Positions 1-64,000 of a stretch of 64,000 bases of DNA are shown here, one piece after another. Made by a program: the position numbers and the translations under genes. The stretch comes from Parvibaculum sp. (GTDB lineage: Bacteria > Pseudomonadota > Alphaproteobacteria > Parvibaculales > Parvibaculaceae). The stretch lies in assembly GCA_031291615.1 (NCBI GenBank), contig JARLIS010000061.1, positions 1-64,000 on the forward strand. Reading direction: 5' to 3'. The first letter of the stretch is position 1, and each line of letters opens with the position of its first letter. Under the pieces are notes generated by a model. It saw only the letters and a list, made by a program, of their open reading frames with translations, was not told the DNA's origin and searched no databases.

Positions 1-264
1 CAGCAGCAGCGCCACGCTTATGAGAGGCGGTCGGGAAATTTCGTTCGGGTTATATAAGAGCGAGGGGGCGCGCTTGGCGTGGGGGGCCGGCGCGGGGTGG
101 GGCCCCGCCGCGACGACGGGCGGCGGCACATAGACGGGTTGGGGTTGCGGCGGCGGATTTTCGCCGAAACCGAACCCGGCACAGGCGCCGAGGCCCGCAC
201 AACCGGCAACAAGAACGACAATCCGGAGGCCGGATTTCAGATACCGCTGTCCCGCAAACGCCAC
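1..264 (-). CDS. Penicillin-binding-protein activator-like lipoprotein, N-terminal part
   Basis: The gene runs off the left edge, so only about the first 88 residues are visible. Reading leftward from GTG at 264, preceded by AGGAAAG, it gives a hydrophobic stretch (LRIVVLVAGCAGLGACAG) with a lipobox-like cysteine. A proline-rich linker follows (PPPQPQP, later PAPAPHAK), and then the start of a folded domain (ISRPPLISVALLL). This is the usual start of LppC/LpoA-type periplasmic-binding-fold lipoproteins, which stimulate peptidoglycan synthases and are commonly found divergent from rsmI, as here. The name rests on this N-terminus and gene order only. Confidence 0.55.
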   Translation of the reverse strand, partial: MAFAGQRYLKSGLRIVVLVAGCAGLGACAGFGFGENPPPQPQPVYVPPPVVAAGPHPAPAPHAKRAPSLLYNPNEISRPPLISVALLL

Positions 265-405
265 GTGAGCTTTCCTATGTAAAACCAGGCGTGAGCCTAC
301 TGGCGGCTCCCCGCCAAGTAAACGGGTCCGCGCCGCCGCAACAGGCCGGCATTGCCAAATAAAAACCCGCGGCGCAAGGTCTGCCCTCACCGCCCGATAG
401 GTACC

Positions 406-1290
406 ATGTCCGACCCTGAAACCTCGTCTTCCGCCCGCCGCAGCCTCAGCGCGCTCGCGCCCGGCCTCTATGTGACGGCGACCCCCATTGGCAACGCCTC
501 CGACATCAGCCTGCGCGCGCTCGACGTGCTGAAGGCGGCCGATCTCGTTCTGTGCGAGGACACGCGGGTGACGGCGAAACTTTTCGCCATTCACGGCATC
601 GAAGCGAAGATGGCCCCCTATCACGACCATAACGCCGCCGAAATGCGCCCCCGCATTCTCAGGCGTCTGGAAGCCGGAGAGCGCATCGCGCTCGTTTCGG
701 ATGCGGGCACCCCGCTCATTTCCGATCCGGGCTTCAAGCTGGTGCGCGAGGCGGTCGCCGCCGGCCATCATGTGACGACCTTGCCCGGCGCTTCGTCGGT
801 CATGGCGGCGCTGACCCTGGCCGGCCTGCCGACCGATCGTTTTTTCTTCGGCGGCTTCCTGAGCGCCAAACAGGAAGCGCGGCGCAAGGAACTGGCGGAC
901 CTCGCCGCGATCCCGGCCACCCTCGTCTTTCTCGAAAGCGCCAATCGGCTGGCGGCGAGCCTCGCCGATATGGCCGCAGGCCTCGGCGCGCGCGAGGCCG
1001 CCGTCGCCCGCGAACTCACCAAGAAATTCGAGGAAGTCCGGCGCGGGGCCCTCGCCGATCTCGCGCGCCACTATGAAGAGACGGGCGCGCCGAAAGGCGA
1101 GATCGTCGTTGTTGTCGGCCCGCCCGCGCCACAGGCAGCGCTCTGCCAGCATGAGATCGACGCGATGATCGAAAACGCGCTGGGCCGCGCCAGCCTCAAG
1201 GACGCCGTCGCCGAAGTCGTCGCGATGACGGGTCTGCCGCGCCGCGAAATCTATGCCCGTGCGCTGACCTTGAGCGAAGGCGCGGAATGA
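406..1290 (+). CDS. rsmI: 16S rRNA (cytidine1402-2'-O)-methyltransferase RsmI
   Basis: RsmI methylates the ribose of C1402 in the 16S rRNA decoding centre using S-adenosylmethionine. The protein shows the tetrapyrrole-methylase fold throughout: VTATPIGNASDISLRAL near the N-terminus, CEDTR at about residue 45, VSDAGTPLISDPG near 100 and LPGASSV near 130. Length (294 residues) is typical. ATG 406 is preferred over an upstream in-frame TTG at 352, because conserved residues begin about 25 codons later. It is followed 13 bp downstream by yraN, the usual pairing. Confidence 0.93.
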   Translation: MSDPETSSSARRSLSALAPGLYVTATPIGNASDISLRALDVLKAADLVLCEDTRVTAKLFAIHGIEAKMAPYHDHNAAEMRPRILRRLEAGERIALVSDAGTPLISDPGFKLVREAVAAGHHVTTLPGASSVMAALTLAGLPTDRFFFGGFLSAKQEARRKELADLAAIPATLVFLESANRLAASLADMAAGLGAREAAVARELTKKFEEVRRGALADLARHYEETGAPKGEIVVVVGPPAPQAALCQHEIDAMIENALGRASLKDAVAEVVAMTGLPRREIYARALTLSEGAE

Positions 1291-1303
1291 CGGACAAAAA
1301 GGC

Positions 1304-1672
1304 ATGAAGGGCTCGCCTGCCCGGGGCCGCGAAGCCCATGCCGCAGGCCTGCGCGCCGAAGCGCTGGCCGCACTCCTGCTGCGCCTCAAGGGCTACCGCA
1401 TTCTTGCCCGGCGCATGAAAACGAAACTCGGCGAAATCGACCTCGTCGCGCGGCGCGGCCGCATCCTCGTCTTTGTCGAAGTGAAGGCGCGGCGCGATCT
1501 TGACGGCGCGGCGGAAGCTCTGATGGCGGAGCAGCGCGGCCGGCTTGCCCGCGCCGCCTCCCTTTTCGTCGCCGCGCGGCCCGCGCTCGCCGCGCTCGAC
1601 ATGCGTTTCGACCTCATCCTCGTCGCGCCGCGGCGCTGGCCGCGCCATCTCGCCGATGCCTGGCGTCCCTGA
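1304..1672 (+). CDS. YraN / UPF0102 family nuclease-like protein
   Basis: A 122-residue protein of the UPF0102 family, which has a restriction-endonuclease-like fold and unknown cellular role. The family signature is clear: GEIDLVARRGRILVFVEVKAR, at about residues 43-63, contains the acidic D and E-x-K residues expected of PD-(D/E)XK nucleases. It starts 13 bp after rsmI and is almost certainly co-transcribed with it, the standard arrangement in Proteobacteria. Linked annotations suggest a DNA repair or recombination role, but that is inference. Confidence 0.88.
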   Translation: MKGSPARGREAHAAGLRAEALAALLLRLKGYRILARRMKTKLGEIDLVARRGRILVFVEVKARRDLDGAAEALMAEQRGRLARAASLFVAARPALAALDMRFDLILVAPRRWPRHLADAWRP

Positions 1673-1752
1673 AGCGCGGCGGCACGGCCATAATCTTGCC
1701 TTATGCCGCAGGCTTTCTGTGCGTCCTCGCGGCGACGAAAGGAAACGGATTC

Positions 1753-2343
1753 ATGCGATATCTTGTAGCTGGCGCGCTCATTCTCTCGGCATCTTGTGCA
1801 GCGGGCTGCGTGCCGCTGATCGCGGGCGGCGCGGCGACGGGCGCCGTCATGGCCTCGCAGGATCGAGGCCTTGAACAGGGCGTCAACGACAATGAGATCG
1901 CGGTCGAGATCAACCGCAAGCTCGCCGAAAAGGACGGCAAGCTCTTCGCCCGCGTCTCGACCCAGATCACCAATGGCCGCGTGGTGCTGATCGGCAGCGT
2001 CGACAACCCGGAAGACCGCATCGCCGCGACGAAAGTCGCCTGGAGCGTCGGCGGTGTGAAGGAAGTGATCGACCAGATCGAAGTCGGTAAACCTTTAAGC
2101 TTCTCCGAGCGCACAAGCGACACGGTCATCACGACCAAGCTGCGCGCCGCTATCATCGGCGACAGCAAGGTCAGCAGCATCAACTATTCGATCGAGACCT
2201 TGCGCGGCACCATCTATCTGATGGGCATAGCGCAGAACCAGGCGGAACTCGATCGCGTCATCGGCTATGCGCGCGGCATTTCCGGTGTGCGCAACGTCGT
2301 TTCGAATGTCGCGGTGAAGTCTCCCGCCGCTGTGCAGCAATAG
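1753..2343 (+). CDS. BON-domain lipoprotein (osmotically inducible type)
   Basis: A 196-residue exported protein. It starts at ATG 1753 after GAAAGGAAACGG and begins with a lipoprotein signal peptide (LILSASCAAGC), followed by a glycine-rich stretch (IAGGAATGAV). Two BON domains follow, at about residues 45-110 and 120-190; each carries the typical G-x-V-x-L-x-G strand pattern (NGRVVLIGSV, RGTIYLMGIA). BON proteins of this kind (OsmY, DolP, YraP) bind phospholipid and support the outer membrane. It lies downstream of rsmI-yraN, a common arrangement with dolP-like genes. Confidence 0.88.
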   Translation: MRYLVAGALILSASCAAGCVPLIAGGAATGAVMASQDRGLEQGVNDNEIAVEINRKLAEKDGKLFARVSTQITNGRVVLIGSVDNPEDRIAATKVAWSVGGVKEVIDQIEVGKPLSFSERTSDTVITTKLRAAIIGDSKVSSINYSIETLRGTIYLMGIAQNQAELDRVIGYARGISGVRNVVSNVAVKSPAAVQQ

Positions 2344-2400
2344 AATAATTTGCCGCCGCCCATCTTGCCGCCGCCGCACATCCCGCGCCATGATCGGGCC

Positions 2401-3258
2401 ATGAGCGAAACGGACATGGGCATTGAAGCGGAATTGCGTGCGGCGGGCGAGGCGGCGGATGACGCGCTCGACGTCGGCAGGCTTGCGCTCGTGCTTGCAG
2501 CGCTCGACCGCCCGGATGTTTCCATTCTCGCTTACGAAGAACATCTCGCCGAGCTCGCCGATGCGGGCCGCCGCAAATTCGAGAAGGCGACGGCCGCGCA
2601 GCGCAACGACGCCGATGTCCTGTCGCTGATGCTTTCAAGCCTGATCGCCGGCCGCTTCAACTATCGCGGCGACAGCGAGACATATGACGATCTGCAAAAC
2701 GCCAATCTGATGCATGTCATCGACCGCCGCAAAGGCCTGCCCGTTTCGCTCGGCGTACTCTATCTCCATGTCGGCCGCGCCCTCGGCCTCGATCTCGCCG
2801 GGTTGAACTTCCCCGGCCATTTCGTCCTGCGCCTTCAGGCGGGTTCGACGGCGGCGATCGTCGATCCCTTCAATCGCGGCCAGACGCTGTCCTCCGCCGA
2901 TCTTCTTCAGCTCATTCGCGGCATTGAGGGGCCGGAGGCGAAACTCTCGCCCGAGGCCTATGCGCCGGTGACGTCCCGCGAAATCCTGCTCCGGCTCCAG
3001 AACAACATTCTCGGCCGGGCGCTGAAGGCGAATGAATTCGAGCGCGCCCGCGATGTGGTGACGCGCATGATCTGGATCGCGCCGCGCCGCGCCGGCCTCC
3101 AGTTCGAGCTCGGCCGCCTCGAAGTGCATGCCGGGCACATGGGCGCGGCGGCGACCGCCTTCGAGACCTGCCGCAACATGGCCTCCGACGATGGCGAAAT
3201 GCGTATCGCCGGCATGGCCGAGGAGGCGCTCCGCCGCCTCAAGGCGAGGCTCAACTAG
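2401..3258 (+). CDS. SirB1-type transglutaminase-like protein with TPR-like C-terminus
   Basis: A 285-residue protein of the transglutaminase-like SirB1 family. The N-terminal half has a helical region ending in SLIAGRFNYRGDSETYDD, then the core RKGLPVSLGVLYLHVGRALGL and the NFPGHFVLRL motif that holds the histidine of the transglutaminase-like fold. The C-terminal 90 residues form helix pairs typical of tetratricopeptide repeats. ATG 2401 is preferred to an upstream in-frame start at 2350 because the latter adds only a proline-rich segment. Biochemical function in this family is not established. Confidence 0.85.
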   Translation: MSETDMGIEAELRAAGEAADDALDVGRLALVLAALDRPDVSILAYEEHLAELADAGRRKFEKATAAQRNDADVLSLMLSSLIAGRFNYRGDSETYDDLQNANLMHVIDRRKGLPVSLGVLYLHVGRALGLDLAGLNFPGHFVLRLQAGSTAAIVDPFNRGQTLSSADLLQLIRGIEGPEAKLSPEAYAPVTSREILLRLQNNILGRALKANEFERARDVVTRMIWIAPRRAGLQFELGRLEVHAGHMGAAATAFETCRNMASDDGEMRIAGMAEEALRRLKARLN

Positions 3259-3262
3259 CCCG

Positions 3263-3949
3263 TCAGGGTCTCGGCATCGGCAGCATCTGCACCGATTGCA
3301 GGAAATCGCGCATCGCATCACCCACGCCCGTCAGGATCATTTCGACGCCGACGGTCGCGACGATGAGCCCCATCAGCCGCGTCACCACCGTGAGGTTCGT
3401 CTCGCCGAGAAAGCGCACGATGCGCGGCGCCTGCATGAACATGAGGTAAGTGACGGCCGAAATCGCGGCGAAGGCCGCGATCGAAATGGCGGTATAGAGG
3501 AAGCCCGGCTGGGCCGAAAATCCGACGGCGGTGGCGATGGTGCCGGGCCCGGCGATGATCGGCATGCCAAGCGGCGAAACGGCGACCGAAAGCTGCGCCT
3601 TGATGATGTCCTCGGGCGCTTCCTCCCCCTCGACCTGGCGCGGCACCTGCACCGAGGAAGAGCGGCCCTGAAGCATCTGGTAGCCGACAATGGCGACGAG
3701 AATGCCGCCCGCGATCCTGAGCGCGGCCATGGTGATGCCGAAGATCTCGAAGATGAGCTTTCCGGCAAGGCTGAAGCCGACGACGACGGCAAGCGCCGTC
3801 AGCACCGCATTGCGGGCAATGGCGCGCCGGACATCGGGCTTGTCGCCCGCCGTCAGCGCGATGAATATGGGCGTCGCTGAAACCGGATTGGCGATGGCGA
3901 AATAGCCCGCCAGCGCGGTCAGTCCGAAAGTGACGAGTTCATTGACCAT
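3263..3949 (-). CDS. MarC family integral membrane protein
   Basis: A 228-residue membrane protein with about six hydrophobic segments and the MarC family signature near the start ([17 protein letters not shown], residues 17-33). A second conserved region is [15 protein letters not shown], at about residues 125-140. MarC proteins were once linked to multiple antibiotic resistance, but that role is doubtful and their transport substrate is unknown. The stop lies 4 bp from the end of the upstream convergent gene, and its start faces gshB across a 142-bp intergenic region that must hold both promoters. Confidence 0.9.
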
Positions 3950-4091
3950 GTGCCGCCCCCTGTCCCTTCAGGGTCGCTCTTGCGCCGCGCCCGCGCAAGC
4001 CGCTCTTTCGCTGGCATTTCGCCTCGGCCTCCCCCATCTTTCCATCCAAACGATCTCTCGCGCCCCAAGACGGCCAAGCCTCGGAGCCCAA

Positions 4092-5033
4092 ATGCCGCTC
4101 AATGTCGCCATCCAGATGGACCCGATCCACACCATCAACATCAACGCGGATTCGACCTTCGCCCTGGGGCTCGAAGCGCAGTCGCGCGGCCACAAGCTCT
4201 GGTACTACGAGCCGAAGGAGCTTTCGATGCGCGATGGCCGCGTCTATGCCCGCGGCCGACCGATGACGCTCCGCCGCGAGACCGGCAATCACTCATCCCT
4301 CGGCTCCATGGAAAAGATCGACCTCGCCTCGGTCGACGTCGTGCTGATGCGCCAGGACCCGCCCTTCGACATGGGCTACATCACCGCGACGCATATGCTC
4401 GAAGCGATCCATCCGAAAACGCTCGTCGTCAACGATCCGGCCGAAGTCCGCAACGCGCCGGAGAAACTCTTCGCCACGCGCTTTGAAGGCCTGCTTCCGC
4501 CGACGCTCATCAGCCGCGACCCGGAGGAGATCAAATCCTTCCGCAAGGAATTCGGCGACATCATCGTGAAGCCCTTGTTCGGCAATGGCGGCGCGGGCGT
4601 CTTCCGCATCCGCGAGGGCGACGAGAACCTCGCCTCGCTTCTCGAAATGTTCGGTCAGATGAACCGCGAGCCGGTCATCGTGCAGAAATATCTCGCCGAT
4701 GTCAGGAAGGGCGACAAGCGCATCATCCTGATCGACGGCGTCGCGGCCGGCGCGATCAATCGCGTGCCCGCCGAAGGCGAGGCCCGCTCCAACATGCATG
4801 TCGGCGGCCGGCCTGAAAAAACCGCGCTGACGAAGCGCGAGCAGGAAATCTGCGACGCGATCGGACCCGAGCTCAAGAAGCGCGGCCTCATCTTCGTCGG
4901 CATCGACGTCATCGGCGACTACCTCACCGAAATCAACGTCACCTCGCCGACAGGCATCCAGGAAATCGACCGCTTCGACGGCACCAACCTCGCCGCCCTC
5001 GTCTGGGACGCGATCGAAGCGCGGCGGAAATAG
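4092..5033 (+). CDS. gshB: Glutathione synthetase
   Basis: Glutathione synthetase joins gamma-glutamylcysteine and glycine with ATP. The 313-residue protein has the prokaryotic GSH synthetase N-domain ([19 protein letters not shown]) followed by an ATP-grasp domain: [15 protein letters not shown] around residue 160, the loop ending RSNMHVGG, and the C-terminal [14 protein letters not shown] with metal- and substrate-binding residues. The start at ATG 4092 matches the family's N-terminus; the longer frame upstream is not conserved. In related genomes gshB lies close to rsmI-yraN and to comM, as here. Confidence 0.95.
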
Positions 5034-5056
5034 ACGCGGACAATTTGGGGGCTGGC

Positions 5057-6304
5057 ATGAAACTCATCTCTCTTTCGGCGCTCGCCTTGATGGCGGGCGT
5101 CGTCGCGGCCTCGGCCGACGAGGCCGGGCTCGATGCCAAGGCCCGCGCGATCCAGTCCCGCATCATCACCATCGACACCCATACCGATATTCCGACCTTC
5201 TTCGCCACGCCGAAATACGATCCCGGCAAGGACAATCCGCCGCCCGTTCTCGTCGACATTCCGAAGATGAGGCAGGGCGGCCTCGACGCGGTTTTCTTCA
5301 TCGCCTATGTCGAGCAGACGAAGCGCGACGCGGCGGGCTATGCCGAAGCCGCCTCCGAGGCCTTTGCGAAATTCGCCGCCATCCACCGTATGACGGACGA
5401 GCAATATCCGAGCGAGATCGGACTGGCGCTCACCTCCGCCGATATCCGCCGTATCCATGCGCAAGGAAAGCGCGTCGCGCTGATCGGCATCGAGAACGGC
5501 TATTCGGTGGGCAGGGAGCCGGCGCTCCTCGACATCTATTACAGGCTCGGCGCGCGTTATTTCGGCCTCGTCCATAACGGCCATAACGACATCGCCGACA
5601 GCGCCCAGCCCCAATCCGATCTCGGCGACCGCCCGAACGACAAGGGTGGCGAGCATGGCGGCCTCAGCCCCTATGGCCGCGAGCTCATCGCCCGCTGCAA
5701 CGATCTGGGGATCATGGTCGACGTCTCCCACTCGGCGAAATCGACGACGCTCGATGCGATCAAGGCCTCGCGCGCGCCGATCATCGCTTCGCATTCGGCC
5801 GTCTTTGCGCTCAATCCCCATCCCCGCAACATGAGCGACGAGGAGATGAAGCTGCTGGCCAAAAAGGGCGGCGTCATCCAGATCATTGCCTTCGACGAAT
5901 ATCTGAAAGCCATGCCTAAGGAGAAGAAGGCCGCGCGGGGCAAGCTTGCAAAATCTCTCGGCCTCACCAGCCTCGACGCCTTTTTCGACGCGAGCCCCGC
6001 CGTGAAGGCGAAGTACCGGGCGGGCAGCGCCGCGCTCGACAAGAAATATCCGCGCGCCACCGTTCGCGATCTCGTCGACCACATCGACTATGCCGTGAAG
6101 CTCATCGGCATCGACCATGTCGGGATCGCCTCCGATTTTCAGGGCGGCGGCGGCATCGAAGGCTGGTCGAATGCGGGCGAAACCCTGAACGTGACGAAGG
6201 AGCTTGTCCGCCGCGGCTATTCCGAAGCCGATATAGGCAAGCTCTGGGGCGGCAATGTCATGCGCGTCATGGACGAGGTCGCCGCCATGCGGAAAGCCGA
6301 CTGA
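5057..6304 (+). CDS. Membrane dipeptidase (renal dipeptidase family, peptidase M19)
   Basis: A 415-residue zinc dipeptidase with an N-terminal signal peptide (KLISLSALALMAGVVAASA), so probably periplasmic. M19 motifs are present in order: IDTHTDIP with the H-x-D zinc ligands, IGIENGY with the bridging glutamate, YFGLVHNGHND, VDVSHSAKST, IIASHSA and, near the C-terminus, IGIDHVGIASDFQGG. The family cleaves dipeptides and some cyclic substrates; the natural substrate here is unknown. Start ATG 5057 follows GGGGG, 23 bp after the gshB stop, so it may be in the gshB transcript. Confidence 0.92.
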   Translation: MKLISLSALALMAGVVAASADEAGLDAKARAIQSRIITIDTHTDIPTFFATPKYDPGKDNPPPVLVDIPKMRQGGLDAVFFIAYVEQTKRDAAGYAEAASEAFAKFAAIHRMTDEQYPSEIGLALTSADIRRIHAQGKRVALIGIENGYSVGREPALLDIYYRLGARYFGLVHNGHNDIADSAQPQSDLGDRPNDKGGEHGGLSPYGRELIARCNDLGIMVDVSHSAKSTTLDAIKASRAPIIASHSAVFALNPHPRNMSDEEMKLLAKKGGVIQIIAFDEYLKAMPKEKKAARGKLAKSLGLTSLDAFFDASPAVKAKYRAGSAALDKKYPRATVRDLVDHIDYAVKLIGIDHVGIASDFQGGGGIEGWSNAGETLNVTKELVRRGYSEADIGKLWGGNVMRVMDEVAAMRKAD

Positions 6305-6382
6305 CGCCCGGCCTCTCGCATTCCGGCCTCCCGAATGTGGCCGAACGTCCCTAACCAATTCTTTACCATGTTGGGGGGATAC

Positions 6383-6442
6383 ATGGTCGTCTGGCGCAGC
6401 TTGGCGCAAGGACCGTGGAAAATCCTGCGAGGGTGGGCATGA
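6383..6442 (+). CDS. Possible 19-residue leader ORF coupled to the next gene
   Basis: A short frame starts with ATG 6383 behind a strong purine-rich site (GGGGGG) and ends TGA at 6440-6442. It overlaps the ATG of the following gene as ATGA. The peptide would be MVVWRSLAQGPWKILRGWA. Its ribosome site is better than that of the larger gene, which suggests translational coupling. It could also be chance, so it needs conservation evidence. Confidence 0.35.
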   Translation: MVVWRSLAQGPWKILRGWA

Positions 6443-7239
6443 GCTTCGGCGACGAGATTATGGCATCGGGCCACGCGCTCTCGGTGCATCGCAAGTCGGG
6501 CGGCCGCATCGTGATCGTGGGCCTTGATGGCGAGCCGCGATGGTCCGACCTCTGGGCCGGACTTCCCTGGATCGTGCAGCCCGATGAATCGAGGGCGGGC
6601 GCTTCGGCCGTGCAGAACGGCCCGCAATGCCGGCCCTATATCGCCTATCCCTTCAACCGCGACATCGGCTGCCGCTATTCGGGCTGGCGCGCCCGGGATC
6701 ATCTCGGCGAAATCCGCTTTACGGCGGAGGAAACCGACTTCGCCGCGCGCGCGACCGCTGGCCTTGAAGACTTCATCCTGATCGAGCCGGGCGTGCCCGC
6801 GCAATCCAATCCGAACAAGCAATGGGGCCGCGCGAAGTGGCAGGCCCTTGCCGACATTCTGACGGGCGAGGGCCGCGTCCTCGTGCAGGTCGGCGCGCCG
6901 GGCACCGATACGCTTGCGGGCGTCAAGCTCATCGAGACGCCTTCCTTCCGCCACGGCGCGGCCGTGCTTGCACGCGCCGCCCATTCCATTCTGCCCGAGG
7001 GCGGCCTCCATCATGCGGCGGGCGCTCTCCATCTGCCGGCCGTCGTGCTCTTTGGCGGCGCGGTCGATGTCGAGGCTACGGGCTATCCCTGGCACACCAA
7101 TGTCGTCGATGACGGCCCGCTTTCGCCCTGCGGCGCCTGGAGCCCTTGCGATCATTGCGCCGATATCTGGGCGAAGCTCTCGCCCGAACATGTGGCGGGC
7201 CTCCTGCCGCAGCAGGACCTTCTGCGCCGTCAGGCCTGA
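6439..7239 (+). CDS. Glycosyltransferase family 9-like protein
   Basis: A protein of about 266 residues resembling heptosyltransferase-type GT9 proteins. It opens with SFGDEIMASG, typical of a GT9-like subgroup, and contains IEPGVPAQSNPNKQWG, KWQALADIL and a C-terminal block ILPEGGLHHAAGALHLPAVVLFGG, the usual sugar-nucleotide-side motif with GG-x-HHAA. It ends with a cysteine-rich stretch (CGAWSPCDHC). The acceptor is not predictable. Start ATG 6439 is chosen over GTG 6415 because the conserved region begins right after it. The family is often linked to surface polysaccharide synthesis. Confidence 0.72.
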   Translation: MSFGDEIMASGHALSVHRKSGGRIVIVGLDGEPRWSDLWAGLPWIVQPDESRAGASAVQNGPQCRPYIAYPFNRDIGCRYSGWRARDHLGEIRFTAEETDFAARATAGLEDFILIEPGVPAQSNPNKQWGRAKWQALADILTGEGRVLVQVGAPGTDTLAGVKLIETPSFRHGAAVLARAAHSILPEGGLHHAAGALHLPAVVLFGGAVDVEATGYPWHTNVVDDGPLSPCGAWSPCDHCADIWAKLSPEHVAGLLPQQDLLRRQA

Positions 7240-7305
7240 TCGCAATCCGGCAAGCCTTCCCGTCATCCCCGCTCTCGGTCATGATTGCCGAAACGGGGAA
7301 CGCCC

Positions 7306-8433
7306 ATGGCCGCCGACGACAAGAGCACGCGCTACCGGGACAATCTGCAAGGCGAGGTCGATGGCGCCAGCCTTTACCGCGCGCTGGCCGCGGCTGAAGA
7401 GGACCCGAAACTCGCCGACGTCTATCGCCGCCTCGCCGCCGTCGAGGACAGCCACGCCGAATACTGGAAAAAGCAGCTGACGAAAGTCGGCGCCCGCATT
7501 CCGGGCCTGAAGCCCGGCTTCCGCACCCGCGCGCTCGCCTTCCTCGCCCGCCGCTTCGGCCCCGCCTTCGTGCTGCCCGTCATCAATACGCTCGAACAGG
7601 CAGACAGCGGCGCTTACGACAAGCAGCCGGAAGCCGTCGCCGGCGGTCTGCCCGCCGCCGAGCGCAGCCATGCGCGCATCCTCGCCGCCATCTCCGACGA
7701 CAGGACGGGCCTCGAAGGCGGCACCATCGCCCGCCTCGAAGGCCGCCACCGCGCCATGGGCGGCAATGCGCTGCGCGCCTCCGTGCTGGGCGCCAATGAC
7801 GGTCTCGTCTCGAACCTTTCCCTCGTCATGGGCGTCGCCGGCGCCGAAACGTCGAATGCGATGATCCTGCTGACGGGCCTTGCCGGCCTCGTCGCGGGCG
7901 CCTGTTCCATGGCGATGGGCGAGTGGCTTTCAGTCAACTCCTCCCGCGAGCTTTACCAGAAGCAGATCGCGACCGAGGCGATGGAGCTTGAAGAAGTGCC
8001 GGAGGAAGAGAAGGAAGAACTTGTCCTCATCTATCAGGCAAAGGGTCTGAGCGAAGCCGCCGCCAAGGCGCTCGCCGAAAAGCTCTTTGCCGACAAGAAG
8101 ACAGCGCTCGATACGCTGGTGCGCGAGGAGCTTGGCATCGACCCGCAGGAACTCGGCGGCTCGGCCTGGGGGGCGGCCGGCGCATCGCTCGTGCTTTTTT
8201 CGGTCGGCGCGATCTTTCCCGTCGCACCCTATTTCTTTCTCAGCGGCACGCAGGCGCTCCTCGCCAGCCTCGCCGCCTCGGGCGCGGCGCTTGCGGCGAT
8301 CGGCGCCGGCACGTCGCTCTTCACCGGACGCGGCGCTTTGTTCTCCGCCATGCGCCAGCTCTTCATCGGCTTCGCCGCCGCGGGCGTCACCTACGGCATC
8401 GGCCATCTCGTCGGCGTTAGCCTTGCCGGTTGA
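7306..8433 (+). CDS. Ferritin-like/VIT1-CCC1 family iron or manganese transporter
   Basis: A 375-residue fusion. The N-terminal 140 residues are a rubrerythrin/ferritin-like helical domain with E and E-x-x-H type ligands (AAAEEDPKLADVYRRLAAVEDSHAEYW). The C-terminal part is a VIT1/CCC1 transporter domain: LGANDGLVSNLSLVMGV, GLAGLVAGACSMAMGEWLSV and three C-terminal membrane segments. Known relatives such as MbfA export iron from the cytoplasm in alphaproteobacteria and are Irr-repressed in some. No clear iron-control box was identified here. It ends 86 bp before comM. Confidence 0.9.
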   Translation: MAADDKSTRYRDNLQGEVDGASLYRALAAAEEDPKLADVYRRLAAVEDSHAEYWKKQLTKVGARIPGLKPGFRTRALAFLARRFGPAFVLPVINTLEQADSGAYDKQPEAVAGGLPAAERSHARILAAISDDRTGLEGGTIARLEGRHRAMGGNALRASVLGANDGLVSNLSLVMGVAGAETSNAMILLTGLAGLVAGACSMAMGEWLSVNSSRELYQKQIATEAMELEEVPEEEKEELVLIYQAKGLSEAAAKALAEKLFADKKTALDTLVREELGIDPQELGGSAWGAAGASLVLFSVGAIFPVAPYFFLSGTQALLASLAASGAALAAIGAGTSLFTGRGALFSAMRQLFIGFAAAGVTYGIGHLVGVSLAG

Positions 8434-8519
8434 ATGAGTTCCGTTTTTGTTCTTGCTGAAATGACGCCGCCTCGCTAGCCTTGTCCCATAAACGGGGAAA
8501 TCGGAGCGGGGCAGGCGGC

Positions 8520-9259
8520 ATGGTCGCGCATATCGAGACGGTAGCCTTTCTGGGCGTCGAGGCGCGCCCCGTCGATGTTCAGGTCCAGATCGCGGGCGGC
8601 ATGCCGGCCTTCTCGGTCGTCGGCCTTGCCGACAAGGCGGTGGGCGAAAGCCGCGAGCGGGTCCGCGCCGCGCTCTCGGCCATCGGCCTCGGCCTGCCGC
8701 CGAAGCGCATCACCGTCAACCTCGCCCCCGCCGATCTTCCCAAGGAAGGTAGCCATTACGACTTGCCCATCGCCCTCGGCCTCCTCGTCGCCATGGGCGT
8801 CCTGCCCGCGCAGGAGCTGGAGCGCTTCGTCGTCATCGGCGAGCTGTCGCTCGACGGCCAGATCAACGCGGTCGCGGGCGCCTTGCCCGCCGCCATCGCG
8901 GCCAACGCCAAGGGCCGCGGCCTCATTTGCCCGCAAGCCTGCGGGCCGGAAGCGGCCTGGGCGGGCATGGGCGCGGACAATCCGGGCGGCGTGCTCGCGC
9001 CGCGCTCGATCATCGCCCTCGTCAATCATTTCAAGGGCACGCAGGTTCTCTCCGAACCGCAACCGATGAGGGCGGCCGAAGCCCGCTCCCTTCCCGATCT
9101 GCGCGACATCAAGGGACAGGAAACGGCCAAGCGCGCGCTCGAGGTCGCGGCCGCCGGCGGCCACAACATGCTGATGGTGGGGCCTCCCGGCTCCGGCAAG
9201 TCGATGCTCGCATCTCGCCTTCCCGGCATCCTGCCGCCTCTGACGCCGCGCGAAATGCT
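8520..9259 (+). pseudogene. comM: comM (yifB) fragment 1 of 3, N-terminal domain and Walker A
   Basis: The first 246 codons of the Mg-chelatase-family AAA+ helicase ComM, which supports branch migration during natural transformation. The fragment has the family N-terminus ([20 protein letters not shown]), [16 protein letters not shown], and the Walker [10 protein letters not shown] at about residue 221. The frame breaks at 9260, where a transposon terminal repeat starts; translation would end at TAG 9270-9272, giving a product of about 250 residues that lacks Walker B. Joining 9259 to 13881 keeps the reading frame. Confidence 0.95.
9252..9259. repeat. Target-site duplication, left copy (GAAATGCT)
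   Basis: Eight bases directly before the left terminal repeat. The same octamer follows the right terminal repeat at 13873-13880. Eight bases is the target duplication known for the IS1595 family, and removing one copy restores the comM frame. Confidence 0.93.
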
Positions 9260-9282
9260 CGGTATTAGGTAGCAAGCACACC
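9260..9282 (+). repeat. Left terminal inverted repeat of IS1595-type element
   Basis: Begins CGGTATTAGGTAGCAA and matches the reverse complement of 13850-13872 at 22 of 23 positions, the exception being G versus A at position 17. The stop codon that ends comM fragment 1 lies inside it. Confidence 0.93.
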
Positions 9283-9326
9283 TGAGAATTGCTCGCACCT
9301 AGTCCCGCTCTTTAGGAGAAGAGCGA

Positions 9327-10211
9327 ATGGGTATCTCGACGTGGACGGATGACAGCGGCAGAAAGCCCACCTACTCTGAAATCATGGGGGGCGAGCCTGC
9401 ACATCTGATTCTGACGATTGATACGAAACAGCCAATCGAGGTTGGCGACTTCGTTTCGTCATTCACCGCGCTTGCGAGCCAATATGACCGTTTCATTCGG
9501 GCCGAATATCCTGATTTAGCTCAGGATGCTGACATATATGTTCGAGAGGTGCGCGCCGGTAGCATCGTGGTTGATTTGCTTCCTTGGGCAACCGCAATGT
9601 TTCCACTCATGATTTCGGATATGGAGCAGGTTCTAGTTCTTGAACAATTCGTCACGACTTATGGCCGTCGGATTGGTTCGTATTTTGGCATTGGAGGGCG
9701 TGAAAAAGACGCCTCCAAATCTGATCTAAGGGATTTCACGCAGGCTGTTGCTGCGATAGCAAACGATCCCGACGCGAGCGCGACGTTGCAAGCTGCCTAT
9801 TTCGAGGACGGAAAGAAAAAGATCAAGACGGCGTTCAAATTTACGACGCCGCAGGCTAGGCAGGCCCAAGAACAACTCGAAAACCATAAACAGGAGCTTG
9901 AACGGAAGGACGTTGCGGACCATGCGCGTGTGCTCATGGTCTTTCGGCAATGCAATGTTCGTGACGTGATCCTGGGTAAACGGACGGGGGAAACCGTCTT
10001 GATCGAAGATGTTTCACCAAAGGAATTGCCTTTGATCTATGCGTCCGATTTGGCGGAACAGCGGATCAAGCATGAAATTCGGGAGGCGGAAGATAACGTC
10101 TTCAAAAAGGGCTTCGTCGTTGACGTGAATGTTCAATTGCGAGGCGGCAGGCCGGTCGCGTATCGCGTCACTAACCTGCATCAAGTGATTGACCTGCCGG
10201 ACGACGACTAG
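9327..10211 (+). CDS. Passenger protein of unknown function (294 residues)
   Basis: A soluble-looking 294-residue protein with no family I can name. Visible features: an N-terminal region rich in strands, a hydrophobic patch LLPWATAMFPLMISDMEQVLV at about 80-100, a charged helical stretch QARQAQEQLENHKQELERKD at about 174-194, and a C-terminal strand-rich part ending VIDLPDDD. It starts 44 bp inside the left repeat after TTTAGGAG, pointing toward the transposase. Its stop overlaps the end of the convergent DUF6471 gene by 4 bp. Base composition is lower in GC than the flanking chromosome. Confidence 0.75.
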   Translation: MGISTWTDDSGRKPTYSEIMGGEPAHLILTIDTKQPIEVGDFVSSFTALASQYDRFIRAEYPDLAQDADIYVREVRAGSIVVDLLPWATAMFPLMISDMEQVLVLEQFVTTYGRRIGSYFGIGGREKDASKSDLRDFTQAVAAIANDPDASATLQAAYFEDGKKKIKTAFKFTTPQARQAQEQLENHKQELERKDVADHARVLMVFRQCNVRDVILGKRTGETVLIEDVSPKELPLIYASDLAEQRIKHEIREAEDNVFKKGFVVDVNVQLRGGRPVAYRVTNLHQVIDLPDDD

Positions 10212-10435
10212 TCGTCCAGTCTCACAGTCTGGCATCCAATAGCCGTCAGGCATTGCAGCAGAAACGCGGCCATGAACTTGCCCCGCGCCAGCTTGTTGCG
10301 GATGTTCACTTCCTTTTCCTCGACCCCGATTTCGGCCAGTTTTTCGGCTAGCTGGGAATAGGTCACGCCTTTCCGTTTTAGCTCTGCTTTCAATAGGTTA
10401 GCCGCTCTGGCCTCCCAGTCGGTCTTTTCGGCCAT
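10208..10435 (-). CDS. DUF6471 family small protein
   Basis: A 75-residue protein with the DUF6471 layout: WEARAANLLKAELKRKGVTY, SQLAEKLAEIGVEEKEVNIRNKLARGKF and AAFLLQCLTAIG. The pattern resembles a compact helix-turn-helix, so DNA binding is plausible. It is transcribed away from the transposase promoter region, and a palindrome overlaps its start codon (10435-10473), which could be its own operator. As a passenger of an IS1595-type element it may regulate the transposase; this is inference. Confidence 0.8.
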   Translation of the reverse strand: MAEKTDWEARAANLLKAELKRKGVTYSQLAEKLAEIGVEEKEVNIRNKLARGKFMAAFLLQCLTAIGCQTVRLDD

Positions 10436-10473
10436 GTAACCCTCACGATAAAAAAAGCATCGTATCGGTTACA
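10435..10473. promoter_or_regulatory. Nested palindrome between DUF6471 gene and transposase
   Basis: TGTAACC (10435-10441) pairs with GGTTACA (10467-10473), and inside it ACGAT (10445-10449) pairs with ATCGT (10459-10463), around a run of seven A. It covers the start of the DUF6471 gene and lies 65 bp before the transposase start, as expected for an operator serving both divergent genes. Confidence 0.5.
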
Positions 10474-10537
10474 TTAGCCCTTGTATGAGATACGTCAACG
10501 TACTATATTCGATGCATAGGCAACGGATATAGTACAA

Positions 10538-11506
10538 ATGGCTCAACACTTCCTCCTCAGCGCAAAGGCCCGGACGCTCAGTCTGGCCAAAGTCATGCGC
10601 CTGTCGGACGAAGATGCCTTGGCGACGTTCAAGGCGATCCGTTGGGCCAACAATGACGGCCAGCCCTTTTGCCCGAAGTGCGGTTGCGTGGCGATCTACA
10701 GCTACGCCTCGCGCCCGATCTTCAAGTGCAAGGGTTGCGAGGCCCAATTCTCTGTCACGTCCGGCACGATCTTCGCCAGCCGCAAGCTCGCGATCCGCGA
10801 CATTCTCGCGGCGATCGCCATTTTCGTGAACGGCGCGAAGGGCATTTCGGCGCTTCAACTGAGCCGCGATCTGGACGTGCAGTACAAAACGGCTTTCGTC
10901 CTCGCCCACAAGATCAGGGAAGCGATGGCCGCCGAAGTGCAGGCCGAGGAAATGTCTGGCGAAGTCGAGATCGACGGCGCTTACTTCGGCGGGTACGTGA
11001 AGCCTGCGAACCGCAAGGGCCAACGCCGCGACCGTCGATTGCTTGAAAACCGCACCGGCAAGCGCCGCGTCGTCGTCATCATGCGCGAGCGCAATGGCAC
11101 CACGCTTCCGAGCGTCCACAAGGCCGAAGGCGACGCCGTTCAGATGGTTGCAAGGACCGTGAAGCCCGGCAGCACGATCTATGCCGACGAAGCCTCGCAT
11201 TGGGATGCGCTGCACGCTCGCTTCCTGACGAAGCGGATCAATCATTCGGAAAGCTACGCCGAAGGGGAAACGTCAACCAACATGGCGGAAAGCTTCTTTT
11301 CCCGCCTGCGTCGCGCGGAGATCGGCACGCACCATCATATCAGCGGTCGCTACCTTCATTCGTATGCGAACGAAATGGCTTGGCGCGAGAACAACCGCCG
11401 CGTCAGCAACGGCGAGCAATTCCTGATGGCTGTGAATGCATCGCTCGTGCATCCTGTAAGTCGCCAGTGGAAGGGCTATTGGCAGCGCCGTACCATTGCG
11501 CGCTGA
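10538..11506 (+). CDS. IS1595-family transposase (ISXO2-like DDE)
   Basis: A 322-residue transposase that appears complete. It has an N-terminal zinc ribbon (CPKCGC ... FKCKGCEAQFSVTSGTIF, residues 45-76), a helical DNA-binding linker, and an ISXO2-like catalytic domain: EIDGAYFGGYVKP for the first aspartate, YADEASHWDAL for the second, and a C-terminal block SRLRRAEIGTHHHISGRYL then YANEMAWRENNR. The terminal repeats and the 8-bp duplication around the element match the family's known behaviour, so it probably made the comM insertion. Confidence 0.93.
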   Translation: MAQHFLLSAKARTLSLAKVMRLSDEDALATFKAIRWANNDGQPFCPKCGCVAIYSYASRPIFKCKGCEAQFSVTSGTIFASRKLAIRDILAAIAIFVNGAKGISALQLSRDLDVQYKTAFVLAHKIREAMAAEVQAEEMSGEVEIDGAYFGGYVKPANRKGQRRDRRLLENRTGKRRVVVIMRERNGTTLPSVHKAEGDAVQMVARTVKPGSTIYADEASHWDALHARFLTKRINHSESYAEGETSTNMAESFFSRLRRAEIGTHHHISGRYLHSYANEMAWRENNRRVSNGEQFLMAVNASLVHPVSRQWKGYWQRRTIAR

Positions 11507-11510
11507 GTAG

Positions 11511-12008
11511 TCAGGATTGCCACGGGAACCATTTCATCCGCTCCTGCGCCTTAACGATGTTGTCGTCAAAATGCTTTTGGGCTACGACGAAATCACTATA
11601 CGCGCGCACAAACGGACGTGCATCGGCTGGGCCATGCATCTGCTCGGCAGCAGTCTTCAATGCTATAAGCGCTGTAGAATACTCTTCGAACGCGGGCGCA
11701 GCGGCGGGCACTCTGGTAGCGACCTGATGCGCAGCCGCAAATAGTGTCAATGCCTGAGTACGAAAGGACTGTATGTCTGCTTTCTTGGGCGCGGCGCGGC
11801 CTGTGGCGGTGTCGGAAAGCGGCTGAAGTGTATCCAGTAATTTCTGGGATGCCTGCTGCACTTGCTGATATTCGACATTGAGAATCTGTCGCTGATCGGA
11901 CCGAAATGAGGACAGCTCCGTTGCAAAAATGCCTGCAACAAAACTGAACACCCCGACTGCGATCACACCGAGATGACGTGGTTCGATTTTTTTCAATAAA
12001 TCATACAT
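11511..12008 (-). CDS. Membrane-anchored helical passenger protein
   Basis: A 165-residue protein of unknown function. It has one N-terminal membrane segment (HLGVIAVGVFSFVAGIFATEL, about residues 12-32) followed by a mainly alpha-helical, probably periplasmic part rich in glutamine and alanine. It is the second gene of a leftward pair with the 375-residue gene (12-bp gap), so the two probably act together at the membrane. Its stop lies 4 bp from the end of the convergent transposase gene. Confidence 0.7.
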   Translation of the reverse strand: MYDLLKKIEPRHLGVIAVGVFSFVAGIFATELSSFRSDQRQILNVEYQQVQQASQKLLDTLQPLSDTATGRAAPKKADIQSFRTQALTLFAAAHQVATRVPAAAPAFEEYSTALIALKTAAEQMHGPADARPFVRAYSDFVVAQKHFDDNIVKAQERMKWFPWQS

Positions 12009-12020
12009 GGGCTTGCCTAT

Positions 12021-13148
12021 TCATGGCTTCTGCACGACGCGTGTCGATGTAGTCATTTGCGCGTGCTCCGCAACCTTCCTCGCGTACTCGCAAGCTTCAG
12101 GCCACTTATCCAAACCCAGCAACTTGATCTGCTTCAGCGCGACTTCAGCAATTTCTGCCGTACAGGCGTCCCCCGCCGGCGCCGAGCTATTGCCGATCAG
12201 GATTTTACCAGCCTCAGCGGCGTGGACAACGTCCGCGCCATGAAGAACGGCCAACGCGAATAACACCGATATCACGCTCGGGATAAGGAATTTTGAAGAT
12301 ATGCCGATAAAGCCGGGCGAATTTATGTTCATTTGAAGGTCAGGGGCCAAATCACCGGCATCTTCGAATGCGGTCACCTTTATTCCAAATACTTCATCCT
12401 CACCATTTATACTTGTTTTAATTGTATTTTGTGTGACGAATTTTATAAACAGCTTAATATTGAAGTCATCGTCTGTAGTAAATTCTCGCGCGGCGACTTC
12501 AAGTCTCGTGTTGAAGCTGTCAGCAGTAGTGTAGTTGCCGTATACAGCGCTATATATTTCGGACCTTAGTTGCCGCTCAAGAAGAACAAGCATATTCGGC
12601 TTGGTAATAAGGTCGAGTATTCTTGCATTGAGCTTCGGTTTCGGTATACGTCCGACGGTTCGAAAGCGCCTCACAAGTAGCGGGTGACCCACATAGCGCG
12701 GAATGTTGAAAGATTCGAAGTCCGTCGGACCGCCGATGAATTCTCCGACAACAGCATCCTGAGAGAATGATTGCGGCGGAATAATCACGAGATCGCCAGC
12801 ATTCACGCGCTCGAAATAGCCCGTTACGACGCTGCGATATTGCCCCAAGGCGTTCGCCGCTAAGTGGCCGTTATATGCCTCAAGTGCGGTGGGTGGTACG
12901 TCATCTTCAGGACGCCCCCTTCCATGCCAATTGCGAAGGCGCACAGATCGCCTAATCCTATTATCCATAAGGGTTTGTTGCGCGAGCGGCACGCCCGGTT
13001 GCAAATCAAGACCGGGCAATTCGGGGCCGATGACGTGTCCCTCTGTGAACTGGTGATAGAGTCGGTATTCCTTACCCGGACGGCCCACATATACATTGGT
13101 AGTCTGTGGCAGCACTTTCGTGCGCAGATCGACCTCAATTGTAGGCAT
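12021..13148 (-). CDS. PUA-like domain plus transmembrane passenger protein
   Basis: A 375-residue protein of unknown function. Residues about 105-140 (VVTGYFERVNAGDLVIIPP ... VVGEFIGGP) resemble the small PUA/EVE-like beta-barrel found at the N-terminus of Mrr-type restriction proteins. A strand-rich region follows, then one membrane segment (FLIPSVISVLFALAVLHGADVV, about 283-304) and a roughly 70-residue tail with two cysteines. Its layout suggests a cytosolic sensor joined to a membrane segment, but no family was confirmed. It is co-directional with the next membrane gene. AT-rich codon use differs from the transposase. Confidence 0.65.
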   Translation of the reverse strand: MPTIEVDLRTKVLPQTTNVYVGRPGKEYRLYHQFTEGHVIGPELPGLDLQPGVPLAQQTLMDNRIRRSVRLRNWHGRGRPEDDVPPTALEAYNGHLAANALGQYRSVVTGYFERVNAGDLVIIPPQSFSQDAVVGEFIGGPTDFESFNIPRYVGHPLLVRRFRTVGRIPKPKLNARILDLITKPNMLVLLERQLRSEIYSAVYGNYTTADSFNTRLEVAAREFTTDDDFNIKLFIKFVTQNTIKTSINGEDEVFGIKVTAFEDAGDLAPDLQMNINSPGFIGISSKFLIPSVISVLFALAVLHGADVVHAAEAGKILIGNSSAPAGDACTAEIAEVALKQIKLLGLDKWPEACEYARKVAEHAQMTTSTRVVQKP

Positions 13149-13236
13149 TTATCCCCCCGGGTTATGGGCAGGACTTTGTCACTTGGATGCACATATTTGC
13201 AAGCTTCTCAATTAATAGGATGAGTTTCTGCCAACG

Positions 13237-13371
13237 ATGACTCTGCTTTTGATAGGCATCGGCTTCCTACTCGGCTTCGCAGGCGCGCTCCGGACGAGCC
13301 GCTACGCGATGGTAGCCGGGGCCGGGATCGCCTTCGCGGGTGCGGTGCTGGCGTTCGCGGGCAGCCTCTAG
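13237..13371 (+). CDS. Small hydrophobic protein (44 residues)
   Basis: ATG 13237 to TAG 13369-13371. It encodes two hydrophobic segments (LLLIGIGFLLGFAGAL and YAMVAGAGIAFAGAVLAFAG) around a short basic turn (RTSR), a helical hairpin that would sit in the membrane. Its end overlaps the convergent 144-residue gene by 4 bp. There is no strong ribosome site. It could be a small membrane toxin or a simple passenger. Confidence 0.5.
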   Translation: MTLLLIGIGFLLGFAGALRTSRYAMVAGAGIAFAGAVLAFAGSL

Positions 13372-13802
13372 GCCAATTCCCACGTCATATAGAGCCCGGT
13401 CCCCTGACTGGACTTCACCACGCCCTTGTCCCGCTGGCCTCGTAGCGCGACGCCTACGCGCTTCACCATGAGCCGGGATAGCTTCTCGTCGGATTGGTCC
13501 AGCGCCCGCTCAGCGATCAATTGCAGGGCTATATCGCGGCTTGTAAGGGGCTCCGCCGCCTGCCTCAGAATGTCGAGAATGATCCGGGTCATCTCGCCCC
13601 GCTTGGACCAATCCTCCGGGGGCCGGAACGCCTTGGGGCGGATTTCCTCTACCCGGTAGCCCGGATCGAAAAGCCGGATCGTGGCGTCTAGCCCCTCTAG
13701 TTCGCGGATCATCCGGGTAACAGCCGCTTGGCCGTTCTCTATGTCGCCCGCCAGTTCAGCGCGTTTGCGGACCAGGGCGGTTATGACGTGGGGTTCTGCC
13801 AT
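13368..13802 (-). CDS. Passenger protein, coiled coil plus winged-helix-like
   Basis: A 144-residue protein. The N-terminal part is a short coiled coil ([20 protein letters not shown] then [19 protein letters not shown]). The C-terminal part looks like a winged helix ([27 protein letters not shown] ... [24 protein letters not shown]). Similar hypothetical proteins are common beside alphaproteobacterial transposons, but no function is established. It is the last gene before the right terminal repeat and reads inward. Confidence 0.7.
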
Positions 13803-13849
13803 AGGGCCGAAAGTACCCCCGGACCCCCGAAGGAAGGCAGGCAGATTAG

Positions 13850-13872
13850 GGTGTGTTTGCTACCTAATACCG
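13850..13872 (-). repeat. Right terminal inverted repeat of IS1595-type element
   Basis: Ends TTGCTACCTAATACCG, the reverse complement of the left end with one difference in 23 bases. It is followed directly by the second copy of GAAATGCT. Confidence 0.93.
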
Positions 13873-14192
13873 GAAATGCTCGAAGTCTCGATGATCGCAT
13901 CCATCGCGGGCGAGTTGCAGGCAACCGGCATGGGAACGGCGCGCGCCTTCCGCGCGCCGCATCACTCCGCATCCATGGCCGCCCTTGTCGGCGGCGGTTT
14001 GCGTGCAAAGCCCGGCGAAGTGTCGCTCGCCCATCGCGGCGTGCTCTTTCTCGACGAGCTGCCGGAATTTCCCCGTCAGGTGCTCGATTCGCTGCGCCAG
14101 CCCATCGAAACCGGCGAGGCGGTCGTCGCCCGCGCAAACGCGCATGTGACTTACCCCGCGCGCTTTCAGCTCGTCGCCGCGATGAACCCCTG
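13873..14192 (+). pseudogene. comM: comM fragment 2 of 3, central AAA+ part (starts with second TSD copy)
   Basis: After the duplicated octamer (13873-13880) the comM frame resumes at 13881: CTCGAAGTC for L-E-V, then [24 protein letters not shown], the Walker B region [11 protein letters not shown] and the sensor region [10 protein letters not shown]. The frame breaks at the TG at 14191-14192, where the integrated island starts. The break falls between codon 350 (P) and the cysteine of the CRCGH zinc-type motif, which resumes at 46134. Confidence 0.95.
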
Positions 14193-15671
14193 TGGACGCG
14201 TTGCCTTGGCAGCGTCAGTTCCGGCTAAGGGTATGTAGAGCAAGTCGATTTCAACGGTGTCAGTACTGACATTGATGCGGTTGGTGATGGCCTCAACAAT
14301 GCTTCTCTTTTGGTCAAGAGAGTAGTCCGCCCACTTGCTGTGCAGGTCTCTGGCTTCGGCAATGGTCTGCTGGCTTGAGGCCTGCTGGACGCGCAGGAGG
14401 TCAAGTTCAGCCTGAGCGGCGGGAAGTTGGTCGTTGAGCTGTTTCTGGCGCTCTTCGAGCGGCTGGTAGCGGGCGGCAAAGCCGTCGCGCGAAATCCCGT
14501 CATCGAGGTAGAGGCGATAGACCTTGTCCATTTCGCGGGCGACCGACACCTGTTCTTCTTCGAGCTGCACAAGACCTGCTTCCTTGGTCCGGATCAGGCC
14601 GTCGTGCCGGGCCAGGTAGTCGGTGATGTGCTCCTCGGAGAGGAGGTAGCCATGTAGTTCGTTGTGGTAGATGGCTTCAAGGTCGGAGACGGGGATTTTG
14701 TTCCGGCAGGTGTAGCAGATGTATTTGGGCGAGTTGGACGGCACGTACATCTTCTCCCCGCACTGGCAGTACGTGACCCCGGCGAACAGATGCACCGGCT
14801 TGCGGGATGGCCGCTTCCGGCCCGCCCGGCGCTCGTCGAGGATGGCGTTGCACCGTACCCAGGTATCTTCCGAGATGAGGGCTTCGACCTCGTGGTGGAC
14901 CCAATCCTCCTCGGGTTTGAGCTGCCACTGCTTCTTCGCGTCGGTCGTGCGGGTGTAGTTCACCCGGCGCAAGCCCTTGGCGGTCGGGTCGCGCAGCAGG
15001 CGGTCGATGGTCGTGTCGGTGAAGGGTGAGCCGTTACGGGTACGGTGTCCTTGCTCATTGAGGAGCCGGGCGACCGTCTTCTTGCGGCGGTGCTCCAAGA
15101 ACAGCTCGTATATCTGTACCCTCACCGGCGCTTCCTTGGGGTCGAGTATGAGCTTGCCGTCCACCCACTGGTAGCCGTAGGTGGCTTGTCCGCCGAGGTT
15201 CTTGCCGAGCTTGGCGCGGATGGGAACGGAGGCGGCAACGCGGCTCGCGATCTCCTCGCGCTCCCACTGCGCCATCGCGGCGATCATAGTGTAGAAGAGA
15301 CGGCCGGCAGGCGATGTGGTGTCGATGCTCTCCTGGAGTGAGACGAGGTCAGCGCCGTACTCGCGGAAGATTTCGGCGAACTCCAGTAACTCTTTGGTGT
15401 TGCGTGCGAGACGCGCGAGCTTGGAGAAAACGAGACCGGTAATGTGGCCCGAGCGGATGTCCTTGAGCATCCGCTGTGCTTCAGGGTGCCCCGCGACGGA
15501 TTTACCGCTTACGGCTTCGAGGTGGTAGACCTCGCGAACATGCCAGTCTTTGGCCTCCGCATACAGGCGAGCGCGGCGCTCGTGATGCTCGGGACTTTCA
15601 CCCTGCGCCTGTTCCTCCGTAGACACCCGAATCCAGATACCCACCGCCTTGCGGCGCACTGCGGCTGACAT
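14166..15671 (-). CDS. Large serine recombinase (integrase of the island)
   Basis: A 501-residue serine integrase at the left end. Catalytic domain: [16 protein letters not shown] (nucleophile serine at about residue 17), [13 protein letters not shown] and [31 protein letters not shown]. It is followed by a recombinase domain, a zinc ribbon (YCQCGEK ... YICYTC), a coiled coil and a tail. The last eight residues (QGFIAATS) and the stop are encoded by host comM DNA beyond the crossover TG. In the excised circle the same frame would run on without a stop into the HTH-coding right end, giving 638 residues. Confidence 0.93.
14191..14207 (+). other. attL of the serine-integrase island
   Basis: Host comM sequence ends with ...AACCCC, then the shared TG (14191-14192), then the island arm TGGAC and GCGTTGCCTT (14198-14207). 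GCGTTGCCTT is the perfect inverse of AAGGCAACGC in attR. Joined in the circular form, the two arms sit symmetrically, five bases each side of TG, as expected for a serine-integrase attP. Confidence 0.85.
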
Positions 15672-15765
15672 CGAAGCCTCCGCCGATTATGATTGAGAGA
15701 AGTAGTGGAACGCACAAGCGCAAGTAATGACCGCGGTTGTTACGCTACAACGAGACTATACGTTT

Positions 15766-15788
15766 AACAGAATGAGCAATTCTGTTCA
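15766..15788 (+). repeat. Left 23-bp inverted repeat, putative recombinase site
   Basis: Begins AACAGAATGAGCAA and ends TTCTGTTCA. It is identical to the reverse complement of 19755-19777. The 7-bp arms and non-palindromic 7-bp spacer are like tyrosine-recombinase core sites. It lies 66 bp before the recombinase start. Confidence 0.85.
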
Positions 15789-15854
15789 TTAAATATTAAA
15801 TAGGTCAACCTCTTTCTTGCGCCGTTGTTGCGTAGAGAGAGGCGACCCACAGTT

Positions 15855-16430
15855 ATGATTTACGACACGGCCGGACACAGGAAGTATCTCACCATCAAAG
15901 AACGCGAAGCATTTATCGAGGCTGCGCAGCGTCTACGCCCCGAAAGCCGGACATTTTGTCTGACTCTCGCCTATACCGGCGCGCGCATTTCAGAAGTTCT
16001 CGCACTAACGCCAGAGCATATAGACACAGAGGCCGGTGTCGTCGTCATTGAAAGCCTCAAGAAACGACGTCGCGGCGTCTACCGTGCGGTCCCGGTGCCA
16101 ACGCGACTTCTTCGTCAATTCGAGGCCGTGCACGACATAGCGGCAGCGCAACTGGATACAACCCGCCGAACTTCTCGTATGTGGCCTTGGAGCCGAACGA
16201 CCGCATGGATGTTGGTAAAACAGATCATGGTCAACATCGGTGTCGCACCAAGTCGAGCTATGCCTAAAGCCCTTCGTCATGCCTTCGGTATTGGTGCGGC
16301 GCAAAAAAGCGTACCAATCAACGTCATTCAAAAGTGGATGGGACACGCTCGCATAACGACAACTGCAATCTATATGGATGTGGTCGGCGAAGAAGAGCGA
16401 GCGCTGGCACGGCGAATGTGGGGCTTCTAA
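15855..16430 (+). CDS. Tyrosine recombinase (phage integrase family)
   Basis: A roughly 191-residue tyrosine recombinase that consists of little more than the catalytic domain. Visible residues: the first arginine in AYTGARISEVLAL, the lysine region SLKKRRRGVY, H-x-x-x in ALRHAFGIGA (usually RH-x-F/H-x-x-R), and H plus the nucleophile tyrosine in WMGHARITTTAIYMDVV. Such short forms occur in integrons, XerC-like proteins and DNA invertases. ATG 15855 is chosen over TTG 15825/15828 because the recognised domain starts there. It lies just inside the left inverted repeat and 111 bp before the SIR2 gene. Confidence 0.87.
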   Translation: MIYDTAGHRKYLTIKEREAFIEAAQRLRPESRTFCLTLAYTGARISEVLALTPEHIDTEAGVVVIESLKKRRRGVYRAVPVPTRLLRQFEAVHDIAAAQLDTTRRTSRMWPWSRTTAWMLVKQIMVNIGVAPSRAMPKALRHAFGIGAAQKSVPINVIQKWMGHARITTTAIYMDVVGEEERALARRMWGF

Positions 16431-16541
16431 ATGATCGCATGGGCGCTGCGCCTCACAACCCTAAAGACACGATACGGAGTTTTTGGTTTGCTTTCACCTC
16501 CATGTACGCACCATGGTAGTGCAAGAAATTAGGTACCGAGG

Positions 16542-19500
16542 TTGGGGGGAAAATTGGCAACTGAAGCTATCAAACATCAATTCAAGCTGCCTTCGGTGCT
16601 CATCGATGCAGTTGCTACCGGAAACGCGATACTATTTTTGGGTGCAGGCGCTTCGTATGGGGCGTTACATCCGAAGAATCTTAAAATTCCGGATGGAAAC
16701 CAACTCCGAGATCAGTTGGCGGATAAGTTTCTTGGGGGTGATTTAAAAACCAAGCACTTAGTCGAGATTTCTCAATATTGCGAAAATGAAGCAGGACGAA
16801 TTGGATTTCAACGCTTCATCAGAGATATTTTTCTTGATTTTGGACCAGCTCCTTTCCACAGACTGATTCCGACATTCAAATGGCACGCCATTGCCACCAC
16901 CAATTTCGATTTGGTCGTCGATAAAGCATACTCAGAATGTATACAACCGCTTCAGGATCTCATTCCATTCTATAAAAACAACCAAGACATTGAAAAAGAG
17001 AGCAAGAAGAAACTAGACCCCGTGCAATTTCTCAAACTGCACGGATGCATCTCTCACTTTGATGATGAAACCGCGCCGCTTATTCTGACCTCAGAACAAT
17101 ATGTTCGTTTCAAAGTGAATCGGTCTCGGCTTTTTTCGCGCTTGGAGGATTACGCTCACGAAATTCCAATTATTTTTTGCGGATATGCAATCGCGGACCC
17201 TAATATCCAATCGGTCCTTTTTGATCTCTTCGATGATAAAATTCATCGTCCAACGTACTTTGCCGTACTGCCGGGGATAACTGAGGTTGAAGCTCGGTTC
17301 TGGCTCAAACACCGCATCACACCGATCAACGCCACCTTTGAAGAATTCATAACCGAACTCGACAAGGTTATTCCTGAAAAGAACAGGGCCCTTGCAAAAT
17401 ATCTTCCTCAGGGCGGGACCTCGCTAACCAAATTCTATGTCGTAACAGACGGAGTAGAACCGTCTACGATCGTCGAATTTCTGGAACAGGATGTTCTCCA
17501 CGTCCGCACCACAATGCCAATCGAACCGCAGGACGCAAAATCATACTACAGAGGGATCGATTTTGGCTTTGGCGGTATAGCAACTGAACTAGATGTGCGG
17601 CGGGCCGCCACCGACACAATTTTGCTCGACGTGATCTTGGCAGAAGAGCGCGATAGAAAAACGCCATTCGAATTATTCGTAATCAGTGGTGCCGCGGGTA
17701 ACGGCAAGACTACTGTTCTCAAACGGGTTGCCTGGGATGCGGCCAACGACTTCGATGCGCTCGTCTTATATCTCAGAGAAGGCGGCGCTATTCGCCCGGA
17801 GCAACTTGCCGAAATATACTCTCGGACAGGCCGCAGAATTTTCCTTTTTGCGGACCGTGCGGCCCTAAGGGCCGACGAAATTTCTGCCTGCGCATATTAT
17901 TGCAGCTCACGGAATATAAAGCTGTCGATTGTTACCGCTGAGAGAGATAACGAGTGGAATTCACGATGCGACGTCCTTGATCGATGGGTCACGGCATCAT
18001 TTCCGATACGCTACCTATCTGAAGGAGAAGTTCTTGTGCTTCTCGACAAGCTAGCTAGGCACCAAGCGCTGGGGTTACTAGCTGAGATGGATCATCCGGC
18101 GCGCGTTCGTGCCTTTGTTGATCGGGCTCAACGCCAGCTACTGGTCGCACTACATGAGGCCACGCTCGGTAAACGTTTCGAAGACATTGTGACCGATGAG
18201 TATGATCGAATCATGCCCGAAGAGGCCCGGTTTCTTTATTTGGATATATGCACATTGCATAGATTTGGCGTTGGAGTGCGGGCTGGCCTAATTTCCAGAG
18301 TTTCTGGAATTCAATTTAAAGACTTCGAAGACCGCCTTTTTTCTCCCCTTGAAAACGTAATTTTCAGCACCTTCGACAAATACGTCGGCGATAGATTATA
18401 TCGAACTCGGCACCCTCACGTCGCCGAAATTGTTTTTGAAAATATTCTTCAAGATCAAGAGAAGCGTTTTGATCAATTAATCAGAATCACCCGAGGCATA
18501 AATTTGGACTATTCCGTCGATCGTGAAGCCTTCAGACAGATAATTCGTGGGCGCCAGATCGCCAACTCTTTTGGGACAATCGAACTTGGTCGCAGCTTCT
18601 ACAAGCAGATCCGGGAGATAATTGGTCCTGATCCCTACCTCCATCATCAAGAGGGGGTGTATGAACTTGCCCATAAACTCGGAGACTTGCGGCGAGCTGA
18701 ACAATGTTTGGAGAAGGCGGAAGAGTTATCCCCCAACGATCGCACAATCCAGCACTCGCTCGCCAACTTGTACCGGCAGAGGGCCCTCGGCGAGCATAAT
18801 GATTTGCTACGGAGAGAGCTCCGCCAGCGGGCTTTATCGCGCCTCTCAAAGCTTACGAACGGAACCGGAAGTTCCCATGATGCAAACCTTCGGCTGCATC
18901 TGTTAATTGATGAATTCAAAGACTTGTTGCGATCAAACGACGGCAGGCAGCTATCCGCACTGGAGGAACGGGCCGTAGTCGATAAAATGAGTGGCATCGA
19001 GGCCGAGCTGGCCGCGTTACACCGAGCATTTCCAAACGACGAGTACACCTTGGTGACGGAAGCAGAATATCGGAAGAGCGTAAACGACAATCCGAGGGCG
19101 GTCGACGCGCTAGCGCGCGCCTTCGGTACCAATCCCAGACTTGAATGGATCGCTGTTCAGCTCGCCGATCTCCATACCAAAAACGGAAACCAAGACAAGG
19201 CGAAGGAAGTACTGCTAAAATGCACCACTGAAAACCCAATGGCAAAATCAGCGCACTTCAATTTGGGGCTCATTTACCTGGAATCGGATGAGCAACGCGA
19301 AAAAGTCTTGGCTTTGCAGCATCTCCGATCTGGTTTTTCAGACGGTGATACAAATTACGAAGCTCAGTTCTGGTATGCGCGAGAACTCTTCCTTACCCGT
19401 ACCCCGGATGAGGCGGAGAAAATATTTTCTCAACTTGCTGCTCGAAAAATCGCCCCAGCTCTGAAGACGTCTGTTCGAGGGAAAGTGCTCGAAGCGAACG

Positions 19501-19709
19501 GAACGCCCCGGAGATTCAGAGGCACCGTTCGACGGTTGGAGGCTACCTATCTATTTCTTCAATCTGACGAATTTGGTCGTGATGTGTTTGCACACGCCAA
19601 TGAAAGCTCGCCCGATGTTTGGAGAAAAATCGCGCCGCGTGACAACGCGACCTTTGAGTTAGGATTTACGTACAAAGGTCCTGCGGCGGCTCGGATTGCG
19701 TTGGAGTAG
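16542..19709 (+). CDS. SIR2-STAND-TPR protein (Avs5-like anti-phage type)
   Basis: Up to 1055 residues in three parts. An N-terminal SIR2_2 domain (about 20-280) has FLGAGASYG, ATTNFDLVVDKAY and KLHGCISH, so the NAD-binding glycines, N and H are kept. A central STAND-type ATPase follows, with Walker A SGAAGNGKTTVLKR near residue 385. The C-terminal TPR-like helices (about 690-950) include YELAHKLGDLRRAEQCLEKA. SIR2-STAND proteins (AVAST type V and relatives) sense phage proteins and deplete NAD. The start is uncertain: TTG 16542 or TTG 16554, the latter behind GGGGGGA. The low GC content contrasts with the chromosome. Confidence 0.85.
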   Translation: MGGKLATEAIKHQFKLPSVLIDAVATGNAILFLGAGASYGALHPKNLKIPDGNQLRDQLADKFLGGDLKTKHLVEISQYCENEAGRIGFQRFIRDIFLDFGPAPFHRLIPTFKWHAIATTNFDLVVDKAYSECIQPLQDLIPFYKNNQDIEKESKKKLDPVQFLKLHGCISHFDDETAPLILTSEQYVRFKVNRSRLFSRLEDYAHEIPIIFCGYAIADPNIQSVLFDLFDDKIHRPTYFAVLPGITEVEARFWLKHRITPINATFEEFITELDKVIPEKNRALAKYLPQGGTSLTKFYVVTDGVEPSTIVEFLEQDVLHVRTTMPIEPQDAKSYYRGIDFGFGGIATELDVRRAATDTILLDVILAEERDRKTPFELFVISGAAGNGKTTVLKRVAWDAANDFDALVLYLREGGAIRPEQLAEIYSRTGRRIFLFADRAALRADEISACAYYCSSRNIKLSIVTAERDNEWNSRCDVLDRWVTASFPIRYLSEGEVLVLLDKLARHQALGLLAEMDHPARVRAFVDRAQRQLLVALHEATLGKRFEDIVTDEYDRIMPEEARFLYLDICTLHRFGVGVRAGLISRVSGIQFKDFEDRLFSPLENVIFSTFDKYVGDRLYRTRHPHVAEIVFENILQDQEKRFDQLIRITRGINLDYSVDREAFRQIIRGRQIANSFGTIELGRSFYKQIREIIGPDPYLHHQEGVYELAHKLGDLRRAEQCLEKAEELSPNDRTIQHSLANLYRQRALGEHNDLLRRELRQRALSRLSKLTNGTGSSHDANLRLHLLIDEFKDLLRSNDGRQLSALEERAVVDKMSGIEAELAALHRAFPNDEYTLVTEAEYRKSVNDNPRAVDALARAFGTNPRLEWIAVQLADLHTKNGNQDKAKEVLLKCTTENPMAKSAHFNLGLIYLESDEQREKVLALQHLRSGFSDGDTNYEAQFWYARELFLTRTPDEAEKIFSQLAARKIAPALKTSVRGKVLEANGTPRRFRGTVRRLEATYLFLQSDEFGRDVFAHANESSPDVWRKIAPRDNATFELGFTYKGPAAARIALE

Positions 19710-19754
19710 AGTGCCGATCCCTTTCTTTTAGGCCGCTTCCCGACGAGATTCGAT

Positions 19755-19777
19755 TGAACAGAATTGCTCATTCTGTT
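19755..19777 (-). repeat. Right 23-bp inverted repeat, putative recombinase site
   Basis: Begins TGAACAGAATTGCTC and ends ATTCTGTT, the exact reverse complement of 15766-15788. It lies 45 bp after the SIR2-STAND stop and 16 bp before the next gene's start, marking the cassette border. Confidence 0.85.
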
Positions 19778-19793
19778 CAATGGCGGGGGGCCA

Positions 19794-20513
19794 ATGGGAT
19801 CGGTTGGGGCGAGGCGGCTTAGTTCGACAAGAACGGGCCGCCATTTTGTTGGCACTGCGTCATGCGCTATGGCGCTGTTGGTTTCAGGCTGTGGCGGGGG
19901 TTACTTCTCGCCCCCACCGCCCTTGGTGCAAGCCCCGGCGGCTCGCACCTGTCCTGCTCCCATCGCCACCGTCGCGATTGCCGCGCCGCCTCAGATGCCG
20001 GCCGTCGCCGGGGCGCAGGGGTTCAAAGACCCGATGGCCGACCTGCCGGACCTGGCGCAGACGAGCGGTTGCTTCCGCGTCGTCGATGCGGACATCGTCA
20101 AAACCTACTCCTCAGCCCAGTTGCCGGACTACACGCTGCGCTATGGGGCCGACCTCTCCAACGGGGCACAGAAGGAAGACATGTCGGTCGGCAACAAGAT
20201 GTTGCTGAGCGGCGCGACCATGGGGCTGTCGACCGTCTTCATGAAGCCCGATCTCAACGACCAGCAAAACGCGCTGGTCACGCTCAGCATCATCAGCAAC
20301 CGGACAGGTGCCACGGTCTTCACCGCGACGGGCAAGGCGTCGGGACAGGTGTCCAAGCTCAGTACCGACGGCAGCAATGCGCTCGTTCGCGCGGCAATGA
20401 TCGACGGGTTCAATCAGCTCGTCGATGGGTTCCATCCCGCACAGGCGGCGAAGAAGCCCGGCGGGCATAAGAAAAAGTCGGCCCACACCAGCCCGCCGGT
20501 TGCGCAGAACTAG
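19794..20513 (+). CDS. Putative lipoprotein, CsgG/LpoB-like fold possible
   Basis: A 239-residue exported protein. It starts at ATG 19794 after GGGGGG and has a basic N-terminus, then a hydrophobic core and lipobox CAMALLVSGCGGG. The mature part begins with a proline-rich stretch (SPPPPLVQAPAARTCPAP). A core domain follows, with a strand/helix pattern (FRVVDADIVKTY, ALVTLSIISNRTGATVFTATG, ALVRAAMIDGFNQLV) resembling CsgG/LpoB-type lipoproteins. The tail is lysine-rich. The match is by pattern only. The next gene starts 51 bp later, in the same direction. Confidence 0.65.
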   Translation: MGSVGARRLSSTRTGRHFVGTASCAMALLVSGCGGGYFSPPPPLVQAPAARTCPAPIATVAIAAPPQMPAVAGAQGFKDPMADLPDLAQTSGCFRVVDADIVKTYSSAQLPDYTLRYGADLSNGAQKEDMSVGNKMLLSGATMGLSTVFMKPDLNDQQNALVTLSIISNRTGATVFTATGKASGQVSKLSTDGSNALVRAAMIDGFNQLVDGFHPAQAAKKPGGHKKKSAHTSPPVAQN

Positions 20514-20564
20514 CGACGTGACTTGCACAGATTTCAGTTCAGGTAATCCATCAGGAGACGGGAC

Positions 20565-20969
20565 ATGATGCGAACAGGGGCGATGGCGCTCTCAGTGTTC
20601 ATGGTGTTGAGCCAGACGGCCTATGCCGACGGGCCATCACGGGCTGAGGTGGAGGCGTGCCTGCGCGACGGGTTCAATCAGACCGATCCGGCGCTCTTTC
20701 ACCAGGACGGCAATCCGCTGTGTCCGTCATTCATGAGTCTGGATGAAGTGAAAGTTCTGGACACGCTGGTGTCCGGCAATGCCGCCCAGGTCAAAGTGTA
20801 TGTTCGCTTCACGCTCAAGCGGCCGGTTCTAGGGGACTCGTTCGCGGCGGAAGCGTGCGGCGGTGCGCACTGGGGAGCGGACGGCCAAACCTTCCCGGCA
20901 GGTTTTATATGGACAAACGACAACCGGATGATCCGGATGCAGCATTGGTCCTCCGGCTGGAAGTGCTGA
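20565..20969 (+). CDS. Small exported protein of unknown function
   Basis: A 134-residue protein with a clear signal peptide (MALSVFMVLSQTAYA cut before DGPSR). The mature part contains four cysteines that could form two disulphides (VEACLRDGF, NPLCPSF, AEACGGAHWG and terminal GWKC). The start ATG 20565 follows AGGAG. It is probably co-transcribed with the upstream lipoprotein, so the two may work together in the envelope. No family recognised. Confidence 0.65.
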   Translation: MMRTGAMALSVFMVLSQTAYADGPSRAEVEACLRDGFNQTDPALFHQDGNPLCPSFMSLDEVKVLDTLVSGNAAQVKVYVRFTLKRPVLGDSFAAEACGGAHWGADGQTFPAGFIWTNDNRMIRMQHWSSGWKC

Positions 20970-21015
20970 CGGCATCGGGCAGAACCGTCAGTCGATCAGG
21001 ATACGCCTGACATAA

Positions 21016-21042
21016 AACACCCCATCCGTCGGATGGGGTGTT
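21016..21042 (-). terminator. Intrinsic terminator for the leftward DUF3768 operon
   Basis: A perfect 12-bp stem (21016-21027 with 21031-21042, AACACCCCATCC and inverse) with a 3-base loop. Read leftward it is followed by TTTT, so it terminates the minus-strand operon. It may also block the convergent plus-strand gene. Confidence 0.8.
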
Positions 21043-21051
21043 GCGCCCGCC

Positions 21052-21387
21052 TCAGTATTCCTCGGCGAGCATGATCGTCATGACGCGAACGGTGAGATCG
21101 GGGTCGGTCGGATCGGGCGACGCCGCTTCAAGGCTTTTGTCGTAATAGTCGATCTTCCAGAAGATGCGGCTATCCCCGACCCTGAGCGCCCCGAAATCAT
21201 GTTCGCCATGAGGATCGTTGTCCTCGGAGAACTCTTTGAAGGCGGCGACGGCCCTTAATATCTCGCCCAAGGCGGCGAGACCGAGGGCCTCGATGCCGCG
21301 CGTCATGAGCATGCGTCCCCCGCGTCCATGCTGCCGCAATTCGTCATTGAGGCGGCGGATGGCGGGAATGTCCTCTCGCGAGGTCAT
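21052..21387 (-). CDS. DUF3768 family protein
   Basis: A 111-residue protein with the DUF3768 signature: IRRLNDELRQHGRGGRMLMTRGI, FKEFSEDNDPHGEHDFGAL, FWKIDYYDKSLEAASPDP and the C-terminal TVRVMTIMLAEEY. Such proteins are common on alphaproteobacterial plasmids and integrated elements; function is unknown. The start is fixed at 21387 by a strong AGGAGGAG six bases upstream, which rules out the 29-residue longer frame. It is the last gene of a leftward XRE-RuvC-like-DUF3768 group. Confidence 0.88.
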   Translation of the reverse strand: MTSREDIPAIRRLNDELRQHGRGGRMLMTRGIEALGLAALGEILRAVAAFKEFSEDNDPHGEHDFGALRVGDSRIFWKIDYYDKSLEAASPDPTDPDLTVRVMTIMLAEEY

Positions 21388-21454
21388 AGTACTCCTCCTG
21401 CGCAAGCCGGGCTCCACCATTGGAGCCAGGCCGCCGCAGGAGGAGCGTGCATAT

Positions 21455-21988
21455 TCATCCGGCCGCACGCTCATCGACCGCCGACCTGCCGTCCTTGCAA
21501 TAGAAGGTCATGACCAGCGACACGGCGTCGAAAAGGTGCATGCGCGTGTCCTCGTTCATCCACGGCTTGCGCGCAGGCGGCAGTTGGGTCTTGAGCGCAT
21601 GCACGCGCGCCGCGATGGCGCTTGCAATCTCATGGCGGGTGACCGCACCCGCTTCCGCGAAGCACTCACGGATATGCGTGCGGGAATAGCTGCGCACCTC
21701 GATCGCCTGTCCCTCCGCGTAGCCGGCGATGAGCCGCTGCAATCGCCGGCTGCGCCCGGAGCGCCGCGCGGTCGGCGCGGACAGGTCTTCGAGCACGAGC
21801 ACGTCGGGTTGTAGGTTTTCCACCAATCGCCCGAACGCTTCGAGCAAGCGCGCATTGCGCTGCGAGCCGCTCGCACCCCGCGTGCCCCAGTTGAGCGGCG
21901 AGAGCGGACCTTCAAAGAGCGCGAACGCAAATCCCCGAGTCGACGGTCGTATCGCGAGCACCAGCTCGCCCTTGTGCCGGCGCCTCAT
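21455..21988 (-). CDS. RuvC-like RNase H-fold protein
   Basis: A 177-residue protein with the layout of RuvC-type Holliday-junction nucleases. A first strand opens the fold (VLAIRPSTRGFAFALFEG, where the usual catalytic D is replaced in I-R-P). A second acidic motif follows (DVLVLEDLSAP), and a C-terminal D/E-containing helix (WMNEDTRMHLFDAVSLVMTF). The loss of the first aspartate suggests altered or absent nuclease activity. Its ATG overlaps the XRE gene's stop as ATGA, so the two are coupled. Confidence 0.65.
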   Translation of the reverse strand: MRRRHKGELVLAIRPSTRGFAFALFEGPLSPLNWGTRGASGSQRNARLLEAFGRLVENLQPDVLVLEDLSAPTARRSGRSRRLQRLIAGYAEGQAIEVRSYSRTHIRECFAEAGAVTRHEIASAIAARVHALKTQLPPARKPWMNEDTRMHLFDAVSLVMTFYCKDGRSAVDERAAG

Positions 21989-22341
21989 ATTGCGGTGAGG
22001 TTAGCGTTTCCGGTCGTTCGCTCGAACATTCGTCGGATCAGCTCGCGCTTGCGCTCGGCTTTCTCCGACGTGTCGCCCTCCAACTGCTCGTGGAAGCGAT
22101 ATGCGGCCTGCATGACCGTATCTTCGAGCTTCCCGTAGAAGCCCGTGAACACTTCGTACCCGAGCGAGCCAAAAATCACCCAATATGCTAGGATTTCCTC
22201 CGCGTTGGGCGAGTGCTTGTTTCGCTCAACGCAAGAGACCCGGTTGCGACCGCCCCTGGGTAACAGGGAGGCCAGCTCTTCCTGCGTCAGCCCCCATTCG
22301 CGCCGGAGGGTGTACAGGTAACAATGTACTTTCGACGACAT
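21985..22341 (-). CDS. XRE-family helix-turn-helix regulator
   Basis: A 118-residue protein starting at ATG 22341; an in-frame TTG six bases upstream is less likely. The N-terminal half has an XRE HTH (YTLRREWGLTQEELASLLP then NRVSCVERNKHSPNAEEILAY). The C-terminal half is a charged helical part (EGDTSEKAERKRELIRRMF) that could dimerise. It heads the operon with the RuvC-like gene and sits beside the nested inverted repeat at 22448-22587, a possible target. Confidence 0.82.
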   Translation of the reverse strand: MSSKVHCYLYTLRREWGLTQEELASLLPRGGRNRVSCVERNKHSPNAEEILAYWVIFGSLGYEVFTGFYGKLEDTVMQAAYRFHEQLEGDTSEKAERKRELIRRMFERTTGNANLTAI

Positions 22342-22447
22342 GACCAAAAGAATTGCCGATGATGTCTAAGCCGCATCATCGGGTGTCTTCATGTTCGCGC
22401 GGATCGAATCTCGCGCGAAGTGGGGATAATGCACGGGTGTCTGTGCA

Positions 22448-22587
22448 TTTCAGGGATGTGGGGAGATAGGGAGATGGATGCGGGGGTCGAGCCTCTGCAC
22501 ATCGCGCAACAACAAGGGCTCGCAGCACAAGGGGCATCCGTCACTGGATGCCCCTTGTGATCTCCCTACGTCCCTATCTCCCTGAAA
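22448..22587. repeat. Nested inverted repeats in a 360-bp intergenic region
   Basis: Between 22342 and 22701 no gene was found. The region holds an outer imperfect inverted repeat (22448-22475 and 22560-22587, sharing TTTCAGGGA and GATAGGGA-type blocks) enclosing a perfect 14-bp stem (22526-22539 and 22546-22559, ACAAGGGGCATCC type) with a 6-base loop. No T-run follows, so it is not a simple terminator. It could be an operator, a recombination site or a structured RNA. Confidence 0.6.
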
Positions 22588-22701
22588 CCAGTCGGTTGCT
22601 TCTCCGAGCGCGACATGTCTAGATCACTTGACTTGCTATATGTTCCGCTTACGGAGCCTTAGTAGTCGGCCGTCTACCTAAGCAAATATCGGGCGCCTAT
22701 C

Positions 22702-23241
22702 GTGATTACATATCTCGTTCAGAATGTTCCAGGGGTGGTCATAGGAGTGAGCACGAGCCTGATCGCCACGTATCTATATGGTATGATCAGCTATATAATG
22801 ACTCGCCGTCGATTTAATGTCGAAGGGGTATGGGCGGAATACATTCCTGGGTCAATTGGGCATCAATATAGCCTCGGACGCATCTACCACGATAAACGCC
22901 GCAAGATTTATGCATTTGATGGAACCAATTACCGGAACGACGGGAAGAAATATTGCCATTGGGAGACCGTAACCAGCTACGTAGATGTGGATCGCCAGAA
23001 ATATTTTTATACCTTCAACGCACAGATCGAAGGCGAACTTGATAAAGTTTATTATGGTTTTGGCGTTGTCAATCTAATGCCCAATAACGCCGGTGTCCTC
23101 GTCCCGTCAGACGCCCACTATATCTCCGCCAGTGTCGACGGAAAGGCAATGTCCCATTCCATGATTCGCGCGATAGATATGAGCTACTCTCGCACTTCCA
23201 CAGGTGCTGATGTTATTACTCTGGTCAACGCCAACCAATAA
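22702..23241 (+). CDS. Membrane-anchored beta-rich protein, Cap15-like architecture
   Basis: A 179-residue protein starting at GTG 22702. The N-terminal 36 residues are hydrophobic (VVIGVSTSLIATYLYGMISYIM). The rest is strand-rich with many aromatics (GVWAEYIPG, YSLGRIYHD, KIYAFDGTNY, KYFYTFNAQIEG, YYGFGVVNLMP). A membrane anchor followed by a small beta-barrel is the layout of the Cap15 / S-2TM-beta effectors of CBASS. No cyclase gene is adjacent, so this may be an orphan effector or an unrelated protein. GC content is low and the gene lies alone. Confidence 0.5.
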   Translation: MITYLVQNVPGVVIGVSTSLIATYLYGMISYIMTRRRFNVEGVWAEYIPGSIGHQYSLGRIYHDKRRKIYAFDGTNYRNDGKKYCHWETVTSYVDVDRQKYFYTFNAQIEGELDKVYYGFGVVNLMPNNAGVLVPSDAHYISASVDGKAMSHSMIRAIDMSYSRTSTGADVITLVNANQ

Positions 23242-23250
23242 CGACCCAGT

Positions 23251-24540
23251 TCATACGATTGCGGAAATTGCGCCATAGCGCGTACAGAGGGCGCCGATAT
23301 GCTCCTCTTGCCGAGGCACCAAAACAAACACCCCGTTGCTTTTGTAGAGCCCGATGCCGAGGCGACGCAAGATCGAGCCGATCCATCGATTGGAAATGGG
23401 CCGCTCATATTCGTTGCCATATGCTGCGCTGAACGCCGATGTGATCGCGGCGACTGATATGGTCGGGTCCGGCCGCTCCGCCGCGAGACGGTGGAGGATC
23501 GTGAGCACCTGCCCCTCGCTGCTGGCGAGGCGCTCCGACAGCAAACCGCTCTGGAGCGCCGACGCCTTGGCACGGATCACCGCTCGCAAGGCGTCATCGG
23601 GAACGACCGAGAGCAGCGGCAGCAATATCTGGTTCATACGAGGCTCCAACGCGGGATCGGCAAGCGACGCATCGAGCGACACGACGAGCCGGTTGCGCAA
23701 GCGGTACATGAGGAGCTTGTTGCGCAGGTCGAGTGCTTCCGCTTTCTGCCCGTCGGGGAGGTTGATCGGCACGCCGTCGGCGCGTCCCGGCTGCATGTCG
23801 ATAGTGAGGAACCGGCTCTCCAGCGCCCGGTCGTCATAGGCGCGGCGCATGCCGACGATCTTGGGACCAAAGATCGTGAACGCCTGCGGATCGAACTCCT
23901 TCTTCTGCGTTACCTGCGTGCGCAGCACCGGGAAGCCCTTGGCGTTACCGTTGTTGAGTATCTTCACCAGCTCGGCTTTCTCATCCGAGAAGCGGAAGTC
24001 TGCCTCGTCGAAGATGAGCGTTCCCTTGAAGGTATCGAGCGTATGGAAAATGGGCGACACGGTGGATGCGCCGCTGGCGAAGAACGCCTTGTAGCAGAGC
24101 GAACCCACCACGAGGAGTGCGCGGGTTTTGCCGGTGCCGTAGTCGCCGCGAAACCGCAGGTACGGCAGCTCGTTGAAGGCGTCGTAGACCCAGGACAGGA
24201 GCACGTAGACGGCACACATGCCGGCTGCTTGATCGGTAAGGGATACATAGCGGCGAATATAAACTTCGATCTCGGCAAGTAGCTCCTCGACCGTACCGTA
24301 TTCGCTCGGCGCAGACGGCAGCAGCACCGCATTGTGTTTGATGAGGTTGTTGGAGGCGCGAACCGGCACGAAGAGTGTGTCGCGCAGCTTCACCTCCCGC
24401 ACGATCTCGATTTCGTTTCCCCGCGCCACCACGAGAGCGGTGTCGGCGGCCTCCGGCCGGAATACGGTTTCGACAATGGTGCCGTCGTCTTCGACGGCGG
24501 ATACAAGAAGCGATGGTTGGAGTGATGGACGTTCGGACAT
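23251..24540 (-). CDS. P-loop ATPase, plasmid/phage helicase-like
   Basis: A 429-residue ATPase. It has an N-terminal strand-rich part, a helical linker, then Walker A LRFRGDYGTGKTRALLV (about 128-144) and Walker B GTLIFDEADFRF (about 172-183). A sensor-like stretch follows (FTIFGPKIVGMRRAYDDRALESRFLTIDM), and then a C-terminal winged-helix-like domain (AITSAFSAAYGNEYERPISNRWIGSILRRLG). Similar ATPases occur in primase-helicase proteins and DUF3631-type mobile-element proteins. No primase domain is seen. Role in replication or defence is unknown. Confidence 0.65.
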   Translation of the reverse strand: MSERPSLQPSLLVSAVEDDGTIVETVFRPEAADTALVVARGNEIEIVREVKLRDTLFVPVRASNNLIKHNAVLLPSAPSEYGTVEELLAEIEVYIRRYVSLTDQAAGMCAVYVLLSWVYDAFNELPYLRFRGDYGTGKTRALLVVGSLCYKAFFASGASTVSPIFHTLDTFKGTLIFDEADFRFSDEKAELVKILNNGNAKGFPVLRTQVTQKKEFDPQAFTIFGPKIVGMRRAYDDRALESRFLTIDMQPGRADGVPINLPDGQKAEALDLRNKLLMYRLRNRLVVSLDASLADPALEPRMNQILLPLLSVVPDDALRAVIRAKASALQSGLLSERLASSEGQVLTILHRLAAERPDPTISVAAITSAFSAAYGNEYERPISNRWIGSILRRLGIGLYKSNGVFVLVPRQEEHIGALCTRYGAISAIV

Positions 24541-24722
24541 CCGCGCATCGTACCGTCATCCAACGGCAACGACACGGCGACCGCGTGCCCGCGCGACCTT
24601 GCAGCATGACGCCGTTCGCAGAGTGGCGACCTCCGCTATCGTTATCCCCACTGCGACTCGCGCGACTGTCCACGCTAGGGTAGAATCCCGAGTCGGATGG
24701 TTGCGTACGCGACCATCCACCT

Positions 24723-26303
24723 ATGCGTTACTTCCTCTACTGCCGAAAATCGAGCGAGGCAGAGGACCGTCAGGTTCTCTCCATCGAGAGCCAGCAGGCA
24801 GAAGTGTTGAAACTGCGTGAGGGCAAGCCCGACATGATAATTGTCGGGACGTACGAGGAGAGCAGGAGCGCGAAAGCGCCGGGTCGGCCGCTCTTCGACG
24901 AAATGTTACGCAGGATCGAGCGCGACGAGGCGGACGGCATTATTGCCTGGCACCCCGACCGCTTGGCCCGCAATTCGGTCGATGGCGGGAAGATCATCTA
25001 TCTGCTCGACCAGAAGCGGCTCAAGAATCTGGTCTTTGTCACCTACAGCTTCGAGAACAACCCGCAAGGGAAGTTCATGCTGTCCATTATCTTCGGCTAT
25101 TCGAAGTACTACGTCGACAGCCTCTCGGAGAACGTGAAGCGCGGGAACCGGTTGAAGCGAGAGAAAGGTTGGCTGCCATGCTTGGCACCCATCGGCTACC
25201 TCAACGACCGGGCGGCGAAGACCATCGTCCCCGATCCTGATCGCTTCCCGCTGATCCGTCGCATCTTCGAATTGGGAATGACGGGCAGCTACTCGGTTAA
25301 GGACATTGCGCTACAAACTCAGAAATGGGGCCTCAAGTCGCCGCAGCGGAAGCGAAGTGGCGGCAAGTACCTCGCGCCGGCCGTCGTCTACTACATCCTG
25401 ACCAACCCCTTCTACAGTGGCGTACTCACCCATGACGGTCAGACTATGCCGGGGGCACACCAGCCGGTCGTAACGCGAGAGGAGTTCGGGCGGGTCCAAG
25501 CGGCACTGCGGCGCCCCGGCAAAGCGGCACCAAAGAGGCACGTCTTTGCCTTTACGGGCCTCATGCGCTGCGGGGAGTGCGGCGCGGCGATCACGGCGGA
25601 GCACAAGCGCAATGCCTATGGCTCCCGCTACGTCTATTATCACTGTGCCAAGACGCGGCGCGACGTTCGCTGCACGCAGCGCGTCATTCAGGCCAAGGAC
25701 CTGGAAACACAGCTGCTCGCAATAGTCGAAGGGGTGGCGATCAAACCGCGCATGCACGCAGCCATGCTCAAGCTCCTCCGCGAGAACGGAAAAGATTGGC
25801 ACGCCGAGCAGCAGGCTCGCCTCGCGGTATTGGAGCGTACGACAAAACTACTCGCCCAGGAACGGGCGGCGCTGACGACACTGCGGCTCCGGGAATTGAT
25901 CGACGATGCGGAGTTCATGCGCGAGCGACAGCGAATCGAGCGGGAGGACCAAGCGCTCGCGGAAACCAAAGCAGCAACAGAAAAGGCAAATTGGTTCGAA
26001 CTCGTTCCAAACGTCATTTCGGGGCTCAGCAGAGCCGCCGTTTGGTTTCAAAGCGGCGATGTTGTCATACAACGCAGGCTTCTTGATTCCGTAGCTTCGA
26101 ACTTGGTTCTGACCGACAGAAAAGTCTTATATGACGCCACATTTCCGTTGCCGACGGGTTCGAACTCGGCCGTTCACCCAAACGAGCGGGCCGTGCTTAG
26201 TGATATTCGAACATTGTGGGAAGATCGCGATCCAAAGTTTTTGAAGTTGGTCGATCTCTTCACTGAGCTTCTTGTTCGGGACGAGAAGAAAATGTCTGCC
26301 TAG
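24723..26303 (+). CDS. Large serine recombinase (second)
   Basis: A 526-residue serine recombinase. The catalytic domain opens RYFLYCRKSSEAEDRQVLSI, with the nucleophile serine near residue 10, and continues with IIAWHPDRLARNSVDGG and FMLSIIFGYSKYYVDSLSENVKRG. A recombinase domain follows (SPQRKRSGGKYLAPAVVYYI), then a zinc ribbon (LMRCGECGAA ... YYHCAKTRR ... RCTQR) and a coiled coil. Its 3' end overlaps a convergent small gene. It is unlike the left-end integrase in sequence and may belong to an older element inside the island. Confidence 0.92.
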   Translation: MRYFLYCRKSSEAEDRQVLSIESQQAEVLKLREGKPDMIIVGTYEESRSAKAPGRPLFDEMLRRIERDEADGIIAWHPDRLARNSVDGGKIIYLLDQKRLKNLVFVTYSFENNPQGKFMLSIIFGYSKYYVDSLSENVKRGNRLKREKGWLPCLAPIGYLNDRAAKTIVPDPDRFPLIRRIFELGMTGSYSVKDIALQTQKWGLKSPQRKRSGGKYLAPAVVYYILTNPFYSGVLTHDGQTMPGAHQPVVTREEFGRVQAALRRPGKAAPKRHVFAFTGLMRCGECGAAITAEHKRNAYGSRYVYYHCAKTRRDVRCTQRVIQAKDLETQLLAIVEGVAIKPRMHAAMLKLLRENGKDWHAEQQARLAVLERTTKLLAQERAALTTLRLRELIDDAEFMRERQRIEREDQALAETKAATEKANWFELVPNVISGLSRAAVWFQSGDVVIQRRLLDSVASNLVLTDRKVLYDATFPLPTGSNSAVHPNERAVLSDIRTLWEDRDPKFLKLVDLFTELLVRDEKKMSA

Positions 26304-26457
26304 CATTTCGCTCGCCGGGCAATGGCTGGTAGATCAGCTCATAGAAGAGCAAGAGACGCATCGCACAGACCCGCGCCTCTTCCGGCGACAGCCGAACGCC
26401 ATACTCTTCCTCGCAGATCGTAATGAACTCTTCGAGCCCTTCGCCGCTGATATGCAT
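26260..26457 (-). CDS. Small helical protein, conserved partner type
   Basis: A 65-residue protein with the start taken at ATG 26457 (MHISGEGLEEFITICEEEYG). It is mostly helical and acidic, with a conserved-looking block RLSPEEARVCAMRLLLFYELIY. Short proteins like this occur next to VirD4-like ATPases and serine recombinases on mobile elements. Its 3' end overlaps the recombinase gene by 44 bp on the other strand. Function unknown. Confidence 0.55.
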   Translation of the reverse strand: MHISGEGLEEFITICEEEYGVRLSPEEARVCAMRLLLFYELIYQPLPGERNARQTFSSRPEQEAQ

Positions 26458-26567
26458 ATCGTACCAGCGTACCGAATGAATTGTCCGCCCATCAGTCCTC
26501 CTGCTGCATCCATGCCGATGCATCCGTCGGACCTGACGCAGCTCTCCTCGTGATTATCCTTGAGTGA

Positions 26568-27743
26568 ATGGAGCGTAACCCATTCATCTCATACTTTGCC
26601 CTCACCAACGGCCGCCCGCCAAGTCGCCGGTTTGGCATCAAACAGGCGGATCGTCTGTCCCATGTTTATGCGATCGGCAAGACCGGCACAGGAAAATCAA
26701 CACTCCTGCACACTCTGGTTCAACAAGACCTCTTTGCACGAAGGGGGTTTTGTCTCGTGGACCCGCACGGCGATCTCGCCGACAAGGTTGCAGCGGACGC
26801 CCAACAGTCAGGTCGCACCGACATTATATATTGGAACGTGCCTGATGCTTCATCGCCCTATGGCTACAACCCGCTTCGCCATGTGCGTGCCGAGAAACGT
26901 TCCTTGGCCGTCTCAGGCATTCTCGAAGCATTCAAGAAGCTCTGGGACGATGCCTGGGGACCGCGCATGGAGCATATCTTGCGCAACGCGCTCTATGCGC
27001 TGCTCGAAACCCCTGATGCCATTCTGTCGGATATACTCCGTCTCATATCGGACGAGGTTTTCCGCAAAAGCGTGGCCCACCAAGTCACGAATGAGCCCGT
27101 GCGAGACTTCTGGTTGAAGGAATTTCCGCAATATTCCTTCCGCTACCGAGCCGACGGCATCGCACCAATCCAGAACAAGGTGGGCGCGTTCCTTGCCGAT
27201 CCGACGCTTCGCCGTATCCTGACGGCACCGCAACAAGACCTGCATCTGCGGCAGCTCATGGATGCCGGCGGCGGCCTCATCGTCAATCTCGCGAAAGGAG
27301 AAATCGGCGAAGACAGCGCCAACCTTCTCGGCAGTTTGCTAGTGACGACCATTGGGCTTGCGGCATTCAGCCGAGCGGAGACGGAGCAGTCGATACGGCG
27401 GCCGTTCTTCGTCTACATCGACGAATTTCAGAGCTTTACAACGCTTTCCACTGCCAACATGGCATCGGAGCTACGGAAATATGGGATCGGCCTCACTCTG
27501 GCCCACCAGTATCTTCATCAGCTCGAACTGGACGTTCGCCACGCCGTGATCGGCAACGCCGGCACGCTCATCGTTTTTCGGGTCGGCGCAGAGGACGCTA
27601 CCTTTCTTGCGCGGGAGTTCTCGCCGACATTCCAGATGGAAGACCTGCTCAACCTCCCGAACTACCAAGTCTTTCTCAAGCTCATGATTGATGGGGCACC
27701 GAGTAGACCATTCAGCGCCGATACCGTATCGCCACGCATGTAA
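26568..27743 (+). CDS. VirD4/HerA-like DNA-translocating ATPase
   Basis: A 391-residue ATPase resembling type IV secretion coupling proteins and DUF87/HerA helicases. It has Walker A YAIGKTGTGKSTLLHTLVQQ (about 34-53), then LVDPHGDLADKV, a helical insert, INLAKGEIGEDSA, Walker B FFVYIDEFQSFT (about 278-289), and LRKYGIGLTLAHQYLHQL near the C-terminus. It has no predicted membrane segments and no relaxase nearby, so conjugative function is not supported; mobilisation help or defence are alternatives. Confidence 0.85.
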   Translation: MERNPFISYFALTNGRPPSRRFGIKQADRLSHVYAIGKTGTGKSTLLHTLVQQDLFARRGFCLVDPHGDLADKVAADAQQSGRTDIIYWNVPDASSPYGYNPLRHVRAEKRSLAVSGILEAFKKLWDDAWGPRMEHILRNALYALLETPDAILSDILRLISDEVFRKSVAHQVTNEPVRDFWLKEFPQYSFRYRADGIAPIQNKVGAFLADPTLRRILTAPQQDLHLRQLMDAGGGLIVNLAKGEIGEDSANLLGSLLVTTIGLAAFSRAETEQSIRRPFFVYIDEFQSFTTLSTANMASELRKYGIGLTLAHQYLHQLELDVRHAVIGNAGTLIVFRVGAEDATFLAREFSPTFQMEDLLNLPNYQVFLKLMIDGAPSRPFSADTVSPRM

Positions 27744-27783
27744 TTATGGCGCGCCGCGGCGCAAAATAAGCAAGGGGGCGGGC

Positions 27784-28104
27784 CTATTTTTGTTCCCAGC
27801 CGACGACGATACCGTTCTCCAATTTTACGCGACTACCAAACCGATTTTTGCCAGTCATGTTGTATTTGAAGGTCTCGCTCACTTTCGTTTTGAATATTTT
27901 ATGGTCCTTGGCTACGGGCCGGCCCCAGGACTCTATGAGCTGTTCTTCAGACATGCCCTGCCAGACCTTGGCGTTCATGATGTCGTCCACCACGCGCACG
28001 TCACCATATTTGGCCATGAGGCGCTCACGCCGCTTCGTGTCCAGATAAATCTTGATCGCAACTACAAAGCCAATCACGGCCACGATAATTAAAACGTATC
28101 CCAT
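27784..28104 (-). CDS. Small membrane protein with BamE/SmpA-like domain
   Basis: A 106-residue protein. Start ATG 28104 lies six bases after GGGGGA. It has one N-terminal membrane segment (YVLIIVAVIGFVVAIKIYL), then a region with the look of a SmpA/BamE-like fold (WQGMSEEQLIESWGRPVAKD then VKLENGIVVGWEQK). In BamE-type domains the G-M-x-x-x-x-V/L-x-x-x-x-G-x-P pattern is typical. Its role on the island is unknown. Confidence 0.6.
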   Translation of the reverse strand: MGYVLIIVAVIGFVVAIKIYLDTKRRERLMAKYGDVRVVDDIMNAKVWQGMSEEQLIESWGRPVAKDHKIFKTKVSETFKYNMTGKNRFGSRVKLENGIVVGWEQK

Positions 28105-28324
28105 GCTCACTCCCCCAGCAGGATAGATCGATTAGCTCGGCGGCTACCTTGCAAAAATCTGTCAGGCAAACCCTGCAAAACTCAGACTTCTGACTTACAT
28201 ATCGACTGCGGGGCCCGCGCGGTATCTGTCAGCAAACCCCATAATATTTAGACACTTGCTCTTTGGTAGCAGCAAGAGCGATATTTCGATTGAGATTTCG
28301 GTAATAAAACCTCAAGGGGCGGGT

Positions 28325-29002
28325 ATGACAGATTTCGAGCAGGTTCCATTTGGAGCGGCAGAATTCTCCGACAATCCAGAAGATCGTTGTGCCTGCATAC
28401 TGCTGCTCGATACATCCGGGTCGATGGGCGGTCGCCCAATTGCGGAACTCAACGCCGGACTGATCACATTCAAGGACGAATTAGCCGCTGATGCTCTCGC
28501 AGCCAAGCGAGTTGAAGTCGCCGTGGTGAACTTCGGACCGGTCAACGTGGCTGCGGATTTCCAGACTGCGGATAACTTCCTGCCTCCCGTGCTCAACGCC
28601 AACGCGGACACTCCCATGGGGGCAGCCATTGCTATGGCGGTTGACATGATTGAGCAGAGAAAGGCCGTCTATCGTCAGAACGGTGTCGGCTACTATCGTC
28701 CCTGGATTTTTCTCATTACCGACGGTGCGCCGACCGATGACTGGACGCATGCCGCAGCCGTCATCCGCGAAGGCGAGCAATCGAAGAAGTTTTCATTCTT
28801 TGCGGTCGGCGTAGAGGGCGCAAATTTCGAGATACTGGGGAGGATATCGAAGCGAGCGCCCCTTCATCTAAAGGAGCTTCGCTTCCGTGATCTTTTCTCC
28901 TGGCTCTCAAATTCGCTCAGCTCGGTATCACACTCGCAAACGACGGACGAAGTGCCGCTAGAAAATCCGATTACCCCCGATGGATGGGCCACCGTTGGAT
29001 GA
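28325..29002 (+). CDS. VWA-domain protein, TerY-like
   Basis: A 225-residue von Willebrand A protein. The metal-site motif is intact: [13 protein letters not shown] (about 28-40), then T in ADTPMGAAI and D in [12 protein letters not shown]. Such TerY-type proteins form a conserved triad with a PP2C phosphatase and a protein kinase (TerY-P triad), first described with tellurite-resistance and stress systems. Here the PP2C and kinase genes follow, each overlapping the previous stop by ATGA. The start is ATG 28325 after GGGGCGGGT. Confidence 0.87.
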
Positions 29003-29805
29003 ACTCGTCCGGATGGAAAGTTGCTCTCGCCTCGGAAATCGGCACATCCCATCTAAGTGGCGGAACGCCTTGTCAGGACTTCTCTCTGGCTAAAGTTCTA
29101 GAGGGTCCGAACAAGGAGACACTTTTATACATCGTCGTTGCCGACGGCGCCGGAAGCGCGAGCCGAGCCGAACGTGGGGCAGAGATCGCCTGTACCACCG
29201 TCGCGAACGCAATCGAACTTCACTGGGCCGGCGGTGGATCAGTCGATGCGATTGATCGTATTTTGGCCGCTCGTTGGATAGAGCAGGCTCGCGAGGCAAT
29301 TGTCGAGCAGGCGGCGAGCGAGGGACTCGTCCCCCGCGATTTTGCCTGTACCCTGTTGTTCGCCGTCGTCGGTGATAATTCTTCCGCGTTCGTTCAAATT
29401 GGCGACGGGGCCATCGTCGTATCCGGAGCGCCGGAAGACGGGTGGTGCTGGGTGCATTGGCCCCAGCGCGGAGAATTTGCCAACACGACGTACTTCGTAA
29501 CGGATGAAGCGGCGCTCGATCTATTCGCCTTTGATTTGAGCAAAGGGCGAATCGAAGAGGTGGCGGTCTTCACGGATGGCATCGAGCGGCTGGCTCTCCA
29601 CTACGCGTCAAGGTCGGCGCACGAGCCGTTCTTCGCCGGTGTATTTCCTCCAATTCGGGCGCTCGATGCCGGAGGAATCGATGCAGGCATGTCTTCCGCG
29701 CTCGGGCGCTACTTATCGTCGCCCAAGGTATGCGAGCGGACCGATGATGACAAAACACTCGTCCTCGCTACTCGTCGCTCAAAAATTGAAGCGAGCGCGG
29801 CATGA
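28999..29805 (+). CDS. PP2C-family protein phosphatase
   Basis: A 268-residue PP2C-type phosphatase starting at ATG 28999, whose ATGA overlaps the VWA stop. Motifs: [31 protein letters not shown] (metal-binding DG), [21 protein letters not shown] and [10 protein letters not shown] near the end. It should remove phosphate from Ser/Thr targets, most simply the kinase encoded next. Its own stop overlaps the kinase start as ATGA. Confidence 0.88.
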
Positions 29806-31754
29806 CTGCGAAGGCGCTTCCGTTTGTGAAGAGCGAACGAGGTGTCGTCAGATTAACTGAACCGATCGCCCGAGGGGGCGAAGGTACGATCTATGGTGTC
29901 GATGGTCAGCCACTGTTGGTCGCGAAGATCTACCACAAAGCGGTTTCGTCGGAGAAAGCCCAGAAGCTCGAACTTGTTATGGCAACACGCTCCGAGCAAC
30001 TTGCAGCTATGACGGCTTGGCCTGCGGAGATTTTGCGAACGAGTAGCGGCGCGGTATGCGGCTTCCTTATGCCCCGCGTGAAGGGCCATAAGGATATCCA
30101 TCTGCTTTATAGCCCCAAGAGCCGCCGCAGCGAGTTCCCGAATGCCGATTGGCGGTTTCTCGTGCGTGTGGCGAGCAACGTAGCACGCGCGTTTTCTGCC
30201 GTTCACCAAGCGGGGCATGTAATCGGCGACGTCAACCACGGAAGCGTCGTTGTATCGCAGCAGGCTACGGTCAAGCTCATCGATTGCGACAGCTTCCAGA
30301 TATCAGCGGCCGGGAAGTGTTTTCCGTGTGAAGTTGGGATACCGACCTTCACGCCGCCCGAGCTACAAGGACAACCATTTCGCGGAATGGTGCGGACGGC
30401 CAACCACGACAATTTTGGCTTGTCGGTCTTGATTTTCATGCTTCTGTTCATGAACAGGCACCCTTTTGCGGGGCGCTTTCGTGGTGCCGGGGACATGCCG
30501 ATCGATAAAGCTATCAAGGAATTTCGCTTCGCTTACGGCATCAGCCATGCGCTAGCGCAAATGGACCCGCCTCCGAATGTCCTGCAGCTCCGAAACATTT
30601 CTCAACCAGTTGCTAGTTTGTTTGAACGAGCGTTCGCTCGCGGGAGCACTTCGCCAGGTGCTCGTCCCTCCGCTATACAATGGGCGACCACGCTCGCGGA
30701 TTTAGAAAAGCAGCTCAAACAGTGCAAATTAAATGCATCGCACTACTACTCTGATGCTGGTGACGGCTGCCCATGGTGTGGTCTGGAGGCTGCCAACGGG
30801 GTCGTTTTGTTCAACGTCTTTGTCAAAGCCGGATCGGGTGGCGGAACCTTCAACATAGATGTCATTTGGCAACAGATTTCATCGATCCCCTCGCCCGGAC
30901 CAGCTCCAGCTCTGAAATCTCCATCGGAATTTGGTGCGATCAAACCAGCCGCCGGCGCAGTAGAAGCTGGGCACGCGCAGCAATATTTTCAAATCGCGCA
31001 AGTGGTTTTCCCGTTGGCCACTCTCATATTCGGAATTGGGTTTGAGCCATCACTTACCTTTCTTTGGGTAGTCGCGGGAATTTTGACTTTTGCGGGTATA
31101 CGGAGTGGCTTTAAGCCGACTGCTTCTGAAGCATTCAGACCCGTTCTGAAAATGGCCGACGCCAACTGGCACACGGCAAAATCTCGCTACGATCGGGAGG
31201 CCGGAGATCAACGGTTTCGCCAGAAGCTATCTTCGTTGGAGGAGCAGCGCACGAAATGGCGGAACCTGCCGACGGTACGACAAAATCGATATCAGCAGTT
31301 GGTGCGAGACGTGGAGAAAAGTCAGCGCCAACGGTATTTGGAAGGAATCTACATTGAAAACGCCAAAATTCAGGGAATCGGCCCGGGCCGGAAGGCTATG
31401 TTGGAGAGCTACAACATTGAGACGGCGTGGGATGTGCGATCAGCCAACATTGTGCAGGTGCCGGGATTTGGGCCTGCATTAACGAGCCAACTCATGGCTT
31501 GGCGACAGAGCGTCGAGGCCCATTTCCTCTTTGATCCGCGTAAAGGAGTAGACGCACGAGATATTGCCGCGCTGGATCGAGACATAGCCAACGAGAAAAG
31601 AACTCTGGAGCAGGCTCTACGAGCGGGGTCTCAGGAGCTGACCCAAATTCGGCATCAAACTATGGTCCAACGCTCCGCCCTTAAACTTCAGGCTGAACAA
31701 GCGCTGCAAAGCCACCTGCAAGCCCAGGCGGATGGGAAGGCAGCGAGGCTTTGA
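29802..31754 (+). CDS. Protein kinase with C-terminal membrane segments and HhH motif
   Basis: A 650-residue protein. N-terminal kinase domain: glycine-loop ARGGEGTIYGV, lysine in LVAKIYHK, catalytic loop GHVIGDVNHGSVVVS (D kept, altered from HRD), and LIDCDSFQI in the DFG place. The middle has two hydrophobic segments (VVFPLATLIFGIGF and LTFLWVVAGILTFAGI). The C-terminal part has a coiled coil with a helix-hairpin-helix pair (IQGIGPGRKAMLESY and IVQVPGFGPALTSQL) typical of DNA-binding proteins. It completes the TerY-P triad. Confidence 0.85.
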   Translation: MTAKALPFVKSERGVVRLTEPIARGGEGTIYGVDGQPLLVAKIYHKAVSSEKAQKLELVMATRSEQLAAMTAWPAEILRTSSGAVCGFLMPRVKGHKDIHLLYSPKSRRSEFPNADWRFLVRVASNVARAFSAVHQAGHVIGDVNHGSVVVSQQATVKLIDCDSFQISAAGKCFPCEVGIPTFTPPELQGQPFRGMVRTANHDNFGLSVLIFMLLFMNRHPFAGRFRGAGDMPIDKAIKEFRFAYGISHALAQMDPPPNVLQLRNISQPVASLFERAFARGSTSPGARPSAIQWATTLADLEKQLKQCKLNASHYYSDAGDGCPWCGLEAANGVVLFNVFVKAGSGGGTFNIDVIWQQISSIPSPGPAPALKSPSEFGAIKPAAGAVEAGHAQQYFQIAQVVFPLATLIFGIGFEPSLTFLWVVAGILTFAGIRSGFKPTASEAFRPVLKMADANWHTAKSRYDREAGDQRFRQKLSSLEEQRTKWRNLPTVRQNRYQQLVRDVEKSQRQRYLEGIYIENAKIQGIGPGRKAMLESYNIETAWDVRSANIVQVPGFGPALTSQLMAWRQSVEAHFLFDPRKGVDARDIAALDRDIANEKRTLEQALRAGSQELTQIRHQTMVQRSALKLQAEQALQSHLQAQADGKAARL

Positions 31755-31994
31755 ATACGCGCAGCTCTATCCCGCGGGTTGTGAGACCAAAATCTCTTTC
31801 TGTTTCTGATGAAAATATGCGTCCTCAGTTGGCGCACGGCGTGCGCGTCGCCCTCAGAGAGAATATCGAAATCGGAATTTGCCTATTGACCGAATCGGAG
31901 AATCGACATCGAGTCCAAAGCCAGCAGCGGTGTATGAGCAGTTATTTTCTCTCTCTAGCCGCATGCTCAGGTCACCCAACTTTGGGGGTCTCAC

Positions 31995-33221
31995 ATGGGA
32001 CTCGTGGAAAAACCAGGGCTACTGCAAAGCGCTTCGGCGAAGATAAGCGATGCGGACCTCATTGGACGAAAGTTTGTCGTTCACGACCCAGAAAGTCTGC
32101 CATATAGCAGAACGCTGCCTGAGAATTATCAAACGGCAACGATCGAGTACTGGTACGACGTGACACCGCCAAAAAATGTCCGTGGGCATCCCTATGTTTG
32201 GTGCTCGCATGATGGAAAGCGTACCCATTGGAAGGGGTATGTGATGAAAACCGAAGACGGAGTTCTCTTCCTGCTCGGTCATGATTGCGGCAGCGATTTA
32301 TACGGACTGGACTTCAATCTGGTCGCCCGCGATTTTAACCAGATGCGCGATCGTCAAGGGTATGTCCTGCAGGTGGTCGAGACGCTGGCGCTCTTCCCCA
32401 CATTCCTGGGTGAGTTGAGAAGCGCGGTGGAACATCCCGGAATTCAAAAAATTGAGTCGATGCGCAATGCGCTCGGACGCTCGATGCCACATCTACATCA
32501 TCAGTTGGTCACGGCTCTTCGACGCGCCGATGGCCAGCTTTTTTTGACACGAAGGGTCCGCGACTATGCGGCAGAGCGTCGTCGAGCTGATCGCCATGGT
32601 GCGGAAGATGAAGAGCTAAATCGCGCACGAAGCACCATGACATTGACGCGGTGGAAAGATTTGCGCGACGACCTTCGTTATGCGAGGGCGGATGACAAAG
32701 GCGAGCTTTATAAGTTCGAAGAGGTACCTGCTGGGTATGTCAGAGGTGGCGCGTTTTTGATCGTTAAGCCTTCGCCACAAGAGGCGTTGATAGATTATCA
32801 AAAAGAACTTCAGTCAATTTATCATGAACTTAACGACCAATCTTGCCGTCGTTCCACGGCCTATTATCGTCTGCAATTTCCGAAGCTCCGCGATGCGTTG
32901 CGCGGCATCGAGCACAGTCTGAGATCGCTGAAAGCGGCGGCGCTATTTGGCGAAGAGCAACATCTTCAAGGGTTGGCCCGATGGGCGTCACAGGAAGCTG
33001 AATGCCAAGGTCAATATAGAGTGGAAGGGAATCGCCTAATTTGGGAACGATCGCGACAAGACATAATGATTGAGATGCCAACGGACATTGACCTGCCGGA
33101 ACTGCCCAGCATCAAAAACCTCTTGAGCGCTGCCGGAGAAAATGATGGGACGCTCGGCGAGAGTGGAGACCAAAGTTTGGATCATTCGTCACGTAGTGAG
33201 TTTCGAATGCCGATCTTGTAG
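31995..33221 (+). CDS. TerY-P-associated protein of unknown function
   Basis: A 408-residue soluble protein starting at ATG 31995 after GGGGG. It contains a C/H-rich patch (YVWCSHDGKRTHWKGYVM ... FLLGHDCGSDLYG, about 68-98) that could bind a metal. A long charged helical part follows (about 170-330), rich in arginine and glutamate. It follows the VWA-PP2C-kinase triad after a 240-bp gap that holds no convincing gene. It may be the effector or substrate of the triad, which is inference. No family recognised. Confidence 0.7.
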   Translation: MGLVEKPGLLQSASAKISDADLIGRKFVVHDPESLPYSRTLPENYQTATIEYWYDVTPPKNVRGHPYVWCSHDGKRTHWKGYVMKTEDGVLFLLGHDCGSDLYGLDFNLVARDFNQMRDRQGYVLQVVETLALFPTFLGELRSAVEHPGIQKIESMRNALGRSMPHLHHQLVTALRRADGQLFLTRRVRDYAAERRRADRHGAEDEELNRARSTMTLTRWKDLRDDLRYARADDKGELYKFEEVPAGYVRGGAFLIVKPSPQEALIDYQKELQSIYHELNDQSCRRSTAYYRLQFPKLRDALRGIEHSLRSLKAAALFGEEQHLQGLARWASQEAECQGQYRVEGNRLIWERSRQDIMIEMPTDIDLPELPSIKNLLSAAGENDGTLGESGDQSLDHSSRSEFRMPIL

Positions 33222-33366
33222 TAGCCTCCTCATACCTTTGTAAAAGCCAGCACACTGTGATCGAGTGAAATTGTGAAATTCATCCGTGTCCTGTTGACAA
33301 GGGCGGAGCGCATGGCTCAGCTTAGATGTTGTTCAACACGACCAGCCAATTGAATTGGAGAGGAAT

Positions 33367-33501
33367 GTGACGACTTCGAAAAAGGATGCGAGCAAAGCAT
33401 CAAAGCTGCTGCGTGAAAGCAAGAACAAGACCGTCCGGTCGGTTGCAGGGTCCGACTTGGCGCAGGCTAAGCACAAAGCGAAGGGCGGAAAGAAGAGGTA
33501 A
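33367..33501 (+). CDS. Small basic protein (44 residues)
   Basis: GTG 33367 follows GGAGAGGAAT, a good ribosome site. The 44-residue product is highly basic (KKDASKASKLLRESKNK ... KHKAKGGKKR) with no hydrophobic stretch, so it probably binds nucleic acid or is a small regulator. Function unknown. Confidence 0.5.
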   Translation: MTTSKKDASKASKLLRESKNKTVRSVAGSDLAQAKHKAKGGKKR

Positions 33502-33580
33502 GCGACACAAGTTGCCATTTGCGACCCTTAGTCAGGAGTGCGTTCAGTAGTCGAGTACCCATCAACAAACGGGGGTGCAT

Positions 33581-33967
33581 ATGAAACTACTGTTGCGTCG
33601 GGATCAGCAGGCAGGGGGATTGCTGGGCAAGACCGTCACCTTTTCCCTCAGCGTGCGCGCCGAACTCACCGATGACGAGAAGGCGAACATTGCCAAGTAC
33701 AAGCTTGGCAAGACCGTCTTGTATACGAACGCCGAGGGGCCAGACCCCAAAGATTTAGGGCTGCGGCATATCGGCTATGCCCTTGCCTACAAGATGCTCA
33801 ACCTTTCGCTGAGCGTTGATGATCTCCAGAACGGCAAACAGATCGCCTGCCAAGAGATCACGGAGATGCTGGCCGTCGAGGAGCAGATCAAGAAAGCGGC
33901 CGAAACCTTCAAGCTCGTCCTCGAATCGGCCGCGCGCTTCGGCGGGGACGAGGTTCTTGAGTTCTAA
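33581..33967 (+). CDS. Small protein paired with HerA-nuclease gene
   Basis: A 128-residue protein, start ATG 33581 with GGGGG five bases upstream. N-terminal strands (MKLLLRRDQ, TVTFSLSVRAEL) precede helical segments (NIAKYKLGKTVLY; EITEMLAVEEQIKKAAETF). It overlaps the downstream 903-residue ATPase gene by 11 bp, so translation is coupled and the two products probably interact. No family recognised. Confidence 0.7.
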   Translation: MKLLLRRDQQAGGLLGKTVTFSLSVRAELTDDEKANIAKYKLGKTVLYTNAEGPDPKDLGLRHIGYALAYKMLNLSLSVDDLQNGKQIACQEITEMLAVEEQIKKAAETFKLVLESAARFGGDEVLEF

Positions 33968-36668
33968 CCTCGGAAATTACTTCCGGGTCTCGCCGCGCGA
34001 GCGAGATGTGCGCGAATCCAGAGTGCTCGTCGAGAAGACGGAGCGACTCTGGCAAGACGCGCCCGCACGGCTGCGCGACCCCGATATGCTGGTGGTCGAA
34101 ACCGGGCTTGCCGTCTTTCGGCGGTTTGGGCGTACTCCCGGCGACGCCGTTGTCTTGGCCGTTGCCGACTGCATCGAGTGGCTCATGTCTCTGGAAGGAC
34201 TCGACCGGATTGCGGTCAACTGGCAGGTGATCGAGACCGACATCGACGAAGCGATCAAGCTCCGCCGATACATCCACCGGCAGCGCAGGTGGCTCATAGA
34301 CTTCGACACCCGCTTCGCGCTCTGGCAGGAGACGATCTTTGATGCATTTGTCCCGTTCCTGGCTGCACTGCCGGGCGCGTGCTTTGAAGGGAGTGTTGAG
34401 TTTGGGACGTTCGAGACCCCACTCATCGACATACTCGACGAGCCTGCGTCAGTTATCGAGCCGCTGCTCAGGAGCTTCTTTGACAGGAATGCGCAGGATG
34501 CCGACCTCTTCGCAGCGCTGCGTGATCGGGCAAACGACAACGCCAAACGAGCGTCCGGCATCGATCCAGATAACAAAGACACGCAATATCGACGCCCCCT
34601 CATCATGCCGACCGGCCAGCGCGGCAAAAGCGGGCAGGAACTCGTCGAGCTGTATCTTCGCGGAACCGGGCTGAGGGCGCTGTTCGAGACGCCGATCCCT
34701 GTTGCCATGCCTCCGGCGCTGCGCTTCGAGCACTGCCACATCATCGGCGGCACGGGCCACGGCAAGACGCAGCTCATGCAGCGCATGATCTGTGCCGACC
34801 TCGCCGCCGCGATGCAGGAGAAGCGCGCCGTCGTTGTCATCGACAGTCAGGGCGACCTCATCAACTCGCTTGTCCGGCTCGCCTGCTTTACACCTGGCAT
34901 ACCGGGGAGCTTGGCCGACCGGCTGGTGCTCATCGATCCGGAGGACATCGAATATCCCGTCGCCCTCAATATGTTCGACGCGCATCTGGAGCGCACCTCG
35001 GGATATCGCCCGGTCGATCGGGAGCGCGTGCAAAACGGTGCCATCGAGCTGTACGAATATTTCTTCGGCGCGCTCTTGGGGGCCGAGCTGACGCAGAAGC
35101 AAGGCGTCATCTTCAAGTACCTCGCCCGACTCATGCTCACCATCCCGCAGGCGACCATCCACACCCTCATGCAGCTCATGGAGGACGGGACAAAGTTCCG
35201 GCCATACATGGAGAACTTGCCGGGATCGGCCCGGCATTTCTTCGAGACGGAGTTCTTCCACCCGTCGTTTGCGGCGACCAAGAAGCAAATCTTGCGGCGG
35301 CTATGGGGCGTCCTCGCCACCCCTGCCTTCGAGCGGATGTTCTCGCACCCGGAAAACAAGGTCGATCTCTTCGAGGCACTCAATGAGGGCAAGATCGTCC
35401 TCATCAACACCTCGAAGGATTTGCTCAAGCAGGAAGGCTCCAGCCTCTTCGGCCGCTTCTTCATCGCCATGCTCACCCAAGCGGCGCTGGAGCGTTCCAC
35501 CGTGCCGGCGCCGGCCCGCACGCCGGCATTCTTCTATGTGGACGAGGCCCAGGAGTATTTCGATGAGAACATCGAGACCATCCTCAATCAGGCCCGCAAG
35601 TACCGCGTCGGCCTCACGCTGGCGCACCAGAACCTCGATCAGCTCGGCCCCCGGCTGCGTGCGGCCGTCCTCGCCAATACCAGCATCAAATGCGCAGGCG
35701 GTGTCAGCGCGCGGGATGCCCACGCCCTCGCACCCGAACTGCGCACCGGTCCAGACTTCATCGAGCGGATGCGCAAGCGCGGCGGCCAGACCGAGTTTGC
35801 GGCGTGGATGAAGGGGGTCACGGGACAGGCCATCAAACTGACGGTGCCTTTGGGCCTGCTCGCGCAGGTGCCGAAGCTCACGGAAGACCAGCTTGAGTTT
35901 CTGTACGTGCGTAATCGCGAGCGGTACGCGGCCCCGCCAGTATTGCCGGCGCCGCAGGACTTCGAAAGTCTCCCCGAAGAGGATCGGGCGGAAGAGGCGC
36001 CACGGCCCGTTCACGAGGAGCCAAAGGCGGGACCATTGGAGCAGCAGCCACATTCTGCAGCTACAGCTCCAGGAGAGCCGTTACCCCTGCCGCCGAGCGG
36101 GAACCTGCATATAAACGCTCCGCGACCGCCGATGCCTGTCGTGAGCGATGGCAATCTGGGTAAGGGTGGGGCGAAGCACCGCTATCTGCAATCAATGGTC
36201 AAGCAGCTCGGCGAACAGCACGGTTTCAGAGCAACCATCGAAGCGCCAATTGCGGGCAATAACGGGCAGATCGATGTGCTGTTGGAGCGCCCCGGTCTGT
36301 CGCTCGCGTTTGAGATTTCCGTCACGACGCCGCTGGAGCACGAGATAGAGAACGCGCGAAAATGCCTTGCCGCAAGTGCCGGGCGCGTCGTCATTGTCGT
36401 CTCGCGTCCTCGATCGCTTCCGCGCTGCAAGGAGCTAGTTGTCTCGTCCCTCACGCCGGAGGAACAGAATCGTGTCGAGGTACTCTCGCCCGACGATCTG
36501 ATGTCGTTCATCGCGAGCCATGCGGCTTCGCCCGAGATGACGGAAGGAATGGTGCGCGGCTATCGCGTTGTGCGGCGACACACCACGACAACGCCGGAGG
36601 ATGCTCGGGAACGCGCGGAGGCGCTGGCAAAAGTTATTACACGGTCATTGAGAAAATTGGAGGACTAA
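33957..36668 (+). CDS. HerA/VirD4-like ATPase fused to nuclease-like domain
   Basis: A protein of about 903 residues whose start is taken as TTG 33957 (SSNLGNYFRVSPRERD); the earlier in-frame start at 33816 would lie wholly inside the upstream gene. A DUF87/HerA-type ATPase follows a helical N-domain: Walker A HIIGGTGHGKTQLMQRM (near 265) and Walker B AFFYVDEAQEYFDE (near 525). A proline-rich linker leads to a C-terminal PD-(D/E)XK-like domain (NNGQIDVLLERPGLSLAFEIS), with D present and the usual K replaced. It resembles DNA translocase-nuclease proteins seen in defence and mobile elements. Confidence 0.78.
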   Translation: MSSNLGNYFRVSPRERDVRESRVLVEKTERLWQDAPARLRDPDMLVVETGLAVFRRFGRTPGDAVVLAVADCIEWLMSLEGLDRIAVNWQVIETDIDEAIKLRRYIHRQRRWLIDFDTRFALWQETIFDAFVPFLAALPGACFEGSVEFGTFETPLIDILDEPASVIEPLLRSFFDRNAQDADLFAALRDRANDNAKRASGIDPDNKDTQYRRPLIMPTGQRGKSGQELVELYLRGTGLRALFETPIPVAMPPALRFEHCHIIGGTGHGKTQLMQRMICADLAAAMQEKRAVVVIDSQGDLINSLVRLACFTPGIPGSLADRLVLIDPEDIEYPVALNMFDAHLERTSGYRPVDRERVQNGAIELYEYFFGALLGAELTQKQGVIFKYLARLMLTIPQATIHTLMQLMEDGTKFRPYMENLPGSARHFFETEFFHPSFAATKKQILRRLWGVLATPAFERMFSHPENKVDLFEALNEGKIVLINTSKDLLKQEGSSLFGRFFIAMLTQAALERSTVPAPARTPAFFYVDEAQEYFDENIETILNQARKYRVGLTLAHQNLDQLGPRLRAAVLANTSIKCAGGVSARDAHALAPELRTGPDFIERMRKRGGQTEFAAWMKGVTGQAIKLTVPLGLLAQVPKLTEDQLEFLYVRNRERYAAPPVLPAPQDFESLPEEDRAEEAPRPVHEEPKAGPLEQQPHSAATAPGEPLPLPPSGNLHINAPRPPMPVVSDGNLGKGGAKHRYLQSMVKQLGEQHGFRATIEAPIAGNNGQIDVLLERPGLSLAFEISVTTPLEHEIENARKCLAASAGRVVIVVSRPRSLPRCKELVVSSLTPEEQNRVEVLSPDDLMSFIASHAASPEMTEGMVRGYRVVRRHTTTTPEDARERAEALAKVITRSLRKLED

Positions 36669-36676
36669 CCAACCGG

Positions 36677-37153
36677 TCAGATTTCTATGCCATCCGGCAG
36701 ACGCAGATTGATCTCAGTCCGATGTTTCTGTTCAAAGGTGCGGATATATTCGAACGTGCTCTCATCCGTCGTCGCCTCGTGACGAATAGCGGCGAGCGTT
36801 GGTATGGTCCGCACGCTCACGGCGAATGAGATGAGTTGTGGCTTTATCATCGAACGTGAGACGCGTTCCAAGGCACCTTTCATATACAGGCCGGCAACGG
36901 TCTCTGTATGGTTCATCCAATCGACGATAGCAGCTTTGCGAATTTCTTCACCACGGTCGGCGGCAGCATCAATTTCCTTCCAATGGGTGGAGAAATCATC
37001 CATCAGGCGCAGGGCGGTTTCGACGTCAACGGCTCTAGCTTGAGACTTTGTAGCCCGCGCCGAAAACCACAAACCAACTGCCGCCGCAACAGCGCTCGCC
37101 GTACTGGTGAGAGATGCGATGATCGCCCAGTCGTGGTCTGTTAAGGCAAAAAT
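36677..37153 (-). CDS. Membrane-anchored helical protein, possible ATT start
   Basis: A protein of up to 158 residues. The clear part is 131 residues from TTG 37072, but the same frame continues upstream with a membrane segment (DWAIIASLTSTASAVAAAVG) to ATT 37153, directly after the stop of the 56-residue gene (9 bp away, with AAGG in between). The rest is helical (LRLMDDFSTHWKEIDAAADRG). An ATT start is rare but known. It resembles DUF4760-type proteins in layout only. It forms a leftward pair with the upstream small gene. Confidence 0.6.
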   Translation of the reverse strand: MFALTDHDWAIIASLTSTASAVAAAVGLWFSARATKSQARAVDVETALRLMDDFSTHWKEIDAAADRGEEIRKAAIVDWMNHTETVAGLYMKGALERVSRSMIKPQLISFAVSVRTIPTLAAIRHEATTDESTFEYIRTFEQKHRTEINLRLPDGIEI

Positions 37154-37162
37154 GTCGGCGCC

Positions 37163-37333
37163 TTACTTTTTCTCTGACGTATCTTTATTGACGGGTTTGT
37201 TGAGCGCGTTCTGAAGGTTGAAGCCGCTCGCAGCTTTTATTATCGGCACGCTCTCATGGAAATCGACTGAATCAGAGGTATGCGTCGATTTCTGTTCGCC
37301 ACCGGTTTGGGGGCGCTGTTTCTCATCTGACAT
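37163..37333 (-). CDS. Small hydrophilic protein (56 residues)
   Basis: ATG 37333 to TAA 37163-37165. The product is hydrophilic (MSDEKQRPQTGGEQKSTH start, KDTSEKK end), with one amphipathic stretch (ESVPIIKAASGFNLQNAL). Its frame is the same as that of the next leftward gene, separated by one stop codon and three sense codons. No family recognised. Confidence 0.5.
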   Translation of the reverse strand: MSDEKQRPQTGGEQKSTHTSDSVDFHESVPIIKAASGFNLQNALNKPVNKDTSEKK

Positions 37334-37505
37334 TGACGCTCTCCATATGTCGCTACGCGAGGAAATGAATGTTGAAACTAATATCCGCCGAGGTGAGCAT
37401 TTCCTACCAGCAGAGTAGCTCGTTTAACTATAAAGCGAATCAGCTTAGCGGGGATAAAATTAGTTGGCACCGATGCCGTGACGCATCGCTATGAGGGGAC
37501 CGAGA

Positions 37506-38462
37506 ATGATAGACATCCAGGATGCGATCGGACTTGCCACAACCCGAGATGAAATAGTCGGTTACAAAACGCGGTATTCTTACAGTCCCATCGTTGAACT
37601 TGTGCGTGCCGCTGTGCGCAGGAGAACTCTCACAATAGTTCTCGGCGCAGGCGTTTCGACGGCATTAAAATTACCCCAGTGGAATGAGCTAATTGAAGAC
37701 CTATATACCGAAATTTACAAGGAGATCGATCCCACACTGAGCATAAGCGACATTATCAAGATGCGTGAAAAGGGGTACGCGAATACGACGATGGTGCGAC
37801 ATCTGGAAACGCTTTTAGGATATTCGTTCGGCGTGAGGTCCATGGCTCGCGACATACTTTATCGATCATTCTGGGAAAAAGGCTCAGCCCAACTTATCGA
37901 GCCGTTGTGCGATATTTTTCTGCGCACGGGCGCTGTCGCCCCCGTCAGCCACGTAATTACATACAACTTCGACAACGCCGTTGAGCGACACCTGAAGCGC
38001 TTAAAACGAAAAGACATCGTGTCGATCTATTCCAATGCGACGTACCCGCTCCAATCGGGTGGCTTGCGCATATATCATCCGCACGGGTTCCTTCCTTATA
38101 AGGACGATGACCTAGAGGATGCAGCTTGCAAAGAAAGCGTTGTGTTTTCCGAGCGTGACTACAATCTGCACTTTATGGACCCTGGCCACTGGGCCAATAT
38201 TCTTCAACTCCATCATTTTATGAATCGCACATGTCTGTTCGTCGGGGTTTCTCTGACCGACCCAAATGTGCGGAGATTGTTAGATCATGCGCGCGAAAAA
38301 ACAGGGCCAGTAGTCCGCCATGTGTCTATTCAAAAAACGAAAGGCAGCCGGCTGGCCGATATGTTTGTCGAACGTGATTTTCACTCGCTCGGCGTTGCGA
38401 CGCTCTGGGTGCCAGATTATTCAAACATCCCAGACGTTCTAAAGGCCTGCGCAACTAGCTGA
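37506..38462 (+). CDS. Stand-alone SIR2-domain protein
   Basis: A 318-residue SIR2_2-type protein. Start ATG 37506 follows GAGGGG; the upstream ATG 37491 is an alternative. It has TIVLGAGVSTALKLPQW (NAD-binding glycines), VITYNFDNAVERH (N and D), IYHPHGFLPY (catalytic-type H) and LFVGVSLTDPNVRRLL. Proteins like this deplete NAD in several anti-phage systems. It is convergent with, and overlaps by 8 bp, a 186-residue gene. Two HerA-like genes lie upstream, but neither is adjacent, so it cannot be assigned to SIR2-HerA. Confidence 0.85.
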   Translation: MIDIQDAIGLATTRDEIVGYKTRYSYSPIVELVRAAVRRRTLTIVLGAGVSTALKLPQWNELIEDLYTEIYKEIDPTLSISDIIKMREKGYANTTMVRHLETLLGYSFGVRSMARDILYRSFWEKGSAQLIEPLCDIFLRTGAVAPVSHVITYNFDNAVERHLKRLKRKDIVSIYSNATYPLQSGGLRIYHPHGFLPYKDDDLEDAACKESVVFSERDYNLHFMDPGHWANILQLHHFMNRTCLFVGVSLTDPNVRRLLDHAREKTGPVVRHVSIQKTKGSRLADMFVERDFHSLGVATLWVPDYSNIPDVLKACATS

Positions 38463-39015
38463 TATTGAACTCGATAATGGGGTTGTCTTTGCGAGCTCGT
38501 GCGAGATCGGCGATCAGTTGAAATATTGCTAGCAATGCGTCGTCTGCGATTTCGCGATAGTGGAGGTCGTATAGAAGCTCCGAATGCGTTTTATTGGAAA
38601 GCCGTATGTTCCGGCCCAGCTCAGAACTCATCAACTCCATCGCATAGGCGAGGGCAAGAAGCTCATTGACCATTAGGCCCATATCACGAGCAGCGGGCGC
38701 GTCGGTAGTCCGCTTGAACATAATTGGCCGTAACTTGGAGGTCCACTTAGCGAAATATGCGGCACGTTTGACGACATCTGAACGAGCATCACCATCATTC
38801 CGCAAATGATAGGACTTGAAGCGATCAATATCATCGTAAGTCGCAACAGCGACATTCAACGCGACGATAGGGTCGACAGCAAGTTCGAGATGCCCGTAGC
38901 GCTTCGCGAGCGTGTCGCGGATAGCGCCCGCGTAATGGAAATAAGCGCGATAAGCGTCCTTGTACTGCTTTTTAGTGATGCGCGCGGGTTGACGTTTTGC
39001 TGCGGGTTTTTTCAT
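38455..39015 (-). CDS. Hypothetical helical protein
   Basis: A 186-residue basic-to-neutral protein, mostly helical (KKQYKDAYRAYFHYAGAIRD; LMVNELLALAYAMELMSSEL; DDALLAIFQLIADLARARKD). Start ATG 39015 with a lysine-rich N-terminus. Convergent with the SIR2 gene, sharing 8 bp. Function unknown; it could be a SIR2 partner or simply a neighbour. Confidence 0.65.
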   Translation of the reverse strand: MKKPAAKRQPARITKKQYKDAYRAYFHYAGAIRDTLAKRYGHLELAVDPIVALNVAVATYDDIDRFKSYHLRNDGDARSDVVKRAAYFAKWTSKLRPIMFKRTTDAPAARDMGLMVNELLALAYAMELMSSELGRNIRLSNKTHSELLYDLHYREIADDALLAIFQLIADLARARKDNPIIEFNIS

Positions 39016-39032
39016 AGTGCGGCTCTATAAAA

Positions 39033-39060
39033 ATGCGCTGCCCTTGGGAGGACAGCGCAT
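39033..39060 (-). terminator. Terminator of the leftward 75-residue gene
   Basis: An 8-bp stem (39033-39040 ATGCGCTG and 39053-39060), extended by partial pairing of inner bases. Read leftward it is followed by TTTTTAT, the classical intrinsic-terminator form. Confidence 0.75.
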
Positions 39061-39090
39061 CAGTGAAAATCGACGCACTCGTTTTACAAG

Positions 39091-39318
39091 CTAGCTGAAC
39101 CGATTAAGAGCCGGTTCGATGAGAGCTATCGCCTCTTCGGCGTGTCTCACGCGCTTTGACGCATTCTTCGCACGTTTGATCATGTCTTCCGCATTAAAAG
39201 GCTTGGCGGTATTGTCCCGCCGAGCCGATATGATGCGAGCATTCGGATCCTTAGGATCCGTCATCACTTGCTCAAAGATCTTGTCGGCACGTTTCAAAGC
39301 ATCTTCGTTCTTTGCCAC
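39091..39318 (-). CDS. Small charged protein (75 residues)
   Basis: A 75-residue protein with alternating basic and acidic residues (AKNEDALKRADKIFEQVM; DMIKRAKNASKRVRHAEEAI). Likely helical and cytoplasmic. The start ATG 39318 follows AGGAGG; the stop is followed by the terminator above, so it is a self-contained transcription unit. Function unknown. Confidence 0.6.
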   Translation of the reverse strand: MAKNEDALKRADKIFEQVMTDPKDPNARIISARRDNTAKPFNAEDMIKRAKNASKRVRHAEEAIALIEPALNRFS

Positions 39319-39483
39319 GGCAACCTCCTTTTTCTGGTCCTCAGGTATTATAACCCATTGACCGAAAACAACTTTCTACCCCTCGGCGAGGCTGGACCGA
39401 GAGTTTCGATCGGCGGCGGCGGGATTACTCGTTGTGTGCAGGGACGGGTTTTAGCCGCTACAGCGGTATCATGTAAAGGGCAC

Positions 39484-39633
39484 ATGAAAAATCCGTACAC
39501 TGACCCGTCACGACCAGAGGCCTCGTCTGATCGCGTACTCAAGCCGCTCGCCACCGTGACCCAATATCTAGTAGGCCATCAAATCGAATCACCAATTTAT
39601 ACTCTCCTCCGAGTCTGGAGGAAATCCGTGTAG
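39484..39633 (+). CDS. Possible small ORF (49 residues)
   Basis: In the 390-bp gap 39319-39712 the best frame is ATG 39484 to TAG 39631-39633 (KNPYTDPSRPEASSDRVLK start). It has no strong ribosome site and no recognised features. The rest of the gap holds nothing I could identify. Confidence 0.2.
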   Translation: MKNPYTDPSRPEASSDRVLKPLATVTQYLVGHQIESPIYTLLRVWRKSV

Positions 39634-39712
39634 GCCAAAAAGGTGAACTTTATCCTTTTTTCGATAGGGCCAAAGCACGGGAGAGGAAAATCCTGAAGGC
39701 GTGATCACACGG

Positions 39713-40237
39713 CTATCTAAGGCGTTTAACTGAGAGGGTGTCGTCCGTATCTGCTGGGTAATTGTGGCGGCGTAACATGTTGGGCAAAAGCGCGCCTATT
39801 TTCTGCAACTGGTTACCCTTGGGCCGAGTGACATCTCGTTCCCATTTTGCCAAGACGCCTTCGTCGACCGCAAGCCGCGATGCCAACCGCTTCCGAGAAA
39901 TGCCTTGGCCTTCCCGCGCCCGAACGATCTGCTCCCCCAACGTCTGGGGCTCCGGGAACGGGTCATAGCTCAAGAAGCGGATGATGGCCGGGATGTACCG
40001 AACCTCCGGCTCGGTCTTGTTCTTCTCCCAATTCAGGTACGTGAACGCGCCTACGCCTATGAGGTTTGCAGCCTCCTTTTGGAGCAGGCCGAGGGTCTTG
40101 CGTCGTTTAAACAAGTGCTCCGCTAGGGAGTTTGGCTCCTCCACATACGGGCGATAAACCGCAGCGCGCAACGATATTTGGACGTATGGCAGGAAGGCAA
40201 CGCGCTCATGTTCCTGTGCCTTGGCGATGAGTTGCAA
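39713..40237 (-). CDS. Double-HTH protein, homologue of the right-end HTH tail
   Basis: A protein of about 174 residues from TTG 40237. It has ERVAFLPYVQISLRAAVY at residues 12-29, then a first HTH (HLFKRRKTLGLLQKEAANLIG ... YLNWEKNKTEPEVRYIPAI), a short proline-rich linker (DPFPEPQTLGEQI) and a second HTH (GQGISRKRLASRLAVDEGVLAKWE). It is homologous to the right-end tail (45698-46133). The N-terminal IAKAQEHERVAF also resembles the island integrase tail (AAKATRPQ) joined to GVAF. It may derive from an integrase-HTH fusion whose integrase part is lost. Confidence 0.75.
   Translation of the reverse strand: MQLIAKAQEHERVAFLPYVQISLRAAVYRPYVEEPNSLAEHLFKRRKTLGLLQKEAANLIGVGAFTYLNWEKNKTEPEVRYIPAIIRFLSYDPFPEPQTLGEQIVRAREGQGISRKRLASRLAVDEGVLAKWERDVTRPKGNQLQKIGALLPNMLRRHNYPADTDDTLSVKRLR
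40175..40224. other. Internal att-like site inside HTH gene
   Basis: Positions 40175-40203 are identical to the island's right arm at 46100-46128 (29 bases ending AAGGCAACGC). Five bases further on lies TG at 40209-40210, the same spacing as the crossover TG in attR. The right half (GTGCCTTGGC) resembles, but does not equal, the left arm. It may be a leftover attR or attP of an earlier element. Confidence 0.55.
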
Positions 40238-40378
40238 GTGCGCCGGCTTTTGGCAAACCGAATGGTATGTGAAGTTTACGCGTCCGATATATAGTCAGTA
40301 TAAGGACGATAATCACAGTGGGTAGATTTCGGTGTTGCCGGGAGACGAATATGCATCTGGGTGGAAAATCAAAGTGAA

Positions 40379-40431
40379 CGTAGAGGACGAGTCAATGGAC
40401 TGGGAGGCGCTCCATCAACCCGTCCTCTACG
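40379..40431. repeat. Hairpin in the 368-bp gap before the RepB-like gene
   Basis: CGTAGAGGACG (40379-40389) pairs perfectly with 40421-40431; inside it ATGGA and TCCAT can also pair. The gap 40238-40605 otherwise shows no gene. It lies downstream of the leftward parB-like operon, so it might act as a terminator, though no T-run follows. Confidence 0.5.
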
Positions 40432-40605
40432 CATCGTACTCATTTGTCAGCAATAATCGGCCGGTCATATGACGACCAGCCTAGTGGGCGCCGGACAGGG
40501 TCGCTGCCATCCCCACCGCCACAATTGATCCGCCCCGTCGTGCGGCGTCTCCTGTGGTCCCCGCGCATATCGGGTCCGGGTCCCCGTCTTGCACCTTAGA
40601 AAAAA

Positions 40606-41505
40606 TCAAGCAGCGCTCGACTCAAGGTCGGCGAGCTTCTGAAACTCTCCCAAAATCTCCTGCGCATTCTGGGCGAGGTATCGCACCACGCGGGCGTTGC
40701 CGAGAAGCTTGGCGAGATAGCCTTTGGCCAGCACGAGATCGAGATGATCGCTGCCATAGGATTGCTCGGCGATCTTGAACTCGCGGTCGAGATTGGCCGA
40801 CTCGCGTTCCATCAACGCCATCTGGTCTTCCGAAAGCCCTTGCACACGCTTTGGCCTTCGCGTGTGGAGGAGCTGGGAAATCGGCGTCGCAGCGACGAGA
40901 GACTTGGCGTAGCTGATCGTATACTTGTTCATCGCCACCATAAGCTCAGCCGCCTCGATCTGGCGGAGCGGCACCATTCGCCGGAGCTCCGCGAAGCTGT
41001 TGACCCCAATGTGCTTGTCCTTGAGGAGCTCGATCGCTTCGGGACAAATGCCGTCGAGAAGCCGCCGCTTCACTTTGATGCGCTCGACATCGACGTTAAG
41101 CGCTTTCGCGATCCGTGCCTCCGAGACCCCCCGCTCGATCGCCTTCAGGATCATCTTGTGCTCCTGGATGATCGCCAGCCGGTTGACGCGCTTGTTGTAG
41201 GTAAAGGCTTCATCGTCGGTGGAGACGAGGCAGGTCGCCTCGGTCTCCCCCATGTCCTTCAGGGCCTCGATGCGCAGATGGCCGTCGAGCAGCAGGAACT
41301 TGCCGCGCTCGCCGCGATCCCGGGCAACAACGGGCGGCTCGATGATCCCGACATCGGCGATCGAGGCCACGATCTGGAGATATTTCGGGGACTTCTTGAC
41401 CGTGTCCGGCACGGCTTTCAGGGGGCGGATATTGGCGATGGCGACGCGAATGCCGGCCTTCTCGAAACCCATCGCGACCCCGGAGGCATTCGATTTGCGG
41501 GCCAT
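40606..41505 (-). CDS. RepB-type plasmid partitioning protein
   Basis: A 299-residue ParB/RepB-like protein. The N-terminal ParB-type fold has IRPLKAVPDTVKKSPKY, VGIIEPPVVARD and LLLDGHLRIEALKDMG (the DGHxR signature). A KorB-type helix-turn-helix follows (ERGVSEARIAKALNVDVERI), and then a C-terminal RepB-family domain. It is the third gene of a tight operon (2-bp gap) with a ParB-like gene and a serine recombinase. The trio is found on alphaproteobacterial plasmids and islands; no ParA was seen. Confidence 0.82.
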   Translation of the reverse strand: MARKSNASGVAMGFEKAGIRVAIANIRPLKAVPDTVKKSPKYLQIVASIADVGIIEPPVVARDRGERGKFLLLDGHLRIEALKDMGETEATCLVSTDDEAFTYNKRVNRLAIIQEHKMILKAIERGVSEARIAKALNVDVERIKVKRRLLDGICPEAIELLKDKHIGVNSFAELRRMVPLRQIEAAELMVAMNKYTISYAKSLVAATPISQLLHTRRPKRVQGLSEDQMALMERESANLDREFKIAEQSYGSDHLDLVLAKGYLAKLLGNARVVRYLAQNAQEILGEFQKLADLESSAA

Positions 41506-41507
41506 GA

Positions 41508-42395
41508 TCAGGCGGCCTCCTGTATGCGAAGCCGATCGGCCAGGTTCTTCGGCATGGTGTCGAGCCCCTCGGCACGTAACAGGGTGACGAAGTTCTCGTC
41601 GGCGACGAGCTTGCGCAGGGCCTCAGTGACGAAGGTCAGCCGATTGCGGGTGAGCTCTGACTTCCGGACGAGGGAGCGCTTCTTGTCGACATTATCGCGA
41701 TAGGCGCGAACGAGCGTGTTTGAAGAGAGGGACGCGGATCGACGGACGCCGCTATGCAGGCCCTTGCCTTGCTTGTGTCTCTGCTCAACCAGCCGCCGTG
41801 CCATCAGGAGTTTGCGACCGCGCAACTGCTTCGATTCATAAGCCTGCTGAAGCGCCTGCTGGACACCGGCATCGTCGGCATCGGCGATCTCGACCGCGAT
41901 GCTGACGGGAATGAGGCCGGATTCGACGGCACGGAGCAGTTTTAGCTCGCCATTTTCCAGGAGTTTGATGACAGCGCGCACATAGTCGAGGGTGAGCCCG
42001 GTTTTGTCGGCGATGTCGGCTTCGCCATAGCCCCGCCGTTTCAAGCCTTCGATGTCATGAAGGAGATCGATTGCCCGGTGCTGACGGCGGGCCAGATTCT
42101 CGACCAGGCTCATCACGAGGCAGTCTTCGCTATCGGCCTCGACCACCAGCGCCGGGATCTCCTTTTGGCCGAGGCTCCGGTAAGCCTCAAGCCGACCCTG
42201 GCCGCAGACGAGTTCATAGCATGGGCCCTCGCTGCCGTTCCGGCGGGCGACCGTGATCGGTCGCTTAAGGCCGACATCCTCGATATTGGCGACGATCTCG
42301 CGGAAAACCTTCTTGTTCCGGACGCGGGGGTTCACCACCGTGATCTGGTCGACGGGCACGAGTTCGACGGCAGGAATGGCATCGGCTTTCATCAC
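41508..42395 (-). CDS. ParB-like nuclease/partition-domain protein
   Basis: A 295-residue ParB-family protein. N-terminal ParB/sulfiredoxin fold: VELVPVDQITVVNPRVRNK, VGLKRPITVARR, YELVCGQGRLEAYRSLG and SLVENLARRQHRAIDL. A helix-turn-helix follows (GYGEADIADKTGLTLDYVRAVI). The start overlaps the recombinase stop by 4 bp, and the next gene starts 2 bp after its stop, so the three genes form one operon. Confidence 0.85.
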   Translation of the reverse strand: MMKADAIPAVELVPVDQITVVNPRVRNKKVFREIVANIEDVGLKRPITVARRNGSEGPCYELVCGQGRLEAYRSLGQKEIPALVVEADSEDCLVMSLVENLARRQHRAIDLLHDIEGLKRRGYGEADIADKTGLTLDYVRAVIKLLENGELKLLRAVESGLIPVSIAVEIADADDAGVQQALQQAYESKQLRGRKLLMARRLVEQRHKQGKGLHSGVRRSASLSSNTLVRAYRDNVDKKRSLVRKSELTRNRLTFVTEALRKLVADENFVTLLRAEGLDTMPKNLADRLRIQEAA

Positions 42396-43963
42396 GCAAC
42401 CTCCAACAGGTTGATCCGGGTCGCCATTGAATAGAGGGGCTCCAGAGTGTCGAAACGATAGGCGTCCAGCGAGATGCCGTTATATTCGGCGAGACGCAAC
42501 TTCGTGAGGTTCATGTCGATCCGCGGAAACAGGTAATAGTCGAGTGGGGCCTCGTTCGCGCGATCCATCCGCAAGGCGATTGTCACGTCTGGCCAGAGGC
42601 TCGTATCGAACCGGATATGCCATCTGAGGGAGCCCGCATCCGTCGTCGCGCAACGGCAGATGACAAGCGAGGCTGTGAACTCCCGGTTGATCGTCAGGAG
42701 ATCGCTGCGGTCGTCGCGGGTGACATGGCCGCCGGCGCGCCCGATCTCGGCGACGGTACTCGCGACGATCTCCGGATACATCCGTCGCAGGGCCCGGTTG
42801 GTCTCGACATATTGATAGTCGCGGTCGGGCGTGAAGCCGACCAGCTGATAGGCGCGCAACAGGCTGCCGAAGCGCGAGCGATACATCGAGCTTGAGGCAA
42901 GGCCGTCGACCTCGTCGATCATCAGGCCCGACAGAAAGCCGCGCATCTCGTAAAGCGCCTGCAGGCCTTCCAGCATGTCTTCGTCGGAGAACCGGCGCGC
43001 GCGCTCGCCGATGATGGTTTGCGCTGCCTCATACTGGTCCCGGTCGACGATCGCCTCGAAGACGCCATCCGCCCGGATCCACATCTCGGGACTGTTATGA
43101 ACGCGCTTGCGCTTCAGTTTGAAGGAGGCGCGGTTCCAGACATTGTTGCCGATGTATTTTTCGTTGATCAGGATTTGATGCACGGTGCCGCGCGTCCAGG
43201 GCCGGCCAAGATCGGTCAGAAGGCCTCTGGCATTCAGGGCGGCGGCGATGTCGGTCTCGTTCGCGCCGTTGAGGAACGAGCGGTAGATCATGCGAACGGT
43301 TTCAACTTCCTCCGGCGGGCCCGGGACCAGGACGACCCGGTCAGTCTGGATGCTCTTGTGCTCGCCCCGAAGGAGTTCGCCCTTCGGCACGCCGTTCTGG
43401 TCGATGCGCATGCGGCGCAGCCCATAGCCGGGCGGACCGCCTTGCCGGAATCCGAGTTCGATCAGATGGCACTGGCCGGTAAAGACCTTTGCCGAAAGCT
43501 CGCGGCTATATTCACCCGCCATGGCGCGCTTGACGCCTTTGACGATGGTCGACACCGGGCTGCCGTCGTTTTCGAATTGCTCGGCGCAGTACTGCACGGC
43601 AATGCCGGCGCGCTTGCAGATATATTCGTAATAGGCGCTCTCGTCCGCATCCTGAAACCGGCCCCAGCGGCTCACGTCATAGACAAGAATAATGTCGAAG
43701 TTCGCGCGGCCGTTCTCGACGTCATCGATCAACTGTTTGAGCGCATCGCGACCATCAAGGCTGAGCCCGCTCTTGCCTTCATCGGCATAGGTGCGGACGA
43801 CTTCGAACCCGCGCCGGTCGGCATATTGCCGGATAATCTCCGCCTGGTTTTCGGTCGAGTACTTCTGATGCTCGGTCGACATACGGACATATTCAGCTGC
43901 CCGAACGGTCTTCAGTGGCAGTGATCTGCCTCGTTCTGCGTCGGGGTTGATGCCTGTGTTCAC
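42392..43963 (-). CDS. Serine recombinase (third), with ParB/RepB partners
   Basis: A 523-residue serine recombinase. Catalytic part: AAEYVRMSTEHQKYSTENQ (nucleophile serine near residue 29), IILVYDVSRWGRFQDADES and STIVKGVKRAMAGEYSRELS. A recombinase domain follows (RGTVHQILINEKYIGNNVW). Unlike the other two, no zinc-ribbon cysteines were seen, and the C-terminal 200 residues are a different, strand-rich domain. It heads the operon with the ParB- and RepB-like genes. Confidence 0.9.
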   Translation of the reverse strand: MNTGINPDAERGRSLPLKTVRAAEYVRMSTEHQKYSTENQAEIIRQYADRRGFEVVRTYADEGKSGLSLDGRDALKQLIDDVENGRANFDIILVYDVSRWGRFQDADESAYYEYICKRAGIAVQYCAEQFENDGSPVSTIVKGVKRAMAGEYSRELSAKVFTGQCHLIELGFRQGGPPGYGLRRMRIDQNGVPKGELLRGEHKSIQTDRVVLVPGPPEEVETVRMIYRSFLNGANETDIAAALNARGLLTDLGRPWTRGTVHQILINEKYIGNNVWNRASFKLKRKRVHNSPEMWIRADGVFEAIVDRDQYEAAQTIIGERARRFSDEDMLEGLQALYEMRGFLSGLMIDEVDGLASSSMYRSRFGSLLRAYQLVGFTPDRDYQYVETNRALRRMYPEIVASTVAEIGRAGGHVTRDDRSDLLTINREFTASLVICRCATTDAGSLRWHIRFDTSLWPDVTIALRMDRANEAPLDYYLFPRIDMNLTKLRLAEYNGISLDAYRFDTLEPLYSMATRINLLEVA

Positions 43964-44087
43964 GGATAAAAGTCCTCCGTCGTTCGATCGGCCGATCGAG
44001 CATTGGCCTCAAGCATTCATGTTGTGACAGTTGAAAGCGCCACCGGCGTTTTGGACGTCAGCAGTGTAGTGCGGAAACGGAGGTAAA

Positions 44088-44447
44088 ATGTTACCGAAAA
44101 CGGGCAACAATTTGCCGAACAACAATGGTCGGCGAGACATGTCATCAGACTACGCGTCAGTGATGGCGATGGCTTTGCAGAATGAGCTCGGTAGGACGCA
44201 TCAGGCCGTGAAGACTGCGATGCAATGGACAGGCGCCAGCGAGAGCACTGTCAAGAATTGGCTGTCGGGCGCGCGAGGGCCTAGTGGCACACATCTGGTC
44301 GCGCTCGCCAATCACTCCGACGAAGTTTTGGAAGTCTTTCTTGCCCTAGCGGGCAGAGAAGAAGCAAGGGTCGTCCAAAATTTGATACGCGCCCGCGATC
44401 AGTTGAGAGAGGTTGTCGAGCAATTGGACAGGTTGGCGTTGAGTTGA
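44088..44447 (+). CDS. HTH-type DNA-binding protein
   Basis: A 119-residue protein, start ATG 44088 behind GGAGG. Central HTH (LGRTHQAVKTAMQWTGASESTVKNWLSGARGPSG), then a helical part with a possible coiled coil (LIRARDQLREVVEQLDRLAL). The pattern is like small regulatory DNA-binding proteins of mobile elements. It is divergent from the recombinase operon and may control it. A second ATG at 44139 is possible. Confidence 0.7.
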   Translation: MLPKTGNNLPNNNGRRDMSSDYASVMAMALQNELGRTHQAVKTAMQWTGASESTVKNWLSGARGPSGTHLVALANHSDEVLEVFLALAGREEARVVQNLIRARDQLREVVEQLDRLALS

Positions 44448-44475
44448 CTCAGATAAACCAAGACTGTACCGGCGC

Positions 44476-45048
44476 CTATTTGAGAATTTTTTCATATTGG
44501 CGCAGGAGAGAAACTGTTTTGGGAAGAGATTGGGCTTGAAGGGTATCGAGATACTCGGTTGCAGTTTTTGGAGGATTTTTAAGACGTCGAAGACAAGTTT
44601 GAACGGCTATCAGAGCAGCCGCTTTATCTAGGTCGATCTGAAAGTTTATGAACTCGTCCGGGTGTATGGCTTCGAGATTGTATGGTGACAGAGCCTCGTT
44701 CGGAAAATCCTTCAAGTTGAAGGTTACAATCGCATCGGCCCTCGCATGAATTGCCGCTGCTACTACATGACGATCATTGGTATCCGGTAGCGTTATTGTT
44801 GGAATCAGGTGCTCGTATCCGGCGACCAGACAATCCGGCACAGCCTGGTTCATCAACTCTCTTGTACGCTCAAGAGTTGCTCTATCCAGGTCGGAGCGAT
44901 TTTGCAGGAGGTTCCCAATCCATTCCTCGTGAATCTCGTCGGTCCATTTTGCTCGAAACAAATTCGCCGTTGCGAGTTGCATAAGCAAATCCCGCAACGG
45001 CGCCGGATATAGGACGCACGCGTCGTAAATGACGGTGTAGCTCGCCAA
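44476..45048 (-). CDS. PIN-domain toxin
   Basis: A 190-residue PIN-family RNase-like protein. Acidic residues typical of the fold are visible: D in VIYDACVLYP, E/D in WTDEIHEEWIG, DTNDRHVVAAAIHARADAIVT and NLKDFP. It starts at TTG 45048, directly after the antitoxin's stop TGA (45049-45051), so translation is coupled. It pairs with the HTH antitoxin. Confidence 0.88.
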   Translation of the reverse strand: MASYTVIYDACVLYPAPLRDLLMQLATANLFRAKWTDEIHEEWIGNLLQNRSDLDRATLERTRELMNQAVPDCLVAGYEHLIPTITLPDTNDRHVVAAAIHARADAIVTFNLKDFPNEALSPYNLEAIHPDEFINFQIDLDKAAALIAVQTCLRRLKNPPKTATEYLDTLQAQSLPKTVSLLRQYEKILK

Positions 45049-45507
45049 TCAATACCCCATATCGAGTTCCTGCGCTTGAGCCGCCAGCTTATCCAGTGCC
45101 GCATTGCTCTCGCTCTCGCGCCTCTGCTTGTACTCCTGCAGATCGCGAAACTTGATTCGCCGATGCGTTCCGACCATACGGAACGGTATTCCAGACGCTT
45201 GAAGCAAACCAATCAAATAAGGGCGAGACACATTTAGAAAGTCTGCCGCTTCTTGAGTGGTAAGTTCGGCGTGAATCGGAATCAAAGTCACGGCGTTCCC
45301 ACGAGACATTTCCGTCAGCAGATGAGACAGCAGCCGCGCAGCGGCATGCGGAAGCGTCAGGACTTGACCATTATCAAGTCGCACACGGAAATCACCTTCC
45401 GGCAGGGCGGAAGACAGAATTCGGCTCGACTCGGTAGCCAGTTGAGCGTCCTTTTCGGATGGAACGATCGTGTCAGGCTTGTCGAGCAACGTATTTAGGG
45501 CGGTCAT
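45049..45507 (-). CDS. HTH antitoxin of the PIN pair
   Basis: A 152-residue protein. Start ATG 45507 follows AGGGAG; the longer frame to 45705 is not preferred. It has an excisionase-type HTH (LTTQEAADFLNVSRPYLIGL then IPFRMVGTHRRIKFRDLQEY). The C-terminus is helical. It should neutralise the PIN toxin encoded next and repress the operon. Confidence 0.85.
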   Translation of the reverse strand: MTALNTLLDKPDTIVPSEKDAQLATESSRILSSALPEGDFRVRLDNGQVLTLPHAAARLLSHLLTEMSRGNAVTLIPIHAELTTQEAADFLNVSRPYLIGLLQASGIPFRMVGTHRRIKFRDLQEYKQRRESESNAALDKLAAQAQELDMGY

Positions 45508-45697
45508 AGCAATCTCCCTTATGGCTCGGCAGAACTGAGCATTATATGGACTGCTTCGGCCGTAAACGCAATAATCGAAACTAGCGCAAACGCAATAACC
45601 GAAAGTTAATGTGTGTGCCTGATTGCCACACCGATAGAGACATGTTGTCCGAACTGTGCGTGTCGAAAGCCGTCCAAACTGTTGGGTTCCCGGGCTT

Positions 45698-46133
45698 CTA
45701 ACCACGTTGCAAGAAGGTACGTAGTTTCGCGCGGTATTTCGCTTGGGGCTCTCGAAGACCCTTTTCCCATCCCGCCAGCGCGCCTTCGTCGACCCCGAGC
45801 TTCGCCGCTAGCCGCTTCCGAGAGATGCCTTGGCCCTCGCGCGTGCGGACTATCCGCTCGCCCAATGTCTGGGGCGCCGGGAACGGGTCATGACCCAAAA
45901 AGCGGATGATGGCCGGGATGTAGCGCACCTCCGGCTCAGTCTTGCTCTTTTCCCAGTTCATGAATGTAAAAGCCCGTACCCCAACGAGCTTCGCGGCTTC
46001 CTTTTGGATTAGGCCAAGAGTTTTGCGCCGCTTAAGTAGATGTTCTGCAAGAAAATTCGGCTTTTCGACATACGACCGAAAAACCGGTGCGCGCAGGGTT
46101 ATTTGGACGTATGGCAGGAAGGCAACGCCGTTT
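45698..46133 (-). CDS. Right-end HTH tail, separated from the integrase by integration
   Basis: A frame open from 46133 to 45698 encodes VAFLPYVQITLRAP, a first HTH (HLLKRRKTLGLIQKEAAKLVG ... FMNWEKSKTEPEVRYIPAI) and a second HTH (GQGISRKRLAAKLGVDEGALAGWE). In the integrated state it has no good start before ATG 45961. In the circular form it is joined in frame to the integrase through CAA across the TG crossover, with no stop. It is homologous to 39713-40237. So it is the C-terminal HTH part of an integrase-HTH fusion. Confidence 0.7.
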
Positions 46134-46135
46134 TG
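46119..46135 (+). other. attR of the serine-integrase island
   Basis: AAGGCAACGC (46119-46128), CGTTT and then TG (46134-46135), followed by comM sequence CCGCTGCGGCC. Together with attL this gives the reconstructed symmetric attP. Confidence 0.85.
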
Positions 46136-46643
46136 CCGCTGCGGCCATGCGGGCGATGCGGCGCGCGCCTGTCCGCGCCTGCCGCGCTGCGTCGGCGATT
46201 ATCAGGCGAAACTCTCGGGCCCGCTTCTCGACCGCATCGACATTCACATCGAAGTGCCCCCCGTCTCGCCCGCCGATCTGTCTCTTCCTCCGTCTGCGGA
46301 AGGATCGGCCGAGGTCGCTTCCCGCGTCGCCGCCGCCCGCGCCGTGCAGGAGGAGCGTTACGACGCCTTCGCCGCCCATATGGGCGAACGCGCGCCCCGG
46401 CTCAATTCGGAAGCCGAAGGCGAGCTGCTCGACAAGGTCGCCGCGCCTGATGAGGCCGGCCTCCGCCTTCTCGCCGAAGCCGCAGAGCGCATGCGCCTGA
46501 CCGCGCGCGGCTATCACCGGGTGCTCCGCGTCGCCCGCACGCTGGCCGATCTGGAAGGTTCGGACGGTGTGCGCCGCATTCATATCGCCGAGGCGCTCGC
46601 CTATCGCGAACCGGTCGCGGGCCGCCTCGGCGCCGTCGCCTGA
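46134..46643 (+). pseudogene. comM: comM fragment 3 of 3, C-terminal part
   Basis: Resumes at TGC CGC TGC GGC (C-R-C-G-H motif) and continues with PRCVGDYQAKLSGPLLDRIDIHIEVPP, the Mg-chelatase C-terminal domain RLLAEAAERMRLTARGYHRVLRVARTLADL and IHIAEALAYR, ending at TGA 46641-46643. The three comM parts add to 1560 bases, exactly 520 codons including the stop. In the integrated state this part has no start codon of its own, so ComM is inactive. Confidence 0.95.
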
Positions 46644-46703
46644 GCGCGGCGGGGCGAACTGTGCTAGCATGTTTCATCTGCCACTCAGCCGGGGAGGCGA
46701 GGC

Positions 46704-47087
46704 GTGCCGATGTTCATGCGACGGATGGTCTTGCTTCTGCTCGTCATTCTGCCGCTCGCATCCTGCGGGCGCGGCAGCGACGACATCTTGCGCGACTTCT
46801 ACCGCGACATGGCCGAGGGTCATGCCGATGCCGCGGTCGAGCGCTTCTCGCCCGATCTCCACAAGAAATTCGGCGAGGACGAGCTTCAATCCGCGGTCGC
46901 ACGCTGGACGCGGGACATCAAGGCCCATGGCGGGCTCGCCGATGTGTCGCTCAGGGGCGGCGTCGTCACCTATAACGAGCTCGCCCTTTATGACGTCACG
47001 CTGACATTCAACGACGGCACGACGAAATCCCTCCAGACTTCGCTCGTCCGTGTCGATGGCGACTGGTACATCAACGCCGCCATTTGA
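46704..47087 (+). CDS. Small lipoprotein of unknown function
   Basis: A 127-residue protein from GTG 46704 (or ATG 46710) after GGGGAGG. The signal peptide has a lipobox (LLLVILPLASCGRG). The mature part is a compact domain (ILRDFYRDMAEGHADAAVERF; VTLTFNDGTTKSLQTSLVRV; DGDWYINAAI) of the type seen in DUF4019/DUF4878-like NTF2-fold lipoproteins. It lies 60 bp after comM. Confidence 0.7.
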   Translation: MPMFMRRMVLLLLVILPLASCGRGSDDILRDFYRDMAEGHADAAVERFSPDLHKKFGEDELQSAVARWTRDIKAHGGLADVSLRGGVVTYNELALYDVTLTFNDGTTKSLQTSLVRVDGDWYINAAI

Positions 47088-47164
47088 TCCGGTTCATACA
47101 CACTCTTGATTTCCGCCTGCGGATCGTTATTCATGGCGCCGGATTTTCGAGGCAGGGGGTCTTC

Positions 47165-48145
47165 ATGTCTGTCGGTCGTATCGCGCTCTGGGCGGGCGGT
47201 TCCGTCGCCGCGCTTCTCATCGTCGCCATATCGGCGTTTTTCCTGATTTTTCCGCGCGTTGCGGCCGCGCCCGATCTCAAGATCGAGGCGACGCCGGAAC
47301 TCGTCGCCAAGGGTGATTATCTCTTTAATCACCGCATGGCCTGCACCGGCTGCCACACGCCGGAGCTTGAGCCACATCGCTTTTCGCGCGTTTTCGACAA
47401 GGCGCGCATCGGCGCCGGACGCCACATGGGCGGAACGGCGGAAGGCTTCCCCGCCGACATCTACGCCCCGAACCTGACGCCGACAGCGCTCGGGCAATGG
47501 ACCGACGGAGAGATTTATCGCGCCATCGTGTCGGGCGTCGACAACAAGGGCAGGGCGCTTTTCGCCGTCATGCCCTATCCCTCCTATCACATCCTCGCCC
47601 CGGAAGACGCCAAGGCCCTTGTCGCCTATATCCGCACGCTCCCGCCGCAGCCCGTCACGCTGCCCCGGACGAAACTCCCCATGCCGCTTCCCCTGATCAT
47701 GCGCCTCGTCGCGGCGAACCCGACGCCCGAGACGAAGCCCGCCGCAACGGATGAGGTCGCGCTCGGCAAATACCTCGCAACGACCGGCTCCTGCTTTGAA
47801 TGCCACACCAAGCGCAACGACAAGGGCCAGCCTGTCGGCATTCCCTTTGCCGGGGGCAACGAGTTCCGCCTTCCCGGCGGCGGCCTCGCGCGTTCGGCGA
47901 ATATAACGCCCGACAAGGAAACCGGCATCGGCGGCTGGAGCCGGGCCCAGTTCATCGCCCGGTTCCGCGCCATGACGCCGGAAGCCGCGGAAAAGATCGT
48001 TCCCGAACATGGCGATACCGACACCGAAATGCCCTGGAGCGCCTATGCCAGCATGACGGACGAGGATCTCGGCGCGATCTATGCCTATCTGGCGAGCCTG
48101 CCCGCGACCCATGCCCAGGTCGTGACTTTCGAGGCGCCGAAATAG
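47165..48145 (+). CDS. Dihaem c-type cytochrome
   Basis: A 326-residue periplasmic or membrane-anchored cytochrome c, start ATG 47165 after AGGGGG. One N-terminal membrane segment (VAALLIVAISAFFLIFPRV) precedes two haem-binding motifs, CTGCH (about residue 60) and CFECH (about residue 211). Each has a later methionine as a possible sixth ligand (VMPYPSYH; EMPWSAYA). It resembles the cytochrome subunits of alcohol/aldehyde dehydrogenases. The partner dehydrogenase is not in this window. Confidence 0.9.
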   Translation: MSVGRIALWAGGSVAALLIVAISAFFLIFPRVAAAPDLKIEATPELVAKGDYLFNHRMACTGCHTPELEPHRFSRVFDKARIGAGRHMGGTAEGFPADIYAPNLTPTALGQWTDGEIYRAIVSGVDNKGRALFAVMPYPSYHILAPEDAKALVAYIRTLPPQPVTLPRTKLPMPLPLIMRLVAANPTPETKPAATDEVALGKYLATTGSCFECHTKRNDKGQPVGIPFAGGNEFRLPGGGLARSANITPDKETGIGGWSRAQFIARFRAMTPEAAEKIVPEHGDTDTEMPWSAYASMTDEDLGAIYAYLASLPATHAQVVTFEAPK

Positions 48146-48249
48146 GGGCTGCGGGCCCCGAACTTCGGGCCCGCGGTAACAATCTGGAAAGCACGTATGG
48201 CGCACTTTGGAGCCGGATTTCCGGCTTCCGAGGCAAGGTTCGCGCGCCC

Positions 48250-50451
48250 ATGTTTTCGTCCTTCTCCGAAACGGTCCCGGTCGCCCTCGTGGCGCTGGCG
48301 CTCGTCCTCTGTCTTGGCGTCGAAGCCTGGCGCCGCGCTTCATCGCGCGCGCGCGATGCCGCCGCCGAAGCCGCCGCCCATCAGGCCGCGCTTGAAGCCG
48401 CCCGCGACCAGAACTGGGCGCTCGCCGAACGCGAGGAGCGCTACCGCGATCTCGTCCAGGCGCAAGGCGACGTCGTGTTGCGCAAGGATCTCGCGGGCCG
48501 CGTCACCTATGTGAACGACGTCTTCTGCGACGTCTTCGGCAGGAAGCGCGGCGACATCATCGGCACGGCTTTTGCGCCCGACCTGCCCGATGGCGAGACG
48601 CCGCGCATGCTTGGCTCATTCTCCGGCCTCGCCTTGCCGCCCTACCGCGTGCGCTTCGACCAGCGCGTGCTGACGGCGCACGGGCCCCGCTGGTTCGGCT
48701 GGGAGGAATTCGCCATCCGCGACGAGGACGGCAAGCTCCGCGAAATCCAGACCGTCGGCCGCGACATCACCGACCGCAAGGCGGTCGAGCAGCGCCTCGC
48801 CGAAACCCTCGACGAAGCCCAGACCGCCAATCGCGCCAAGGGCCAGTTCCTCGCCGCCATGAGCCACGAAATCCGCACGCCCATGAACGGCGTGCTCGGC
48901 ATGACGAACCTGCTGCTCGATACCAAGCTCACGCCCGCGCAACGCACCTATGCCGAAGCCGTCAAGCATTCGGGCGAAGCGCTTCTCTCGATCATCAACG
49001 ACATTCTCGACTACTCGAAAATCGAGGCGGGCCGCGTCGACATCGCCGAAGGCCCGCTCGATCTCAAGGGCGCGCTGGAAAGCGTCTGCGAGCTTCTCTC
49101 GCCCCGCGCCTTCGAGAAGGGTCTCGAAATCGTCGCCGAGATCGATCCGCAGGTGCCGCTCCGCCTCAAGGGCGACGACACGCGCATCCGCCAGGTGCTC
49201 ATCAATCTCGCAGGCAACGCGATCAAGTTTACCGAGACGGGCGGCGTCATCCTGCGCGCACGGCTCGACGCCTATTCCTATACGGACGATATCGCCCGCA
49301 TCGTCATCGAGGTCGAGGACACCGGCATCGGCATCGACGAGGGCGCGCTCGATTTCATCTTCGACGAATTCGCCCAGGCCGATCAGAGCCATGCGCGCCG
49401 ATATGAAGGCACGGGGCTCGGCCTCGCCATCAGCCGCCATCTCGTCACCGCCATGGGCGGTTCGATCGAGGTCGAAAGCGCGCCGGGTCGCGGCTCGCTC
49501 TTTCGCGTCTCCCTGCCGCTCGCCGCCGTCGAGCCGGCGCTGCCGCGCCGCGAAACGCTGAAGGGCCTGCGCGTGATCTTCCTCGAAGACAGGCCCGTGC
49601 TTGCCGCCTCGCTCGCCCGCAGCGCAGCCCTTGCCGGCGCCGAAGTCCGCCGCGCGCCGACCGCCGAACAGCTCATCGAGGCGCTGGAAGCCGAACCCGC
49701 CGACATTCTCGTCTGCCCCATAGACACCGCCGAAGGTCCGGGCGCCGACATCGTCGCGCGCGCGCGCGCCTTCGCGCCCGGCATCGACGCCGTTGTGCTG
49801 CTGCGCCCGCAGGACCGCGACCGCTTGCCCGCCCTTCTCGGCCAGGACGGCAACCCGGCCATGTTCCCGCGCGTCTTCGACGGCTATCTCGTCCGCCCCG
49901 TCCGCGCCTCCTCCTTGCTCGCGCGCCTTGAGGCTCTGATGGGCGGCGTGAAGCCCGCGCGCCCGGCCATGGAATACGAACCCGATCCCGACGAAGCGCA
50001 AGGCGCATCGCCTCAATGGAATGCGAGGTTGAGCGTCCTCGTCGTCGAGGACAACGACATCAACGCGCTCCTCACGCGCACGCTTCTCGAACGCGACGGC
50101 CACCGCGTCCTTCTCGCCCGCCACGGCCAGCAGGCTCTTGATGCGCTCGACGAGGAGGGCGATGCCATAGACCTTGTACTGATGGATCTGCACATGCCCG
50201 GCATGGACGGCTTCGAGGCGACGCGCCGCATCCGCGCCCTTGCCGACGAACGCTCAAGCCTGCCCGTGATCGCGCTGACCGCGAATGCGATGGCGGACGA
50301 TCGCCAGACCTGCCTTGCCGCCGGCATGGACGACTATCTGTCGAAGCCCGTCGGCCCCGATGCGCTTGCCCGCATGCTGGCGCTCTGGTCGCGCCGCCGC
50401 AGCGCCCTCGGCCTCGCGCCCGAAGATGCCACCCGCGCCAAACTCGCCTAG
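48250..50451 (+). CDS. Hybrid sensor histidine kinase with PAS and receiver domains
   Basis: A 733-residue protein. It has one N-terminal membrane segment (VPVALVALALVLCLGVEAW), a coiled linker and a PAS domain (about 75-185, YRDLVQAQGDVVLRKDLAGR). The HisKA phospho-site is in AAMSHEIRTPMNGVLG, and the HATPase shows INLAGNAIKF, DTGIGID and GTGLGLAIS. A degenerate receiver-like domain and a true receiver domain (LVLMDLHMPGMDGFEA, phospho-accepting D) end the protein. No response regulator is adjacent, so the partner must lie elsewhere. Confidence 0.92.
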   Translation: MFSSFSETVPVALVALALVLCLGVEAWRRASSRARDAAAEAAAHQAALEAARDQNWALAEREERYRDLVQAQGDVVLRKDLAGRVTYVNDVFCDVFGRKRGDIIGTAFAPDLPDGETPRMLGSFSGLALPPYRVRFDQRVLTAHGPRWFGWEEFAIRDEDGKLREIQTVGRDITDRKAVEQRLAETLDEAQTANRAKGQFLAAMSHEIRTPMNGVLGMTNLLLDTKLTPAQRTYAEAVKHSGEALLSIINDILDYSKIEAGRVDIAEGPLDLKGALESVCELLSPRAFEKGLEIVAEIDPQVPLRLKGDDTRIRQVLINLAGNAIKFTETGGVILRARLDAYSYTDDIARIVIEVEDTGIGIDEGALDFIFDEFAQADQSHARRYEGTGLGLAISRHLVTAMGGSIEVESAPGRGSLFRVSLPLAAVEPALPRRETLKGLRVIFLEDRPVLAASLARSAALAGAEVRRAPTAEQLIEALEAEPADILVCPIDTAEGPGADIVARARAFAPGIDAVVLLRPQDRDRLPALLGQDGNPAMFPRVFDGYLVRPVRASSLLARLEALMGGVKPARPAMEYEPDPDEAQGASPQWNARLSVLVVEDNDINALLTRTLLERDGHRVLLARHGQQALDALDEEGDAIDLVLMDLHMPGMDGFEATRRIRALADERSSLPVIALTANAMADDRQTCLAAGMDDYLSKPVGPDALARMLALWSRRRSALGLAPEDATRAKLA

Positions 50452-50486
50452 ACTTGCTCCCACGCGATTCGGGCGGGGGAAATAAT

Positions 50487-51920
50487 TTGTTGCAAGCAGA
50501 ACCGAAACCGGGCCTCGGCCAACGTCTCTCCGACATCTGGACGGTCTATACCGAGCGCCGCGTTCTCATCATCCTGCTGCTCGGATTTTCTTCCGGCCTG
50601 CCTTTCATGCTGGTCTTCGGCACCATGTCGGCATGGCTGCGCTCGGCCGGCATCAGCCGCACCGAAATCGGCCTGATGAGCTATGTCGGTCTTGCCTATA
50701 CGATCAAGTTCATCTGGGCCCCGATCCTCGATCAGATCCGCCTTCCCTGGCTCGACGCGAAATTCGGTAAGCGCCGCGCCTGGATGATCCTCGCGCAAGC
50801 GAGCGTCGCCGCCGCCCTTGTCGGCATCTCGTTCTGCGATCCGTCGAAGGCCTTGATGCCGATCGTCATCCTCGCCATCTGCCTCGCCTTCGCATCCGCG
50901 ACGCAGGACATCTCCATCGACGCCTGGCGCATCGAGGCGGCGTCCGACGAGCGCCAGGGCGCCATGGCCGCCGCCTATCAGCTCGGCTACCGCTTCGCCA
51001 TCATCGCCTCGGGCGCGGGCGCGCTCTATGTCGCGCAATTCGTCTCATGGCATGCGGCCTATCTCGCCATGGCGCTTCTCATGGCGATCGGTTTCGCCGC
51101 CGCGCTTTTCGCCCCCCGCGTCGCCGAAAGCGAAGCCCCCGTCATCGGCGAAGCGCAGATGGACGCGCTCGCCGCGCGCTTCGATCTTCACGGCCGCGGC
51201 AAAAAAGCCCTCATCTGGTTCTACCGCGCCGTCGTCGCACCCTTTGTCGACTTCTTCAGCCAGCACGGCTGGATGGCGCTCGCCGTCCTCGCCCTGATCG
51301 GCTTTTATCGCGTGCCCGATTTCGTCATGGGCGTCATGGCGAACCCGCTCTACATCGACCTCGGTTTTTCGCTCGCCACCATCGCCACCGTCGTCAAGCT
51401 CTTCGGCGTCTGGATGACCATTCTCGGCGCCATCGTCGGCGGCCTCTTCGTCGCCCGCCTCGGCATCATGCGCTCGATGCTGCTCGGCGCCTCCGCCGTC
51501 ATCTGCACCAACTTCATGTTCGCCTGGCTCGCCACCCATCCCGGCGACGTCGCGGCGCTTACCATCTCGATCAGTTCGGAGAATTTCGCCGGCGGCTTCG
51601 CCGGCACCTGCCTCATCGCCTATATGTCGAGCCTCACCAACCACAAGTTCACGGCGACGCAATATGCGCTCTTCAGCTCGGTCTATGCGCTGCCGGGCAA
51701 GCTCCTTGGCGGCCTCTCGGGCTTCATGGTCGACTGGTATGGGAGCCTCGGGCCCTTGCGCGACTTTCTGCTTCTCCAGGCCCCCGGCCTCACCGCCAAG
51801 ACGGCCGGCTACGTCCCCTTCTTCCTGACCACAGGCTCGCTCGGGCTGCCCGCCATCCTGCTGATCCTCTACCTGCGCCGCCGCGACCCGCCGCCCGCCG
51901 CTCCCCTTGCCCGGGGCTGA
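50487..51920 (+). CDS. AmpG-like muropeptide permease (MFS)
   Basis: A roughly 477-residue membrane protein of the AmpG family, which imports anhydromuropeptides for peptidoglycan recycling. Near the start it has LLGFSSGLPFMLVFGTMSAWLR, then IKFIWAPILDQIRLPWL, ATQDISIDAWRIE and FAGTCLIAYMSSLTNHKFTATQYAL, all AmpG family motifs, with about 12-14 hydrophobic segments. The start is probably TTG 50487 (or 50490) behind GGGGGA; an in-frame TTG at 50454 is less likely. Confidence 0.88.
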   Translation: MLQAEPKPGLGQRLSDIWTVYTERRVLIILLLGFSSGLPFMLVFGTMSAWLRSAGISRTEIGLMSYVGLAYTIKFIWAPILDQIRLPWLDAKFGKRRAWMILAQASVAAALVGISFCDPSKALMPIVILAICLAFASATQDISIDAWRIEAASDERQGAMAAAYQLGYRFAIIASGAGALYVAQFVSWHAAYLAMALLMAIGFAAALFAPRVAESEAPVIGEAQMDALAARFDLHGRGKKALIWFYRAVVAPFVDFFSQHGWMALAVLALIGFYRVPDFVMGVMANPLYIDLGFSLATIATVVKLFGVWMTILGAIVGGLFVARLGIMRSMLLGASAVICTNFMFAWLATHPGDVAALTISISSENFAGGFAGTCLIAYMSSLTNHKFTATQYALFSSVYALPGKLLGGLSGFMVDWYGSLGPLRDFLLLQAPGLTAKTAGYVPFFLTTGSLGLPAILLILYLRRRDPPPAAPLARG

Positions 51921-52081
51921 TTCACGGCCGGACTTGTGGTTTGTCCGCGACCATCCATATTAAATCCAGTCCTTTCAGTGGCTTGGGTACTGTCACACCC
52001 CTGCTGCAAATCCGCGCGACAAGGGGTGCGGACCGCCGGCCCTTTTCTCGGGCGCGAGGCGTGGTAAGAGAGGATGTGAAC

Positions 52082-53074
52082 ATGGCAGGCCTGACATTGA
52101 TGGCCAAGGTCGCGGAGAACCGGCGGAAGTCCGGCCTCGGCGGCGCCATGGTCCCGGGCAGGAGCCCGGGCCGGGGGATGATTACGGGGTTTGAGTCCAT
52201 GACGTTGCCGGGTACAGACTCGACCGTCACGCATCTGCGCGAAGCATCGACCGATGCCGCCCGCGCGCCATTGAGTTTCGGCCGCAAGGGCAAGCTCGAA
52301 GTCCGCCTCGCCCATACCGCGCGCGAGATCGACGCCGCGCAGGCGCTCCGCTACCGCGTCTTCTACGAGGAAATGTCGGCGACGCCCGACGAGCGCACCC
52401 GCGCGACCAGGCGCGACATCGACCGCTTCGACGCCATTTGCGACCATCTCCTCGTTTTCGACCACAGCCTGGCCAATGGCGCCGATGGCGACGAGCTGCC
52501 GCCGGAGGCCGTCGTCGGCTGCTATCGCCTGCTGCGTCAGGAAGTGGCCGACAGGAATTTCGGTTTCTATACGGCGAGCGAATTCGATATCGCGCCGCTG
52601 CTTGCAGGCGTCGGCCGCGATCTGCGTTTTCTGGAGCTCGGGCGCTCCTGCGTGCTGCCGCCCTATCGCAACAAGCCGACCGTGGAACTTCTCTGGCACG
52701 GCATCGCGCAATATGTGGCGCATCACAATCTCGATGTGATGTTCGGCTGCGCGAGCTTCGAGGGCACCGACCCCAAGGCGCTCGCCCTGCCGCTGTCCTA
52801 TCTCCATCATGAACGTCAGGCGCCGCCCGAATGGCGCGTGAGCGCGCTTCCCGACCGCTATGTCGACATGAACCTCATGCCCAAGGAAGCGATTGATCCG
52901 CGCGAGGCATGGCGCGCCCTGCCGCCGATGATCAAGGGCTATCTCCGTGCGGGCTGCTATATCGGCGACGGCGCCGTCGTCGATCACCAGTTCGGGACGA
53001 TAGACGTGCTGATCCTCTTTCCGGTCGCCCAGATCACGGATCGCTATCTGACGAAATTCGGCAAGCCGGCCTGA
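52082..53074 (+). CDS. OlsB-like ornithine lipid N-acyltransferase
   Basis: A 330-residue GNAT-fold acyltransferase of the OlsB (hemolysin-like) family, which adds a hydroxy-fatty acid to ornithine in the first step of ornithine lipid synthesis. Motifs: AQALRYRVFYEEM, FDAICDHLLVFD, VVGCYRLLRQE, FLELGRSCVLPPYRNKPTV and FGCASFEGTDP. The first 70 residues are less conserved. No olsA is seen nearby. ATG 52082 is chosen; shorter starts are possible. Confidence 0.85.
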   Translation: MAGLTLMAKVAENRRKSGLGGAMVPGRSPGRGMITGFESMTLPGTDSTVTHLREASTDAARAPLSFGRKGKLEVRLAHTAREIDAAQALRYRVFYEEMSATPDERTRATRRDIDRFDAICDHLLVFDHSLANGADGDELPPEAVVGCYRLLRQEVADRNFGFYTASEFDIAPLLAGVGRDLRFLELGRSCVLPPYRNKPTVELLWHGIAQYVAHHNLDVMFGCASFEGTDPKALALPLSYLHHERQAPPEWRVSALPDRYVDMNLMPKEAIDPREAWRALPPMIKGYLRAGCYIGDGAVVDHQFGTIDVLILFPVAQITDRYLTKFGKPA

Positions 53075-53086
53075 CCGGCCGCGCCG

Positions 53087-53536
53087 CTATTCGATCGTAA
53101 TGGTGATCTTCTTCGACGCCAGCGGCGGATTGTGCGGTATGTGGTTCGCATCGCCCATCAGCAATTGCAGCGTGTGCTTGCCCGGCGCGAGCTCGACCGT
53201 CGTTTCGGTCTGGCCGCCGCCGAAATGCTTGTGATGCTCGTCCGCCGGAAGGGGCTCGTTCAATTCATCGCCCTTGGGCAGATCGGTGTCGATCAGCAAA
53301 TGATGATGCCCCGTCTTCGGCTTGTCGACGCCGGCGGGCGCAACGCCGAGGCCGCGCAGCCCGAACAGTACGCGCACCGGGCTTTTCACCGTCGCGCCGT
53401 CCTTCGGCGAAATGATGTAGACGACCGCGTCTTTCGGCCAGACGGCCGCCTTTTCGTCAGCCTGCGCGGCCGGGTTCAACGACAGACCGGCCAGCATCAA
53501 TCCCGCGGCAACCGCCGCCATCCTCATCGCACGCAT
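53087..53536 (-). CDS. DUF4399 periplasmic protein
   Basis: A 149-residue exported protein with a signal peptide (MAAVAAGLMLAGLSLNPAAQA). The DUF4399 signature is present: VYIISPKDGATVKSPVRVLFGL, TGHHHLLIDTDLP and the C-terminal LQLLMGDANHIPHNPP. Histidine-rich motifs suggest metal binding. Start at ATG 53536. Function is unknown in the family. It lies just downstream of maeB. Confidence 0.88.
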   Translation of the reverse strand: MRAMRMAAVAAGLMLAGLSLNPAAQADEKAAVWPKDAVVYIISPKDGATVKSPVRVLFGLRGLGVAPAGVDKPKTGHHHLLIDTDLPKGDELNEPLPADEHHKHFGGGQTETTVELAPGKHTLQLLMGDANHIPHNPPLASKKITITIE

Positions 53537-53552
53537 GGGCTCTCCCTTCGCT

Positions 53553-55817
53553 TCAGCGATCGAGATTATAGGCCGCCAGCGCCGCCATGTTAACCAGGTC
53601 GGACACATTCGATCCGATGGGAACGATCTGTACGGAGCGTTTCAGGCCGACGAGCAGCGGCCCGATCAGCGTCGAATTGCCGAGCACCTTCAGCAGTTTC
53701 GTCGAAATCGCCGCCGAATGGATCGCCGGCATGATGAGGACGTTGGCCGTGTCGGAAAGACGGCAGAACGGATAGAGCGCCATCGCTTCCCGGTTGAGCG
53801 CGACATCGGCGGCCATCTCGCCGTCGAATTCGAAGTTCACCTTGCGCGCTTCGAGAATGCCGACCGCCTCGCGCAGACGCTCCGAGCGCTCATGCATCGG
53901 ATTGCCGAATGTCGAGGACGACAGCATGGCGACGCGCGGCTCATAGCCGAGACGCCTTGCCACTTCCGCCGCCGAGGTGGCGATATCGGCAAGCTCTTCC
54001 GCCGTCGGCATCTCATGCACATTGGTGTCGGCGACGAGCACGGTCTGGCCGCGCGCGACGACGAGCGTGACGCCGATGACGCGCCGCCCTTCGATCGGGT
54101 CGATGACCTTGAGCACGTCTTCAAGCGCCACCGCATAGTTGCGCGTGACGCCCGTCACCATCGCATCCGCTTCGCCGAGCTCCACCATGCAGGCGGAGAA
54201 GATGTTGCGGTCGTTATTGACGAGGCGGTGGCAGTCGCGGATCAGATAGCCCTGCCGCTGCAGCCGCTTGTAGAGGAACTCGGCATATTGCGCCGCATGC
54301 GGCGAGTTGCGCGCATTGCGGATGTCGAGATCGGTGTTCGGATCGAGGCCGATATTGCGCAAGGTCTCGCGCACGAGTTCTTCGCGGCCCACAAGGATCG
54401 GATGGCCGAGGCCCGTGTCGCGGAAGGTCAGGGCGGCGCGGATGACGCGCTCTTCCTCGCCCTCGGCGAAGACGACGCGCTTGGGATCGCGACGCACCTT
54501 GTCGACGATCACCTGCAACATGCCGGCCGTCGGCGAAAGCCGCGCCGACAGCGTGTTCTTATAGGCTTCGAGATCGACGATCGGATGGCGCGCAACGCCC
54601 GAATCCATCGCCGCCTTGGCGACGGCGGGGGGAATTTCGCGGATGAGGCGCGGATCGAAAGGCACCGGAATGATGTAGTTCGGGCCGAAGCGCGGACGCT
54701 CGCCCTGATAGGCGGCGGCGACTTCGTCCGGCACGTCTTCGCGCGCGAGCTTGGCCAGCGCTTCGGCGCAGGCGATTTTCATCTCTTCGTTGATCTGCGT
54801 CGCGCGCACGTCGCGCGCGCGGCGGAAGATATAGGGAAAGCCGAGCCCATTGTTGACCTGGTTCGCATAGTCCGAACGCCCGGTCGCGACGATGGCATCG
54901 TCGCGGATCGCGGCCACTTCTTCCGGCGTGATTTCGGGATCGGGATTGGCCATCGCGAAAATGATCGGCTTCGCCGCCATCGACTTGATCATCTTCGGCG
55001 TGAAGGCGCCCTTGGCCGAAAGACCGAGCACGACGTCGGCCCCGTCCATTGCCTCTTCCAGCGTCCGCTTCTTGGTGACGATGGCATGTGCCGACTTCCA
55101 CTGGTTCATGCCTTCGAGGCGGCCCTGATAGACTACGCCCTTGGTGTCGCAGAGAATGGCGTTCTCATGCGGCAGGCCCATCGCCATCACGAGTTCGAGG
55201 CAGGCGATGCCCGCCGAGCCCGCGCCGTTGACGACGACCTTGGTGGTCTTGATGTCGCGGCCGGTCAGGTAGAGCGCGTTGATGAGCCCCGCCGCCGTGA
55301 TGATCGCCGTGCCGTGCTGGTCGTCGTGGAAGACGGGAATGTTCATCAGCTCGCGCAAACGGCTTTCGATGATGAAGCAGTCGGGCGCCGAAATATCTTC
55401 GAGATTGATGCCGCCGAAAGAGGGTCCGAGATAGCGCACCGCGCCGATGAACTCGTCGACGTTCTTGGTGTCGATTTCAAGGTCGATGCAATCGACATCG
55501 GCGAAGCGCTTGAAAAGGACCGCCTTGCCTTCCATCACGGGCTTGGAGGCGAGCGCGCCGAGGTCGCCGAGGCCGAGAATGGCCGTGCCGTTCGAGATCA
55601 CGGCGACCATGTTGCCCTTGGTCGTATATTCATAGGCCGCGTCGGGGTTCTCGGCGATGGCGCGCACCGGCACCGCGACGCCCGGGCTATAGGCGAGCGC
55701 CAGATCGTGCTGGGTCGCCATGGGCTTCGTCGCCGTGATTTCGAGCTTCCCGGGCTTGCCCTGGGAATGAAAGAGGAGCGCTTCCTCGTCGGTAAACTGA
55801 CGGCGTTTCTTGCTCAT
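53553..55817 (-). CDS. maeB: NADP-dependent malic enzyme with phosphotransacetylase-like domain
   Basis: A 754-residue enzyme that converts malate to pyruvate and CO2. The N-terminal malic enzyme domain has [35 protein letters not shown] and [12 protein letters not shown]; the Rossmann region has [16 protein letters not shown] and [14 protein letters not shown]. The C-terminal 320 residues form a phosphate-acetyltransferase-like domain that is probably regulatory. This two-domain form is usual in alphaproteobacteria. It is divergent from mutS. Confidence 0.96.
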
Positions 55818-55990
55818 GATGCTTCTAAGGTCCGCGAGGGCGACAAGGCCCGAAAGTTTTCCACAGCTGAATTGAGCCGCTTTTTAGGCTGCCCACCAGT
55901 CAATAACAAGCGAAGTTGACGGATTTTAGCCCGCCGCGGCTAAGGACCGCCCCCCTTTTCGGCGGGAGACGATCTGTCTAGGCTCGCCCC

Positions 55991-58744
55991 ATGTCGGACC
56001 CCCTGCTCGAACCCCTGCCCGAAGATGAAGACGCGGCCGAAGACGCCGCCTCCGCGCCCGTCGCCGCGCGGGCGCCCTTTGCCGCCATTCCGGCCGACAG
56101 CACCCCCATGATGGCGCAATATCTGGAGATCAAGCGCGCCTATCCCGACGCCTTGCTCTTCTACCGCATGGGCGATTTCTACGAGATGTTCTTCGACGAC
56201 GCCGTGAAGGCGGCGGAAGCCCTCGGCATCGCGCTCACCAAGCGCGGCAAGCATCTGGGCGAGGACATCCGCATGTGCGGCGTCCCCGTCCATTCCCACG
56301 AGAATTATCTCGAGCAATTGATCCGCAAGGGCTTCAAGGTCGCCGTCTGCGAGCAGACCGAAGACCCCGCCGAAGCGAAAAAGCGCGGCGCGAAGTCGGT
56401 CGTCCGCCGCGAGGTCGTCCGCCTCGTGACCCCCGGCACCTTGACCGAGGACACGCTCCTCGACGCGCGGGCGCATAATTACCTCGCGGCGCTCGCCCGC
56501 ACCGGCACGGACGCCGACTGGGGCCTTGCCTGGACCGACGTCTCGACCGGCGCCTTTGAAGTGACCTCCGTCGCCCAGGCGAACCTCGCCGCCGAACTCG
56601 CCCGTCTTTCGCCCGGCGAGCTTCTGGTGGCCGACAGCCTGCTCCGCGAGCGCGCGCTTTTCGATCTCCTGAACGAACAAACCGGCGCGCTGACGGCGCT
56701 TCCCTCCATGCGCTTTGCCTCCGACGCCGCCGAACGCCGCTTGAAGGCGCATCTCGGCGTCGGCGCGCTCGATGGCTTCGGCAGCTTCAGCCGCGCCGAA
56801 ATCGCCGCCATGGGCGCGCTTCTCGACTATGTGGAGCTGACGCAGGTCGGCCGCATGCCGGCTCTGAGCGCGCCGCGCCGCGTCGCCACCGAGGCGACCA
56901 TGGGCCTCGATGCGGCGACGCGCGCCAATCTCGAACTGGTGCGGACGCTGAAGGGCGAAACGCGCGGCTCGCTTCTTTCCACCATCGACCGCACGGTGAC
57001 GGGCGCGGGCGCGCGCGAGCTGGCAAGCCGTCTCGCTGCGCCGCTCACCGATCCGGACCCCATCAACGCCCGCCTCGACGCGGTCGAATGGCTGCTCGAC
57101 GCCCGCGACCTCCGCGCCGATCTTCGCGCGGATTTGAAGGCCGCCCCCGACATGGCGCGCGCCATGTCCCGCCTCTCGCTCGACCGCGGCGGCCCGCGCG
57201 ATCTTGCCGGCATCCGCGACGGCCTTGCCGCCGCGCATGACGCCGCGCGCCTGCTCGATGCCGCGCCCACCGCGCTTCTGCCATTGCCTTCGGAGCTTGT
57301 CGAAGACGCTGCGAGCCTTCGCTCGGCCACCGCGCAATTGCACGACCGGCTTGCCCATACGCTGGCGCAGGAACTGCCGCTCTTTGCGCGCGACGGCGGC
57401 TTCGTGGCCAAAGGCGTCTCCGCGCCTCTGGACGAATTGCGGATGCTGCGCGACGAAAGCCGCCGCCTCATCGCCGGCCTGCAAACGAAATATGCCGAAG
57501 AGACGGGCGTCTCGGCGCTGAAGGTGCGCCACAACAATGTGCTCGGCTTCTATATCGAAGTGCCGCCGAAACATGCCGAGCGCCTCCACGGCAGCAGCGA
57601 CTACATTCACCGCCAGACGCTGGCGAATGCCGTCCGCTACACGACGAGCGAACTCGCAAACCTCGCCAGCCGCATCGCCGAAGCCGCGGGCCGTGTCCTC
57701 GAACTCGAACTCGCGATCTTCGACGAACTCGTTTCGGCGACGCTCGCTGAAGGCAATGCGATTGCGCGCGCGGCCTCCGCGCTCGCCCGGCTCGACGCCG
57801 CCACCGCGCTTGCCGAACTCGCCGCCGAACGTCGGCTGACGCGGCCACGCATCGACAAAAGCCTCGCCTTCCGCATCGAGGGCGGCCGCCACCCCGTCGT
57901 CGAAGCGGCGCTCGAGCGCGACAGCTCGGCCGCGCCCTTCGTTCCGAACGATTGCGATCTCTCGGGCGAGACCGCCAAGCGCCTCTGGCTCCTCACCGGC
58001 CCCAACATGGCCGGCAAATCCACATTCCTGCGCCAGAACGCGCTCATCGCCATCATGGCCCAGATGGGAAGTTTCGTGCCCGCCGCCAAGGCGCATATCG
58101 GCACCGTCGACCGGCTCTTTTCCCGCGTCGGCGCGGCGGACGATCTGGCGCGCGGCCGCTCGACCTTCATGGTCGAAATGGTCGAGACGGCGGCGATCCT
58201 CAATCAGGCGGGCCCGCGCTCGCTCGTAATCCTCGATGAAATCGGCCGCGGCACCGCCACCTTCGACGGCCTCTCCATTGCCTGGGCCGCCGTCGAGCAT
58301 CTGCACGAGGCGAACAGATCCCGCGCGCTCTTCGCCACGCATTATCACGAGCTGACGGCGCTCGCCGAAAAGCTGCCGCATCTCGCCAATGCGACCATGC
58401 GCGTCAAGGAATGGGAGGGCGACGTCGTCTTCCTGCATGAAGTGGGGCCGGGCGCCGCCGACCGTTCCTACGGCATTCAGGTGGCGAAGCTCGCGGGCCT
58501 GCCGCCCGCCGTCATCGAGCGCGCCCGCGACGTGCTGGCGATCCTCGAAAGCGACGGCCGCCACGACCGCGCGCACAAGCTGATCGACGACCTGCCGCTT
58601 TTCTCCGCCGCGCCGAAACCCGCGCCCGCGCAGAAGGAGAGCGCCGTCGAGGCGGAACTGAAGAAGATCAACCCCGACGACCTCTCGCCCAAGGAAGCGC
58701 TGGAACTGCTTTACCGGCTGAGAGGGCTTGGCACGAAAGACTGA
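55991..58744 (+). CDS. mutS: DNA mismatch repair protein MutS
   Basis: A 917-residue MutS. Mismatch-binding motif F-x-E in [17 protein letters not shown] near residue 60, connector and lever domains, then the ATPase: Walker [17 protein letters not shown] (near 675), Walker [16 protein letters not shown] (near 750) and [11 protein letters not shown]. The C-terminal tail holds the tetramer region ([20 protein letters not shown]). Gene order maeB-mutS-glnD is usual in this class. Confidence 0.97.
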
Positions 58745-58748
58745 AGCA

Positions 58749-58863
58749 AGGCCCTCACCCAACCCTCTCCCAGAGGGAGAGGGCTAGAAAGTGCATCCTT
58801 CAAACCCCTCTCCCTTTGGGAGAGGGAGGGGCCCGCGCTGTAAGCGCGGGAGGGTGAGGGCCT
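58749..58863. repeat. Cluster of palindromes between mutS and the methyltransferase gene
   Basis: An outer 12-bp perfect inverted repeat (AGGCCCTCACCC at 58749-58760 and its inverse at 58852-58863) encloses three hairpins. Two have 9-bp stems (CCCTCTCCC with loops AGA and TTT, 58763-58783 and 58806-58826); the third has an 8-bp stem, CCCGCGCT (58832-58850). Similar short-palindrome clusters recur between genes in many genomes. It lies between two convergent genes and may serve as their terminator. Confidence 0.85.
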
Positions 58864-58865
58864 TC

Positions 58866-59594
58866 CTACTTCCGCGCGACGTAAATGCACTCGTCGCGCA
58901 GCAGCCCCCACTTCGCTTCTTCCTCCGGCGCGCGCCGATATTCCTCGACCTTGAAGCCCGCCGCTTCGAGCTTCGTCTTGAAGTCGCGGCCATAGAACCG
59001 CTTGTGATCGGTGCCGCCGAAATGGATGAAGCGCTCGTCGGGATCCGTGATCGCCGGATTCTCGTAGGTCTTCTCGCGGCTGAGATTGATCGGCACGGAG
59101 AAAAATCCGATCCCGCCCGGCTTCAGCACACGGAACATTTCGCGCATGGCCAGCGCATCCTCGTCCACATGCTCGAAGACGTGATTGGCGATGACGACAT
59201 CGAAGCTGTTGTCCGGCCGGTCGATCTTCGTGATGTCGAGGCGGAATTTGGCGATCGGCGAATAGAGATCGGCGGGCTCGTATTTCGGATTGTTCTTCAT
59301 CGCCCGCATCAGCCATTTTTCAGGGCCGAATTGCAGGATGCTCTTCGTTGAAAGGTCGACGCCGTTATCGTTGAGCCAGAGCTGGATCAGGCGGTGCCGC
59401 TCGCGGCTGCCGCAATTGGGGCAGCGCGTATCCCAGCGCGACGGCCGGCCGACGGACAGGAACGTGCCGTGATAGCCGCAGATCGGGCAGTCGCGCGCGA
59501 TCTTCTTGCGCGAGAATTGCCCGCGATCCTTCCACCAGCCCTGAAGCAATCGGCTGAATATCTTGCGTTTGTCGATCTCGGCATGCTCGGGCAA
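58866..59594 (-). CDS. SAM-dependent methyltransferase with zinc-ribbon-like N-terminus
   Basis: A 242-residue class I methyltransferase. Two C-x2-C pairs (DCPICGYHG and RCPNCGSRER, about residues 35-65) precede the Rossmann-like core: FDVVIANHVFEHVDEDAL (motif IV region) and MFRVLKPGGIGFFSVP. This layout matches glycan or polysaccharide-related methyltransferases, but the substrate is unknown. The start is uncertain; TTG 59594 is the earliest good option. Confidence 0.8.
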   Translation of the reverse strand: MPEHAEIDKRKIFSRLLQGWWKDRGQFSRKKIARDCPICGYHGTFLSVGRPSRWDTRCPNCGSRERHRLIQLWLNDNGVDLSTKSILQFGPEKWLMRAMKNNPKYEPADLYSPIAKFRLDITKIDRPDNSFDVVIANHVFEHVDEDALAMREMFRVLKPGGIGFFSVPINLSREKTYENPAITDPDERFIHFGGTDHKRFYGRDFKTKLEAAGFKVEEYRRAPEEEAKWGLLRDECIYVARK

Positions 59595-59689
59595 GGGGCG
59601 TTCCGTCTGCGTTCTGTGAAGACGGGAGACATAGTTGGCATTGGCTCCCGCTTGTCAAGAAACGGGCGGCAACGCCCCGTTCCCGGGCC

Positions 59690-59980
59690 TCAGAGCGTGT
59701 CCGGCGCCACATACATGTCCGAAATCGCGGTCTTCATCGCATCCGCCCCGGCCACGGGCTTGCCGTCATGGCAGTCTTCCTTGCCGGTCAGATAGGCGGC
59801 GTCCGCCTTCTGCCAATAGGGCAGGCCCTTCTTGAAGGGCGCGATGTCCTGGAACTGCGTATCGAGTTTTGAACAAAGCGCTTTGGCGTCGTCCGGCGAC
59901 AGCGAGCCGGTCGTCGCGAAGGCAGGGGCAGCGGCCAGCGTGAAAGCGGCGGCCGCCAGCGAAAGAACGATCCTGCGCAT
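59690..59980 (-). CDS. Small exported protein of unknown function
   Basis: A 96-residue protein with a signal peptide (IVLSLAAAAFTLAAAPAFA) and two mature cysteines (ALCSKLD, GKEDCHDGKPVAG) that may form a disulphide. The start ATG 59980 follows AAGGAGAA. No family recognised. Confidence 0.7.
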   Translation of the reverse strand: MRRIVLSLAAAAFTLAAAPAFATTGSLSPDDAKALCSKLDTQFQDIAPFKKGLPYWQKADAAYLTGKEDCHDGKPVAGADAMKTAISDMYVAPDTL

Positions 59981-60192
59981 GGGAATTCTCCTTTCCGTCT
60001 ATTGAGGACTGGGGCGCGGGCGGTGTCGCCGCGCCGGGATAAATTCTCGACCGGGCGCTGGCCGGAAGGCGGCGGCTCTGTGGCGGAAATGAGGTTTCGT
60101 CTTAAATCGAGGTAATCCTCTCGCCATGCTGGCGACAGGTTGGGCGAGCCGCGGCGCATCCGCTGGAGGACGCGCCGCCGGCCTGCCTTCGC

Positions 60193-60483
60193 TTATTGCC
60201 CCGGCGTCGCGGGCGCGGACATGGGAGCAGACATGGGCGCAGACGACGGAGCGGCCATGGGAGCGGAGGAGGGCGCAGCCATGCTATCCTTGGCCTTCTT
60301 CTTGTGCTTCTTCATCTTGTTCTTGGTCGTGTCGGTCTTCTGCATGGCATCGCCCGGCGCGGCCATGTTGCCGGCCGCCGGCGCCGCCATCGAGCCGCCG
60401 GCGGGCGCCGCCATCTCGTCGGCAAGGGCAGGGCCCGCGATCAGCGTTGCGGCCATGGCGGCCAGCGCGATTTTCTTCAGCAT
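60193..60483 (-). CDS. Small exported protein with MAAP-type repeats
   Basis: A 96-residue protein starting at ATG 60483 after GGGAGAG. It has a signal peptide (IALAAMAATLIAGPALA) and a low-complexity mature part: several MAAPA-like repeats on each side of a lysine-rich block (KNKMKKHKKKAKDSMAAP). The layout is like acid-shock or envelope-associated small proteins. A longer in-frame extension upstream, opposite glnD, is not considered coding. Confidence 0.65.
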   Translation of the reverse strand: MLKKIALAAMAATLIAGPALADEMAAPAGGSMAAPAAGNMAAPGDAMQKTDTTKNKMKKHKKKAKDSMAAPSSAPMAAPSSAPMSAPMSAPATPGQ

Positions 60484-60798
60484 TGGGTCTCTCCCGGATT
60501 GCGCGCGGCCTCTGCGCCACAATGGCGCGTGCGGACGGGGCGCGTTGACGAAGGCTGCTCGCCTTCGAGGGAAAAACCATGCCGGACGGCGCTGTCTCGA
60601 ACCCGGCGGCTTTGTGGCCAAATCAAGGCCGCCGGTAAAGAGACCGTGAGCGGCGCGTGAGCCCCGCATGAGCGCCCGAAGCGCGTCAACGACCTGTTGG
60701 GGAGCGTAGTATATAGTGGTTCTGCCCGGCGCCGCTTCGACGCGTAAGCGAGGCCGGGTGAGCCGCCACCCCGTTGACCAGAGCCCGGGAACCGCCAT
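60484..60798. promoter_or_regulatory. Intergenic region between a divergent small gene and glnD
   Basis: 315 bp without a convincing gene. It must hold the promoters of the leftward small gene and of glnD. A TATAGT-like -10 element lies at about 60713-60718, but no clear -35 partner was found. Confidence 0.35.
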
Positions 60799-63594
60799 AT
60801 GGCCCGCATGCTGCCCAGCCTTCTCGAAATCGCCGATCCCGCCCGCATCCGCGCGGAACTGGACGAGGTCGCCCGGGCGCATGAAGGCAATGACGAGGCG
60901 CTCAAGCGCGGGCTGGTCGAGGTCTTGAAGCGCACGCTGGTCGCCGGCCGCGCCAAGGCGCGCGAAAGGCTGGAGCAGGGCGCCCATCGCGGCCGCGTCT
61001 GCGCCGAGAGCCTTTCCTATCTTCAGGACACGATCATTCACGTCCTTCACGACTTCGCCGTGACGAGGGTGTTCCGCGCCTCCAATCCGAGCAAGGCCGA
61101 GTTGCTGTCGATCGCCGCCGTCGGCGGCTATGGCCGCGGCACGCTCGCGCCGGGTTCCGACATCGATCTTCTCTTTCTGCTCCCCTACAAGCAGACCCCC
61201 TGGGGCGAGAGCGTCGTCGAATACATGCTCTACGTCCTCTGGGACCTCGGCCTCAAGGTCGGCCATTCGACGCGCACCGTCGCCGATTGCATCCGCCTGT
61301 CGCGCGAGGACTTCACGATCAGGACGGCGCTTCTCGAAGCGCGCTATCTCGACGGCGACGAAAAACTTTTCGCCCAGTTCGAAAAGCGTTTCGACGAGGA
61401 AGTGGTCAAGGGAACGGGCAACGAGTTCGTCGAGGCGAAGCTCGCCGAGCGCGCCCTGCGCCACGCCCGCGCCGGCGAAAGCCGCTATCTGGTCGAACCC
61501 AACGTCAAGGACGGCAAGGGCGGCTTGCGCGATCTCAACACGCTCTTCTGGATCGCGAAATATCTCTACCGCGCCAAGCACGCCTCCGATCTCATCAAGG
61601 AAGGCGTCTTCACGCGCGAGGAATATGAAGCCTTCCGCAAGGCGGAAGATTTTCTCTGGGCGGTGCGCTGCGAGCTGCACTTCCTCACCGGCCGCGCCGA
61701 AGACCGCATCACCTTCGACGTGCAGACCGAAATGGCCGCGCGCCTCGGCTATCACGAACATCGCGGCCTCAAGGCGGTCGAGCGTTTCATGAAGCACTAC
61801 TTCCTCACCGCCAAGACGGTGGGCGACCTCACGCGCATTTTCTGCGCCGCGCTCGAAGATCAGGAACGCAAGAAGAAGCCCGGCTTCCGCGGCTTCATGC
61901 GCCGCCTGCGCCGCAACAAATTCGTCAAGGGCTACAAGCTCGAAGGCGGCCGCCTCGCTTTCACCAGCGACAAGGTCGTGGAAAAAGAGCCGGTGAACCT
62001 CATCCGCATCTTCCACGTCGCCGACGAGGACGGGCTTGAGATCCATCCCGACGCGCTGAAGCTCGTCACCCGCTCGCTGAAATATATCGACGCCGATCTG
62101 CGCAAGAACGAGGAAGCGAACCGTCTCTTCCTCGAAATCATAACCTCGCGCAAGGAGCCCGAACGCACGCTCCGCCTGATGAACGAGGCGGGCGTTCTCG
62201 GCCGCTTCGTGCCCGACTTCGGCCGCATCGTCGCGCTGATGCAGTTCAACATGTATCACCACTACACCGCCGACGAGCATCTGCTGCGCGCCATCGGCAT
62301 TCTTTCGGAAGTCGAAAAAGGCGTCGACGTGAAGGAATATCCGCTGGCCCATGAGATCATGTCGAAGATCCAGAGCCGCGCGGTCATCTACATGGCGATC
62401 TTCCTCCACGATATCGCCAAGGGCCGCGAGGAGGATCACTCGGACGCCGGTGAGCGCATCGCGCGCCATCTCTGCCCGCGCCTCGGCATGAGCGCGGGCG
62501 AAACCGAAACCGTCGCCTGGCTGGTGAAAAACCATCTCGTGATGAGCGACGTCGCCCAGAAGCGCGACATTTCCGACCCGCGCACGGTTCGCGATTTCGC
62601 CCAGCTCGTGCAGAGCCCGGAGCGGCTGAAACTTCTCTATGTGCTCACCGTCGTCGACATCAAGGCCGTCGGCCCCGGCGTCTGGAACGGCTGGAAGGCG
62701 CAGCTTCTCCGCGAGCTTTATTTCGAAACCGCCGCCGTCATTCAGGGCGGAGACAGCCTGCTCAATCGCGCCGGCCGCGTCGCGGAAGCAAAGGAGGCGC
62801 TCGCCGCCCGCCTTGCCGACTGGCCGGAAGCCGAGCGCGCCGTCTATATCGCGCGCCACACCGACGGCTATTGGCTCGCCTTCGACGCCGCCATTCACGA
62901 GCGTCACGCCCGCCTTGTCGAAGGCGCGGGCGATGCCGGCCTCACCATCGCCGCCCTGCCCGAGCCGACGCGCGACGTCACCGAGCTCACGCTCTACACG
63001 CAGGACCATCCGGGCCTCTTTGCGCGCTTTGCCGGCGCCTGCGCCATTCTCGGCATGAACATCGTCGACGCGAAGATTTTCACCACCCGCGACGGCATGG
63101 CGCTCGACATGCTCTGGGTGCAGGACGAGGCGGGCGGCGCGGTCGCCGAGCCCCGCCGCATCAAGCGTCTGGAAGAAACGATCCACAAGGTTCTGTCGGG
63201 CGAAATGCTGCCGCCCGAATTGATCGAGCAGCGCTCGAAGCGCGAAAGCCGCGCCGCCGCCTTCGAAGTCGCGCCGCAGGTCTATATCGACAATGAAGCG
63301 TCGGACGCCTTCACCGTCATCGAAGTGAACGGCCTCGACCGTCCGGGCCTTCTCCACGCGCTCACCCGCGCGCTCTTCCACCTCGGCCTCACCATCGGCT
63401 CGGCCCATGTCGCCACCTATGGCGAGCGCGTGGTCGACGTCTTCTATGTGAAGGACGTGATCGGCCACAAGGTGACGAATGCGAACAAGCGCAAGGCCGT
63501 CGAACGTCATCTGATGGAAGCGCTCGCCGATCCGATGCAGAAGGCGCGCCCCGCAAAATCCCGCCGCCGCGAAGAGATCGTGGCCGCGGAATGA
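60799..63594 (+). CDS. glnD: Bifunctional uridylyltransferase/uridylyl-removing enzyme GlnD
   Basis: A 931-residue nitrogen sensor that adds or removes UMP on PII proteins according to glutamine. Nucleotidyltransferase motif VGGYGRGTLAPGSDIDLLFL near residue 110, then a linker helical domain. The HD hydrolase has AIFLHDIAKGREEDHSDAG near 540, followed by two C-terminal ACT domains (LTLYTQDHPGLFARFAGACA and VIEVNGLDRPGLLHALT). It is followed by murJ, as in many Rhizobiales. Confidence 0.97.
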   Translation: MARMLPSLLEIADPARIRAELDEVARAHEGNDEALKRGLVEVLKRTLVAGRAKARERLEQGAHRGRVCAESLSYLQDTIIHVLHDFAVTRVFRASNPSKAELLSIAAVGGYGRGTLAPGSDIDLLFLLPYKQTPWGESVVEYMLYVLWDLGLKVGHSTRTVADCIRLSREDFTIRTALLEARYLDGDEKLFAQFEKRFDEEVVKGTGNEFVEAKLAERALRHARAGESRYLVEPNVKDGKGGLRDLNTLFWIAKYLYRAKHASDLIKEGVFTREEYEAFRKAEDFLWAVRCELHFLTGRAEDRITFDVQTEMAARLGYHEHRGLKAVERFMKHYFLTAKTVGDLTRIFCAALEDQERKKKPGFRGFMRRLRRNKFVKGYKLEGGRLAFTSDKVVEKEPVNLIRIFHVADEDGLEIHPDALKLVTRSLKYIDADLRKNEEANRLFLEIITSRKEPERTLRLMNEAGVLGRFVPDFGRIVALMQFNMYHHYTADEHLLRAIGILSEVEKGVDVKEYPLAHEIMSKIQSRAVIYMAIFLHDIAKGREEDHSDAGERIARHLCPRLGMSAGETETVAWLVKNHLVMSDVAQKRDISDPRTVRDFAQLVQSPERLKLLYVLTVVDIKAVGPGVWNGWKAQLLRELYFETAAVIQGGDSLLNRAGRVAEAKEALAARLADWPEAERAVYIARHTDGYWLAFDAAIHERHARLVEGAGDAGLTIAALPEPTRDVTELTLYTQDHPGLFARFAGACAILGMNIVDAKIFTTRDGMALDMLWVQDEAGGAVAEPRRIKRLEETIHKVLSGEMLPPELIEQRSKRESRAAAFEVAPQVYIDNEASDAFTVIEVNGLDRPGLLHALTRALFHLGLTIGSAHVATYGERVVDVFYVKDVIGHKVTNANKRKAVERHLMEALADPMQKARPAKSRRREEIVAAE

Positions 63595-63613
63595 AGTCGA
63601 GACGGATTATCCG

Positions 63614-64000
63614 ATGAGCCTGATGCGCTCCGCCGCCATCGTCGGCGGCACCACACTCCTCTCGCGCGTCCTCGGCTTCCTGCGCGACATGATGGTCGCC
63701 TCCGCGCTCGGCACGGGGCCCATCGCCGACGCCTTCTTCGTCGCCTTCCGCTTTCCCAACATGTTCCGCGCGATCTTCGCCGAGGGCGCCTTCAACACGG
63801 CCTTCGTGCCGCTTTTCGCCAAGCGGCTGGAAGGCGAGGGCGAGGTGTCGGCGCGGCGTTTCGCCGAGGAGTCGGTCTCCGTTCTCCTCGCCGCCCTTCT
63901 CATCCTCACCATCGTCTTTGAAATCGCCATGCCCTGGCTCATGTGGCTCTTCGCGCCGGGCTTCGGCGACGATCCGCAAAAGCACGAATGGGCGGTGCAG
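63614..64000 (+). CDS. murJ: Lipid II flippase MurJ, N-terminal part
   Basis: Runs off the right edge; the first 129 residues are visible. It begins SLMRSAAIVGGTTLLSRVLG, then FLRDMMVASALGTGPIADAFFVAFRFPNMFRAIFAEGAFNTAFVPLF, which is the conserved MurJ N-terminus. A hydrophobic segment follows (VLLAALLILTIVFEIAMPW). MurJ flips lipid II across the inner membrane. It starts 19 bp after glnD and is probably in the same transcript. Confidence 0.95.
   Translation, partial: MSLMRSAAIVGGTTLLSRVLGFLRDMMVASALGTGPIADAFFVAFRFPNMFRAIFAEGAFNTAFVPLFAKRLEGEGEVSARRFAEESVSVLLAALLILTIVFEIAMPWLMWLFAPGFGDDPQKHEWAVQ

Follow-up and report, generated by a model that had tools for sequence, protein, structure and literature searches.

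An integrative-element family spread over several phyla carries its attachment site, attP, inside one gene for a serine integrase with a helix-turn-helix (HTH) tail, the presence of which would depend on the state of the element; we give this reading a probability of roughly 0.8. On comparative sequence evidence, the splitting of this one integrase-HTH gene by integration is a real, selected trait of the family, and both the in-frame continuity across attP and the protein sequence of the tail are kept by selection.

Results

The type case is a 31.9-kb island interrupting comM in Parvibaculum (Table 1), within a 64-kb stretch of DNA that was analysed whole (the window). The core dinucleotide TG stands at both island ends (14191-14192 and 46134-46135), and joining the flanks regains the comM codons MNPC-RCG (family name assigned on a relative's intact copy). 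Joining the ends themselves gives attP as AAGGCAACGC-5 nt-TG-5 nt-GCGTTGCCTT, which reproduces the symmetric site with 10-bp arms that an earlier note on this DNA had described from ends joined at TG; these inverted arms are its sole long symmetric stretch, and the arm AAGGCAACGC occurs three times in the window (0.17 expected). Attachment sites of large serine integrases are short, two inverted arms flanking a 2-nt core by which orientation is fixed, and the sites of the window fit this pattern. From both island ends, we infer a circular form in the Parvibaculum genome.

Table 1. Features of the comM island and its borders (window coordinates).
Feature	Position	Strand	Remarks
comM (YifB family Mg chelatase-like ATPase), middle piece	13873..14193	+	left of island
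Large serine integrase, inserted state	14166..15671	-	501 aa; final 8 codons from comM antisense
attL	14191..14207	no strand	core TG + element half-site (arm 14198-14207)
Integrase part common to both protein forms	14193..15671	-	493 codons
XRE-like regulator (weak match) and 177-aa protein	21455..22347	-	common to relatives
429-aa protein without Pfam match	23251..24540	-	divergent from rec2
Second serine recombinase (rec2)	24723..26303	+	
TraG/VirD4-like ATPase	26568..27743	+	common to relatives
Second TraD/HerA-like ATPase	33816..36668	+	common to relatives
Second HTH end	39713..40210	-	72% identical; follows a GCGTTGCCTT arm and CA core of its own
HTH tail	45698..46135	-	145 codons from core, plus stop; two Cro/C1-type HTHs
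attR	46119..46135	no strand	element half-site (arm 46119-46128) + core TG
comM, 3' piece	46134..46640	+	right of island

The integrase frame runs through the core without a stop (493 codons, then CAA at the core and 144 more, 638 in all), and the fused frame across attP claimed in the earlier note is indeed open on the virtual join, just as the inserted integrase ends after the eight host-read codons that it had predicted. When the right end (435 nt) was shuffled by mononucleotides, the integrase frame stayed open in 8 of 2000 cases; for a coding stretch such as this, the null is weak. Every recognised integrase domain sits within the 493 retained codons (Pfam PF00239, 8e-32; PF07508, 3.7e-19), and a zinc ribbon (PF13408) scored 20.4 bits, under the cut-off of 25.3. 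The first HTH of the tail resembles those of the phage repressors P22 C2 and 434, and also DicA and RstR; the second resembles the HTHs of MBF1 and of the ICEBs1 regulator.

Once inserted, the HTH frame of the window reads back 21 codons into comM antisense to a stop without meeting ATG, GTG, or TTG, and a start in this frame first appears at codon 59 from the core, within the first HTH. In the window, then, the HTH part does lack a good start, as the earlier note claimed, but of the 63 HTH ends examined (three natural fusions included), 61 have an in-frame ATG, GTG, or TTG in the first 25 codons and 15 have an ATG there. Because most HTH ends carry such starts, the cut-off HTH may be weakly expressed in other genomes.

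Joins were tested in the 44 genomes, from several phyla, in which an integrase borders comM on the left and an HTH end is also present; apart from five natural fusions, all joins are virtual. The final join rule for all loci was a CA core, an arm match of at least 6 of 8, and at least 50 open codons. Within genomes, 51 of 53 joins were in frame, as against 1095 of 2279 pairings across genomes (48%). Split pairs at island ends, for which the earlier note had suggested a search, thus gave at least one in-frame join in each of the 44 genomes, which do not equal 44 events because the joins share ancestry. A set of HTH loci kept for a CA core and an arm match of at least 6 of 8 gave 36 of 37 pairings in frame, and every further HTH locus beyond it gave 15 of 18. 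Two out-of-frame rows of the latter group drop out under the final rule, L277 for its weak arm and L263 because 13 codons are open. Those that remain out of frame are two second ends, L276 in G414 (the end nearer the integrase) and L218 in G455, and both genomes also hold an in-frame end.

The reading phase is coupled between the two ends. Among 81 integrase loci, 58 abut the left part of comM and have a core that could be located, unlike the other 23; over the 58, the three phases are used 27, 0, and 31 times, one of them never. The integrase phase matches the HTH phase in 24 + 27 pairings and is mismatched in 1 + 1. On the best tree (82 rows), the phase changes six times, three of these forced by well-supported branches, and wherever a switched locus had an HTH that could be tested (five loci: L133, L150, L156, L173, and L181), the join is in frame. 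At three loci (L120, L134, and L176), the core was placed at least 9 nt off, as the comM alignment ran on; their phase was kept because protein alignments shift by whole codons. A chance open frame was rejected on the within-genome and cross-genome shares together with the phase-switch tree; chance is untenable because the joins of relatives stay in frame.

Other cores and other targets behave likewise. In G411, the core on the integrase strand is TG, not CA, the island is inverted in comM, and the join is in frame, as are joins with cores TT (arms altered on both sides) and AC (G429 and G448). One locus (L170) has GT where others show CA, and its genome is without an HTH match. Integrase and HTH ends share a contig in 16 comM genomes, with the nearest ends 25 to 57 kb apart. 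At L105, the frame beyond an attP-like junction soon meets a stop, a few codons on; L160 and L163 are fused but broken, and HTH loci without a recognisable arm (e.g., L203, L222, and L238) were left unpaired.

Of the 79 genomes that hold an integrase relative, 18 had no HTH match at an E value of ≤1e-8, through missing contigs or real loss; one of these 18 is the genome of the 60%-identical search integrase (L056/L167; G004/G449). Scanning genome and viral contigs with the two window HTHs gave no tblastn-confirmed relative. Integrase relatives were found neither in plasmids (E ≤ 1e-60) nor in phages (E ≤ 1e-40), and the HTH had five distant partial matches in plasmids and two in phages.

Five metagenome-assembled genomes hold an uncut integrase-HTH fusion (615, 637, 641, 647, and 720 aa), the kind of fused recombinase of about 640 residues that the earlier note had proposed looking for. 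These fusions carry Resolvase, Recombinase, and HTH domains, one with a single HTH. Three, all of the Patescibacteria type, lie in chromosome-like contigs 5 to 17 kb from a second serine recombinase, and comM is whole over the queried part elsewhere in those genomes (G389, G405, and G412). A test of five contigs for exact end overlap showed none to be circular. The idea that the protein form reports a free or integrated element stands in part: integration does split the gene, but the fused form does not simply mean a circle, because three fusions are uncut in chromosome-like contigs.

Values of pN/pS were 0.25 to 0.44 in nine HTH pairs, and by this measure the HTH ends are under purifying selection. 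The G412 fusion was modelled with AlphaFold from a 63-row alignment (mean pLDDT, 86.4; pTM, 0.43). The model has long helices at 347-390 and 396-450, which may correspond to a coiled coil, falls below a pLDDT of 50 at 146-155, 481-488, and 496-509, the last being the joint encoded by attP, and continues into two confident HTHs; its fold matches the SPbeta and Bxb1 integrases.

Within the island, the third AAGGCAACGC copy (40194-40203) heads the second HTH end, which the earlier note does not mention; CA stands there at an equal distance from the arm, and this end is probably a relic attachment half (dS, 1.11; dN, 0.19 against the first HTH copy of the window). Relatives of rec2 (53%, 28%, and 27% identity) lie on the contigs of Patescibacteria-type fusions, and the 429-aa protein is present in 8 of 15 other sequences searched.

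Discussion

How integration is kept separate from excision is a main question about serine integrases, and the known answers rely on a directionality factor distinct from the integrase. In the split family, recombination changes the C-terminus of the very enzyme that carries it out, and the frame has been kept through about six phase switches (three of them firm), four cores (CA, TG, TT, and AC), and more than one target. The split also explains the orphan frames with two HTHs that border comM, as cut-off integrase tails, and natural pairs of tailed and tailless enzymes with ready att sites become available for studying a state-dependent recombinase.

The sequences show that the re-joined (circular) or otherwise uncut gene encodes integrase, linker, and HTH tail, and that integration at the core (with comM as target at 58 of 81 loci) cuts it at the linker. 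The inserted element keeps the full integrase core, and the tail stays behind at the opposite end, in most cases lacking an ATG. We propose, tentatively, a cycle on this basis. In the free element, the tail may act as a DNA-binding control on the attP-by-attB enzyme or on its dose; with the tail lost, the inserted element would have a tailless integrase, used with a putative directionality factor only for excision, and excision would restore the fused gene, so that the integrase form reports the state of the element. A free-state control by the tail, a tailless enzyme for excision, and a form that reports state make up a possible account, short of an even chance on present sequence evidence. 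A self-reporting integrase, in which each recombination rewrites its own enzyme and alternation of the tail sets direction or commitment, can be advanced only with similar caution.

The tail may instead be needed for integration (in DNA targeting, synapsis, or stability), its later loss being a tolerated by-product and no switch; this would account equally well for frame keeping and purifying selection, and tail and integrase form one protein precisely while attP is whole. Against it, the retained part holds all recognised integrase domains, and well-studied large serine integrases such as Bxb1 and phiC31 are known to integrate without an HTH tail of this kind, and we consider it somewhat unlikely. 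Unlikely, too, is a tail that serves as an autorepressor, lowering integrase expression while the gene is uncut, as the likeness of the first HTH to phage repressors and of the second to MBF1 and ICEBs1-regulator HTHs might suggest, along with an uncut gene beside an intact comM target in three genomes, as if restrained. The expected conserved operator before the integrase gene was not clearly seen: inverted repeats beat 15 shuffles at 10 of 78 loci and do not form a single motif, and the one strong palindrome of the window, present again at 19755-19780, has the look of a site of another cassette.

A fused directionality factor, by which the fused form would favour attL-by-attR and the tailless form attP-by-attB, is quite improbable. 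Such a joined factor is workable, since entry 9dxd, an integrase-directionality factor complex, names the SPbeta integrase YokA and YotN in one 620-residue chain; the fused form, we would argue, is present just when only attP is available, which would be counter-productive. That the HTH is an independent gene, open upstream across attP by happenstance, is hardly credible despite the in-frame starts near the core, given the coupled phases, the natural fusions, and the lack of a start codon in the window, and the phase matching refutes it as a family-wide account.

Relation to known systems

In the open PMC literature, outside which most subscription papers lie, we found no serine integrase-HTH gene that is split in this way. 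Large serine recombinases that target a magnesium chelatase/ATP-dependent protease gene make up 12.4% of predicted site-specific integrases in one set (PMC10083194); they share the recombinase class of the comM island and, as that paper describes it, its kind of target gene; "helix-turn-helix" and "C-terminal" are absent from its main text, the passages of which describe no split integrase-HTH gene. In the sr1 group of Wolbachia phage WO, HTH genes are separate regulators, with no attP-spanning frame in the parts describing them (PMC9203015).

The nearest precedents are phage integration-dependent immunity and the archaeal suicidal integrases. In mycobacteriophage BPs and relatives, as passages of PMC4557955 describe, immunity depends on integration and attP lies inside an open frame, so that, as here, integration alters a C-terminus and the protein form reports the state; the gene split there is a repressor, which loses 33 residues with an ssrA-like degradation tag, whereas in the comM island it is a serine integrase, which loses an HTH tail. 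Archaeal suicidal (SSV-type) integrases, as treated in part of a review (PMC8371274), likewise hold their own attP in the integrase gene and are cut on integration, but they are of the tyrosine class and fall into two parts that are called inactive pseudogenes; the comM island enzyme is a serine recombinase, the core of which stays in one piece. That review places self-disrupting recombinases only in archaea, whereas the split integrase-HTH family is mainly bacterial.

Joining the ends of the 31.9-kb window island (GC content, 0.56, versus 0.65 in the flanks) at TG gave an attP with 10-bp inverted arms, each 5 nt off the core. The island interrupted a YifB-family Mg chelatase-like ATPase gene (assigned from a whole copy in a relative), which we take to be comM, at the breakpoint MNPC|RCG. 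As the earlier note had claimed, a long integrase-HTH frame crossed attP; it comprised 638 codons, with Resolvase and Recombinase domains within codons 1 to 493 and two Cro/C1-type HTHs in the tail. Its account of the inserted state also held: the integrase read 8 codons of comM antisense before a stop (501 aa), and the HTH part was left without a good start, the first start codon after the upstream stop being the 59th from the core. The sequence shows one gene with two encoded protein forms, according to integration state. A second HTH end within the island carried the identical arm and CA at equal spacing (dS 1.11, dN 0.19 between the copies).

Feature coordinates are collected in the table. 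Window comM was broken twice, the second insertion (~4.6 kb, near codons 257 to 259) lying left of the island. A 4-kb segment bounded by a 26-nt inverted repeat (96%) resembles a defence cassette that can invert or move; at integrase locus L146, a near-identical 21-mer resembling this repeat lay upstream of the integrase. The tandem VWA, phosphatase and weakly kinase-like genes are cargo similar to a TerY-type phosphorylation triad, and the serine recombinase and RepB/ParB-like genes beside the second HTH end are possibly a nested element.

Features of the window and of related genomes (G, genome; C, contig)
Feature	Location	Size	Remark
Island	Window 14191-46135		Inside comM
comM pieces	Window 8520-9260, 13873-14193, 46134-46640
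Inverted repeat	Window 15763-15788, 19755-19780		Bounds 4-kb segment
Small tyrosine recombinase-like gene	Window 15825-16430		In 4-kb segment; named by eye
SIR2/STAND/TPR gene	Window 16542-19709		In 4-kb segment
VWA, PP2C phosphatase, weakly kinase-like genes	Window 28256-31754		In tandem
Second HTH end	Window 39713-40210		Inside island
Serine recombinase, then two RepB/ParB-like genes	Window 40606-43963
Whole comM, then HTH end and additional comM 3' fragment	G227:C239 6066-9806; G451:C87
HTH end open into protease-like gene	G365:C21 19415-19846		Second, decayed HTH end nearby
Uncut fusion	G389	615 aa	One HTH
Uncut fusion	G405	641 aa
Uncut fusion	G412	647 aa
Uncut fusion	G444	720 aa	>2 HTH stretches
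Uncut fusion	G462	637 aa

Aligning the window integrase with a 60%-identical one gave the query for relatives, of which 210 were confirmed in the genome contigs searched; the best 80 of these (identity, 55 to 66%) spanned many phyla, and two were from MAGs with an archaeal label. The comparison held 81 integrase loci, one viral; in 58, the integrase adjoined the left part of comM and the core was located. A profile built from nine HTH tails matched 41/49 and 20/31 of the genomes or records behind integrase loci (61/79 genomes without the viral record). The window tail as sole query, a different kind of query from the nine-tail profile used elsewhere, matched 4 of 289 sampled genomes of its class at E<=1e-20, its own included.

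Integrase and HTH ends were joined at the core in each genome having both, under a single pairing rule applied throughout (53 pairings, 44 genomes). Joins were in frame in 51 pairings (at least one in each genome) and in 1095/2279 (48%) when ends were taken from different genomes. Phase counts at the core were 27/0/31 for integrases and 26/35/1 for HTH ends, and identical arm DNA (GCGTTGCC) was read VA(F) in one phase class and ALP in the other. The best maximum likelihood tree (82 rows, 65 labelled, 30/35/0) required six phase changes, three of them forced by starred branches; among the switched loci, the five whose HTH end could be tested (L133, L150, L156, L173, and L181) all joined in frame, and the sixth, L134, was outside the frame test. 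No integrase showed the third phase at the core, despite spacing from the last conserved motif that differed by dozens of nucleotides among loci; a truncated integrase alone would have no need of such a restriction. Both ends shared a contig (judged from equal lengths) in 16 genomes, the nearest 25 to 57 kb apart (all 19 distances, 25 to 87 kb).

Joins were also in frame in natural variants. In G411, the core was TG, not CA, on the integrase strand and the island was inverted in comM, whose 5' half ran into the HTH tail as a 519-codon open frame (L136/L209). In G429 and G448, both ends shared a contig outside comM, which was whole across the queried part, with cores TT and AC, respectively, at both ends and, in G429, a matching change in both arms (GGGAACGC/GCGTTCCC). 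Separately, the G227 and G451 arrangement suggests that insertion has recurred and the target gene has been restored, and the G365 HTH end was open in frame into an apparent HtrA-type protease gene (named by eye).

Five genomes carried uninterrupted fusions, the form that the earlier note had proposed to look for; two more (L160 and L163) were fused but broken. G462 additionally carried a cut copy in comM. In G389, G405, and G412, comM was whole across the queried part, the fusion lay on a chromosome-like contig (judged by eye from genes such as infB, mreB, and miaA), and a second serine recombinase lay 5 to 17 kb away; we infer that this enzyme inserted these elements, leaving attP whole.

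Sequence comparison shows frame and tail to be under selection; pN/pS was 0.25 to 0.44 in nine tail pairs, several near saturation at synonymous sites. The AlphaFold model of the 647-residue G412 fusion (mean pLDDT, 86.4; pTM, 0.43) predicted a large serine integrase, a joint, a strand (507-516), and two HTH bundles (530-646), with low confidence in the joint (481-488 and 496-509), which takes in attP-encoded residues. Its best fold matches were the SPbeta and Bxb1 integrases, although global TM scores were low. In sequence comparison with solved structures, the tail profile best matched a DBP48 entry, followed by MBF1, P22 C2, 434-type repressors, and HipB.

Because tail and integrase are united only while attP is intact, we favour a role for the tail in the free element that would be lost on insertion (probability about 0.35, by judgement). 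A close rival, in our judgement only slightly less probable, is a plain integration-domain role of the tail with no switch; autorepression by the tail, likewise close, we judge a little less probable still. We give less weight to the tail as a fused directionality factor, since its action would then be mistimed.

The open-access papers searched yielded no account of a serine integrase-HTH gene that is split. Serine recombinases targeting magnesium chelatase are known in bulk (PMC10083194), and self-disrupting recombinases are exclusively archaeal according to PMC8371274. The nearest kinds to the split gene are integration-dependent immunity, described in PMC4557955, and the suicidal integrases of archaea (PMC8371274).
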